In this document: piece after piece, positions 1 to 64,000 of the stretch
Layout: the number at the start of each line of letters is the position of its first letter
Position numbering within the stretch: position 1 is the stretch's first letter
Origin: Amyloporia xantha
Lineage: Eukaryota > Basidiomycota > Agaricomycetes > Polyporales > Adustoporiaceae
Length of the DNA: 64,000 nt
Assembly: GCA_036971615.1 (NCBI GenBank)
Contig: JAYKKR010000034.1
Location: 279,120 to 343,119, forward strand
Direction of reading: 5' to 3'
Program-made: the position numbers and the translations under genes
The notes under the pieces: generated by a model
Told to the model about the DNA's origin: nothing
What the model saw: the letters and a program-made list of their open reading frames with translations, nothing else
The model's database searches: none

Positions 1-1170
1 GCGCTCTCTGAAGAACTTGCGTCGCATCATTCCTCTGGAGCAGACAAGTCATGTCACTGTAAACAATATGGGGGTAATTGACGGTGAAATAATCCTTACA
101 GTGTCGGCTTTGATGACTCCAGCAACGCATATCAATGGATGAGACCAGCCGTAGATGTACCCTGGGCCGTCCATTCCACTTCGGAGGGGCCATAATATTG
201 GTATGCCAGCCATCACAGGCTCTCGTTGTTGGAAACAATGCTCGAGCTCAGCCGTTACTTACAATTTCGGTAAACGGCTGAAAGAACAAGTTTCGAAGAA
301 GGGGTTACCCGACTTTCAAGTCCCAACCACTGGATTGCTGCGTGTGAGGTATCCAAACTTCATGCACATGCTTAGAGCTTGAGCCAGCTGTAGCGGCGGC
401 TGGGTTACGTCACGGTCCGCGCGAAAACAGTGAAACAGCGTGACAAGCGCGTGCAGTCACGCATCTAGTCACGCGTCCGCACAAGTACCTCGGACTCCTA
501 AGTGAGTCTTGCCACAAATTCTGAGGGCCCTTGGACTCGGCTCTACTCGGTCTGACCTCAGCTAGAGCACACGAGCACCCACATCTAGAAAAATTACTAT
601 CCGTGTTCGAATGTGCAAAGAAAATAGCTCCTATGACGAACTCGGACAACGGGCCCGGCGGGGTCGGGAATATATCTGCCCATGAAGCCTAACTATGGCA
701 TTTCCAGCCATCCACACGGCTCTGTTTTACGATTCTCATCCATTATCCGGATCTCCGAACATTGGATGAAGGGTCCATCACGTCGCTATAATTTTCGTCG
801 AATTTCCAGTGGCATGAAATTAGGCACTCGTCGTAGGCTATGTATAGCTTCGAAATGCATTCAGGCCCAATTCGCTCAAAGATTGCTCGAATGCGATAGG
901 TTATTCGTCAATTATGTACTATGCAAGAGCATTTCGCCCATTCACATGCTTGCTGCAGAATGATTCTCTATCGACAACTGTGGGTCCTTACTATGTGTGC
1001 TGTTCGCTTACAAACTGATCCGTTTTGGGGATAATCATCGAGGCAACGTGTTGCCAACCACGATGCTTTATCTTCTATTATTCACACTCTGATACGCTGA
1101 TAACAGGACTTGACCCTTGATAAATAGGCGGTATGGTCTTGTAGGTCTTTCCTCAATTCACCCCACCGCC
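1..1170. other. No gene recognised at left edge
   Basis: Only short open frames with no recognisable protein similarity are present. Nothing shows splice continuity or a family motif. The last part is presumably the promoter and leader of the F-box gene that starts at 1171. Confidence 0.4.
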
Positions 1171-2484
1171 ATGGTTCAACCACTCCCCCCTGAAACGACA
1201 GATAGAGTGATTGACTTCCTCTGGGATGACCCTGTCACACTCTCTAGTTGCGTGCGCGTGGCTCGTTCCTGGCACGTTAGCAGTCGGTATCATCTCTTCC
1301 AAATACTGCAAATTCGGGACCGATCTGCCTTCAACTCGCTGAGCTCTCTAGTGGCCCACGGTTCTAAAACAAGATCATTCTTGAAGCTCACTCGCGAGCT
1401 AAACATAGTCGATAACCAAGATGGACTGGATCATTATGGACATGTAGTGCCACAGATATTTGGTCCGCACTTGCCTTCGGTCCAGTCGCTATCATTCAGA
1501 AACTCAGCCTGGAATAAGCGGACCCCTCTACACCGCACATTTTTTGACTGCCTACCCATGTTTAGGAACGTCACACGACTCCAACTGTACAATTGCATTT
1601 TTCGGGTCTACAGGGACTTTCAACGACTGATCTGCGGGCTTCCCCAGCTTGCCGAACTTCATATGCGCGACACAGTGCCAGGGACTGGTTCCACGCAGCT
1701 CGTCATGCCCGGTATCTCCTCTACCGGAGACAAACTACGGCTCACGTCGCTTGAGGTAGAGTCGATGGGTTCAGATGAACTTGGGGAGCTATTTCGCTGG
1801 CTTGTCTTGACTCCATGCGGACAGGAGGGCACGATACATACACTCCGCGTGCGACCCCGCTTACATGAAGAATTTGACTGGCATCCATTCCTAGATGACT
1901 TTCTCCAGTCTCTGGGTTCGTCTCTTCAACATGTGGAAGTTCCTATTCTCCTCAACGGTGAATAGATATCAGTGTTCACGTATCGTTACTTAAAAGCTGA
2001 CACAATGCCTACTTTAGAGAATCAACATGGACTGGAGAAGAATACGGGGCTGATTTCAGCCGCGATATCCTATTCTTTCCGAGAGCCTTGGCCACAGGCT
2101 TGGACTCGAATAGCCCAAAGCATTGAGGCGCTCACTTCACCCCACCTTCATCGCCTCGGTCTTCATTTCGTTATTATTGTAGATCCCCGCTGGAGCAGTC
2201 TTGACGACGCGTTCGCGCAAGTGAGTCAGTTCAAAGATTGGTCAGCAATGAACGAATTTTTCTCGCGGCCCTCTCTACGCCTCCTGGAGGAGGTCGAGAT
2301 TCGTGAGCACTGGCAGGTCTCAGAGGCCATTGCGCTGTCAGAAGTCGAGCGTTTGCAGCGTGCAATCGACACGCTTGCGGAAGGTTCAAACTTGTATTCG
2401 CGTGGGATCCTGAAGACTTCGCACGAAACTCATGTTTTCCAGCTTCCTCCCGCCGAGCCCTCTTCAGACTCGACATCATTGTAG
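1171..2484 (+). CDS. F-box/LRR-type protein
   Basis: Predicted 417 aa protein of the expanded F-box family of Agaricomycetes; such proteins usually act as substrate adaptors of SCF ubiquitin ligases. The N-terminus (MVQPLPPETTDRVIDFL, residues 1-17) followed by a loosely conserved CxRVARSW segment matches a fungal F-box. The rest is leucine-rich, with irregular strand-like repeats such as VQSLSFRNSAW and VTRLQLYNCIF. One 60 bp intron (1958-2017, GTGAAT..CTTTAG) joins two open frames and restores LLNGENQHGLE. An upstream in-frame ATG at 1117 exists, but the ATG at 1171 gives the family-like N-terminus directly before the F-box. Substrate unknown. Confidence 0.8.
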
Positions 2485-3046
2485 AATCACCGAAGGCATG
2501 TTTTCTAGTTTACAAATGACTCACTCTCTGCTAATTGTGCAACGGTGTACAGATTCAGAGTTGCACCGGAGCGTCTCTTACGCGTCGGCGCCACCTGTTG
2601 CAGTCGGTATTGTCGGCATGGCGGCTGTGCAGTTACGGAACTCGTAAAGCTTTTTCCCTGTTCTCACACCCATTACCTGTGTCTCACGCTCTCCAGGACC
2701 TTTCAGAATCGACTTTACATGATCAGTCTCGGTTCTCGTGGCAGCATGGCAAGCACCACGAGACTCGGGGCTCAACTGGTGCCCTGATGTCCTACCCACC
2801 GCTTAGGCATCAGAGTGGATGAGAGGTACTATGATACCACTAGGGAGCTCTCAGATATACATTGTCCACACATCTCTCTATCTTCGCTGGTACACGCTAT
2901 ACTTCTCTGCTTTCAATGCCGTCCAATTGACCATCGTATCTGATCGAAGGTTGTGGTGAGGCAACCTCAGGCTTGACTTGAGAAACAATGTATTTGTATG
3001 CTGTAATGAGGGGCGCCGTGCATCGCTGCGCCATGGAGCTACTTAG
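2485..3046. other. Intergenic, no gene seen
   Basis: Overlapping short frames on both strands have no consistent reading or similarity. The stretch probably contains the 3' end of the F-box transcript. Confidence 0.4.
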
Positions 3047-3902
3047 GAATCGTTATTTGGGCACAATCTAGACGATGTAGGTACAACTGATGAGGTGTTG
3101 TATATGAGACGGAAGGCAGTGTCGCTGCAGACATCACTGAGTGGTAAACGAGATGAGGTAAGTGCAACGGTGCAAAGCGTACATGGCGATAGTCGACTGC
3201 CAGTCGAGTGTAAGACTTGCAAGCCGATAACGAAATATGGGAGCAAAACGGTTGGAGTAGACAAGAACAGGTTTTGTACAGGAACTATTATAGCCCATGT
3301 GACTAAGGGAGAAGACAAGCCGTTAGTACGGATGATACATTCTTCTGGATGCGGGCCATATAGCGGTCGACTTCGACGGTGACGCATCACAGATGAGCTT
3401 GCCATACAAGTCGTAAGCCTGGACAAAGAAAGAGCATTCCCGGGGCTCCTGGTAGAGCTGCAGTGGTCGTAGAGAACGAACACGAATATTGTCCTTCAGA
3501 AATAGTATTGGAGGCTGGATTACTAAGGCTAGAGAAGCACTTGGTATGGGATATGTTAAGCTCGGACATGGAAGAAAGCCTGCAGAAACAGATGAGGTTC
3601 AGTAGGAAAGAACAAGTACGGCATTCATTGAACATACGTGAAATTCGCCGAGCACTGATGCAACGAGAGGTTCTATTGACCAGTAGTGATATCGAGGTAA
3701 GATTGCGTAACTCAATAAATTCCTGCAAATTTTGTGCGCATGTGCTGCTTGAAGCCTGGAATTTTAGCTGATCGAATCCGTAAGAGTTGTTGGTGGATTT
3801 AAAAAAGAAAGCAAGAAACCGGTAAGATTCGTCAGGCGAGCAAGTTACTCAGAACAATGTGCGCTGGTCGTTCAGTGGCCCTATATCCAAAATATAAATT
3901 GA
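3047..3902 (+). other. Unassigned coding-like block, possibly a relic gene
   Basis: The + strand reads almost continuously as protein from 3047 to a TGA at 3900-3902 if two gaps are spliced. One gap, near 3380-3411 (GTGACG..TACAAG), is only about 32 bp. The other, at about 3694-3770 (GTAAGA..TTTTAG), is normal. The predicted product is Lys/Arg-rich with a CKTC pair and a later Cys/His cluster (RFCTG, HSSGC), loosely like a zinc finger. It is followed by a charged helical segment (RLEKHLVWDML, EIRRALMQREV). No convincing ATG opens the frame: the first codons after the stop at 3044 lack one, and the internal ATG at 3104 is late. I do not recognise the family. It could be a decayed transposon-derived or hypothetical gene, or chance. 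Confidence 0.25.
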
Positions 3903-5434
3903 ACAGACAGAATCCTCGCCATGTTTACGGAACCAACTTGTTGCACTAGTACTCACTTACTTACGAGCATCTGATGAGATTTCGGTGAAGTCGGCAATTG
4001 CCAACTTCAGCACTCTCGACATACTGTTGGGGTCCGGGCATCCTAGTGCGAACTCAGTCAGCAAGCCCCTTCAGCAACGTCGTATGATTCTCTCCATCTC
4101 GGGTTATATGACCTTGGAGTATAAATCCTGTAAACGCTGTGCGCGGTTTTGAGTGGTTTCGTTGAGAATTGAATTCTCTATGCTCGGGTGACTTAAGCCG
4201 GCCGTGCGCTCGGACCCCGATAGCACATCCACGTGCAAGATCTCTCTCAGTGAAATTCTGTCAAGCCCCGGGCAGGTTGCCTTCGCCCAAGTGTCTGAAC
4301 CATCGTGTCCGCTGCTCCTTATCCCTCCTGTTGTCGTCCCCCTCATTGTTGTCCCCTTCAATATTGAGCGATGACCAGCGCGCTTCCCTATTTGGAAGGG
4401 CGGGGCGCGCAGAGGCATAACGCGAGATAACGCGTGACTCGCCAGTCGTCACGTAGTGACATCCCCCTTTGCGTAAGGCGACCATTTGTCTGGATACCGC
4501 CATAGTGGCAGAATCTCTCTGCCGTTGCTCTCGCCATTCGACGCTCTCGGCAGTCCATTCTATACTACGGAAGGCATCGCGAAAGCAGGGAGGACTTGAT
4601 CTATTGCTGATCTACCGGACCCCTGTATCGCCACGGCATCGGCCCACGCAGACTGTGCAAGGTTCGTAATCTTCCGTCTTCCCTCCCGCACCCCGTCCGG
4701 TTGCCTCGGCGGCTCCCACCCGCATCCACTAGTAACAGACGTAAGTGTTCCATGGTCCGTGCGCTCCCCAGCCCCGAGGAACGGTCTCCTGACCTGTGTC
4801 TATCGCGTCGCTGCAACGCGTTCATTCCGTTCGTTATACCATCGTTCATTCCCTTATCGCGCCGCGAGCATGCTCACATACATGCTTGAGCTGGGCCATG
4901 TGTGACCCTCAGCAGCGCTGACACCTTCTCTCCTCTCTAGACCCACTCTTCGGACGTTACACACCGAACGCGTGCTAGACGCAGACCTCAAATCCCACCG
5001 AGCCCACCGAGGCGAGTACCTTTTTCTGCTGTCCACCTCGTGGATATCGTGATCTTCTGGACGGTATTGTCTGTGTCTGTTACGCTGTGCGCTTGGGATA
5101 TTGCCGACGAGGCTGCTGTTAGTGTGGGTTCCCCGCAGACCGCACAGTTCGATCACTCGGTGAGAGCTTGGAACAATGTATCTCCATGGTGGCAATATGT
5201 CGAGCCCATGTTCGACGTCATCCCATTACATTTTTCGCAGTGATTGTAGCGTCGCTTATGTGTCCTCTTTCTAACCGTTTCTAACCGAAGGTCGCTCCGT
5301 GCTAACATTCTTTTCTTCGTAAAGAATTCCTTTCATTCAAGCTTTGCAACCGGAGGAGACCTAACGCATGCGCCACACCCAGCGCGTTCCACGACTTGAC
5401 GCTCTCTGAAGCTCCCTAATCCGGTCGCAGTGTC
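3903..5434. promoter_or_regulatory. Upstream region and probable 5' leader of SNF5
   Basis: No gene is supported here. The last part is rich in pyrimidine tracts (for example around 4670-4800 and 5250-5330), as is common for promoters and leaders of highly conserved fungal genes. Several possible leader splice sites exist but none can be fixed without transcripts. Confidence 0.35.
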
Positions 5435-6562
5435 ATGAACACGAATCCACGAGACGGCAGTGGTGGCCTGTCCGCGGCACAGATCCAGCAGCTGTACGCG
5501 GCGCGGGCTGCAGGCGGGATGAACCCGCAGATGCTCCAGCAGGCGATGAACGGCCAGCTTCAAGGGCAAGGGCAAGGGCAAGGCCAGGGCCAAGGACAAG
5601 GCTTTAACCCAGCGATGCTCATGCGACAACAGCGGCAAGGTGGTGCGCAAGGCGGAATGGGCGGGGTGAGTCCGGCGCAGCTGCTGCAGAGCATGGGCGG
5701 CGGCGCGGGTGCGAACGCGATGAACATGAACCCGAATACATTCTCGGGTGGGATGAACGGTGCGTTTACTCGTTACCGCAGGCCGAGGTGGGAGACTGAC
5801 TCTGTGCCATAGGTATGGGGAGCATGAACCCTACGCAGATGATGAACATGATGGGCGGCGGCGGCGCGAACGCGGGGATGGGTAGCATGAATGGCATGCC
5901 GGGTGGGATGAATCCGAGCAACTTTATGAACGTGAACGGGATGGGCGGGATCAACCCTGCCGCCTTGATGGGTGGTATGTACTCCTCTCACATGATGGGT
6001 GTATACTGAGTATAATCGTGATACAGGCGCCTCGTCACCAACGAACGTTAACGGCGTTTCGGGTGCGTCCTTCAACCCGTCTGCAAGCCCGACCGCGCCA
6101 GAAGCGCAAGTATCGCCGTCGAGCTCGACGCCGGTGTCGAACTCTATGCTGAATAATGTGCATTCCGCGTCGCCGTCCAACCTCTCCGCGTCGGGCTCGC
6201 CGATGAATATCAACCCACCGTCGACGCCGCAAATCAACACCATACATTCACAACAGGCGAATTCGATGGGAAATGCGAGCATGGCGCACAGCATGAGTCT
6301 CAATCAGGCGCAAATCGCCCATCTGAGCCAGCTTCCACCTGCGGAGCGCGAGCGGCAGCTGAACCAGTTTAGAATGATGCAGATGCAGCGGGCGATGATG
6401 CGGGAGCGAGGCGAGCAGAGGGATCAGCAGCAGCCACAACATCAGAGCGGGATGGCTCAGCAAGCAGGGCAGGGTATGCATGGAATGGGGGCGATGAACC
6501 CAAATGCGAACACGAACATGGGCGGGATGCATGGGATGAATGCGGCGTATCAGTTGCAGTTG

Positions 6563-6600
<38 letters not shown>

Positions 6601-6895
6601 ACAGCAACATCAGCAACAGCAGCAGCAAGCGCATGAGCGGTTTCAGCAGCTCTCGCAGGGTCAGTATGACCAGCAGCGCCCATCTTCGGCGGCGTCGACT
6701 GGCTCGCATTCGCATCGACTCAGTCAGGGCCAAGGCCAAGGACAACCTCATCAGGCTCAGAACATGAGTATTCCTCAGAACGCACAGGCGCAACAGCAGC
6801 ACATGCAGATGCAGCAACAATTTCAAAACGCCCCGAACATGAACGTCAATTCCGGGGGCGCGATGCAGCAGCCGTCTTCCCAGCACATGAATCCA

Positions 6896-6928
<33 letters not shown>

Positions 6929-9900
6929 CAGATGAGCAATATGGTTCAAGGGTCTATGATGCCCCCGCCCACCTCAATCCCGCCACGTCCGCCTACCGCG
7001 TCGTCACATCGCCCGCAGCAGGTCAACTCCTACTCCTATCATGGTGCGCCCAGCCCTCGCCCGAACACGAGCGGCGGCCCGGGCGCCACTCCCAGTCCCC
7101 GCATACCGTCGGGCCCGCTGCCGGGCGGGAATGTTCCAGGTCCAGTGCCCATTCAGCCTCGTCCTAGGACGGGCACTCCTACCCCGATGACGAGGCCGGG
7201 GACGAGTATGTCAAGTCACGTTGCTACGGGTGGTCAGGATGGCGGAGGGGGACAAGGGCAGCAGAAGGTCCCGAGTCGACCCACAACGGCTTCTGGTTTC
7301 GCTCAGCAACAACAGCAACATTCTCAGCCTCAACCGCAGCAGCAGGGACAGCAGCAGCCTCAACAGCAAGGGCAGAATACTCCATTCTTGGGCGTTAACA
7401 CTGCGAATATTCCTCAGCAAATGCAGAGCGCTAAGTCGCCTGGCGGCTTCACGCCCATTGCACCCGCTCCGACTCAGCCGGGGTCGCCGGTGAGGGGAGC
7501 GAAACGCAAGACTGGAGGCACACCTGTCCATGGCCAGCAGCCCCAACAGGCACAGCCGCAGACACAGCCGCACCTTCAACCACAGCAGGCTCCACCGCAG
7601 GTACAGACTCCCCGTTTGTCCATACCGCCGATCGCGAACATGGGCGGCACTGTGAATGGAGGACCCAGCGGTACAGGGTTGACAGGCATGGGTATAATGG
7701 GAAACCTCGGCCCTTCAGGTCAGCCGCAGGTCGCACAGTCTGGTATGGGTGCAGGTGTTGGACTGCTTGGTGGTGCGGGCGGCGGCATGATGGGCCCTCC
7801 TGTCTTACCTCGTTCAGCAAGCCAAGGCCAGATTCAACAGCAGCATAGTGGCGATATGAACTCCATAGGCATGGGCATGCCTGCCAATATGAACGCCGGC
7901 GGGATGTTCCCTGGTCAGGGTATGGTGCGCCAGTCGTCTTCGGGGTCTCTTAACATCAGCCCTACCTTCCCGGGTGTACCCACACCCGCTCATCTTCAGC
8001 TATCCTCAAATCCTGCTGCTGGGCTCTCGGTGACGTCGCCCGTACAAGGTCACAATTATGGGCAGAATGCAGATCCTACAATCGCTGCTCGCAACATGGC
8101 GGGTCTCGGTAACGGAATAGGCCTTGGTTTGGGTACACCAACCGTTGGGAGCATAGGAGGAATAGATATGCCTGTTCCCCAGACACCGCTTCAGCAACAT
8201 GTACGTCAGACATCGCAGCCTCCGATTTCCTCGCCATTCCCCAATATGTCGTCTCCGATTGTGGGAAACAGTATGTCTGGTATGCTGCCCGCCCAGGCCG
8301 GCTTGGGTCAGACGTCCCAACATGGGGTTTTAGCCGATCGCAAGCTGGGGGTGGCTGATGGAGTGGGACTCAGTGTTACGCCGAATCATCACGGTCCTTT
8401 GCCAGAGTCAGACAGCATACCGTCCAAAAGTGGCCCTAGTGTCAACGGTATACCTACAGCTACACCACACCCCACACCGGCACCCGCTGTCAATATTATT
8501 GCGCAGCTCCCTCCGCTCCCTGCTAACGTTCAGTTGAACCCCAAAGTCACTCGTGTATCCGTTGTCCCGCTCAAGGAGTCTACTGTGCTTATCCCGCCTC
8601 TAACCGACGACGAGATTGCTGATATCAAAGCATGGATGAAAGTAGACAATGAGTACCAAGTCACACAGAAACACATGCGCGAACAAATGCTGGACGAGAT
8701 GCGTGAGACAGTCGCAAAACCTCGTGCTTGGTTCGAGAAGGATCCGACTGCGGAAGACGGCCGTTTGAATTCGCGCAGAAGGCCAGACAAGTTTGCGCTA
8801 ACAGGTCTCAAGCAGACCAGGGACAGAGAGGCCAAGGAACGGCGGAAAAGTGGTAGGCGGGAAGGCTTCAAGTTGTAAGTTGTCAGCGTACGCAGTACGA
8901 TTTTTAACTAACCCCCGCTAAGGCCTAGGAGATTAGCGTCTGAGGATGCCAATCGCCCTGAGCAGCTCGTGCCTATCAGGCTTGAATTTGACGTAGAACA
9001 TCACAAGATGCGCGATACATTTGTGTGGAATCTCAACGGTAGGGGGACTTACTTATACCAAGGATGGCCCACTCATTATTTGCGTAGACCCTATCATCAC
9101 CCCCGAGGTTTTTGCTCAATCTATTGTCGACGACTACACCCTAGCACCTAGCTATCATACCGTCATCACGAAGGCCATACAAGACCAACTCAGTGATTAT
9201 AAGGCGCATTCGACTACATTTGGTGAAGATGGCCTAATTGTTATTCCCCCTGACGGTGATGATATTCAGAGTGGTGTATTGGATGACCAGGAGGCGGAAT
9301 GGTGGGAAACTTGGAGAAAGGATGTCTTGTCTGGCGCCATGTATAAAAGGATCAGTCCACGTGCAGACAACCGCAGTCGGAAGCGGCGGAAACTGGTAAA
9401 GGAAGAAGTTCTCGAACAGTCCGACATTTCTAGTCTTCCTGGAGCCGAAGTGCCGATGTCAGTGGACGACTTCGACGAGGACGAGAGTTTGCTACAAGAG
9501 GATATGCGGATTTTGATCAAGGTTGATCCCCATCTCGATTCTTATTGCTCAGAACAGCGACTGATGTGATGTCGTTCTAGTTGGACATTATCGTTGGTTC
9601 TGTGAAACTCGAGGACCAGATTGAATGGAATCTTGAGAATAACGACCCCTCGCCAGAACGGTTTGCGGAGATCTACGCAAAGGACCTCGGCTTGGGAGGT
9701 GAATTTAAGTGGGTGTTGACGTCGTTATATGTCCGTCTTGTTAATTGAGCGCGAGGAATGTAGGACCGCGATCGCACACTCAATCCGGGAACAAGTGCAA
9801 ATATATCAGAAGTCTCTCTTCTTGGTTGGCCATCCATCGGACGGCTCCGCGGTACAAGACGACGACCTCCGCATGTCTTTGTTGCCTTCTCTATCAACTG

Positions 9901-11550
9901 GTGCTCGCGCTATGGATCAAGTGGCTGCATTCACTCCGATACTCAGCTACTTGAGTGACAGTGAGATAGAGAGGAATGAAAAGGAACGCGAGAAGGAGCT
10001 CAATAGACGGAGGCGAAAGACAACTCGTGGTAGACGAGGCATTGCACTTCCAGATCGAGAGCCTCCTAAGACTTTCCGCACCCCTGCTATCGGATTCCCT
10101 GAGGTCGATGCAGCGACTCTTGCCATGGTAACAGCCGCTGCTGCTCCTACATCCAGGCGAGCTGCTGCCGCTGCCGCATCGCTTACCATTGCCAACATGG
10201 TTGCATCGGAGAATGGCACAGTTATTTTGCCTTCAAGTCAGCCGACACCTCTGACTCCGATTACTCCTGCCACTCCGAAGGAGAAGAAGCCAAAGGGCCT
10301 GTTCAAGGCTCCGTCATACCCATCGAGCGTGCTACGCCCCCGAGCCCAGCTCAGGGGTCCAACGGCATCCACAGTAGCTGATGTCTCCTCGTTACCTCCT
10401 CCCATTGAAAACGACTTACCGCTGCCAAGTAGTAGTGCGGCTCCAGACAGCAAGGGCGCAAGGATACCCCTCACAGCAAAGAGGGCTAAGGAGCTTGAGC
10501 GGGAGGCGAAGGAAAAAGAGTATGCTGACGGTCAGCACGCGAACATGATCGATGGAGTCTGGCATTGTTCAAATTGCGGATGTCCTGAGAGTATCGCAGT
10601 TGGACGTCGGAAGGGGCCACTAGGAGATAAATCTCAGTGCGGGACTTGTGGTAGGGCTTTTCCAACTCTTGTACAACCGCACAGGCTCACCACTATATCA
10701 AGGTAAATTCTGGCATAGACATCGTCGACCTCGTCCTGTTGAATACAATTCTGATGCGGAATATCATCGGAACCTGCTGAGGGAGGCTGAACAAGCACGG
10801 GTTGCCGCTAAGCGGAAACGTCCACCACCCTCGGTGGTCGATGAACAGCCTATGCAAACTCCGGCAGAAGACGGCGATGTTGAACCCGAGACACCCATTC
10901 GTCCGAAAACAGAAGTCTGGGTGGAAGTGTCCCCAAATCCGCAATCGTCGTCTCATGACGCCGACAGGCCGATGTCTCCTGTTTCCTCTGCTTCAAGCGC
11001 TTCCGAGTCCCCTCTTGCGCATAGGGTATCTAGATCCAATGGCGCTGGTCACTCCAAGTCAGCTCCTCCAGATCCTGTCCCTCAAGAACCTGAACCTGAC
11101 GATAGGTCGACTGTAGTCGCACCTCCAGCCGGATCTCCTCCTCCTCCACGACCCTCGGCGCCACCGCACGCACATCAACACGCGGTATGTCGTTTTGACA
11201 TTGAACTGGACGTCGATTTGCTCACATAGTTGAACTGCAGACAGTCATTCCTCAATGGCTGAAGCAAGCTATGATGGAAATGCAAGAGAGATACCCCGAC
11301 GACAAGTTCGAAGTCACGGTTCGCAAGACTGCGGCTTCAGCGTCGATCGAATGGCGCATTAAATGTTTAGACTGCCCCGGAAAGGTATGATCAGTGTATC
11401 CCCCATATTACAGCTGTCTGATGTGATATGTTTTTGCCTTAGTTGTACACCCCTGGTCCAGGGGAAACTCTGTCAAATTATGAAGTCCACTTGAAAAATC
11501 GCCAGCATCGACAAAAGGTTAACGCTCGTATTGGGGTGGTTTCAGCTTGA
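5435..11550 (+). CDS. SNF5: SWI/SNF chromatin-remodelling subunit SNF5 (SMARCB1 family)
   Basis: Core subunit of the SWI/SNF chromatin remodeller, nuclear. Ten exons: 5435-5759, 5813-5974, 6027-8874, 8923-9038 (or from 8929), 9088-9521, 9581-9708, 9764-10650, 10703-11184, 11241-11384, 11443-11550. Length is 1877 aa, or 1875 with the alternative acceptor. Residues 1 to about 1050 are low-complexity: Met/Gly/Asn-rich, then long Gln tracts, then Pro/Ser/Gly. The SNF5 core follows with the two characteristic repeats: the first includes MRDTFVWNLNDP and TPEVFAQSIVDDY (about 1145-1170), the second LDIIVGSVKLEDQIEWNL (about 1296-1313). A zinc finger near 1604-1640 has CSNC and CGTC pairs ending in KFWHRHRRPRP. 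The intron at 10651-10702 splits this finger; splicing gives CGTCGKFWHR, which confirms it. The tail (TVIPQWLKQAMMEMQ..) is conserved-looking. Much longer than animal SMARCB1 because of the N-terminus. Confidence 0.95.
6551..6628 (+). repeat. CAG/CAA glutamine-codon tract in SNF5
   Basis: Mixed CAG and CAA codons, with a few CAT and one TTG, encode a Gln/His-rich tract. The interruptions should make it more stable than a pure repeat. Confidence 0.9.
6896..6931 (+). repeat. Nearly pure CAG tract in SNF5
   Basis: Twelve consecutive Gln codons, all CAG except one CAA near the end. Such runs vary in length by replication slippage, so this is a likely polymorphic site within the coding sequence. 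Confidence 0.9.
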
Positions 11551-12086
11551 CTTGGAATGTCGATTGTATGTTTTATATATTGCTATCTCAAATATGTTGT
11601 TGTCGTGTTATACCTGTTGCACAGTAACTATAAATCAGTATACCATAAAGATCTGAAGGCTGACCTTTGCGAATACCCTTGTACCGAGTGCATAAATTGT
11701 CGTGGGTCACAAGAAAACATTGTGTCAAGTTAGTGACCTCGTTTGGTGAACATGATCAGGTCGAAGTCTATCCGCCAACATCTAGATTCTACATCGCTGG
11801 TGAGGTACTCAAGTGCATGGAATCGAACAGCCTTTAAGACTACCTGAGCCACAAGATATCGGTCGTAGCTGAACTCGGATCGATACGTTCGTTTACAGCA
11901 GCTACTACGGTACACGTCACCAGTAAGTACTGCGGTATCGTATTACGTGTGCCGTCCACGACAAGTGTACGTGTCCATAGAAAATTAGGTAGTCATGCGT
12001 ATGGCGGATAGAAATGTGCATATACAAATACAAAAAGAAACATCAGCTAAGAATACAGAATACAAGGGATATACGATCAGTCCACG
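11551..12086. other. Convergent 3' region between SNF5 and transporter gene
   Basis: The two flanking genes are convergent, so this stretch should hold both 3' UTRs and termination signals. No gene is seen. AT-rich TATAT and AAAAAT stretches around 11560-11640 and 12010-12060 could serve as poly(A) signals. Confidence 0.5.
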
Positions 12087-13818
12087 TCATATCGAAGTCC
12101 GACAAGCACGAGCGAAAATTAAGGTAAGGCCGCTGCGGTACTGCGGGTCAGGGCTCGTTGATTTTGCTCTTTCTTCCGCTCCATTTTTGATGATATACTC
12201 TTCCCATGCGTACCACGCACCGCCTGCTAGGGTCACGCATATGCCCAGTGCATTCAAGGGTGTGATGGTCAAATGAAAGATGGCAACCGCACAAAGGATT
12301 GTCAACGCCTGCTTGACATTCGCTAGAACGCCCCAGCGTCAGATTCCATAGGACGAAAATAATGTTCGGACGCAAATAACGACGCACCAGCGACAGTCAT
12401 GTTCAATGCTCCCACCCTTTTGTTGGCACTCAAGCTCACAACGTTGAGTCCAAAGGCAATCACACCGTTGCCCAGCAGAACCAGGATGCGTGCCCAACTC
12501 GCGCCACCCTCGCGATGAAAGGATTCGCTAACGTGTCCAAGCTCACCCGATGAGTAGGCGTAAAGTACACATAGTGCGCAAGCAAGAGGGGACGTGCGCG
12601 TGAGCAGATCGAGAGGATGAAGAGCAAGGCGCGGGGGAACAGGGAGGGCTGCCCGGATTTGCGAACAGAGACCATATTTTCCTGCTGGGGCTGACGTGGA
12701 GAGGGGCGGGGTGGACTGAAAGACGTTTGTGTAGATCGTCTTCAGTGCGGCGAGGAATGTCCCCAGGAGGGTGAGCAAGAAGCCCCACAGCGTGAAATAG
12801 TAATCGCCGTATGTCCTGAATCAAATCTGTCACTGTGATTCGGGTATAAAAGAAGGCAGACCTACGCGAGGCCGACGCCAGCCATGACGGGAAGGAGGGT
12901 GAGAATCTTGAGCCTGTTGAAGTGCGTACCGAAGAGAAGAGCATGGACAATGCCGTCGTGAAAATAGGCGTGGCAGCGCGCACAACTTGATGAAACTATA
13001 GGTTTCGTGAGTGTCTGGCTGGAATGCGGATGTAAATTACCGACCGGCACTGTCACAAGCTGTAGTGATAGGTTGCTCACGGCGATATTCACCGCATATA
13101 GTAGGCTGAATGCTGCAAGCGCACCGTAATGCTTCAATGATAGTGGTGCAGGTACATACGCCCCACGATATCGCAGATAATACCCTCCAAGGCTCCCACA
13201 CAATGCATGCAGCGCTGTGAGCGTGTACGGGAAGGGGAAGCGGACTAGCACCAGCTTGTTGTACAGCGTAAGGCCCAAGTTGAAAGCAAAATAGAGTGTA
13301 AGCCAAGATGCTTGTGAGTTGAGTATTAAACGCGTGCGTTTGCGCTTGCGAATCGCAGAGCGCTTCGAGCGCTCAGACGCGTGCGGCGAAAGGACAGGTA
13401 AAGAAGGGGACGCCAGTCCACTGTCTGAGAGTACGGGGGAGAGAGGCGTGGGTTCGGTGATGCTAGGATTACTGCGAGGGAAACCCGCCCGCTGGCGTGG
13501 GGAAGAGCTCTGTGTGGTGTCTGGTAGGAAACCCGCCCACCGACCGAGCCCATCGTCATCATAGTTTGCCCCGTATAACGGCACGAGCAACGGCGAAAGG
13601 CCGTCGTGATGTACGACATCCGGCTCGCCATGGCTTAAAGCATACTCATCTGGCACCTCGATGTGCAACGCCTGCCATCGTGGGCTGCTAGTTTCATGTG
13701 CATAGAAGATAGAGAAGGGACTTGGTCGTAGCTGAGGCGTCCTGAAATGCTCGGATCGCGCGTGATTGTGTCGGACGCCGACGTCGAGATGGTCGGCGCG
13801 GAAATGCGCAGGGCGCAT
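12087..13818 (-). CDS. Triose-phosphate-transporter family membrane protein (SLC35-like)
   Basis: Multi-pass transporter of the drug/metabolite superfamily (TPT/nucleotide-sugar type), expected in the Golgi or ER membrane; substrate unknown. Exons: 13818-13041, 12995-12866, 12815-12388, 12322-12087, predicting 523 aa. Residues 1 to about 170 are a poorly conserved cytosolic region with a basic stretch (RSAIRKRKRTR). The hydrophobic core starts at SWLTLYFAFNLGLTLYNK and includes VIAFGLNVVS, ITPLNALGICVTLAGG and WYAWEEY. The first intron is problematic. The family motif TVPFHQVVRAATPIF is produced only by a GTCGGT donor at 13044, and that reading then needs a 2 nt shift near 12931-12941. The canonical GTAATT donor at 13040 keeps the frame but scrambles about 19 residues. 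A TTATTTGCAG acceptor just upstream of the ATG suggests a 5' UTR intron. Confidence 0.8.
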
Positions 13819-14187
13819 ACTGCAAATAAAGAGACCAGAAAAGACAGACAAAGGTGAGCAGATATCGAGTCTCGCAGCGGGTATTAGGCGGGTATGAGGA
13901 GGACGAAGGACATACGACTGGCGCACTACAACCGCGCTCGCCGTTCGCAACAGCGATCAAGGTCGACCCAGTTTGGGTGAAATAGCTCTCACGGTCACAT
14001 GCAAGTTCCCTTACCTCGGCGCTTGAATCATCTCTTGCCGCTACTCCTCCGTTACTTTGCAAGCCGACTTGAACGAAATACTTGAGAACAGTCCTACCTG
14101 TCTTGCGTGGAACAGGTTGCATAGGACACGCTGAGGGCATAATACCCGTTTCTAGGGACAAATCGTGTCATCACCACCATCTATTCC
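13819..14187. promoter_or_regulatory. Bidirectional promoter region
   Basis: The transporter gene (-) and the RING gene (+) are head-to-head, with start codons 369 bp apart. The region must hold both promoters and the likely 5' UTR intron of the transporter. No specific operator can be named. Confidence 0.5.
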
Positions 14188-16545
14188 ATGTCTTCCTCAG
14201 CTCGAGCGCTCAGCATTGGTCCCATTACATCGAAACCATTGCATCCGCCAAAACGAATTCTCTCTGATTCAGAGGACACAAGTGACCGTGCCGTAAGCAA
14301 AGACAGGGAATCTAAACGAGTCAAACGAGCAGATCACCTGCTGGACCCAAGTCAAAGACGGGATTTGAAAGACAAGGAGAAGAAGAGGAGACGCAAGAAG
14401 AAACGAAAGCAGTCGGTCGTTCGCAGCCGGAGCGTGCTTGCTGACTCGGGCGAGCATCTAGGTTCGGGGATGAACACTGAACAGGTTGCCTCTGGCTCGG
14501 GTCTTTCTGGCCACCGTCAAGATGGTGACATCGGCGACGGTCTCATCTCGGGAGGCGTTAATCGCGGACGCTCTCCGCACGCCCACGGTAGCCGTCAGCC
14601 GTCAGTGGGGACGTCTTCCGTTACTCTGGCTACTCCGAGTCCAGAACTGTATCCAAGAATCATACCTGTGAGCACGATCAGTCCCTTGTTCATTGTGTAT
14701 ACATTGACCGTTCCTTACAGAGCGCTAACAGCTTGGATAAAGGGAAGGGCAGAGCGTCCCTCCCCCCTGTATCGCAAAGTGACCAGGTAGCGTCAACCGA
14801 TGCTGCCCAGCTCACTGAGCTTCGCGCACAACTAACAGCGAAAACTGATGTACGTGTTATACTGTTATTACTCGCGAGCGCCACTGTTTACCTTTCCCTG
14901 CCGCGTAGCTTTTGAACCGCCATACTGCGCTTCTTACCACATTACAGCAATCACTTACCTGCCAGATCTGCTTAGATCCTATGCACAAGCCTTACGCACT
15001 CGCGCCCTGTGGGCATACTGCATGCCACACATGCCTCGTGTCGTGGTTTCGCGCGCCTCCCCCTGATCTCCTGCCGGGAGAAGCCCTCCCGGCATACTTT
15101 CGCAAAAAGACTTGTCCTCATTGTCGTGCTGTCGTCACTGAACGTCCGGTGGAGGTATGGGCGGTCAAAGACATGATCACAGTGCTAATTCGAAGCGGAC
15201 TCGCGGATCCCCCAATGAACGCACCAGGTCCCGACACGCCCGCCTCCACTGCTAACGCAGATCCCTGGGAAGGGATATTCCGCAAGAGTGTCGGGGCCGC
15301 GGGCGGAGTGCTAGGACCCCCACCATTATTCTTTCCCGATCCTGCACCGCCCGCGTTGCTGCACCAAGCAATGGGGATCCATGACGTAGAAGATGGCGGG
15401 GTGTACCGCTGCGTCGACTGTATGCATGAGATTTGGGACGGCGTATGCTCGTCGTGCGGGCGCCTGTACCCTGGACATGCTCACGCGCCCCACGCGCATT
15501 ATGACGCTGACGGCGACGACGTGGGCCATGCAGAGCCCTGGGACGACGAAGAGGAGGAAGGGGACAGGCACGGAGAATGGATCGGGATGGGTCCACTCGG
15601 CGGGTTCATGTGGCCGTTCGGCTGGAACCACAGTGATGACGAGACAGACTTTCATGACGATGGGAGCGCGGACGACAGTGAAGGGGGTTCGGACCTGGAT
15701 GGAGATGCCCCGGCGCCGCCTCGAGGCGGACGGCGTCGCTACTCTCCAGTACATGAGGCCGCCCAGGAGCACGACGTCGTCCACAGCGACGATGAAGATG
15801 ACGGTGGGTACGAAAGTAGCTTTATAGATGATGAGGACGACCAAGGCCTGCCTCTTCGGCTGAGCAGTCTCAGGCCGTCAGCAGTCTGGGCCTCGGACAA
15901 TGAAGACGAAGAAGACGAAAACGGCGGCAGCGATGTGGTCGAATATGTTGGCAGGCCCAGAAGGCACAATGTCAATTCGCCCGTTCAGCCACTGAACAAT
16001 GAGCCGTTCTTTACCGATGAAGAAGACGAACCTCGTTCGACGGGATATCTAGTCTCTGGCGGACGATCTGCTCGAATACGCCGCGCCGCTCCTCGGATAG
16101 TCTCCTCGGAGGACGACGAAAATAGCGAGGATGAAACCGACAACGTGCCGGCTCCGAGTCCACAGGTCGAAAGGCGGCTGTACCGACCGTCCTCTGCTGT
16201 GCTCGATCCCGATGAGGATGAGGATGAAGATCGAATATCAGACATAGGAGACGAGAATGAGTACAGGTAACAAATTGTGTGTTCCCTTTGGCGTATTGGT
16301 CTGACCTTTTGCTTGCCTGCGCAGATACCTAGCAGACGAAGTTGCGGCTCGAGAGCGGTAAGCATGTGTTTATTTCATTATTTGACCTGTCATAAGTCCG
16401 ATATCACAGAGAAATCTATGGCGACGATGGATCCGTATCGCGACATCCTGGCTTCGATGACTATGGAGACTATGAGGAGAGCATTGATGAAGAGGGAGGC
16501 ATGGGTGAAGAGGTATATACGGAATGGGATGATGATGAGTATTGA
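14188..16545 (+). CDS. RING-finger protein, putative E3 ubiquitin ligase
   Basis: Exons 14188-14667, 14721-14849, 14909-16266, 16325-16357 and 16410-16545 give 711 aa. Residues 35-75 are strongly basic (KDKEKKRRRKKKRKQ) and look like a nuclear signal. A C3HC4 RING lies at about 221-275: C221, C224, C237, H239, C242, C245, C272, C275 (CQIC, CGHTACHTC, CPHC). A second Cys cluster follows (YRCVDCMHEIWDGVCSSCGR), resembling the cysteine-rich region of CHFR-like ligases; no FHA domain is visible. From about residue 350 to the end the protein is very acidic. Role inferred: nuclear ubiquitin ligase, substrate unknown. The last exon is ambiguous: a GTATAT..ATCAG intron at 16513-16577 would instead end the protein at 16610 with EEDIEVVYIPLA. 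Confidence 0.85.
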
Positions 16546-16559
16546 AGCACGTTTAAAAC

Positions 16560-18890
16560 CCCTTATAAGATGATCAGGACATTGAGGTTGTGTATATTCC
16601 ACTTGCTTAGTGAAGTATGGATCCATGATACCTCTTCATGATTCGGTTGCAGTCATATTATTCCCTCATTGTCATGTTGTGATTCATGTAAAGTCTGCTA
16701 TCAAACTTTTTCAATTTAATGTCCGTATCACCAATGATAAATTCAATTACAATCTTAATACATACAACTTTGAAAATTGGCTGTACTTTGATCTTGTGCC
16801 TAAATCTTGAATTGTCCTGTGATTACCATGACACTGAAGTGCATGGTAGTGGGTAGAGGATGCCAAATTTTATATATGCAGGGAACAGTGTGAAAACTTA
16901 TGCTATCAGGAATATAGATGGCTTGAGCTTGTTTGTACAAGGATTTTCACTGCACTGCTCCATCAAGTTAGACTGTGGGATTATTTTTTTCTCAAAGATG
17001 ACTATGAACAGTATCTAATTCAGTGCAGGCATAAGCAAAATGCCAATTTTACTTGGAATCTGTCTTAGTGTATTTGAATGGCAAATTAATCATTTAAGGC
17101 ATGTTAAAGCTAACCTCTATTCTTAAATTTGTCTCAAATGTTCTTGAAGATCTTAAATAAGACCACAAGACAACTTAAGACAGGCTAGGTATATGAAGTA
17201 AAAGTTGAATCTTCCTCATGAGGCAACTAAGTTCAAGTTCCATTACAATTTCCTGCAATATATCACCTTGCAAAACCAGGAACTCTTGATCTTATCTTTT
17301 TCAACAAAATACAATTAACACTCATAGTAAGTCATGATGCCAGTGCTCCACTCAGAATTCCCAGGGAGTGGACCCATCTGACCCAGATCCCTATTCAATC
17401 TGATCAATGTCTTCTGAAATATCTTCTAAAGTCTCTCCTGAACAGTGCTCTTCTGCAAATTTTATGTTCATACCATCAAAATTCAGATTTCTATGCAAGT
17501 AAAAACGCACACCTTTGAGGGCCTTAATGATTTGAGTATTTGCTGCTGTGTAAGTAAATTTATAATGGCCTCTCTTGAACTTGAATGGATAGTTGATGTT
17601 CTGCACTACAAACTCCAGCTTATACTGTTTGATAAGACTCTTTGATACCTTCAGCAATGGTAATGCAATATTGTGGGCTCCATGAGCATCACATGATATG
17701 CTAAGCTAATCATCCATAGCAACAGTGATCTCCACCATCTTCAGGTCACCAAAGGCTGGCCCTTCTAGGACAGTCATAAGAGAGGCCCATATATCTGATG
17801 ATATTGGAATTTTATCTGCTAGGCCCCTTAAGTGAAGCTGCACCTTACCACCACAACTGATGTGTGATAGGAAGTCAGCCACTCCCAAAATCTGATCTGG
17901 AGACCAAATAAGATCCAGCTCCAACTTGTCCAACACTGGAAACTTGATGAATGATGTTAGGATATAACCTGTGCATTAACCAAACCCATGATCATCACAT
18001 CCAACAACCAAGTGCCTCAAATTGTCAGTACTTGCAGCTAGGAATGGCCCAATGTAACACTCCTTCTCAATGGAAGCATTGATGACCTCAATAGACAATG
18101 TTTGAATGGATTTGCACAAGGATGTTTGGGAAAATAATTCAAAAAGTGGGTTGATCTGGTTGTTGGTCTCACACATGAGAAGGTGTGTTAAATTGCACCT
18201 AGCACTCCTCTGTCTTTGAGGTTGCCAGAAAGATGCTGGTGTCTTGAAATTGACACTAAACATGGTGAGCCTGGTAAGCACAGGCATTGCACAAATGAGG
18301 CAGTAGAGCTCATTAGGACAATTGAGTGTGCAACTATTGAGCTCCAGAGTGTTGACAGATGAGAATAGGGGAAAGAGCACAGGAGGACTGATGTGTGATT
18401 CAGTGTGAAGGTACATGAATCCAGGTTGCTTGAGAAAGCTCCCTGACCTTGGCCAGAGCTGGTGCCAGGAGAAGGGGCACTAGATGGATGAAATCCTGAA
18501 CTGGTTTCCTTTGTGAAGATGATTTTTGTTCTTCATTTTCCCAACACTTCTTCCTAGAGTTCCAGCTTCCCACAAGATGCAACACCTGCAAGGAGTGAGG
18601 AGGTAGCTTTGTTTTGCAATTATATGCAATGCTCTCCAGTTCTTTGTGACTGCCAATGAACACGTGGTGATACAGTGCTTTGTGACTAGCCGGGAGAAAG
18701 GCATGGCAAACTAGGCAATATGCATTGAGAGTTGAGAGGGTCATGGGGTATCTTGGTCTGCTTGCAAAAGAAGGATCATAGTGTCCAAGAAGACCAATTA
18801 TATGCTCAAATATTTCAAGTGGAAAAACAGGCCCCCTTATTGTAGGTCAACTTGGGCATCTGTGGAATGGTGTAATGTGATGTGGGGAGA
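16560..18890. other. CpG-depleted, AT-rich block 1
   Basis: Composition changes abruptly after the RING gene. Between about 17041 and 18890 I can find only a few CG dinucleotides by eye (near 17507, 18662, 18690 and the very end), while TG and CA are abundant. The flanks are CpG-rich. From 16611 to 17390 no gene is seen. The pattern fits long-term methylation and deamination at CpG in silenced DNA, or a foreign origin. Confidence 0.75.
17391..18859 (-). pseudogene. Decayed F-box/LRR protein gene
   Basis: Four collinear frames on the minus strand read as one F-box protein. A start at 18859 gives MPKLTYNKG. The F-box itself (FPLEIFEHIIGLLGHYD, then YCLVCHAFLPASHKALYHHVF) lies in another frame, shifted by one base at a run of five C (G on the coding strand) at 18832-18836. 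Leucine-rich repeats follow (SSVNTLELNSCTL, VLTRLTMFSVNF). A second one-base shift lies near 18400-18416 (WIH to MYLHTES). Downstream pieces (VLDKLELDLIWSP, 17706-17936; KLEFVVQNINYPFKF, 17391-17657) would be C-terminal exons, but their splice junctions are poor. Together with the CpG depletion this suggests a silenced relic. Sequencing error at the homopolymer could explain one break but not both. Confidence 0.6.
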
Positions 18891-20329
18891 ATGTGTATCG
18901 CGACCGATGTAGACAGCACAGGGTGAAGCCGTGGGAATCTTGAGTGATCTTGTTCTCGCAGTGGTGTCTGATTGCGATTGACATCTACGAGAAAATTGTC
19001 TGCCGGATAGATGAGGTCTTTCTACAAGTCAGTGAGATCTCAGTTCGGTCAATACACATTACTCACTGTACGTAAGTTTATGTTCACTCCATCACAAAGC
19101 GCACGAAAGAGGCGCAGTGACGCGGACAGTAGTAGCTGGCGTCACGCCACGACGCGCTGAGGGAAAAACAGTCGCGTAGAACAACGTCGCGACCAGGAGT
19201 GAGTGGGACAAGAGGATTGTACAACGGCGCACGCGAGATCAATGGTTCGGTAGGAGGACGAGGGATGTGTCTGTGTAAATTGCGCGATATAGGCGTGCCG
19301 GTGAGCAGCGCTGATTCACAGCAAGGGACGGTAGCGTACGAGCGTCGCCTTGAGATATAGAGCGAGGGGATGATCGGTCAGTGAGATGAGTGAGAGTAGA
19401 ATGCAGCGAGAGCACCGACAAAAACACTTGAATCAAGCAGGGCGATGGGACCAATGGAGAGGGATTCCCGCGAAATGACAGGGTCTTATGTTCGCTCGCG
19501 AGCGCCGAGCAATGGGCGTCTAGCTCGAGAGCGGTAATAGGGTTCCTGGGACATGAGACTATCCGTACATCACGCTCCTCTGTACTTCATTGCACAGGGG
19601 GGCAGTACTGTCATGGGCGCTCAGCGGAATGCGTACCCAGTGAATTTCTGGCTTTGCGTTACATGTGCAGCTATACGCAGACATAGCTCCTCATCCTATT
19701 GCAATGCTTCCTAGCTTAGTGAATTGTCGTCCGAGCAACCTTGTAGATACTAAAAATGTCCGACATTTCACAGCCAAGTACGCTCATCGTCGAGCATTGG
19801 ATAATGAGCAAGAGACAAGAGGCTCGACAAGAATCGAACCGCACAGATTAGGTGTCTAGACTGGTAGGAAGTGCCGAGTGAGACGAGGCAGATGAAGAGA
19901 GATGGTCGCGAGAACTGAGACCGGCATTTCCAAGGGTCGATCAGTCATGTGAGCGCTCCGAGGTCTTTGAATGCTTCCAGTGTTCCTCGGCCACAAGTCT
20001 CTGGATTCTTTTTTTTTAATTCTACGAATTTATACTAAGTCTCTGGATTCGCATACGGCTCCTATCCCTCCTGCTTTTCTGTACTATATTCAAACCCTAA
20101 TTAATTCGAAAGCATATAACACAGCCCGTCGTTATATCTATAATTCTCCATCAAGTTCCAGCTCTCGCGCCGTGCCGCCTGCGGCGTGGATCCTGGAGCT
20201 GTGATACATTTCAGTGCGTTCATGAGCTTCTCTGGTTTCAAAGTTCGTCTCAACATTGTTCTTGTGTTTGATCTTTGCAGATGTGATGATATCATTCGTG
20301 CCAGGGGGGTATATACAGTATGAACATCT
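18891..20329. other. Intergenic, no gene seen
   Basis: Normal CpG density resumes here. Only short frames without similarity are present. A poly-T run at 20010-20018 and two nearby copies of a short motif (CTCTGGATTC at about 20000 and 20042) are the only notable features. Confidence 0.4.
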
Positions 20330-20590
20330 CACACGAAAGATGTTGGTGGCCGCAATGCCCCTTGAATGGCCGATTCACGGCTGCGACCACGTAATCAGCT
20401 AAGATTAGGATTGTCTACGCCGATCCAATCCTGTCATAGATAACTTAGCTGTCGCATTGCAATGCTGAGCTTATGAGCAAGAATAGGTATGTGTCTCGAA
20501 TCTGGGTACTAGGCTGTCATTCTTCGTATGAAATACGTCAGTCGTGATCAATAATGTCAAGAAAGAAATCAGGGTAGCAATTAACAGATA

Positions 20591-21782
20591 TCAGACCCCA
20601 TCTCCGACGCTTCGCACGGATTTGGCATCAAGGTTAGACTGACTTGCGCTCTCCGCACGCTCGACATCCGCCTCGATCCGCCCACGCACGGTACGCAGCG
20701 CAAGTGCCGACATGGTTTCCAGCGCCTGATCCCTGGACCACGCCCGCCCCTGGACCACACGCAATACGATCATCTGCGGGGAAACACACTATCACGAGGC
20801 ACCCGTCAACCTAACGCACGCCGCGCCCGACCAGACTGGGACTCACCGTGAACATCGCATACAGGCCTCCAAAGAAGATCTGGATGTCGCTCTCCAAACC
20901 GTACGAGACGAGCCACGCGATGCCCGCTGTGGAATAGGGCAGCGCCGACTCGACGATGATACTGATATACTTGTGCAGGCTGCTCTTCTTCTGGGGCACA
21001 TACACGGCTTTGCTGAGGTAGATGATCCGGCCGAGAATCAGACAGGTGAGGATGATGTTCAGGCCGATGGTAAGAGAGTAGTACGAGAGGCCGAATTTGA
21101 CGGACAGCCCGCTGAAGAAATCGGCGCTGGGTGATCCCGAGGAGTACAGGAGCAAGATGCTAAGAGCTGCAAGAGGTGAAATCAAGTCAACAGAGCTGCT
21201 CACAATGACGAGAAGTAATCAAGCTGACACTTACCGAGGGTGGCAACGTAGATGATACAGGGGAAGATGATAATCCGCATATCATTCCACACGACATGGC
21301 ATCGATAGATCTACGCACGGATGAAGTTGTGTACCTCTTACTCGAATATCACTCAGTTTAGCCTTACCATATACGCGTCCGCGAAGAGATTCAGCATGAC
21401 AGTCGCCGTCGTACCCATAGTCTGGTACCACACTGCCGCATAGTCTGCTAGGTAAGCCGCTGACCCACCAGGATAGTCGGCGTTGACGATCCACATCTCC
21501 TCCCCAAATACCCCTTGAACCGCAACGTAAATCGTGATGAGGACAAGCAGCGCTATGCTGAAGAACGCAAGGAAATTGTCGTATCGTGACCGTTTGCGAC
21601 CACTCTCTGAATCAAACAGTCGTGACATGGTCATGCAGAACAGTACTAGCTCGACACCTGAGAAACGACCGCATTATGAGCCATTTTGGCTGGTCGTAAA
21701 CTCTACCCACTACGTGCTCACCGTATAGGATGTCATTGAAGTTGTTGCTAATATAGAATGCGTTTTGGAAGAGGGATGACAT
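20591..21782 (-). CDS. Seven-helix fungal membrane protein, copy A
   Basis: About 314 aa, five exons like its mirror copy at 41503. It begins MSSLFQNAFYISNN. It has about seven hydrophobic segments, for example NFLAFFSIALLVLITIYVAV, IIIFPCIIYVATLA, YSLTIGLNIILTCLILG and a helix around YSTAGIAWLVSYGL. Between predicted helices 2 and 3 lies GEEMWIVNADYPGGSAAYL, shared with the B paralogue and therefore probably functional (extracellular or lumenal loop). The C-terminal tail is hydrophilic and acidic. This receptor-like family is common in Agaricomycetes and I know no function for it. The last exon starts at 20788 after a 3' splice site and ends at TCA (TGA) 20591-20593. Divergent from copy B. 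Confidence 0.8.
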
Positions 21783-23258
21783 GACGATGTGAAGCGACGG
21801 CAGAGAGACCCGCGAACGTAGAGAGGAAGCGGCAGAGACAAGAGCCCGATGATACCTGAAGGCACGGGCACTGTTCGGCCCGCTGTTATGTCCATGTGAA
21901 ATGAGCTGGCCTTCCAGAGCGTTTGAGGGTTATCTATCTGGGGATCAGGTTAGCATGTGTACGCGTCTACGGTTGCCGCAGAGTGTCTTTTCAGTTGCCG
22001 CTCTCAGATATCTTCTTTGACGGCGTCCGTTGGCTACGCTTCTGTGGCCATACCCTCTGCCCTCCGTTTGCTGTGAGAAATACCGGTCGTGGATCGACCC
22101 GAAATGATTGACAAAGAGGATGTCTGCAATATGACAGCTGTTGTGGATGGTATGCCATAGTTGTCACGGTATTCGGGTTTTATTGCTTACTGTGATGTGG
22201 TGTGGCAAAACACGCCAGATCAGTACCAGAGTGAATGGAACCAAGTCATGGATGATAAACAGATGTACGGAACAAGGGACCTTTATAAGCCAAAGATAGG
22301 GAGGCGACAGCGGCGCTCATAGAGCTCCTGACTGTATAAGGTAGACAAGGGAGCTGATACGACCCTATACGACCACTCAAACACTAAATGAGCGCCTCGA
22401 CGTATCACGTGAATGGATCTCAATAGCGATCTTGCTCAAAGTTCAATCTCGATTTAGAATCGGCGCTCGTTGAGCCCCAACTCGGAAGTCCTGAGTCGTG
22501 CACTAGCATAAGAGAGCAGTTCGTCAAACCTTGCTCTCATAGCTGGCGTGTTTCATATTGAATTTCGTGGTATATTATGGTGGACCACGTCACCCACAGA
22601 GGGCGACAAGAGCTCACACTGATGAACACGATTCTGTGCGTTTGATCAACTAGTATCAATGGGAGATGTACTGACATTTTCCCGCTCTGCGCACGGGAAA
22701 AATCCTGCTAAGTATTCCACTATAATTTTCCACCATCAACATGACCATACCCAATCCAAACTGGTTTGGTGCTTGCCCCTCTGAGTTGACGCGCATCTCA
22801 GGCTCTTCGAAGTGTTCTCCTGTCGTTGCCACTGGTTTCCAGCAACCAGCTTCTGGAGTTCCTAGGAATGCGGCTTTATATGTATCACTCGTTTAATTTC
22901 TGCTGTGGTTGATCGTACTTAACGCGGTTTTGAAATCTTGTCCTCGGCGTCATGATAACAAAGCGTCACTCAGTATGCTCATTTTCGGCGGCAGGAGTTC
23001 TGTGCGATGTCGAAGTATGATGGTAGATAAGTAGCCCCTGACGTGAGACCTATCGGTGTTCCCTTCAACAATCCGCGTAACTTGCATTGCCATCGATCGC
23101 GGCGGCGTGTATTAATCGAGACCGCCTCTCTGAACCTATGCCACTCTTCTAGTCCCGCGTTGAAGCAGCTTCTTTGGGGCAGACAAGCTCGAGGTGCGAG
23201 TCGTGAAGTATATTGCTCCCGGCGGCATCCACTCATTGGTTGCGATTACAGCAACACC
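21783..23258. promoter_or_regulatory. Shared upstream region of divergent seven-helix genes A and B
   Basis: About 1.5 kb between two head-to-head genes, with no supported gene inside. Its counterpart in the right arm (40007-41502) is recognisably similar, for instance around 22440-22560. It must contain the promoters of both genes. Confidence 0.5.
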
Positions 23259-24483
23259 ATGTCTTCCCTCTTTCAGAATGCATACTACGTTGGCAACAGC
23301 ATCAGCGGAATATTGTACGGTGAGTAGCACGCGCTATACGCACGCTCTAATGCCCCGAACTCCGCTTACCCTACTCGTGACAGGCATGGAGCTTATATTA
23401 TATGGCTTGACTATGCATACGTTGTTGAAGAACAGGAGGAAACTCACCCGATCCGACAAATTCTTCATTTTCCTGAGCACGGCGATGCTCTTCCTCATCA
23501 CCATATTCTTCTCCACTGAAGTGGTCTTCGGCGAAGAAATGTGGATCGTTAACGCAGACTACCCTGGCGGTTCTGCGGCTTATCTCGGGGAATACGCTTC
23601 TGTGTGGTACCAGACTATGGGCACGACCTCATCGATCGCACTCAACTTGTTGGCCGATGCGCTCATGGTGAGATACACTTTCCTGCAGAACAATGTCTCG
23701 GACTGCGCTGAACTTTGCCCAGATATATCGTTGCTATATCGTATACAACAATTATCACATCGTCATAGTTCCTTGTATAATCTATCTTGCCTCCGCAGGT
23801 ACGTCGTCGTGTCTCACGGAGTGCCAGTGTGACACCAGCGCAATCTCTGACCTGCCCGTCCCAGCCTTCGGGATCATTCTTCTCTGCGTGTCCGGCGCAC
23901 CCAACGGCAACTTCTTCGTCGGCTTCTCAGAGAAGGCCGGCATATGCTACTACTCGACCACCATCGGCCTGAACGTGATCACGACATGTCTGATCTGCGC
24001 GCGGATCCTCTTCTTCTCGCGGCGCATGAGCAAGGAGCTCGACCGCAGCGCGTCCCGTCCTTACACCAACGCAGCCGCGCTGCTCATCGAGTCCGCGCTG
24101 CCTTACAGTCTTTTCGGCATCGCCTTTCTGGTGAGCTTCGGCCTGGATAACGACATGGAGATTCTCTTCGGGTCCCTGTACAGTATGTTCACGGTACGTG
24201 GACGATCCCTTACCCGTAGCACTCACGTGTGTCAGCGCGTGCTTATGCTCAGCCCGTGAAAACGCAGTGCATATCCCCTCAATTACTCATTCTGCGCGTC
24301 GTCGCAGGCAGGGCGTGGACGAAGCGGCAGACGGAAGGCAGCGTCGTTTCCAGCACCATGTTTGGCCATGGCTCGGGTCCCATGTCCCGGTATGCAGGCG
24401 CCAACAGCAACGGCACTGCGATTAGTCTGCAGCTGCAGACCATCTCCAAGTCGGATGTGGCGTCCCAGATTGACAAGGCGTGA
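23259..24483 (+). CDS. Seven-helix fungal membrane protein, copy B
   Basis: 321 aa from exons 23259-23319, 23384-23667, 23723-23798, 23865-24193 and 24268-24483. It starts MSSLFQNAYYVGNSISGILY. Hydrophobic helices include FIFLSTAMLFLITIFF, IVIVPCIIYLASAAFGIILL, TIGLNVITTCLICARIL and a segment at YSLFGIAFLVSFGL. The loop GEEMWIVNADYPGGSAAYL and the following VWYQTMGTT are nearly identical to paralogue A although the rest has diverged. The tail (QLQTISKSDVASQIDK) is hydrophilic. All junctions are standard GT..AG and keep frame. Function unknown; architecture resembles a receptor. Its mirror copy at 38785-40006 differs by only a few residues. Confidence 0.85.
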
Positions 24484-25363
24484 TACGCAACGTGGGCTGG
24501 CTGGGAAAGGTGGCCTCACTTTGAGTTTTCAGGTTCGAGGTCCGGCGTAGAGATAAGAATGGACATCGATTCCGGCACCACCCTTGAATCTTCTTCCTTG
24601 TTTTTTGAGATCTTATCCAGGTCAGAGTTCTGCTGATTGGAGCATAGGTCAGGAGGGAGCGTCCAATAGGTGGAATGGCGTGACTGATTCGTAAGAGTTC
24701 CGCAAAGTACGGTATTGACAGATCTGTAACTCTAATTATTACAATCCTCTCTTGGCTGCAGGAGACCATAATGCGGTCAACATAAATGGATGCACAGTTC
24801 CGCAGAAAGGACCAGTACGTGCGATAGGATGCCAGGACGCTCACAAGTTCTGATTCATGACAGAGGCAAGTTGGGATAAGGAGGAGCTACTTGAGACCGC
24901 TCGATTCAATGAAGCCCTCGCACGGTTTCCGATTGGCCGATTTCAACACCACCCGCGACGGCGCCATCCGTAAACTGATCGAAGTTCGGAAACCTAAATG
25001 GAACGTGTCCACAGTGTCCACCCAGATCGAATTATTCTATCACGCAGCGAACTTTAAAGCTTGGTAGCGCTATCTCAGCGGCCCTTTAAGCTCCAGTGTC
25101 CACTTAACCCACGAGTCCGCGCGCTGTCGTGATTTTGGTGTGTCAGTCGTTCGTATCATAGCAAACTTGAACTGTGCACGCGTAGCTAGTGTGTAGTCAA
25201 TCCTATTCTCCGCCGAGAATTATTATACGAGTAAGTAACCGCATCATTGCCAGCATAATTTTGTATGTTTTTTGCCTTCTGACTCCAATCTCCACGATCG
25301 CGGCATAGTCTCAACACTAGCCCTTCACCTTGTTCCGGATATTACGCGGCTACACCTAAACGA
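24484..25363. other. Intergenic between seven-helix B and GNAT
   Basis: No gene is seen. Similar sequence occurs reverse-complemented at 38027-38784, so it belongs to the inverted duplication. It should hold the 3' end of copy B and the promoter of the GNAT gene. Confidence 0.45.
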
Positions 25364-26452
25364 ATGTCAATGGCTTTTCCCGATGTCTCTGTACAGATAG
25401 TCTCGCACCCAGATGGTCAGTTCTGTTCACACAAGAATGTCCCATCTGTGATACTGACCTCGGGACGTCATTACAGAGGCACTGGTTGAAGAAGCAGTCG
25501 ATGTGTTCTCAAAATTGATGCCAGAGGGTGGGTACCATTTCATCTCTTCCCTCTGGAGCCGTCGCGCTGAAGACGGCTTCGCAGACCCTGCAGCTATAGC
25601 GTTAACGGGAGGGAACATCTCCCTGCTTCCGGATCTTGCACGAGCCATGATCAGGCCTCTCGCCTTCATCGCTGGAGACATGTACACCGCGACCGACGAG
25701 AATGGCGCCCTGGTAGGATTCACTCTGTGGACTCCTCCCGGCCAGGTCCTGTTCGGCACGTGAGTCTTCGCACTGAATTCCTTGATTACGTTGGACATTG
25801 AGCCGTGCAGGGAGGAGCAGCGTCAGCTGGGCTACTTCGACTTCATGAACAAGCTATCCGAGGAAGCCAAAACCTATTATGCGCAAGTGGTCAGTGTGCT
25901 TCTTTTGGACAGCATCACGAACAGGTTTGACGTGAAATTGTCCCCAGCTCGGAAAGGACTTCCCTGCTGTTATTGACGAGTTGACTGGCATTCCTGACGT
26001 GAGTTCATATTCCTCAACAATGCAATTCTGCTTACCGTTTACTACTACACATGTCTTGAAGACGGAATTGAATACGTACTGGTGCGATTTTGCTTTTGTT
26101 AAGGCTGACCACCAAGGAAGGGGTATAGCTAAAGCAATGTTCGCACTGGCCTACGAGAAGGTTAGCACACGCCCACGAGGAGAAGTATCATATTCGGCTT
26201 TCGTGTCGGCTCACATGCATATTTCGCAACAGGCGAAGAAGAATGGGTATACTATGGCGCTCTCCACAACCAACGAGCGCAATGTGAGTAGATAGCCGGA
26301 TGCTTCCCTTGTGATGTCTTATACTTTCGTAGGTCGCCATTTACGAAAGCTTAGACTTCACGCTGAAGGGGTCTAAGGAGATGCCTTCTCCATGGGGCGG
26401 ATGGCCCGCGTATATCTTTGTCAGAGAGACGAAAGAGGATCGGGATTTGTGA
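25364..26452 (+). CDS. GNAT-family N-acetyltransferase, left copy
   Basis: 244 aa from seven exons: 25364-25415, 25477-25759, 25811-25889, 25948-25998, 26062-26160, 26233-26283, 26333-26452. GNAT enzymes move an acetyl group from acetyl-CoA to an amine; the substrate here is unknown. The acetyl-CoA loop (motif A) is ADHQGRGIAKAMF, with Q-x-x-G-x-A spacing at about residues 173-178. The late GNAT strand-helix is VAIYESLDFTLKGSKE. The upstream part (ALVGFTLWTPPGQ) fits the central beta strands. Two in-frame ATGs (25364 and 25370) are possible starts. Fungal homologues of this layout are common and mostly uncharacterised. The mirror copy is at 36946-38026. Confidence 0.85.
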
Positions 26453-26489
26453 TCCCCGGCCTGCCAGAGCGCTAAGGTCTCGTCTTCTT

Positions 26490-26580
26490 GAAAACGCCAC
26501 TATGTTCGATCCACCGAGCTGCGGAGAAGTTGGACTCGGCTGTTTCAAAGGGGTGTCGAAGTATGTCCCCGCCTTGTTCC
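26490..26580 (-). pseudogene. Truncated fragment of a small ORF at the inner edge of the left arm
   Basis: On the minus strand this reads PLKQPSPTSPQLGGSNIVAF, matching the end of the 60 aa frame at 36727-36909 (PFKQPSPTSPQFGGSIIAAF). The N-terminal half and start codon are absent here: similarity stops near 26580-26590. The duplication breakpoint therefore falls inside this ORF. Confidence 0.55.
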
Positions 26581-26590
26581 GACATTTTTC

Positions 26591-27108
26591 CCATGTGCGT
26601 CCACCTCCCCGACGATCTCGCGCCGCGAAATCACACGCTATGGCCCAGAATGCCATCGTTCATGTATGGTACAGTCTTGTTGCAGCCAAAAGGCAGAATA
26701 TCATCCTGACGTGCCGATGTCCAACGTCCCAACCACGACTCGCTGCGAACGCCTGACGGTCACGTCTCTGTAAATTTGGCCTCTTGACTAATCTATACAC
26801 CGAGCAAGATAGTCTGTTCACCGTCTTGGAGTTGCGAAGGTGCAGAGGCGTGAGAAGAGAAAGTTAGTGACACTTTCAACAGAAGCATTTATTGAGAGGA
26901 ACGGTGGAGTATGCCAGGCGGGGAACTCGAGGAAGGGAAAATAGAAGAATAAGACCTCTCCGAAAATCATCGAAAGAGTCGCACAATTACACGCAAATCT
27001 GAATGGGTCAGAGTCGAACCGTTTTGAGCATAGATGAAACCCTGCTTTATCAGCTGCTATACTCATGACGGAAGTGATGGACCCCTCCGTTCCTGTAAAT
27101 CCTCTCAA
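26591..27108. other. Left end of the unique loop, no gene seen
   Basis: Short frames only. This is the first sequence after the left arm without a mirrored counterpart, and it probably includes the 3' UTR of the M20 peptidase gene. Confidence 0.4.
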
Positions 27109-29091
27109 TTACAAAGCACGACCTTCGAATGCCTCCTTAACCTGATGAAATTGATCAGCCTTTACGACACAGAGCCCACCAGAAAGAACGGACCTTCAGG
27201 CGAAATTCCGCATCATCGAGCACGCGAACGCCTGTCGCGGCGAGGGCTTTTGCGACGTTAAGACAGGCTTTATGCGCTGCTACGCTCGCGGCAGATTCAG
27301 CAAAAGCTACGGTGTGGTTCCCTCCATTCGGAATGGTTGGGATGCCTTATTGACAGGTTCAGTGTGCGGTACCCATAACGTTGAATGGTTACCCACCGAA
27401 AGACGGGTGCAAGGCTGGGAGCGCTGCGACAAGATGTCAACAGACGTCAGAAAGAAGTAGAATGATCTTACCATAAGTAACATTTCCCTGCAAGTTGCAT
27501 CATCAAAATTAGATGGGTCGAGCTTATTGTCAATAGGCACTGACGAAGTCTGTAGAAGCACTCCCGATGCCATAGGTGTAGTCCACGGGGCCGTATTTGC
27601 TACGAAAGACGGCTGCAAACTCGTCACCTGGCAGCGAGGGTTATGGCATTAATGAATATTCCCGGAGTTAAAACACACACCTAGTGCCTTGTTTTGTCTG
27701 AGATCGAAGGTCGCACCGCCTTTTGTGACTTCGTGCCTGCACGCAGATGAAATAGCCGCTCCTCTGGTAGCAAATGTGAGTGTTGGACGGCTTGCTACAG
27801 TAACGCAAGCGGGCTTACTCAAAGCATGCAATGACGCGCTTCGTCGACGCGTCCATCTCCACGCGAGACGGTGCACGTACATACCAGCTGTTAACAAAAG
27901 TCAAGCTTATCCTGTTTGCAAGAGGAATAAGACTACATACATCATCTTGGCGTAATCCGGGATGACTTCCAAGTGCCAGTCAGGACCTCCGCGCACATAT
28001 GATGTGAGTTACGACGTACTATTGGGCGTCCAGTCTTTGCCGACGAATATCCCATGAACACGGTGGGTAGGATGCAGCTGCTGGCGCAGCACAGAGATGC
28101 TGTTGTATGCGAGGACGGCCGCATCTACAGCGTTTTGTCCCTCCCAGGGGGATAATGCTGCATGTGCACTGATACAGAAGTCAAATCAATATGATATCAC
28201 TCACAGGATGGGAGAGAGCCATCCTCACGTATGGCCGTGAAACTCTACTTCGAGGACTTGTCTGGCGAGACAGCTGCTCAAACTCGCGGAATGTTTCGGT
28301 CCAGGGGCAGGGTGACACCTATTGAGAAAAGGTAGGTGAAATCGTAGCAAGTCGGGGTCAGGTGCGTCTCGTACATCAAACAGGCTACCATGCCTTCATA
28401 AGCACCTTTTTCCAAGAGGATTGCCTTGCCACCTCCGCCTTCTTCGGCTGCCGGATGATATGTGAGCAAAACGATGATATCGAGCACAACGGAATTACCT
28501 GGGGTTCCGAGAAGTACCACCGTTCCCGGGATGTCGTGCTTCTCTAGCACTGCCTTCACCGCTAGTGCGACGGCGACACCTGCAATTGCGATCAGGTTGT
28601 GACCACATGCATGTCCGATGCCGGGAAGGGCGTCCATCTCAGAATTGACACCGAGGATGGGGCCGCCGGACCCGTGTGTAAATTTGGCTTCCCAAGCAGT
28701 AGGGAGCAAATAATGCTTTGTGACTTGCCACCCTTTCTTCGCCATGAAGTCCGTCAGAACGTCGTGGGTGCGGCTGTATAAAGATCTGATCAAGTAAAAT
28801 ACTGTAAGCAATTGACATACTTACTGTTCCTCCCAGCGAATTTCGGGATGATCTAGAGATATAACCAATATTAAATCTAAACGTGGTCCACATTCAGAGT
28901 ATGAAAACGTTGCTAGACCGACCGTGTATGTCGAGACTGAGCGCCCGTAATTCCTCGTCCAGCGACACGATAGAATTCTCGATAGTCTCGAGTAATTCAG
29001 GCCTGTAAATAGTGTCCCCTGTACTTTGTACGTCCGTCGACGTATCGTCCGGGTGCCATAGTGCATCCGAGATGGCTGGGACTTCGCACAT
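27109..29091 (-). CDS. M20-family metallopeptidase/amidohydrolase (M20D, PM20D2-like)
   Basis: Fourteen exons can be joined without a frame break: 29091-28923, 28852-28825, 28773-28499, 28447-28319, 28256-28229, 28168-28020, 27965-27941, 27887-27819, 27763-27681, 27627-27545, 27487-27472, 27423-27397, 27345-27194, 27141-27109. The product is 421 aa. Zinc-binding motifs are visible: [17 protein letters not shown] (HACGHN at 120-125) and AEEGGGG (158-164). Further family landmarks are [15 protein letters not shown] in the dimerisation domain, [13 protein letters not shown] and [11 protein letters not shown] near the C-terminus. The family cleaves peptide or amide bonds, often of dipeptides or N-acyl amino acids; the substrate here is unknown. 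The start [12 protein letters not shown] was chosen as the first ATG in frame. Divergent from CLF1 with 616 bp between starts. Confidence 0.9.
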
Positions 29092-29706
29092 GGTTGAAAC
29101 GCACGATCGGAAGTTGGCGGTCACCCGAGGGAAATGAGGTTGAAGGCTCACTATGCTAGCTCGAGATGACGCTGTTGACGTGGTCTTACGGTGCTTATCG
29201 TTGTGTAGGGTAACTTATATGCTGAGATTGTCGGGAAACTGTATGATGATGAAGGATGCCGAAGGGACTCCGTGCCTCAGGGATCGCTGAATGAACCTGA
29301 TAAGATAGGTAGTCATTTCAATGATTCTCATAATTGTCACGAAGACAAGTCTACAAGCGTCGTTCAAATAGGTCTATGTGAGCAAGAGGCCCCTGGGGAT
29401 TGTCTTGATTAGAAGACATCAAGCGCAGAACAGACCTCGAATACGTAGAGCATTGATGTAAATACTAGATATAGGTAGGCGCCTGATATTCTTCAGGCAG
29501 TCACGGTAGGTCACGATGGAAAGTCACACATCACGGGGCCAGGCATCGCGAGCGTCTGTTTTCCCCCTGCGCTCATTCAGACCTTTCTAACAGTCTGTTC
29601 AAAGTTCACTCTCGACGGCCGACATCCTTCTTGCACTTGCGTCGAGGTATCCACAAAGAAACCAAAATTGAGTATTTATTTCTAGGGGGAATATTAGCTC
29701 GTAAAC
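29092..29706. promoter_or_regulatory. Bidirectional upstream region, M20 peptidase and CLF1
   Basis: Head-to-head arrangement with no gene inside. It holds the promoters of both genes. Confidence 0.5.
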
Positions 29707-32565
29707 ATGCAGGACGGTCGAGCCCCTCGGTGCGTTGCTTTCCGCAGAGTCTCTCCGTGATTGACCAACACAGAAAATGAGCTAGCATCAAGAATCGCGC
29801 ACCGGCTGCGATTCAGGTACGTGATACGGTGTTTAATACCACAGTCTTTCTCATCGACGCTTTCTCAGGTCACCGCCGAGCAACTACTCCGAGATGTAGA
29901 AATCCAGTCCTTTTTGCTGTGTACGAGTTCTTGACGCAGGATATATAGGCTCAAGAACGTCAAGAGTCGCAATTTCGGGCTCCGAAACAGCGCGTGGAAG
30001 ACTTTGAAGAGCTTCACGAATATCGCGGACGGAAACGGGAGGAGTTTGAGAAGCGCATTAGGCAGACAAGGGGGAACATGTGAGTTCACAGACTAGCTGT
30101 ACCGATGTTTATTTGTACTGACGTAATGTTCTACCTGATAGTAAGGAATGGCTACAATATGCCAATTGGGAGGTACGTAGTAGTGCGCCTAGTATCCTTG
30201 CTACATGATTTCGAGCCACGCATAGGCCAGTCAAGGTGAATACGCCCGCTCGCGGTCGGTCTTCGAGCGTGCGTTGGATGTCGACCCACGGAGTGTGCAA
30301 TTATGGCTCAGCTATACCGAAATGGAGCTCAAGGGCCGCAACGTGCAGCATTCTCGCAACCTATTCGATCGCGCGGTGACATTACTCCCTCGGGTTGACC
30401 AACTATGGTACAAATACGTCTATCTCGAGGAACTACTGCAAAATGTCCCTGGTGCCCGCCAGGTGTTCGAGCGTTGGATGCAGTGGGAGCCGGAAGACAA
30501 GGCGTGGCAGGCGTATATCAAGATGGAGATGCGGTATAATGAGCTAGACCGTGCAAGTGCTATTTATGAACGGTGGATTGCGGTGCGGCCAGAACCGAGA
30601 AATTGGGTGAAGTGGGCGAAGTTTGAGGAGGAACGGGCGCGACTGGACAAGGCAAGGGAGGTCTTCCAGACGGCGCTGGAGTTCTTTGGAGACGGTGAAG
30701 AGGAGGTGGAGAAGGCCCAAGCGGTATTTAGTGCCTTCGCCAAAATGGAAACACGCCTGAAGGAGTTCGAGCGGGCCCGGGTCATCTACAAGGTATGTCG
30801 AGGCATGCTGCATTTTTCCAGCCCTGTCTGAAGGCGTTGCCTCTAGTTTGCGCTGTCTCGTATACCGCGCTCAAAATCCGCTTCATTGTACGCCGCGTAC
30901 ACGAAATTCGAGAAGCAGCACGGTACTCGTACGACCCTTGAATCCACTGTGCTTGGAAAACGACGCATTCAGTATGAAGACGAGCTAACGCATGATGGCC
31001 ACAACTACGACTCTTGGTTTGATTATTCGCGCTTAGAGGAAGGTGCCTTACGAGATGCCCGAGAAGAAGGCGCAACGGCGGATGAGATAGAGAGTGCGAC
31101 TGGACGAGTGCGGGAAGTTTACGAGCGTGCAGTTGCCCATGTCCCTCCAGGTGGACAGAAGAGACATTGGCGGCGGTACATTTTCCTCTGGTTGAATTAT
31201 GCCCTCTTCGAAGAGATCGAGACAAAGGTATGACTTTCCTTCTGATATGACGTGCAGAGAGCTCAAGGAGTTCGATAGGATTATGCCCGAGCGCGACAAG
31301 TATACGAGACGGCCATTCGTGTCGTTCCACACAAACAGTTCACGTTCGCGAAATTGTGGCTCATGTTTGCGAAGTTCGAAATTCGCCGGCTAGACTTGCC
31401 TGCGGCACGCAAGATTTTGGGCGCGGCAATAGGTATGTGCCCGAAGGAAGCATTATTCAAGGGCTACATACAGCTTGAGCTAGACGTGAGTCCTCTGTCT
31501 ATATCTTCATCCTCGTTGCATTCTCATGTAACAATGGTAGCTGCGCGAATTCGATCGGGTTCGAACACTTTACGAAAAATACATTGAGGTGGGTAACAGC
31601 TGCAGTAATTCGTCGTCAATACACTGATCAACGATGATCAGTTTGACCCAAGCAATTCATCAGCATGGGTCAAGTACGCCGAACTCGAAGCTCAGCTAGA
31701 AGACCTCGATCGTACCCGAGCAATCTTCGAACTCGGTGTGACGCAACAACCACTAGCGATGCCCGAGATTCTGTGGAAGGCATACATCGATTTCGAGACC
31801 GAGGAAGGAAACAGGGAGAACGCGCGCGCGCTCTACGAACGGTTGATCGCCCTCAGTGGGCATTGGAAAGTCTGGATATCGTTCGCGGAATTCGAAGCCG
31901 CGGCGATTCCACTTGCGCGATCACTCAGAGAAGAAAGGGAGGATGAAGAGGAAGAGGACGAACTCGTCCCCGGAGATGTCGAGCGTGCAAGGCAGGTCTT
32001 CGAGAGAGGTTACAACGATCTCCGACGACAAGGCTTGAAGAGCGAGGTCAGTATACTTTCAGCCTACTTGGGATAGGTGTCTGATGGTCATTATTCTCGC
32101 TTGCACAGCGGGTAGCGCTTTTGGAGGTCTGGAAAGCGTTCGAGGAGAAGAATGGCAATGCGGAAGATGTGCAGAAGGTGCAGAACAAGATGCCTCTTGT
32201 CAGTCGACGTCGTGTGATGGATCCCGAATCCGGTGGTACGGAAGCAGGTATGTGGTCTCTCTTTGCATTTGTCACGCAGGAGACTGATACATAATATCTG
32301 CCTTATAGTGCTCGACTGGGATATGGTGTTCCCAGACGACGAACAGGAATCCAATCCAGCGTCATTCCAGTTCCTCCAGAGGGCGCATGCATGGCAGAAG
32401 GCCCGGGCTGCGAAAGCCAAAGAAAATCCCCCAGAGGCTAATTCGAATCATGCTGCGGAGAAGTCAAGTGCAGGTCCTTCGAGGGAACGTCGCGCATCTA
32501 TAAATGGACAAGACAGAGACGAGGACGCGAACAGTGATGTTGCAAGTTCGCATGGTGACGACTGA
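29707..32565 (+). CDS. CLF1: Pre-mRNA splicing factor CLF1 (crooked-neck, HAT-repeat protein)
   Basis: Nuclear scaffold protein of the NineTeen complex, needed for spliceosome activation. Twelve exons: 29707-29729, 29786-29816, 29869-29895, 29949-30079, 30142-30172, 30226-30792, 30847-31227, 31279-31485, 31541-31588, 31642-32046, 32109-32247, 32309-32565; 748 aa. The first 23 nt exon supplies MQDGRAPR, which splices to [17 protein letters not shown], the conserved CLF1 N-terminus. An ATG at 29777 is followed by an immediate stop and is not used. Half-a-TPR (HAT) repeats run through most of the protein, for example [39 protein letters not shown] and [20 protein letters not shown]. The last 70 residues are a low-complexity charged tail. 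Length fits the family. Confidence 0.95.
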
Positions 32566-33015
32566 TGAATGTATATCAATTTTAGTGTATTACGGTACAG
32601 GCTGTATTTAGGTGTGCTTTCGTACCTTTGACAAGATAATATCTTCAAGATCTTCTTTGACTTGATTGCCCCAAGTTCTGTTTTCTTCGGCTGTCGAACA
32701 ATCCTCAAGTGTTACTGGTGTTGATACTGGAGACTTGGTGTTATCTTTTATAATATTGAGTGCTGATTTGCGACCGCCGACCAGTGAATACCATTTCCAT
32801 TTCAGCTCGGCTCTATTACGCAGTGAGATTTTCGGACAGCTGGCTGCGATACTTGTAGTATACAGTCCTATGTTGCATTTTTACAGCAAAAAAACATAGC
32901 GATACATCCGAATGCCCTTCTGCTACCGTTTCTTCTTCCCAATATTCAAGAAATTAACAACAACTTACATCGTGCACCCTCTCCTCCGCGAGCGCGCATC
33001 ATCCTAATACACCCA
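32566..33015. other. Convergent 3' region of CLF1 and FAD synthetase
   Basis: The two flanking genes converge on this stretch. It is more AT-rich than its neighbours, as expected for 3' UTRs. No gene is seen. Confidence 0.5.
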
Positions 33016-34483
33016 TCATGCGAAGAGCTTCAGCCCCACCGAGCGAGACGCCCTCCCCGCCCTCTCCAAGCTCCCGTCCACCAGCTCATGCGCCGGTCGA
33101 TATCGCGGCTCACATTTACACTCATCCGCGATGCACTGCGCCGACGGGTCGACCGGGATCCACTCCAGTCGATCTGGGAGCGCGTTGAAGCCCGACGCGT
33201 CCGCATGGCACGCCATGCTCGGGTCTCCGCGGATGTACTCCAGCGTGTCTGGCAGCGGGTCGCATCCTGTCGCGTCGGCGACGCAGACCGTGCGCGGGTC
33301 TGTCGGTATCACCTCAAACTTGTCCGGAAGGGTTGGTAGAGGGACGGCACCCGGAAGTGATGAGAACCCAGCAGGTGTGGATGCGCGGGGTCTCGAATTG
33401 TCCGGATCTGCTGTTGAAGTCACGGTGGATGTGGAGGCTGAGATGTTTCCCGAGGGGCCAACCTCTATTTGTGATGATAACGGCTGAACGCCAACACTCG
33501 CTGCGCATTTACTGCATATCGGCTGGATGAGCAGCGCTGGGTTCCGGAACGTGTTGTATGTTGACCCTAGGGACGTGTATCTAGACAGACGAACCCTTAG
33601 CATAGGGAAGAATAGCCTTGAACATCAAATACGCACCCCTCGTCATACAAGCTACAATATGGCACATTGAATTTCCGCAGATACTCCCAGACCGCAGCAT
33701 ACGACCAGTTGATGACGGGATTTATTCGCTCAAAGCGGGGCCATCCGGGATCGGTTGGGTTGCGGAACGTCAACGTAGCTGAAATCATGTCGGTCAACTG
33801 AGGCAACGGTTCATTCGGAGAATTCCACGTACCTCCGTCGGGGTCCGATCTACGGGTACCGATCATTATAGCCTCGATATGGGGAAAACGCGCCTTGTAT
33901 GTCTTCAGAGCCCGTTTCATGCCTTCACCTCCTTTTGCCTTCATCTTTGTACTCACGTAGCCATTCTCACTGCTACTCTGTGCAGACGGAGAAGGGGTAG
34001 CAGGCGCGGCTACGGTTTCCACCGGCAGCTCTGTCTCAGGGAGAGGACAGTGAAACAGGTCGAGGTTGTATGTCTTTGCCACTTCGTCAATGAACACCTC
34101 GAGTTGAGGGAATGGAGAAGGCACAGGGATGTAGACGGCAGGTATCGGTCTTGTCGTCGCATTCCGGCGACCGAGCGCTGCGGCGAGTAGGTGCAGCAGC
34201 ACGGTACCTGTGAAGATCTGGTCAGGGCACTACGGACAGTCCTGACATACAGTACTCACAGTCCTTTCCGCCGTTGAAGCTTAGCGACACAGTTTCCACG
34301 CTTCACAAAGCGACAGGCGTCCACATGAGGCAAACACCAATGCAACTGTTGTACTCACCCGAATGTATCGAGCGCATCATCGATAACCTGCAGCGCCTCC
34401 CTGACCGACGGCGAGAGAGGGTCAACGGACGTTCTCAGGCCGTAGACCTGCTCTGCAATCTCCTGGCGATTCACGACGGTCAT
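33016..34483 (-). CDS. FAD1: FAD synthetase (FMN adenylyltransferase)
   Basis: Makes FAD from FMN and ATP; PAPS-reductase-fold nucleotidyltransferase, cytosolic in yeast. Exons 34483-34359, 34300-34260, 34207-33637 and 33580-33016 give 433 aa. The P-loop-like SLSFNGGKDCTVLLHLL lies at about 47-63, built across the 41 nt second exon. IGTRRSDPDGG and INPVINWSYAAVWEYLR are diagnostic for the family, and the end PRYRPAHELVDGSLERAGR matches the conserved C-terminus. Between the core (LGSTYNTFRNPAL) and this end is an insertion of about 130 residues. It is Ser/Thr-rich and then three similar units of the form LPD-x-(FEVI/LEYI/LEWI)-..-DP-..-C-x-AD. This makes the protein longer than yeast Fad1. Confidence 0.93.
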
Positions 34484-36726
34484 GATGCCGGTTTTGAATG
34501 CTATAGCGGGATATGCGCGAGTGTCTGATTCGATCCAATCAGTCGCTGTTCGTTTCGGAAGGTGTTCAGTAAGTCACAGTTTCCCTGAAGTGAGGGTAAG
34601 GATATTGTACAATGGGAGTATAATCCTATGGATATAAGTTAGTGAGTGGTGAATGTTGACCGGAGAAACTGTAAACAGCCCATGAGAGTTTGGCGAAAGT
34701 GACGCTACTCAATTCCACAGGCATTACGTAAACGCCTGCAACTCATCCAGAATCCGCTGTCTTCAAATGTTCAGATTTCAACCTTTTTTATTATTATGTT
34801 TAATGTTCTCGATACCCAGTTGGCGAGCACTGTGCGTGTTAATCCGACGATTCACAGGCAAAGTGAGTAGCTGTAGAACCGCCATAATCTCATTAGCGCG
34901 CAGAAAATAATAAATCCCCTGTGCTGGCCAGATACGGATACTGCATCCTGAGCTTGAAAGAATTCTATCTACTATTCTGCTCGCATGAGAATACCATGCA
35001 GTAGCACTTGGGCCTTTCCTGTGCCGACACAGCCGTTCTACTATCAGTGGCCCTGCAATGCAATCGCAACAGTAGTGCAATTTTGCGTTTTGAGCACCTT
35101 TCCGTTCCCCAAATATTCTGATATTTATGATCAAGACTCTTTTATGCATTATTTCAAATCCTGTCTACTCAGATTCTGCAAAGCGGAAGCGGTAAGAGAA
35201 TGAAAAATCGCAAACCGACAGATCACAGGATTTGCAACACGGATTGAGCTCGGCAGTCTCTCGATCCACTTTCTTTGGTCCCAAAACTTAGTAGAAGTAT
35301 CTAGTTGCATTATTCTAGCCTATGGTAGTATGCCGGAGATGCGAATGGAATCAGAACCCATACACGAGATGAAAGACGAGCTCCAGAGAGAATGAGCGTG
35401 ACAGATCCGCCACATTCTACTAATTTAGGAATCCCATCACTGCTTTAGCGCGTCGGAGCTCATGCATATTTGGTGGATGCCGTGTCGGTATTCGAATTTG
35501 ATCGTGACAACACCCGTGACTGTCAATTGCATTGCTGTTGCGACTCTAGTTCACCCTCGGTATCGTTCCTCACAACATGTACCACGCCTGTAAAATCTCA
35601 GGGGATACATTCGAACCATGGCTTGCCGTTAGACAAAACTCCGAAAGGTTCCGGGATGTAGCTGAGGAAGGGGCAGGGAATCCGTGAAAAAGTTGCATTA
35701 GAGGGCCACTGATAGTATCGGTGATATGATTAATGATTAATGAAGATGCCTTAAGCTCCTTTCCACGCAACCCCCCCCTGATCCTGGAGGGAGTACATAA
35801 GACATTGGGCATATCCGTGTCCACTAGTGCTGCATTCTCACGTTTTCTTGTCTAATGCCTCATATGTTAGCGGCTCACCACGGACTATACTCAGGCTCCA
35901 GGAAAACTTCTTCGAAAGTTGAGGGGATTGGAACCCGCGTGAAGGCCGCCTTTCTCAGGCCGCCCGGTTCACAATGCTGTCGGACTTTTAGGGCCAGAGC
36001 CCAACGACTGGCTCAGATGTGAGTCCAAGTTCTGACGTTCATTCCAAAACCTGACTCCTGGGGTGTAAAACAGCGCTATAGCCTATTAGTGCCCCTCACA
36101 GATACAATCTCGGTATGTCAAAGTCGAACTCACTAATTTGCAGTGGAACGCCAGTATAGTGACAATCTCACGCCGTGCAACATATGGGGCTAACTGAGAG
36201 CTGATACTGGTACGTACTGTGCATGATACACCCCAGCCGTGCAATAAGATTGATACGGTGACATGGGACAACGTGTTCTTCGTCCGGCCACGGCCACGAC
36301 CATACGGTTGAATGATCAAACTGGCTATAGTCAAACATTGTGATGCGTTGCGTTCACATAAGTATGTGGAAAGGTGTCTAAATTTATCCAATGCGTCAGC
36401 CAGAACCAGGAATAGGACAGCAGTACCTATTTTCTTCGCACCTTAAAAGCTAATAGCAAGTCCCGATCATCCGCTGGCACTTCTATGAAAGTCTCAGGAA
36501 CGTCAGGAATCCACGAGCTTGAGACCGTCCGTGTTGTTGGTCTACTAGTTGTGACCAGTGACGAGCTGAGATTGCATGTTGGATAACGTTACTAGTAGTG
36601 CGGATACCATCCGTGATATTACTACCTCGAGCGCTCTTTGACGCATTCCACTTAATCCCATGATTACAGAGCTAGGACACGTTATCGACCAGGTTCGCTG
36701 ATATGTCGTAATGCTAATCTCATGGA
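34484..36726. other. Long intergenic stretch, no gene seen
   Basis: About 2.2 kb with only short frames on both strands and no similarity I recognise. It includes the FAD1 promoter at its left end and unique DNA up to the right arm of the inverted duplication. Confidence 0.4.
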
Positions 36727-36909
36727 ATGCCAGGCAATCAGTTCACTATCACCGCGAAGATCCCACGATTGAGCCTAAGTTTGTACCCTGCGAACGTCGA
36801 ACTCAATCCAAACGTCGGAACGAGGCGGGGACCACACTTCGATATTCCTTTCAAGCAGCCGAGTCCAACTTCTCCGCAGTTCGGTGGATCGATCATAGCA
36901 GCGTTTTAA
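36727..36909 (+). CDS. Small conserved ORF at inner edge of right arm
   Basis: Sixty codons, starting MPGNQFTITAKIPRLSLSLY and ending GGSIIAAF. The C-terminal half is duplicated in the left arm (26490-26580) while the N-terminal half is not, so the copy here looks like the complete one. It is convergent with the GNAT gene at 36946. Function unknown. It could be the last exon of a longer gene, but I see no upstream exon. Confidence 0.4.
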   Translation: MPGNQFTITAKIPRLSLSLYPANVELNPNVGTRRGPHFDIPFKQPSPTSPQFGGSIIAAF

Positions 36910-36945
36910 CGACGACTAGACTTCAGCGCTCTGGCAGGCCGGGGA

Positions 36946-38026
36946 TCACAAGTCCCGATCCTCTTTCGTCTCTCTGACAAAGACATACGTGGGCCATCCG
37001 CCCCATGGAGAAGGCATCTCCTTAGACCCCTTCAGCGTGAAGCCTAAGCTCTCGTAGATGGCGACCTACGAAAGTATGAGACATCGCAAGGCAAGCATCT
37101 GGCTATCTACTCACATTGCGCTCGTTGGTTGTGGAGAGCGCCATAGTGTACCCATTTTTCTTTGCCTGTTGCGAAATATACATGTGAGCCGACACGAAAG
37201 CCGAATGTGATACTTCCCCTCGTGGGCGTGTGCTAACCTTCTCGTGGGCCAGTGCAAACATCGCTTTAGCTATACCCCTTCCTTGGTAGTCAGCTCTGAC
37301 AAAATTAAAATCGCACCAGTACGTATTCAATTCAGTCTTCAAGATATGTGACAGTAAAATGTAAGCAGGATTGCATTAGTTAAGAATGTAAACTCACGTC
37401 AGGAATGCCAGTAAACTCGTCAGTGACAGCAGGAAGGTCTTTTCCGAGCTGAAGACCGTTTCACATCAAACTTGACGCTGTCCGAAGAAAGAAGTACACT
37501 GACCACTTGCGCGTAGTAGGTTTGGGCTTCCTCGGATAGCTTGTTCATGAAATCGAAGTAGCCCAGCTGACGCTGATCCTCCCTGCACGGCTCCATGCCT
37601 ACTAACGTAATCAAGGAATACAGTGGGAAGACTCACGTGCCAAATAGAACCTGGCCAGAAGGAGTCCAAAGTGTGAACCCGACCAGGACGCCATTCTCGT
37701 CGGTGGCGGTGTACATGTCTCCAGCGATGAAGGCGAGGGGCCTGATCATGGATCGTGCAAGATCCGGGAGCAGGGAGATGTTCCCTCCCGTTAACGCTAT
37801 AACTGCACGGCCTGCGAAGCTGTCTTTAGCGCGACAACTCCAGAGGGGCGATATGAAATGGTACCCACTCTCTGGCATTAGTTTTGAGAACACATCGACT
37901 GCTTCTTCAACCAGTGCCTCTGTAATAACGCACTGAAGTCAGTATTGCAGATGGGGCATTCTTGCGCGAACAGAACTGACCATCTGGGTGCGAGACTAAC
38001 TGTATAGAGACGTCGGGGAACGCCAT
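36946..38026 (-). CDS. GNAT-family N-acetyltransferase, right copy
   Basis: Mirror paralogue of the gene at 25364-26452 with the same seven-exon layout and intact splice sites. It starts MAFPDVSIQLVSHPD at 38026 and ends with TGA at 36946-36948. The acetyl-CoA motif is ADYQGRGIAKAMF and the C-terminal strand VAIYESLGFTLKGSKE. Amino-acid changes against the left copy are scattered, for example SGYHF for GGYHF and TPSGQ for TPPGQ. No stop or frameshift is seen, so both copies look functional. Substrate unknown. Confidence 0.85.
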
Positions 38027-38784
38027 TGGCAATCGTCACGGTGCAGGTGCGCAGTGACAATCGGAAGAAGGGTGAAGGTGTGCAGGCCAATGGCGCTTGC
38101 TAGTGACTGCGCCGCAGCCGTGGTGATCGCAGTCTGGAGGTAAGAAGCACAAAATCGTTGTAATGATGATGATGCCGCTTAGTACTTACCTGTGTAATCG
38201 GTTTGAATGCGCTTCCTATTCGTACACAAATCAAGTTTGCTATGGCACAAACAACGACACATCACAGTCACGACAGCGCGCGGGCTCGTGGGATAAGTGG
38301 GCACTGGAGCTTAAAGGGCCGCTGGGATAGCGCTGCCAAGCTTTAAAGTTTGCTGCGTAATGGAATATTGATGATTTGATCTCGTGGACACACTGTAGAC
38401 ACGTTCCATTCATTTAAGTTTCCGAGCTTCGATCAGTTTACAGATGGCGCCGTCGCGAGTGGTATTGAAATCAGTCAATCAGAAACTGTGCGAGGGCTGC
38501 ATTGCATCGAGCGATCCCAAGTAGCTCCTCCTAATCCCAACTTGCTTCCGTCATGAATCAGAGCTTGTGAGTGTCCTGGCATTGCGCACGTACTGATCAT
38601 TTCGGCCGAACTCTGTATCCATTTATGCTAACCACATTATGGTCTCCTGCAGCCAAGAGGCAATTGGATAAGATCGCAAGATTCAAGGGGGATGCCGGAA
38701 CCGATGCCCATTCCTTAGCTCTACGCCGGACCAACCTGAACCCTCAAATCGAGACCACTATTTCCAACCAGCCCACATCATGTA
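38027..38784. other. Intergenic between GNAT right copy and seven-helix B'
   Basis: No gene is seen. Counterpart of 24484-25363 in reverse orientation, somewhat shorter because of indels. Confidence 0.45.
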
Positions 38785-40006
38785 TTACGTCTTGTCAATC
38801 TGGGAGGCCACATCCGACTTGGAGATGGTCTGCAGCTGCAGACTAATCGCAGTGCCGTCGCTGATGTTGGCGCCTGCATACCGGCGACCCGACCCATGGC
38901 CAAACATGGTGCTGGAGACGATGCTGCCTTCCGTCTGCCGCTTGGTCCATGCCCTGCCTGCGACGACGCGCAGAATGAGCAATTGGGGGGATATGCACTG
39001 CGTTTTCACGGGCTGAACATGAGCGCGCACTGGCATACGTGAGTGCTATGGGTAAGAAACCGTCCACGCACCGTGAACATACTGTACAGGGACCCGAAGA
39101 GAATCTCCATGTCGTTATCGAGGCCGAAGCTCACTAGGAAGGCGATGCCGAAAAGACTGTAGGGCAGCGCGGACTCGATGAGCAGCGCGGCTGCGTTTGT
39201 GTAAGGACGGGACGCGCTGCGGTCGAGCTCCTTGCTCATGCGCCGCGAGAAGAAGAGGATCCGCGCGCAGATCAGACATGTCGTGATCACGTTCAGGCCG
39301 ATGGTGGTCGAGTAGTAGCATATGCCGGCTTTCTCTGAGAAGCCGACGAAGAAGTTGCCGTTGGGTGCGCCGGACACGCAGAGAAGAATGATCCCGAAGG
39401 CTGGGACGGGCAGGTCAGAGATTGCGCTGGTGTCACACTGGCACTCCGTGAGACACGACGACGTACCTGCGGAGGCAAGATAGATTATACAAGGAACTAT
39501 GACGATGTGATAATTGTTGTATACGATGTGACAGCGGTATATCTGGGCAAAATTCAGCGCAGTCCGAGACATTGTTCTGCAGGAAAGTGTATCTCACCAT
39601 GAGCGCATCGGCCAACAAGTTGAGTGCGATCGATGAGGTCGTGCCCATAGTCTGGTACCACACAGAAGCGTATTCCCCGAGATAAGCCGCAGAACCGCCA
39701 GGGTAGTCTGCGTTAACGATCCACATTTCTTCGCCGAAGACCACCTCAGTGGAGAAAAATATGGTGATGAGGAAGAGCATCGCCGTGCTCAGGAAAGTGA
39801 AGAACTTGTCGGATCGAGTGAGTTTCCTCCTGTTCTTCAACAACGTATGCATAGTCAAGCCATACAATATAAGCTCCATGCCTATCGCGAGCAGGGTGAG
39901 CGGATTTCGGAGCATCAAAGCGAGTCTACTGTGCCTGCTACTCACCATACAATATTCCGCTGATGCTGTTGCCGACGTAGTACGCATTCTGAAAGAGGGA
40001 AGACAT
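38785..40006 (-). CDS. Seven-helix fungal membrane protein, copy B'
   Basis: Mirror copy of the gene at 23259-24483 with the same five-exon structure. It begins MSSLFQNAYYVGNSISG at 40006 and ends ASQIDKT at 38787-38785. It differs from copy B at few positions, for example FFTFLS for FFIFLS, and a small in-frame indel in the tail (GSGRRYAGANISDG for GSGPMSRYAGANSNG). The signature loop GEEMWIVNADYPGGSAAYL is unchanged. No inactivating change is seen. Function unknown. Confidence 0.85.
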
Positions 40007-41502
40007 GGTGTTGCTGTAATCGCAACCAATGAGTGGATGCCGCCAGTATCAGTACCATTAACGGTTCGCACCTCGAGCTTGTTTGCGCCAGAGAAGCTAG
40101 AAGAGCCTGAGTGGCATAAGTGCAGAGGCCGTCTCGATTAATATGCGACGCCACGATCAATGTAAGGAATGCGAATTGTTGCAGAGAATCCAGATCGGTC
40201 TCACGTCAATGGCCAGCTATCTACCATCATACTTAGAGACCCTGCCGCCGGAAATAAACCTATCAAGGAACACCGTGGTATCATAGCGCCGAGTACACAA
40301 TTTATCACAGCGTCAAGTGCTATCGACCACAGAGTCGAGAGTCAGAGAAGAATTAGATAGGAAGCTGCCTCTTGGGAACTAAAACAGCTGGTTGCTAGCA
40401 TTAGTGGCAGCGACAGGCGAATGCTTCCGAGAGATGCACAGAAACTTGGAGTGGCAAACACCGAACCGGTCTGGATAGGATACGGTGTCATATTGCTGGT
40501 GTTGACATAGAGTGAAATACCCAGCGGGTCAGAGATGTTGCCAGCCTAAGTGGGCAGAGCGCGACCATGTTAGCATGTCTCCCGTTGATAGTACTTTATC
40601 AAACGCACAAAATCGCTTCCTGTGAGCGAGTGTCATCCTTGTTGGCTCTCGCGGCCCATCATCACATACCGCGAAATTCAATCTGAAACACGCCTGCTAT
40701 AAGAGCAAGGTTTGACGCACTGCCCTCTTATGCCAGTGCAGGACTTCCGAGTTGTGGCTTCTGACAACAACGAGGCTGAGCGCCGATTCCAAATCGAGAT
40801 TGAACTTTGAGCAAGATCCCTGTGGAGATTCATTCACGTGAGACGTCGAGGCGCTCATTTGGTGCTCGGGTGGTCCGAGTCGGATGAGCATCCTTCTCTA
40901 CCTTATACAATCCGGAGCTGCTACCTGTTTGGCCTATCAATGACTCTTTCTCCGTACATTTGATAGGCATCTATGACTTGTATGGCGGCGGTGGCATTGA
41001 TAGCACCGGCTTTGCCACTCCACATGTGCTCCAGTATCTTACCATGGACCAGATACTTTAACCAGCATTCGAACTCTATTCATGGTGATGAACAAGTCCG
41101 CGCCTGTCGTAGGTCACCGGCCTGGAGATCCGCGAAGAATAATCAGCAATAAATCCTGGATACCGTGACAACTCTGGCATTCCCTTCATGCATGCATGGC
41201 AGCTGTGATGCTGTAGACATCCCCTTTGTCGTTTCTAGGAAATCATCTCGAATGGAGCCGCCATGTATCCAACGGACGCCGTCAAAGAAGATCCCCGAAA
41301 CAGCTCGGCAGCAACCGTGAACGTGTACACATGCTAACTTGGTCCCGGCGAGATGACCTCAAAATGCTCTGTCAGGTCAGCTCGAACTCCACGGACATCA
41401 TTGCGGGTCAAGAGTGCTCTCGCCTTCACATATCATCGGGCTCTTGTCTCTGCCGCTTTCTTTCTAACTTCACACGTCTCTCTGCTATCGCTTCACACCA
41501 TC
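40007..41502. promoter_or_regulatory. Shared upstream region of divergent seven-helix genes B' and A'
   Basis: Counterpart of 21783-23258 in reverse orientation; no gene inside. Intergenic conservation between arms is clear around 40680-40810. Confidence 0.5.
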
Positions 41503-42673
41503 ATGTCCTCACTCTTCCAAAACGCATTCTATATCAGCAACAACTTCAATGACATCCTATACGGTGAGCACGTAGTGGGTAGATTTTACGACCAGTCAAA
41601 AAGGCTCATCATGTGGTTGTTTCTCAGGTGTCGAGCTAGTACTATTCTGCATGACCATGTCACGATTGTTTGATTCAGAGAGTGGTCGGAAGCGGTCACG
41701 ATACGACAATTTCCTTGCGTTCTTCAGCATAGCGCTGCTAGTCCTTAACACAATTTACGTTGCTGTGCAAGGAGTCTTTGGAGAGGAGATGTGGATCGTC
41801 AACGCCGACTATCCTGGCGGGTCAGCGGCTTACCTAGCAGAGTATGCGGCAGTGTGGTACCAGACTATGGGCACGACGGCAACGGTCATGCTGAATCTCT
41901 TCGCAGACGCATATATGGTAAGCTGAGTGATGTTCGAGTAACAGGTACACAACTTCATCCGTGCGTAGATCTATCGATGCCATGTCGTGTGGAACGATGT
42001 GCGGATTATCATCTTCCCCTGTATCATCTACGTCGCTACCCTCGGTAAGTCTCAGCTTAATCATGCCTCGTCGATGCGAGCAACTGTCTTCGCAGCTCTA
42101 GGCATCCTGCTCCTGTACTCCTCGGGCTCGCCCAGCGCCGATTTCTTCAGCGGGCTGTCCGTCAAATTTGGCCTCTCATACTACTCTCTTACCATCGGTC
42201 TGAACATCATCCTGACCTGTCTGATTCTCGGCCGGATCATCTACCTCAGCAAAGCCGTGTATGTGCCCCAGAAGAAGAGCAGCCTGCACAAGTATATCAG
42301 TATCATCGTCGAGTCGGCGCTGCCCTACTCGGTGGCGGGCATCGCGTGGCTCGTCTCGTACGGTTTGGAGAGCGACATCCAGATCTTCTTTGGAGGCCTG
42401 TATGCGATGTTCACCGTACGGGATTTCTCCTCAGCCATGATTTACATAATAACTGACAGACCTGTCTTGTGGCAGTGTGTTTCCCCGCAGATGATCGTGT
42501 TGCGTGTGGTTCAGGGGCGGGCGTGGTCCAGGGATCAGGCACTGGAAACCATGTCAGCACTTGCTCTGCGCACGGTTCGTGGGAGGACGGAGGTTGATGT
42601 CGAGCGTGCGGAGAGCGCAAATCAGTCTAACCTTGATGCCAAATCCGTGCAAACCGTCGGAGATGAGGTATAA
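41503..42673 (+). CDS. Seven-helix fungal membrane protein, copy A'
   Basis: 314 aa from exons 41503-41563, 41628-41917, 41969-42044, 42096-42415 and 42476-42673. It begins MSSLFQNAFYISNNFNDILY. Helices are visible at NFLAFFSIALLVLNTIYVAV, IIIFPCIIYVATLALGILLL, TIGLNIILTCLILGRIIYL and a segment at YSVAGIAWLVSYGL. The loop GEEMWIVNADYPGGSAAYL is conserved. It is the mirror copy of 20591-21782 with few substitutions (for example AEYAAVW for ADYAAVW). All splice junctions are canonical. It lies head-to-head with copy B', as A does with B. Confidence 0.85.
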
Positions 42674-44285
42674 TATCTGTCAATGCCCGGAGTTCTTCCT
42701 AGACGTTCTTGCTCATGAGTCATGACTCACGTATTTTATACGAATAATGACAACCTTGTACCCGGACCTCGAGACACATGCCGATTTCTGCTCATGAGCT
42801 CAGGAACGCGACAGGGGAGGTATCTATGACAGGAGTGGGTCGTCGTAGACGATCCTAGTCTTCTCTGACTACGCCGTAGAGCATAACGGTCGCAGCCGTG
42901 AATCGGCCATTCAGGGGGCATTGTGGCCACCAACATCGTTTCGTATCCGGGTAAGAGCAGACCGGATGCGCTTTGCATGTCCAGGACAGAGAGTGGCGTG
43001 ACTGATGTCATGCAAATGCGTGGCACATTTGACAATGGGAGGGACCATGACTACGCACTGCGCCTCAACAAAAATGAATAGCAGGAGAAATCTGGAGAAT
43101 TACTCCATGATGATGCATGCCTCGCTTTCTACTTAGGTTCAATTTCAACAAAAATGCTACCTTACCTGAGTCTTACCTCAGGCTATTCTCCTTCCTGCAT
43201 CGTTTTATTGAAGTCGTAAGCACCCTTGAATGGCCACCTGCGTAATTCAACGAGTTCTGAGATGGAGCCTCCGAGTGATTCGTGTCGACGACAAATTTTA
43301 GCAACTTACGTCAGGCTGACGATGATCGTGTTCGATGCGGAAGAGCGTCACCAAGCTAGCTGTGCCTTCTGCTCCAGCATGCGCACAACTGGTACTCGCT
43401 CATAGTCAGGGCAGTCAAAAAACAAGAGTGAGCGAGAGAGGTGGCAGAAGTGAAAAAGGAGCCAGAGATGAGCCCACGCTGACGAAAATATTTGACATTG
43501 GCTGCTTGACTATAGCTACAGCCTGAGCAACCAGCTGATACAAATGTGGATGTAAGACGAAAGCTATCCCCAAGGAAGTGGTGAAACATAACAGGGATGT
43601 AAACTGCACATCACCCACTCGAGCCCGTCATAGCTACCAGGCTTGCTCGCAGATTACGGGTCCACGGCTATCAATAATATGTTTGATGGACTGCACTTGA
43701 ACTAGCTGTCATGACCGATCGAATAAATTGCGAAAATGCTGAGATAGATGTTATGAACTAGAAATACAGTATATGAAGTCCGAAGATCCTCCAATTATCG
43801 TAGTTCTTGGTGTCAAGACACTACGTACAGCCGAATAACAGATAGATACGAAAATAGAACGCGAGACATGAACCATCGTCAAGACTGTCATGGTGCCAAT
43901 TGAGCACCGAGGAGTCCTCTAGTATTTAGCTGGCGGCGAGGAAGCGCTAGAGGCCCTTCATGAGCCCGGTGGGGGCTGCACATTACCAGCTCGTAGGCAG
44001 TGGCTTTTAGACAGCCTCGTGACCAGTCTTCGACCTAGATCGGCATCGGGGAAGCGCATCGTTCTTCGACCAATCCAGAGCCATGGCTTGTACCGTCCGT
44101 CTCGACGGGTGAGTGTTGAATTCGAGACCTCGATCGAGACTTGAGATGCCTAGCTCCAAGTGGACACGACATGGAGGTACAAGGAATGGTCTGATGCAAG
44201 TGATGGAATACAGAGATGGCGGTAAATAAGAATAAATACGAGGGCATCTTGGCGACTTGAAGAAAGCACGGGAGGCCGAATTTAA
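42674..44285. other. Intergenic, no gene seen
   Basis: The first 260 bp are the outer end of the right arm. The remainder carries only short frames without similarity. Confidence 0.4.
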
Positions 44286-47040
44286 TCAGACCGCATTTAA
44301 AGAGCCTTTACCTCGCCCGGTTGCTCGCCTCGCTCGCTTTGACGGGGAAGTCTCCTCATCAGGATCAACACGGGTCCGTTTGCTACTGGATCGACTCCGA
44401 GGTGCTCCAGCTGTGTTGTTTCCGATGAGTGCTGCGCGCAAGATTTCATTTCTGGCGTCCACGCAAGGCGCATCCCGCAGGGCCACCTGCATGGCCAGAA
44501 AACGCTTGAGGTTCTCTGCCTGGCGATGCGGGAGCGGTGGGATTTTGATGAGACCTGGCCAGCCAGGTCGGTCCTGTCCGCCAGCGGACGATATCTTCTC
44601 GTCCGGACGTTTGTTTGATGTGGCTCGAGGTCGAGCAACGGGTTGAGGTATCGCAGGATCGTCCACAGGCCAATCTTTACAGGCAAGAGCTTCATCGAAC
44701 TTTGCAAGGACAGCCTCATAGGTAAGCGGGACCACCGGTGACCTGCCCATCCTGCAGTTTGATGAACAGAGTTCCCTGAATTCTCTCAAGAGGAACGAAA
44801 GCGGAGGGTTGCTTGGTACGGTGACTTGTCTATATGGCCACAACCAGCTGCGTTTTTGTCCGGAGCATTCGTCTTCGTATTTAGGTGTGAAGAACGTGGT
44901 GCCTGCTATCCGTCCCTCAGGGTGGTCATGCTCTGTGTGACGGAGCACAAGCCAAACTAGTAGCCAATAGAATGACTCCAGATCGTGACGGGCTTCGTGC
45001 ATAGCAGTACCTTCCAGGATTTCAATCGCCATGAAATACAAGGTCCCCTAGAAACAACCCATCAGTGAGACTTCATACGTGCACCAAAAATATGCCCAGC
45101 GTACTGTCTGCGCTTTTGGTTTCTTCTCCACAACGGGTGTCACGATCCTCGTGGCATCTTCGCTGGAGGACCAGTCGGAACGACTGCGTTCGCCGTTCTC
45201 CGCGCAGTACGTCCTCACAACGTACGCTTCCCAGCAATCCCGGCTAATTTCAAGATTGTTCGCCTGAAGAAAGTGCTTCCAGTTGAAGCTGTAGTCAAAG
45301 TCTCCGATGAATCCCTTGAATGGGGCGTCCTCCGCAATCATCACATTGCCTTCGCTGATATCTTGATGTAGCACACCAGCCTTATAAGCCGCCCGATGCC
45401 CTGTGGCCAAGCTCCAATTAGATGCAGTGGACTATCTGGTGACATAATAAATGCTTACCTTTGATTGCATCCCGCAACGCTTCTACCAATTCTCGCGTGC
45501 TCTTGAACCGAGAAATGGGTCTTCCAACCGTTTTGAGCGCCAGTCGCGTGTGGCTCCGCTCGTGATTTGTCGTCGAAGGTGGACCGCGAAGGCGGGCTGA
45601 GAGAGTCTGATGACAGACAGGCAAAGGAAGCGATTGCTCGTCATCTGGATGCTGTATGTGAGAGCACCCACTGGCCGATGGATCAGGGCATTTGATATCC
45701 AGAGGTGATGCGTCAGATTGAACATCCGAGGAAGATTTGCATGAAAGTCGCCGGTTAGTCTCGACTTCGCCGAAATCCACACCAACGAGGAATTGGGCAA
45801 CCCCGAAATGAAGAGCAGATTCGTCCAGCAAATCACTGTGCTCTTCATCCAATTCTGGTATGGATTCGTGGAGACCGGTGCGAAGCGTCGCATAGAAATC
45901 CAACTCGGACGCGTGCGAGAGCAGCCTCCACGAATCCTTGACGATGATAGTAGTTCCATCAGTGCTACCTTCCTGCAATGCCTCCCACACCATCGATGCC
46001 CGGGAGAACAGACGCGGATTGATGTATTGCAGTCTGAAGGCAAAACATGTCACTGAGCGTCCAGCAGGGTCATCAATTGCCATCCATCGGCACACTCTGC
46101 GTTCCTCAGGAGTAAGAGGCCCCTTGCCACTCTTCATCAACAGATCTTCCGCCCATTGAATGTCCGCGTCATCCGGTACTCGAACTGTTGGATCTGCGCC
46201 GACCACAGTATTGGCGTCCATACAAGGATTGACGAACCGCTGTAGGAACCTTTGCATGATTGAAGGCTCGTCGACATAATTGAATGGCTCCGAGACGATA
46301 GCGGCACTGTGGTCAAATCGGAAGATCCTTGCCACAGAGCCATAGATGCCCACGACGAAGACGAAAAGTCGACTCTGTGCAATCAGGATATTACGCGCAT
46401 GTTTCGACAGTCGAACAAGCGTCTCTTCGTGTTCGAGAGAAAGCTTTCCGACGGGATCGTCCTCATCCCTCGGCATTACATCGAAAGCTAAAGAGATATT
46501 TCTCCAATCCGGTGACGATAAAGAAGACGCTTCTTGACCGGGAAGGGAGACAATTACGGTAGGAGTTGATCTATGTTGCTCGTCATCGCACATCTTGTAT
46601 GGGAGCTTGATAGAGTCATTTCGGTTTATCACAAAGGACAAACACTTTGTATCGTGAAATTGGGCGACCAGTTTCTCGAGTCCAAGTACCTGGATCAATG
46701 TGAATTTAGCAGAACGTCATCACTATCAGCATGAACCTACAAGTCGTGTGCAGAGCCCTGCATCATCTTCTGGCGCCCACGTATAGTCGAACGTGCCTCT
46801 GTGTGGCACTGTGCAAGATGACGTTTCAACGCGGCTCGGGACGTATGCATCGAGGTAACGATTGGGATGATCACGGAAAACATTGATTTTGCAATCTATC
46901 TGGCTCATGAACACTAGTTCTTTCGCCTGGTCCTGTTGTGAAGTGGGATTGGACCGTGGGATGGACTCGGACTGGCTGGACGCCCTCCGAGATGTAGAGT
47001 TAAAGAGACTGTAGTAGGAGGATGAAGTAGTGCTTGACAT
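44286..47040 (-). CDS. FunK1-type fungal protein kinase, copy 1
   Basis: 862 aa from exons 47040-46741, 46689-45459, 45400-45105 and 45047-44286. It belongs to the fungal-specific FunK1 family of kinase-like proteins abundant in mushroom-forming fungi. The N-terminal 500 residues carry family landmarks (NISLAFDVMPRDEDDP, IYGSVARIFRFDHSAA, FRLQYINPRLFSRASM). The kinase core has GVLHQDISEGNVMI, where HQD replaces HRD (about 521-523), then FIGDFDYSFNWK, where DFD replaces DFG, and HDLESFYWLLVWLVLRH. The C-terminus is basic (SKRTRVDPDEETSPSKRARR) and may be a nuclear signal. Frame is kept through all introns. Target unknown. It lies in tandem, same strand, with copy 2. Confidence 0.88.
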
Positions 47041-47625
47041 AATGACAAACAAGCAGAGTATATTCAAGCAGTGGATAGTGAGTAGAGAAGGAAACTCTTG
47101 GATGTGGCGTGCCACAGCAACTTAGTAGTCACGCGGGTCACGTGATCGTGCCACAGCCCGCCTGGCGCCGGATTTGCCACGGATTCAACAAGGATTCAAT
47201 ACTTATACAATATTGCGGTCAATCCTGATCTCCAGACATCTGACGAGGGTCCAGTTTTACACCTCGCTAAACGTTATTTATGCCAATATTCCAATAATGC
47301 TGCACAAAATACGTTGAAGTTGTGACTAGAAATGACAATAAACGATTCAAGAAGCCAGCGGCCAGCCAACCGGCGGAGTTTCACCCAGGTATATACATGG
47401 CGCATAAAGTTGCGGTGACAATGACGCTACAGTATTCGCATAGATTACGAGATAGATATGGACTCGAAAATATATTGCTACGAGGTTATGAATATACGGA
47501 ATACAGGGAAACGAAGCGAAAGGGCGGTTTCCCGGCTGGAATCCCATTCACGAACTTGTGCTCACGGCACTTCCTGCGAAGCGCGGAACCTAGTACATTT
47601 CTAGCGCACCGTCACTGTAAGGAAG
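47041..47625. promoter_or_regulatory. Promoter region between tandem FunK1 genes
   Basis: Upstream of copy 1 and downstream of copy 2. It contains a CACGTG E-box within GGTCACGTGATC near 47136-47148. It does not share the upstream sequence common to copies 2 and 3. Confidence 0.4.
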
Positions 47626-50453
47626 TCACTTTCGGACTCTCTTCGATACCGGGTCATTTTCTTGGTCACCAACAGACCTTTTGCTCCCCGTGTTGAACTC
47701 CTTCCGGCGGACGTCGTCCGTCTGAGGTTGGGTATATTGGCCACTAGTTCCTGGTAGGACCTCCCCACTTTCCGGCGGTAAGTTGTTCGGAAGAAGAGGC
47801 CTTCGGTTGCTAGACCGGAATGAACTGTTTATAACTAGCTGGTCCAGTTGGTGTTGGGTTCCACGGCTGCTAATGACGACCTGACCTGTGGAAAGCCTGG
47901 TGATAGTCGGCGCAGAGAACGTGTTCTGCTCGGGTTTGCTGGGTAATTTGAATGGAATAGCAGGATCATCGGTTGGCCAGTCTAGAGATGCAAGCGCCAC
48001 ATCAAATTGGGACAGAATGTCGGCGTGGGTGAGTAAAATTGGATTTTGCTCTGTTCGTCTGGTCTTCTCATTTTGACAGTAGAGCTCTTGTAGATTGGTA
48101 TGTAATTTCGTGAGAGGTCCATTACCCTTTATCAAGAGTGTCTGCCTCGACAACCACTCAAACTTCCTACCAGCGCAGCTCTGGTCGTTGTCGGCAGTAA
48201 ACAATGCGCCGCACGCAAACGCCTTGCTTGGGTGGTCATGCGCTGTGTGACGCAGAATCAACCAGACTAGTAACCAATAGAATGACTCAAGGTCATCACT
48301 AGCATCATGGACAGGTGGCGAGTCGTGATTGCGTCCGATGAGAAGATGTATGGATAAAAAAGTCGCGACACCCTGCACAAACACATGAGCCATATGTTCG
48401 CATTGTTCGTATTGGTTGGAGTTAGCCTCACCGTTCTTTCCTTGAATATGCTTTTGAGGAGATCATCTTGAATCTCTGCAGCGACATCTGAATACGAATA
48501 ATGTGAATTGTCTGTTGCCATCCCTAGGCCAGCGCTGACAAATATCTTCCAGCTTTCCAAAGTAACCTGCCAGTTTCTTAAGTGGAGAAACCTTTTCCAG
48601 TTGAAACCACAGTCGAAATCTGCAATAAAGCCTTTGAAGGGGGCATTTTCGGCGATCATGACATTCCCATCGTGAATATCTCGTTGCAAAACACCGGCGG
48701 CATATACTCGTTGGTGTCCTGCAACGGCAATATGTACGATCAGCAATGGATGGGGCGATAGGATTGATAGTCACCCACCAACAATAGCATCCCGTAAGGC
48801 CTCTACCAATTCCTTCGTCGTCCTGAATGAATCTAGTGGCCTGCCAACTGACCGAAGAACCAGTCGCATCTGATTACGTTCATTGTATGGTGCTGAAAGC
48901 TCATCGTTTATACACGACCTCGTCCTGTGACCGACACGAACGACGGTGCTCTCTTCGTCAACAGTTGACTGCGAATGAGTTCCAGTGATATCCTCCGACC
49001 CTTGAGATGGACTCGAGACATCCTCAGAAGAGACGGTAGGGACTTGCGACAGCAATATTGACAGACAGTCATCAGTGGGAGCCTCCCGTTTGCCTAGATC
49101 CACCCCCAGCTCGAACTGGGCAACACCAAAGAGAGCAGTCTCTGCATCATCAGTGACACCGGCCCTGATGTCTTCATAGAATTGGATCTCAGAGGTACGG
49201 GCGCCTTGTCTCCAGTAATTCTTCACAATGTACGTTGTCCCGCTGGTATCGCCTTCCAGGAGAGCTTCGAACACCGTCGTCCCGCGTGAAAAGAGCCGTG
49301 GATTGATGAACAACAAGCGGAAAGTAAAGTATCGCTTGACTGTTCCGTTGTCTGCCTCAACAACAACCAAGCGACAAGCATCCCGATGATCCTGGGTGAA
49401 CGCAATACTCATGTGCTCTCTGAGCATCCGTGAGACCCAATCGTATTCCGCACTGACAGGCATTCGTATCGTTGGATCGTCACCGAGGACGCCACATAAT
49501 TCCGACTCTGGATGAACGAATCGCCATAGAAATTTTCGCAAGATGTGCGGATCTTGCACATAGTCGAACGGTCGTGAGACCACAGCCGCCGCACGGTCAA
49601 AGCGCATGATGCGCGCAGTGTGCCCATAGATTCCAACGACGAAGGAAAACAGTCTTCCGTGAACCACCAGTAGATTCCGAGCATTCTTGGCAATTTGAAC
49701 CATGGTCGCTTTGTGCGTGTCGCTTGCGCTCAGCATCGGATCTTCTGCTTGCGTGGCTTTCGCTTCAAAGACCATAGATATTTGTTGCCATCGCGCGTGT
49801 TTCAGCGTGTCCACATGTTCGCCAGGATGGGACATGATAATGTCAGGTCTCGTTTTATGATGTTCTTTCTCGAACGATCTGTACGGAAACCTGATTGAGT
49901 GATTGTTATTGTTGTAAAAGGCCGGCCGCTTGTCCCTTGGAAAGTCCTTGACTAAGGCCTGAAGAGCATTGATCTACGAAAATATCAGCACAGTGTATTC
50001 GAGTCGAGCACATCACAACCATCCACTCACAATAGGGGTGTACATGGACAACTCTCGCCCTTTCTGATTCGGGACATCTGCGAACCTGTTATCAAGTCTC
50101 GGCGGCGTTCGATATTGCTCTCGGCTCGGGGAAAAGACAGCCAAGTACTCGTCTAGAGGAGCATCAAATATATGAATATGCCCTTCCAGTTCTGCTTTCC
50201 ACGCTGCTAGGTTTTTGTCATTGTCTCTCTGGGTGTTTTTCTCTTCTGTGTGTTGAGCAATAGATTTTTGTCGTGCAGGAGAAACAAGTGCCAGGTGAGA
50301 GGTTGGCCCGTCGGAAGGAAGCCCATGGGAGGCTGGTACGTTAGAAGCAGGCAGGTACGAGGCCGGGGACGCGTTAGAGGGCCCCTGGTCAGAGGCCTCT
50401 AGGTCAGAGGCCTCCAGATCAGAGCCCCCCAGGCCGCCCGGTGGCGAATTCAT
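47626..50453 (-). CDS. FunK1-type fungal protein kinase, copy 2
   Basis: 883 aa from exons 50453-50031, 49973-48779, 48718-48432 and 48372-47626. It has an Ala/Ser/Pro-rich start with short repeats (SDLEASDLEASDQGP), then the family N-terminal region (RDNDKNLAAWKAELEGHIHIF; QQISMVFEAKATQAEDP; GIYGHTARIMRFDRAAAVV). The kinase core differs from consensus: GVLQRDIHDGNVMIAE has Gln in place of the His of HRD (about 550-552), and FIADFDCGFNW has DFD in place of DFG. DDLESFYWLLVWLILRHTAHD follows. The reading frame is intact. Loss of the catalytic-loop His may weaken activity. Copies 2 and 3 are closer to each other at the N-terminus than to copy 1. Confidence 0.88.
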
Positions 50454-50710
50454 GATTAGGGGAACAAACGAGGGAAACCAAAACTGACATGCTTTATAAG
50501 AAAACGGAGTGTGGCTCGGGTCAAAGCATGTGGATGCGAGGCCACCCTTGTGGCGGACTCGGCTTGTTTTGGCAGAAGCCACAGATGCAGAGTACAACAA
50601 CAAGCGCGCCTAATTCGTCAGCTTGCGGCCCCACTAGTGGGCCATCCACCTTTGGGCATTGTAAATGCATTTTCCGCGAAGAAGCCCTGGGCATCAACAG
50701 GCTAATCACG
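50454..50710 (-). promoter_or_regulatory. Conserved upstream block of FunK1 copy 2
   Basis: Read on the minus strand, this DNA is clearly similar to 62850-63091 upstream of FunK1 copy 3. Shared stretches include GAGCTGACGAATTAGGCGCG and a GTGGCCTCGC..CCACATGC segment. It is either a duplicated promoter or residue of a segmental duplication that includes the genes. Confidence 0.7.
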
Positions 50711-52613
50711 CCACGGAATCAATCACACACCTGACGATATATAAGCTCCATAACAAAAAAGCTAGAAGCGATGGGACTAGCTTCAGATCCTCCGGCAGCA
50801 ACTGCGTCGGCTGCTCGGTGTTTCAGAGATGCCCATATTCAATCGTTAGCAACAGCGGTGGAGAGGCTGTGGGATTTATGATCAACCTGCTTCATGAGTG
50901 AACAGATTATCGTGACACGCTGGAGTAGACAATCGTTGTCATTGTCCGTTGATTTGGCTCTAGCCAAGCAAATCGCTGGGTGGTCTGTCTCTCCTGCCTC
51001 CGTTCACAACAGGACAATTCAAGATCAGCTCTTTCCGTGGAATCGACTGCTCTGACGTACCACACAGGATCAATCTATCTGCATACGTGTCCGTACCGCT
51101 CGATATGGGTTGTAACTGACCGTGGCTCAAGAGTACATACTGTTTCAGAATACTCTCAACGAGCCCAAGGAGCTGTCATACCGGGTCTGACAATTGCAGT
51201 CAGATGAGCTGTGTTTTGATCGAGAATGGGCATACCAGAATTACCGGCCGGACCCTCTTTGCACTCTTCGAAGCTACTGTAGCAAGCTCGCAAACGAGAG
51301 AGTATTATGTGCGGTCCTCTGTGTCGCATTTAGATTCTCCTTGTTTGCATCGTTCGCTGGTCAGGCATCATACTATCCTACTGACACTGAAAAATTCGAG
51401 CGCGTAAGAATATTGTACAACAGCCAGGACGGGGACTTACCTAGACAGCTTTCGGATGCACTATCCAGATTGCTCTGTAGCAACTGAAAATCGTGATACA
51501 ACGTATCCGCGACCTGGTAGACGCAGCTTCCAGTGTCGGTGGATGGGTAACATCGTAAGGCAATCGATGAAGAGCGTTCGGCAAGGATTCATAGCCGTAC
51601 TTATTATCTGAGGTCAGACGTCTCGATGAGCCACTGGAGGGAAGCCCTTTAGCGACCGTAGTTCGTGCCGCAAGAAGCAGGCAGTAGCAAACAAGCTCAG
51701 ACAGCAAAGGGATAAACTCAGACTGTACACGCCCATCTTATTCTTTTGCATTCAGCTTTCTATCGGGTGGATGGCGTTACCCTGGACAGCATGATACATG
51801 TGTGTATATGCTGCTGTAGTAAATCTGTCAGTTTCCTACTAAAGCACGAGCATAGGAATGTGCAAGCAAATACTACATGTGGGTATTGGCAGTTCAGGAG
51901 GTGAGGATGCATTGTAATCGGACATGTCTGTCTTGACCAGATAACAACAGGAAAGTCATATGTATGGTTTGTCATAGCATATATTCGTATGCAGGCACAA
52001 GAAAACGTTCAGCGTGGAGAACACTGTACCTTGATGAGGAATCCGGTCACCGTCTTCGGTTGGTGTTCTCCTGGTACAGTCTATCCATTTGCGAGGATGC
52101 TTTCAGTGCCATTTTGCCTAGTCCCCTTCGCCCTTTCCTCGCAGAGAAAATTATAGCTTGCACGAGAAAGACTGGACTGAAACATGAGTTAGACAACGGA
52201 CACAAAAAATGAATTCGAAGATGTACTGTATAAGTCATATGTATAGAGTCATGATCATAGCGCGCGCTAGAATTGGCGAACCATAAGCGCCCCGTCTTGG
52301 CAGTGACGAGGGCAGCGGGCGGAGGACTTGTCCTTCCACTCTCACAATTCTTTCGTTTTGACTGAGACTGCTCCTGTTCATCCTTCAGTTTGATTCAGCA
52401 GTGCAGTGACTAACGAATAGCCGGACCACGACCGGAATTCTTGCGCTCACTGCGTTGCAAGATCTGCTGCGGGGCATATTGTCAGATACGGATATTCTGA
52501 GCCTGCGAAGGAAGTATCTACTCTGCGGTGGCCCTCGTGTGCTATCTAATAAAGCGCAAAAGAAAGACCTGACCTTACGACACGTCTGACCGTACTGCTC
52601 GATCTCAACTCTC
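50711..52613. other. Intergenic, no gene seen
   Basis: About 1.9 kb of short frames without similarity or splice continuity. The last 200 bp should hold the promoter and leader of the transporter gene. Confidence 0.4.
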
Positions 52614-53988
52614 ATGGCTCCTCCTCAAAGTGCGCCGTCCAGGGCTCTGGTGGTATGCTATACTGTTCGTATTTCTGGAGCGCGACTGATTCAGTGCTAT
52701 CGTCGGTCGACAGACTGGCACGGTGCTTTTCTACCTGGTCGCAGCACTGTCGGTATGTTCACGTCTACTGTTCCTGCTGTCAAGCATTGACGACTTTGTA
52801 GATGGTGATGGCGTATGTTCGCGTTCCGGTCTTCTCGAGTGCTACGTTTACAACCTTCAGGCTACAGGAACAAATGGGTGCTGAACAAGACAGACGTACC
52901 TCTGTTCTTCCTTGATGCCCAGCTCTTCATCGCCGTCGTGCTCTTCCTGTTCGCGCACATGGTCGGCCTGCTGCAGCTGCCGTTGAAGCTCGACATGCAG
53001 GTATGCAAGGGCCTCATACCGATGGTTGGCTTGAATGTAGTCGGTCTCAGGTAAGCCACTCCGCTGGTCCGGCCTGGTCGCTCAATCACGCCTACCGCCT
53101 CGCTACGCAGTTTCAGCAACTACACACTCAAATACGTCGATGCCTCATTCTACCAAGTCGCGCGAGGCATGGTCCTCCCCTTCACTGTCGGCACATCCTT
53201 CGTTGTCCTGCACGCACGGCCGTCATTGCGGATACTCCTCGCGTGCTCTATCGTCACGTTTGGCTTCTTCGTCGGTGTATTCCTCGACGGCACGCCCGTC
53301 TCGCTCGTCGGCGTCACCTTCGGCGTCGTGAGCTCGCTCATCACTGCCGTCCACTCGGTCGTGATCAAAAAGGCACTGGATGTCGTACACGGTAGTGCCC
53401 TGCATTTGTCTTGGTATACCAATCTGCTTAGTGCAGTCCTCCTCGCCCCGCTTCTGGTGGTGGCCGGTGAGCTCCCGGGAGTGATCGAGCTTCTGTTCAG
53501 TCCGAACAAGGAACCGCTGGACAAGATGAGCACGCTGACGACCTTTATGATCGGCTCGGCCGTTACTGTAAGCATGATGCATGATCTTTTGCCTGAGCAT
53601 GAAGTTGATCTGCTTTTCCCGTGTGGTAGGGTATATTCGGCTTCCTGATGAGCATCGCAAGCCTGTTGTCTATCAAAGTGACGTCGCCCATCACCCACAT
53701 GGTGTCATCGGCCGTACGGGGCGTTGCGGTGTCCCTGTTAGGCAGATGGTACTTCAGTGAGATTATTACAACGTAAGTTATGCCTCCCCTTACTGAATGA
53801 ACGTGGAAGCTAACACGTCGCGCAGTGGCCGAGCATCAGCGATAGCCATTATCCTGCTAGGTTCGATATACTACACCTGGGTCAAGCATGTAGAGTCACT
53901 CCCGCCTGCCAAGGCAAACGGACTAGTATACGAACAGGTCCCACTCGAGGATGTAGAGGCGGGACGTGCACAGAGCAAGCCGGAGTGA
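52614..53988 (+). CDS. Nucleotide-sugar-transporter-like membrane protein (SLC35/TPT family, GDP-fucose transporter-like)
   Basis: 344 aa from seven exons: 52614-52652, 52714-52752, 52802-52812, 52868-53050, 53111-53567, 53630-53772, 53826-53988. The product has about ten hydrophobic segments and should sit in the Golgi or ER, exchanging a nucleotide sugar for the nucleotide. Landmarks typical of the SLC35C-like group: MANKWVLNKTDVPLFFLDAQ, VGLSFSNYTLKYVDASFYQV, ARGMVLPFTV, VVSSLITAVHSVVIKKAL, VTSPITHMVSSAVRGV and the GSIYYTWVKHVE end. The third exon is only 11 nt, yet it is required to join SMVMA to NKWVLN in frame. Substrate specificity is an inference from overall resemblance. Confidence 0.9.
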
Positions 53989-54964
53989 ACGACTTCCCCC
54001 CCACATCGCTTGTGCGGACCGTGGATGATTACATTTAAATCCCCGTAGGCATTATGGTACGCGGTGGACACGCCGGACATATGAATATTTATATCGAATA
54101 TTGATAATAGAGGCTCCGACTAATATGAACTTCCAATTTAGTGATGAAAGCCATACGAGGGGGGTCTAGAGGCTCTTCTGGGTCAGTTTCAATAAACATG
54201 GATAAGGTGAAAACAACGAACTGCTACCTACCGACGGATGTCTGTTTTGCGCTTACTGGTTGATAGTCAAGCGGAAACTGACCTCGGGCGTTATTAATAT
54301 TCATCTAGCTTCAGTGTGTACCGACCTTGAATTTGGGGCTAGTCTTCATTTGTAGCAGTCGTGCAGCCAGTTGCATGCTGGTAATGCATTTGCTGCCTTT
54401 TGACATCCTGCTCCCATCCATGTTCACCCAGGTCACTGAATGTGTTCATTGTTTTCTCAGAAAGTATATTTGCTCATAACTTCTGCAAGCATCTGTTCTC
54501 TGCATATTTTGTGATTTACTCTTTTCTGGACTGCAAGGCCCCTTGCACATCCATACTGTGTCTATTCTGCATTTTGGCTGGACATGCCTAACTTTATTGA
54601 CTCAGTAACATTGTCCTAGAAAGAAGTAATACCCCTGACCTGTCGGGTCTCGAAAATATGATGATACTGTTATCAAGGTCCAATGAAAGTACTCTGTTAG
54701 GTATTAGGTTGATCTCAGGCCTCTAACTACATTCACAATCAATCCTCCTGTTCTTTGAACACTTACACAGGCAACAGGCAGCAAGTATAAATTAAAAATA
54801 GTAGCAGAGCCAACTGCAAAACCAATAGTATATTGTGTCTTATGTTTCAGCACAGGCAAACCCCTTTGACAAATTGAATGAGAAGAATTCATGCAATTTA
54901 GAGGACAGATGTTACCAAAATTATCTTCCACCTTATATTGGTATACTCCAAAAGTTATGTAGCT
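53989..54964. other. Intergenic, entering CpG-depleted block 2
   Basis: No gene is seen. Normal CpG density persists to about 54340; beyond this CG becomes rare. The right part contains the presumed 3' UTR of the DUF6533 gene. Confidence 0.4.
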
Positions 54965-57080
54965 TCACATATCCTCATTCATGTTATTGACACTTGCTGT
55001 ATCCACTGCCAGCACCTCAAGTTCAATCATGTCCACTGGCACCCCTCCAGCTACATCTGCATTGTCAGCAGATGAAGTGAAATTGGCTTCATCAGCTTCT
55101 TGTTCACTGAGCAGAGCTCCAATATTAGGTGCAAATTCTACACTTGACATCCAAGAAGGTGTTGATGTAGAATGGCCTGGGTGGATGAAAGATGGTGTTG
55201 CTTCCGATCCAAAATTGATATGTGTCGAGTTAGCTGCTTTGCAAATGTGTAAGAGGAACCGTGATGTGAGGATGCCAGAAAGTCTGTTCAAGGATAAGTC
55301 AGATTTGTGTGATGATTGTCCAGATATACTGACGGGAGTATGAGATCTGCAAGATCCACATTTGTCTGTATCCAGTTGCAGTATCAGTTGCTTCCAATGG
55401 CATGAGACAGGGTGAGACAACACACTGCAGTGGCAATAGACACAATAATGTCCATGATGTTGAGTGCTGTCAGGGCACTGTATAGAACTCTAATCTGATC
55501 TATATAAAAGAGGCTGGTCTTGTTGCTTACAAGAAATACAATGTACCTGCAAGGAAGGCAAATCACCAGATTAGCCATCTGCCAGGGCAGCACTGCATAA
55601 TTACAAGACCTTACCATCTTGAAGCATAACTGTTGCAAGTTTAGACTTGATATCAAGAGTTCCTCGCAAATATGGCAACACTAATTGAGCCATATACCAC
55701 CAGGTGACAACAATCACCAATATATCTGATGCAATAACAGATCCACGGGTTGCATAACGCACTAGGTGAAGGGAAAATCAGTCCATAAAGCACTGTATGA
55801 AAGTTCAACGTTAGAAGCACCTCTGCAAAGAACAAAACAATCATCAGCTATCAACAGTCAATAAAATAACAGCAGAAAGTGCATACATATCATAGGTTCC
55901 CTCAGATATGTACTCATTTTCTGCACATAAATTCACTGGGGAAATGCCAGTAAAACCTGTAGCATCAACTACTGGTGATTCCTGAGTATATTCAAACTAT
56001 GTGAATATATAGTCAGTAAATGTATGACATTGGATGATATTGGAAAAATATATCCTAACCAGGTTTGTGCCTACTGACACCAGCCCTAATGCCAGAGTAG
56101 GCATCACCAGATACCAGTTGCCCCCACTCACAGCATATACACGAAGAGCAGCAACCACTGCATCCTAATGATCAGCAGGTTAGCATGCCCCATCCATGCA
56201 AAGCTCACCAGCAGATAGGCACAATGATAACAGCTGTGCAGGTATGTTGAAGTAAAAGTCAACTCTACAGCTAGGTGACCACCTTATAAGCTGTTTTAGT
56301 GAAACAAATTGCTTGAATATCAAACCTCTATTGTCAAGGAGATGAGATGAATCCTAAGGTCAGATTATGTTCAACTGCTTACTAGTGGAGTATAGAAGGG
56401 GAGAGATGCCAGGATATATGCAACAGCAGAAGCAATCAAGTTCAGTTGATTAAGCCAAAACAAGATTGAGGAGATTGATTTGTGTCTCCACATTAAATGA
56501 ACTGCATCAGGGATTATGAGGATGTGATCATATATGATCAGGGCTACACCAGCTCATGAGTTGCTGAGGATTAGTCATGTTGGTGATATTAGTGACTCAC
56601 TGCTAGCCACAAAGCTGATGTCATAGTCTACAGACCTGAGCACTGACATGAAGGTGGAATATTCATGACATCTGCCTGAACTCACAATCCTTCAAGCCAG
56701 GACACAACTTCCACTGCAGGTATCACTTCTGGGGTTGACATATCAGGAAGGGGAACTGGCAATGTTGCTCATAGAATGGTGTGAGTCTTGTTGGGTGGTG
56801 ACATATATATATATACAGTGTGAAGCCAAATAAGAGACTTTGATGTGATGAAGGGGCTGTCCATAGATCAAGGATATTGTGCACAGTCTCACAAAGGCTG
56901 TGCTTTGTACTAGTATCATGTCATATGTCAAAAATGGGATTCCATATATGCTCATACTCACTTGCCTTGGACAGATGGGCATCCTCAGCCGCACGAAAAC
57001 AATTGTGAAACAAGATGGACTCCACAGAGCCTTTGACATAACACTGATTGACATATTCCTCCTGTTCAGTAGTACAACAT
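54370..57080. other. CpG-depleted, AT-rich block 2
   Basis: CG dinucleotides are scarce by eye: roughly a dozen across about 2.6 kb, with none over long stretches such as 54670-55200 and 56120-56980. TG and CA are frequent. Borders with the CpG-normal flanks are sharp on both sides. Same character as 16560-18890. Confidence 0.75.
54965..56741 (-). CDS. DUF6533-type multi-pass membrane protein
   Basis: Member of the large Agaricomycete DUF6533 family, function unknown, predicted about seven helices. From 56741 it reads MSTPEVIPAVEVVSWLEG, then SVDYDISFVAS, then ALIIYDHILIIPDAVHLMWR, which is the diagnostic DUF6533 segment. Further exons give ALRVYAVSGGNWYLV, TRGSVIASDILVIVVTW and ILTSRFLLHI, all typical of the family in order. 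The tail ends VNNMNEDM with TGA at 54965-54967. The first three exons (56741-56686, 56635-56601, 56552-56383) splice cleanly. One middle junction near 55765-55800 needs an intron of only about 31 bp, so a small lesion there cannot be excluded. The gene lies wholly inside CpG-depleted block 2. Confidence 0.65.
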
Positions 57081-57253
57081 GCTCCACGGAACGATCACGT
57101 ACCTCTGATTGTTGCGAAAGATTTGATTGACAAATGAATGTGCCTGATCTAACCTTCGGATGACCGGACAGCGGGAGTTGCCCTTTGTCGTATGATATGT
57201 ATAGCATTGGCTACAATGATTCAGTTAGTTAATACATTTACGAGGAGCCCCAG
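56742..57253. other. Upstream of DUF6533 gene, end of CpG-depleted block
   Basis: An open frame on the minus strand (56743-57207) has no recognisable similarity. A short TA repeat lies near 56807-56816. Confidence 0.35.
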
Positions 57254-57523
57254 ATGCCATTTAAGGCCGTGCAAAGATGGATTAAAGAGAAGACAGAGCC
57301 AATGTCCTCATGGTACAGCAAAATCAACGCAGTATGGTCAAATTTAGAACTATACGTGAAGGGGTTGTTGGTGTACATTACGGCGTTGCAGTCTCATCAA
57401 ATCGGCAATGAAGCGGTACTACTAGTAGGCCGTTCGCCCGCTTGTTTAATCCGACAATGGCAAGTGCTCTGTCTTCCGTTCCCCTTGCTTCTTCACGCTG
57501 TCGAAGGATTCTTCCCCTTCTAA
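57254..57523 (+). CDS. Hypothetical short ORF
   Basis: 89 codons beginning MPFKAVQRWIKEKTEPMSSW with a hydrophobic middle (KGLLVYITAL). I do not recognise it and see no spliced neighbours. It may be chance or a fragment; it sits just outside the CpG-depleted block in DNA of normal composition. Confidence 0.2.
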   Translation: MPFKAVQRWIKEKTEPMSSWYSKINAVWSNLELYVKGLLVYITALQSHQIGNEAVLLVGRSPACLIRQWQVLCLPFPLLLHAVEGFFPF

Positions 57524-58083
57524 CGTTCCACTCGGAAGCCCGCCACGGAGAATCCTAGAAGCCGATTATACCCTTCGAGCTGCATGGCCGTCCCTGCCAG
57601 CTCGTCTTCGTGTCAAATTGGGCAGTTTATCAGCAGAGATCCCGAACCATGATCGAGCACGACTAGGAAGGGCAGGTGCAAATCGCATACAAAGATTCCA
57701 CACGAGAGGATCGTCAGCGAGAGTCGACAACTGTCATCGTCGCGTCCAAGTTGCGAAGACGTGGAGGCGCCCGCTGGCTAGACAGATCGAGATAACATCG
57801 TACGCTGCTGGACTGCAGCAGCAAGCTCGGTCTTGCCGCACTCTCCAAGTACTGACAGCTGCACCCTTGCACGGTCTACATTTAGTTCTCCCAACCTTAC
57901 CAGTGCACAGTAGCACAGTTCGTGATTCCTGCTCTGGCCCCATGTCTTTCAGTGTCCCTCTTCGTCTCCCAGAGGCCGCTCACAAGCGAAGTAGCGGGGT
58001 TTCCGCACTCAGGTGTGCTGCGTGCACATCTCTAGTCTGGGGTAAACCCAGCGCCCGTCCTCATCTCGCATCCGATTTACTAC

Positions 58084-58116
58084 CCACACTCACACCCACA
58101 CTCACACCCACACTCA
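58084..58116 (+). repeat. CACACT/CACACC tandem repeat
   Basis: About three copies of the 12-mer ACACTCACACCC in a row. Confidence 0.85.
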
Positions 58117-58401
58117 GGCCTCAGACTCTTCCAGGGTCTCGTCTGACCATCAACTCCTACTCTCAGACTCGGCGAGCATGACTCCCAAGGTGAAGGCGAA
58201 AGCGCAGTGAAACAGCTCATAGCATTTGGTTCTGCACCTGGGCGTGCTACCTATCGCGTGCGTTATCCCTCGATCGTTGGGTCGATACGCTTCCCAGATC
58301 TCCGCGACTCGACACAGAAGGGAGAAAACCATCATTGTCGCTCTGGCTCTGGCCCCCCGCTAGACTAGACCTATTCTTTTGAGTGTCTACCTGCCCCGAA
58401 T

Positions 58402-58437
58402 CCCCCGTCCCCGTCCCCGTCCCCGTCCCCGTCCCCG
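58402..58437 (+). repeat. CCCCGT hexanucleotide tandem repeat
   Basis: About six perfect copies of CCCCGT followed by CCCCGATC. Likely length-polymorphic. Confidence 0.9.
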
Positions 58438-59737
58438 ATCTGTCGTGGTTGTCTGCCCATCCTCATTACTTGAGCACGTACATACCTGATCTTCTGCCGT
58501 CGTCTCCTTTGACAGGTCTTATGTTCTCAGAGACGTGCGTAGTGGAGGACTGGAAGTCATTGTGACGATCTGCGCTGTGTGTAAATAAGGAACGAATTGA
58601 GTCGAGGTGCGAGATGTTAGGCAAGATGGCGTGCAGAAGGTGAGTGTACAACCTGTTATAATGTACAGGCACCGATCAACCCAAATCGTTCCCACTTGCG
58701 GGACTGCTGCGAGAGGGAAGAGATCTCCTCTTTTGACGACGCTGGATGGACAGCGAGGTGAGTGCTTGTTCCAAGTTTGAGAGAAGGGGCCGAAACTGAG
58801 CAGGAAAGATGTCAGACGGCTCACGGCGCGTTCGATTGACTTTCGTGCATTCCCTCCAAGCACTCATTGTATTATCATCCTACACCTATCTACCGTCATG
58901 CGCGCCTAACAAATATACTTCTGGGATTTCTCAAATTGTTCCGCGTGGTGTGCGTATGGTGCGGGTGTGAGCTTGGCTCATTTGGCGTGAACACGTCGAG
59001 TAGAATGTCGGGCAGGTAGACAGGTAATTGGCGACTTTGATTGCTGCGGATTTACGTGAGCCGTGCCCTATTGCGCCGGTGGCAATGAATACAGCATTCT
59101 CGACCAGCGGAGATATTCGTCTCAACTTACATACGTCGAAACCCACGGCGGACAGCCACGTTCTACTGGATGACAAGGTGGCTGACAATCAGCTTGTCAT
59201 GCGCGCCGTCAGCCGGAGACACAGGGGCAGTCAAACGATGATGGACATAGAGCGTACTGGCTGCGGTCTGTTGGTCTTGCCACGTCACGTCAGACTTCCA
59301 GACTAGTTTATGATGGTCCCATCATGGCGTCCATCGAAATATTCATTGCCAATACCGCTCATGTAGTGAAGCTTATGCTTTGCATCCCAATTTCCGGGTA
59401 TACCCTCATCACTAATTCGTGAAAGCCGAGGAGACGGATTCACCCAAGTGAGCCCATTGTCATTGCAGTCGTCGGGCTCGCCTCTTGGTACGAGGACGAC
59501 ATAGGGCTTTCAAATGCATGCATTGACAGTCATCCATGAGAACGCGAACAGCGAGCACCAAAAATGGTTGAAATAAATAATAGTAAGACGAGCTGAGATA
59601 GCCAGAGACAGGAATCATCAAGAATTCGATGAAATGCCATGTGTTATGCAGTTGACGCAGTTGCGCAAGTCGCGCTTCGAGATAGTCCTTCCCCTTATGG
59701 CGGCAATGACTGCGCCGCTCAGTATAACTTCACGGAA

Positions 59738-60176
59738 TCACTGACCAACGTTCGCGTCGTCAGCGCCTAGTGTACCTGCCACCAGCACCTCGGGTTCGAT
59801 CTTGTCGTCCCCTGTGCCCCCCTCCATTCAATTCCGTCAATTGCACCCACACTCTCACTCGCATGGTCAGAAAACAAAGGAGAATCTGTATCAACGGCGT
59901 CTTGTTTGTCGAGCAAAATTGCGAAATTAGGCACGAACTCTATGCTCGACATACAAGAACGCGTTAGCATGCGATGATCTGAGAGAACGGAAGAGGATGT
60001 TTGAGATCTGTCATCAAGACATGCGCAGTCAGCAGCCTGCAACCTGGAATGTATAATAGAAACCGAGACGTGAGAATAGCAGAAATCCTGTCCACCATCG
60101 TGTCAGGGATGCAGAGTAGTACTGATGGGGTTATGAATCCAAGAGGTCGAAACTTCCCCGTATACAGTGACAACAT
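59738..60176 (-). pseudogene. Relic of a DUF6533-type membrane protein (C-terminal part)
   Basis: On the minus strand ILTSRFLLYIPG, then MSSIEFVPNFAILLDKQDA, then IEPEVLVAGTLGADDANVGQ align with the end of the gene at 54965-56741 (ILTSRFLLHI, MSSVEFAPNIGALLSEQEA, IELEVLAVDTASVNN). Two frame changes are needed, one near 60025-60035 and one at a run of six C at 59817-59822. No N-terminal exons are recognisable upstream. Unlike its relative it sits in DNA with normal CpG density. Confidence 0.6.
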
Positions 60177-62849
60177 GTGCGTTCCACACGGTCACCCATC
60201 CCCGACGACGGTGAGGTGACTGCCAACCTTCACTTGAGAGATATGTCAAACAACCATACAACTAGAGTTATCTGCAATCATACGGTATGCGTCGTATCGG
60301 CTCCAAGAATGCAACCCATCTGTCTGTATGCCGCCGAGAGATATGATCCAAGGTTTGTGCAAGAACGTCGCGAAGGGGAAACACAGCCGTCCGCCCTCGT
60401 GGGATCGCGAAATGGGTAGATCAGCACACAGAATTGAAAGCACCCAACAAGTTTGGAAGTCGATATGCCTTTCGTGAATTCTCATAAAACATGCAGCGTG
60501 CGAAGACGGTAAGTCGCCCATCCACTAGCTCGATCTTGTACTGATGGCAAGCGCACCTCTGTTGCTCGTTGCCGTCGCTCCCTCATCTCCTCTGAGACCG
60601 ATCCTCTGATACAGGCATTACAGCTAGAGGAGTAGAACCCGGGGTAGAACCGACGCTAGAAATTCACGAGTGGAATGTTGGGAAGGCGTTTGCCTCAACG
60701 CACAGACCTCGAACCGAGAGGAGGTCAGCCGTGGCCCGTTATAAGAGGAAACGCTTATGGCATACAAAGGTTCCATCAAAGGCACATCAAGGAGAGTCGA
60801 TGATCTAGGCTGTGGTCTCGCTCAATTCGTGGAACTCGTAAGACGCCCGGGGTTGGACAAATCGAGATAACGTTTGACTAGTTTCTGCTAGCCACAGTGA
60901 ACGAACTGTCGCCAGCCCGAAATTATGTCATGTCGCAGTCCGTCAGTCTCCTCTCAACACACTCTGGTGCCGATAACCGACAGTGCTGCGCGTCAGTTAG
61001 CCGCTATGTTTTAACCTCTACGGCTCATCGTCGTCAGCCCGTCTTCGTCTCACAACCTGTAATGAATACAAAACTCATCGTGCGAGAACCTTCAGGGGAC
61101 TAAGAGGATGCTGAATGTCGTATGACGATGCTCTGGCGCCCGTTCTCAACCTCTCCAGCTGCGTGTAGTCCACGTCTGTCGACATCTCTCTTCGTGTGCT
61201 GTCCGTTTTACGCTCTCCATTCTCCCCTAGTCGGAGTAAGCCTCAGAATAGGAGTCGGCGCACAGAGGCGAATGAGGCGAATGGCTACGAGGTTCTTGGA
61301 AGAGGGAGGGAGATCCGGCGCTGTCTCGCTCAGCGATGACAATGCACTCACGGAGGAATTCTTTCTCGTCTTCGCGAGTCACTGGAAGGAGAACAGAAAC
61401 GAAAAGGAAAGTACGAAGAGATAGCAAAAAGTTAAGGGGCTGACTCTTGAACATGGCTGGGCGAGAGGGAGAACGAGAAAGTAAGTACGGGAAGATAGCA
61501 AAATGCCAAAGGACTGACTTGTGTACAATTGTGCGTTTAGCCTGGCAGAACGGCGAAGACAGTCGACTCGATCCGACTCGCCCTCCAGCATGTCATATGG
61601 GTCTAGACTATTCAACGTTAACATGTTGTAGAGACAAGAACAAAGGCGCCGACGTGGTCTGGAGTCTGCCCAGCGTCCGGCGTTGCCTGTCTTGTCCGTC
61701 CCTAACCAGTATTCTATCTTCGCAACATACATTGCACTCGTAATTTGAAGCTTTTACAATGCGATCACGTACCTATTTGATACCTGTAATCCAAAGTACT
61801 CCTGTCTCCACTCGATAGTAAGTAGTACTACGTACACGACTATTCCGGGGAAGGCGCAAGGCGCCTATCTGCGCTCGCCGTCACATGTACATGTCCGACT
61901 CGGAGTCCAGTCACCGTGACCTATACCAGGCTATCGTCTTCATTGCAAAAAAGTTCATGTTATAATCCAGTTCTTATTCCACTGTTATGACGGAGTGATG
62001 CTGGGCACGGCACGAACAGCAACCAGGTGAATAGCCAAAGGTGGCGACGATACTTCTTGTGGAGGTGCACTTTTCGGTTTCCTGAAATGTCACCTATGAC
62101 CCCGCTATCGATATATGCAAGGAGAAACCATATACATACGTGTCTTGTGTCTGGTTGTCCACTTGCGACCCTATGTCCGATGCCACCATCGTATACTCAC
62201 TACTACGCACTCTATCCTCGTCCTCGTGCTTGTTATGAAACGGACCACTGGTTCTGAATGGTATACTCGTGCACATATAGCACTTAGTCCGCAACTCATA
62301 TTCCACCGAATTCAGAAGAAAAATATCGATTTGTACAATTGCAGGTTTCAATGCCTCGTGAGTCCCTTTTTTCTCCTGGACGTCTTGCAGCACAAACTGT
62401 AGGTTGCTAAAGTATTTCTCAGAATATATTATAGTCACTGCGTTAGTGATGCTCATATTGAGCAGCACGTCTACGTAGAAACCTCACAAGTATACAGATG
62501 TTGGAATAGTCAGGTTTATGGGAAGTGCTAGTCCTCGATTAACCTGAAGCTGAGTCTAGAGAGACAGATAACTCATCGACTAACTTGATTAGTGCGAAGT
62601 CGCCAGTCGACCACAACGGTATGTCGTGTTACTCTGCTAGAATATCACGTATTGGTCGGGCATGAGACATACAGTCCCTCGACGGCTAGCTGTTGCTGAC
62701 AGTGGATGAATTTTTGAAATGCCGAATGCTCGACGTATCGCGCCAAAACTTGTAGTTGCAGACGGATGCGAATCGACTTGGACCACTTTTAACATCGTAA
62801 AACGCATGGCACTAATCTACGTTGAGCTGCAGGGATTTTATTGCCGTCT
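60177..62849. other. Gene-poor region, no gene seen
   Basis: Only short frames without similarity. Contains the direct repeat at 61408-61520. Confidence 0.4.
61408..61520 (+). repeat. Imperfect direct repeat of about 40 bp
   Basis: Two related units, about 61408-61447 and 61484-61520, share AGTACG..AGATAGCAAAA followed by a G-rich stretch and CTGACT. The spacer also contains related purine-rich sequence. Confidence 0.6.
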
Positions 62850-63091
62850 TGCTTGGTCCGTTGATGTTCTTGAGGGTGGAAGATTCATTTGTAGCAACCG
62901 AAGGTGAGTGGCCCTCTAGCGGAATCACGCCGAGCTGACGAATTAGGCGCGTTTGTTGTATTTTGAATCTGTGGCCTTTTCCAAAACGAGGCAAACCTGC
63001 GTGGCCTCGCTTCCACATGCATTGGCCCGAGCCACAGTCTTCTCTTTCTTAATGCACGCGACCTCCAGTCTCCCTCTTTGTTCCTCCTGTT
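62850..63091 (+). promoter_or_regulatory. Conserved upstream block of FunK1 copy 3
   Basis: Matches 50454-50710 in the opposite orientation. The similarity ends close to the ATG. It contains the same GAGCTGACGAATTAGGCGCG and CCACATGC elements before a pyrimidine-rich leader. Confidence 0.7.
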
Positions 63092-64000
63092 ATGTCTTCG
63101 CCTCTGGCTGGCTTGGCCGACTCTAGCCTAGCACACATCTCGCGGGTTCGTGAAAAAGCTATTGCTCAACATACAAGCCATTTGTACACTCAAAGGGACA
63201 ACGAGAGAAACATAGCGGGATGGAACGCAGAGCTCCTTGGACGAGTTCATGTCTTCAATGACACTTTAGATCGATTTTTAGAAGATTTCGTACCAAGCCG
63301 GGAACGGTACCCACCTCTTCCCAGACTCGATAACCTGTTTCATGCTGTTCCCAACCAGAAAGGACGAGAGCCTCAGATGTACGAACCTCTAGTGAGTGCA
63401 TAATGTGGCGTATGAAATGATGTGAATCGCATTGATATAATTGCTCTCAGGTGGACGCGTTCAGGGCTTTGGTTAGGAACTTTCCTGCAGCAAAGCGGCT
63501 CGCCTTCCTCGACAACAACGATCAACCTATCAAGTTTCCGTACGCACTGTATGAGGATGAACATCATCTGACAAAACCGGATATCATCGTGTCTCTTCCT
63601 GGTAAACGTGCGGATACTCTGGAAACCACCACGATGGCGGAATATCTCCATGGTCTTCGAGGTCAAAGCCAGGGAAGAAGATGATCCAATTGGGAAGTCA
63701 GGCGACAAGCACCTTGCCACTATGGTCCAGCTCGCCAAGACTGCGCGGAACCTACTGGTGGCTCAAAGAGCATTGTCTGTTTGCATTATTGGTATCTATG
63801 GCCACAGGGCCCGCATCCTGCGCTTTGACCGCGCATCTGCTGTGGTATCCCTACCCTTTGACTATGTTCTGCGGCCCGACATTCTCCGTAACTTCTTATG
63901 GAGATTTGTCCATCCGGTGAGCACATTGTGCAATGTGCTAGGTGCCGATCCTTCATTACAAATGCCAACGCCCGAAGACATCAACTGGGCGACAAAAATG
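63092..64000 (+). pseudogene. FunK1-type protein kinase, copy 3, partial and frameshifted
   Basis: Runs off the right edge, so only the N-terminal region is present. Exon 1 (63092-63390) gives MSSPLAGLADSS and RDNERNIAGWNAELLGRVHVF, and ends before a GTGAGT..CTCAG intron. The next exon starts VDAFRALVRNFPAAKRLAF and holds the family order up to about 63630. There the frame changes by one base (around 63631-63634): reading on in the first frame meets a stop at about 63682, while the shifted frame continues as WRNISMVFEVKAREEDDP, GIYGHRARILRFDRASAVV and NWATKM to the edge. It could be a true pseudogene or a sequence error. The kinase core lies outside the window. Confidence 0.75.

Follow-up and report, generated by a model that had tools for sequence, protein, structure and literature searches.

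The window analysed here is a stretch of 64,000 nucleotides from a contig (C28) of a 46.8 Mb genome assembled in 60 contigs, and its right edge is the end of that contig. Self-blastn of the 64-kb window returns two inverted arms as three collinear blocks, all with E=0, which pair 20333-22037 with 41265-42944 (84.15% identity), 22323-24592 with 38678-40919 (84.30%) and 24749-26587 with 36810-38659 (84.34%). From these blocks the left arm runs from 20333 to 26587 (+ strand, approximately 6.26 kb) and the right arm from 36810 to 42944 (− strand, approximately 6.14 kb), with a loop of 10,222 bp between them (26588-36809). The gene order is A(−) B(+) GNAT(+), loop, GNAT(−) B(−) A(+), and the original prediction of mirrored three-gene arms of about 6 kb is borne out by an 84% alignment around a 10.2 kb loop. 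Introns and intergenic DNA were also said to match between the arms; they do, but unevenly, the intron distance between arms ranging from 0 to 0.58. Opposite orientation and matching noncoding DNA mark the arms as an inverted segmental duplication.

Genes A and B encode seven-helix (7TM) receptor-like proteins and each has five exons in the spliced models. In the left arm gene A lies at 20591-21782 (−, 309 aa) and gene B at 23259-24483 (+, 321 aa), with their right-arm counterparts at 41503-42673 (+) and 38785-40006 (−) respectively. A and B lie side by side, transcribed away from each other, and are paralogous (74% over 179 bp in self-blastn). The acetyltransferase gene GNAT has seven exons and lies at 25364-26452 (+, 244 aa) in the left arm and 36946-38032 (−) in the right; its PF00583 domain (E 2.4e-7 for the left copy) scores 31.4 bits against a cut-off of 20.7. 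All six copies had been called intact, and their frames are indeed open and spliceable, provided that the right GNAT, which has lost its first ATG, starts at the next methionine two codons on. When the second contig described below is included, a single terminal stop and GT-AG introns are found in 12/12 spliced models (three genes, two arms, two contigs). Between the arms of one contig dN/dS is 0.04-0.07 for A and B, with dS of 0.25-0.28 for A and 0.12-0.14 for B. For GNAT the two contigs give dN/dS values of 0.20 (C28) and 0.52 (the second contig, C41), with dS of 0.25 and 0.11 respectively; this is weak evidence of constraint, as conversion distorts the ratio. A further 7TM paralog occurs twice on contig C15, at 235006-235344 (−) and 673057-673395 (+), with equal scores, 438 kb apart and in opposite orientation.

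Relatives of the 7TM proteins were found, among the best 120 of 164 hits, in species that we assign to the orders Polyporales, Russulales and Boletales. In seven of the eleven species with both 7TM and GNAT relatives among the matches listed, the two lie on contigs of equal length, which in this count only substitutes for a shared contig; in the other four the lengths differ. In Grifola and Trametes pubescens the 7TM and GNAT relatives have neighbouring locus tags. These observations suggest that A/B and GNAT form a conserved linked module in several other Agaricomycetes. In trees, for which 58 of 164 7TM hits and 24 of 27 GNAT hits were used, the four copies of the type seen in the window (from C28 and C41) are monophyletic for each gene, with support of 100/100 for A, 100/99 for B and 99/99 for GNAT. 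The A clade is sister to a Wolfiporia protein, the B clade falls, with moderate support, close to a different protein encoded on a Wolfiporia contig of equal length, and the GNAT clade is sister to Rhodonia/Postia (95/94). These placements make the A/B pair old and date the left/right duplication to after the split from Wolfiporia and Rhodonia.

The A/B family of proteins has no name. In two models of A/B relatives the predicted fold was closest to yeast Ste2 (VIA-align), for which several entries are deposited; one of these appears among the best 50 matches listed in one comparison and three in the other. With Foldseek nothing matched the first model at E <= 0.001, the best hit (2e-3) being a viral chemokine receptor, and Ste2 was absent from the best 50 matches listed. 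Sequence kinship to Ste2 was not found, the family profile scoring 0.2% probability against Ste2 and 0.4% against a rhodopsin control. A Pfam STE2 search of the organism's own genome gave no match, its 14 controls being likewise silent, a sequence search of the PDB with the family profile gave 0 hits, and gene B has no match in Pfam or NCBIfam. The family resembles the DUF6534 group of GPCR-like proteins, which are described in the available part of the source as seven-helix proteins of Agaricomycotina abundant in Polyporales (PMC12842992). Unlike that group, 0 of 41 scanned A/B family members, and neither A nor B, match DUF6534 in Pfam scans. Two recent reports place Ste2-type (class D) receptors in no group other than Ascomycota (PMC12842992, PMC13308352). 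For this receptor-like family, which seems to travel with an acetyltransferase gene in several Agaricomycetes, Ste2 may be the nearest solved fold.

The loop was originally described as holding CLF1, FAD1 and an M20 peptidase. CLF1 is supported by exons with HAT repeats at 30226-32565 (+), the gene start lying further upstream, and an exon at 33600-34229 (−) fits FAD1 through a PAPS_reduct match (PF01507, E 3.1e-17). The M20 peptidase is weak, as the possible exon at 28281-28820 (−) matches PF01546 with E 0.0025, below the Pfam cut-off. Among named species in the best 120 of 3674 matches, CLF1 is closest to Rhodonia placenta (92%), Fibroporia radiculosa (91%) and Laetiporus (89%), which we take to be brown-rot Polyporales, and the host lineage is therefore probably a brown-rot polypore. 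The view that a loop of essential genes is a meaningful part of the system did not hold: in 0/22 species for which both were among the matches listed did the contig of CLF1 agree in length with that of a module gene, equal length again standing in for the same contig and many contigs being short. This count drew on the best 120 of 164 7TM hits and the best 120 of 3674 CLF1 hits (7989 candidates scored), with the rows for at least two species, Dichomitus and Taiwanofungus, coming from differently named strains or assemblies, and with Fibroporia (which has no module gene among the matches listed) and metagenome rows omitted. The loop genes look incidental and appear to take no part. The region was also considered as the B (pheromone/receptor) mating-type locus and rejected, since STE3 matches fall 24/24 on contigs C3 and C58, and 0 on C28, C41 and C19.

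The left arm has matches on two other contigs: C41 covers the full arm at 96%, and the tip of C19 covers 5.5 kb of the 6.3 kb at 99%. C41 repeats the C28 arrangement, with two arms and a loop whose order and orientation are unchanged. On C41 an insertion of 14.7 kb (C41:195240-209971) that falls at window 19916-19922 shows a 7-bp target duplication and contains matches to Plavaka transposase, as well as a segment that matches domains 5 and 6 of RNA polymerase Rpb1. A second insertion, of 1.1 kb at window ~32850 in the loop, has ends that resemble each other and is marked by an 8-bp target duplication; C28 lacks it. Because it carries insertions of its own with target duplications, C41 is a version in its own right. 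C19 shows 0 mismatches to C28 over approximately 23.0-38.0 kb of the window and hardly a mismatch to C41 from approximately 41 kb onward, with a mixed zone between the two parts; the last 1.8 kb, up to the end of the contig, agree with neither C28 nor C41. This partial third copy looks like an assembler phase switch between two haplotypes, and for that reason a third haplotype was not retained as the reading of C19. The fungal kinase block beside the right arm (window 43183-47154) also has copies on C19, at C19:582749-586713 and C19:596672-600809; the block is 91.1% identical to the inverted C19 copy and 87.6% to the collinear one. At window 54380-61228, C19 has the inverted kinase-block copy instead.

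With four arms in hand we compared site patterns inside the arms. Of 5896 ungapped columns, 601 separate left from right, seven pair the arms by contig and seven pair them crosswise; therefore the left/right divergence predates the split of C28 and C41. Private changes number 55 and 40 in the left arms and 140 and 101 in the right arms. Four of the seven crosswise columns cluster at 24067-24145, a cluster taken from a wider alignment (877/7/7 of 6398 columns) that includes a few hundred nonhomologous bases outside the arms. The right-arm copies also group in the GNAT tree (100/98). Wholesale homogenisation of the arms since the C28/C41 split has not happened, and with this many columns separating the arms the locus is no palindrome maintained by conversion along its full arms.

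Short tracts of approximately 60-310 bp are unusually alike between arms, and these are best explained by gene conversion. The suggestion that the arms exchange sequence in this way is thereby supported by column permutation, as short patches. Such local tracts are runs of agreement whose length was reached in almost none of 10,000 shuffles of 969 polymorphic columns (906 with noncoding and third positions only), a test that assumes exchangeable columns, an assumption violated by uneven constraint, and whose p values are uncorrected across the four pairings. In B, candidate patches lie at 23521-23712 between the C28 arms (p 1e-4) and at 23714-23934 between the C41 left and C28 right arms (p 3e-4); all patch positions are in left-arm coordinates. 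In exons 2-3 of GNAT there are candidates at 25659-25794 (C28 left with C41 right, p 1e-4) and 25705-25764 (C41 arms, p 3e-4) and a weaker one at 25766-25843 (C41 arms, p 0.01), from which we infer that the right arm of C41 took left-type sequence. A candidate of 255 bp at 26153-26407, in GNAT exons 5-7, joins both left arms with the C41 right arm (p 1e-4). A weaker tract at 20935-21047 has p 0.002, or 0.05 with silent columns only. The longest exact match between arms is 197 bp on C28 and 255 bp on C41, the latter lending support to the candidate at 26153-26407, and in introns 2 and 3 of B only 1 of 121 sites differs between the C28 arms.

Near-identical patches could instead reflect purifying selection and variation in mutation rate, with no conversion at all. 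Several patches do lie in conserved transmembrane exons, and the permutation takes no account of uneven constraint. However, introns within patches are near identical, against differences of up to 25% (B) and 33% (GNAT) elsewhere, a comparison that is circular in that the patches were picked for low divergence. In addition, introns 5 and 6 of GNAT are identical between the C41 arms but different between the C28 arms, which constraint alone does not predict, and the B tree groups C28 left with C41 right (99/88), discordant with arm. We therefore consider an account without conversion to be rather unlikely, and favour ectopic gene conversion over short stretches as the probable process between the arms.

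The most likely relation between C28 and C41 is that they are alleles of two nuclei. Allelism is reached by inference, because the comparisons made showed no common sequence to the left of window position 18365. These differing flanks would suit two copies of the whole region at different chromosomal places, as would the result that 8 kb samples from C12, C28 and C19 have no second full-length copy, by which much of the assembly may be single. On the other hand, a sampled stretch of C41 has a 99% copy on C50, so that leftover second-haplotype contigs probably exist; another C41 stretch proved to be a repeated element present at many places. Where the two loops align, their DNA is 98-99% identical and some stretches show 0 mismatches, though approximately 670 bp at window 35042-35714 fails to align, and the run of C19 along C28 and then C41 almost without mismatch is as expected of a phase switch. 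Two nonallelic copies are accordingly improbable in our view.

A further possibility is that recombination between the arms flips the 10 kb loop repeatedly, a live switch that would change the context of its genes. The inverted geometry would allow this, and the longest exact matches, 197 and 255 bp, are a possible substrate. However, C28 and C41 are collinear through the loop and the near flank on either side, and no inversion was seen among these two complete assembled copies, a very small sample that consists of contigs rather than reads; flips in even number, or in other isolates, would not show in it. Crosswise columns in a block are the trace expected of a flip whose exchange fell inside an arm, and only the seven in 5896 noted above were found; the arms are moreover just 84% alike overall. 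The claim that the arms could flip the loop is not supported, and an active switch is very unlikely. An assembly artefact is scarcely credible: three contigs do break in or beside the region (the C19 tip, C28 end and C41 end), but two diverged contigs carry the full structure, one with transposon insertions absent from the other, and arms that are 16% diverged are unlikely to have had their reads confused.

Taken as a whole, we read the locus as an old inverted segmental duplication of the A, B and GNAT block with short ectopic conversion between its arms, and give this reading a probability of roughly 0.8. A second copy of the block would have landed inverted, with the loop genes lying between the two landing sites. 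It is possible, but doubtful, that A and B are mushroom receptors of the Ste2-type (class D) fold, linked with GNAT, and that the inverted copies serve as a store in which receptor sequence is reshuffled by short patches. The locus is a clean natural case from a mushroom: the inverted duplication is old, two diverged versions of it are available, and one assembly displays left-right divergence, patchy conversion and the absence of inversion together.

It had been suggested that no locus of this kind is described in mushrooms. None was found in the literature searched, but the type of structure is known elsewhere. In Hansenula polymorpha a segment between two mating-type loci inverts, according to the available part of that report (PMC4238957); the likeness is of a fungal chromosomal segment, and here, by contrast, no flip was seen and no mating-type genes were found at the locus. 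The nearest basidiomycete parallel, so far as the accessible sections of the source extend, is provided by the opposed pheromone gene copies of the Cryptococcus P/R locus, for which the authors propose inversion loops and mutual repair by conversion (PMC12510652). The P/R genes are mating-type genes linked to rearrangements, whereas here no rearrangement was seen and the arms carry no STE3 receptor. The palindromes of ape sex chromosomes have, in the excerpts at hand, inverted gene-bearing arms with conversion between them, as here, but they are kept by conversion (PMC11168930, PMC6790999), whereas most of the arm described here has diverged. In the portion of the account available for human GSTT2 (PMC3375281), the duplication is 29 kb with arms 99.4% alike, compared with 84%, a 10 kb loop and patchy conversion here; in both cases duplicated genes stand inverted and conversion passes between the copies.
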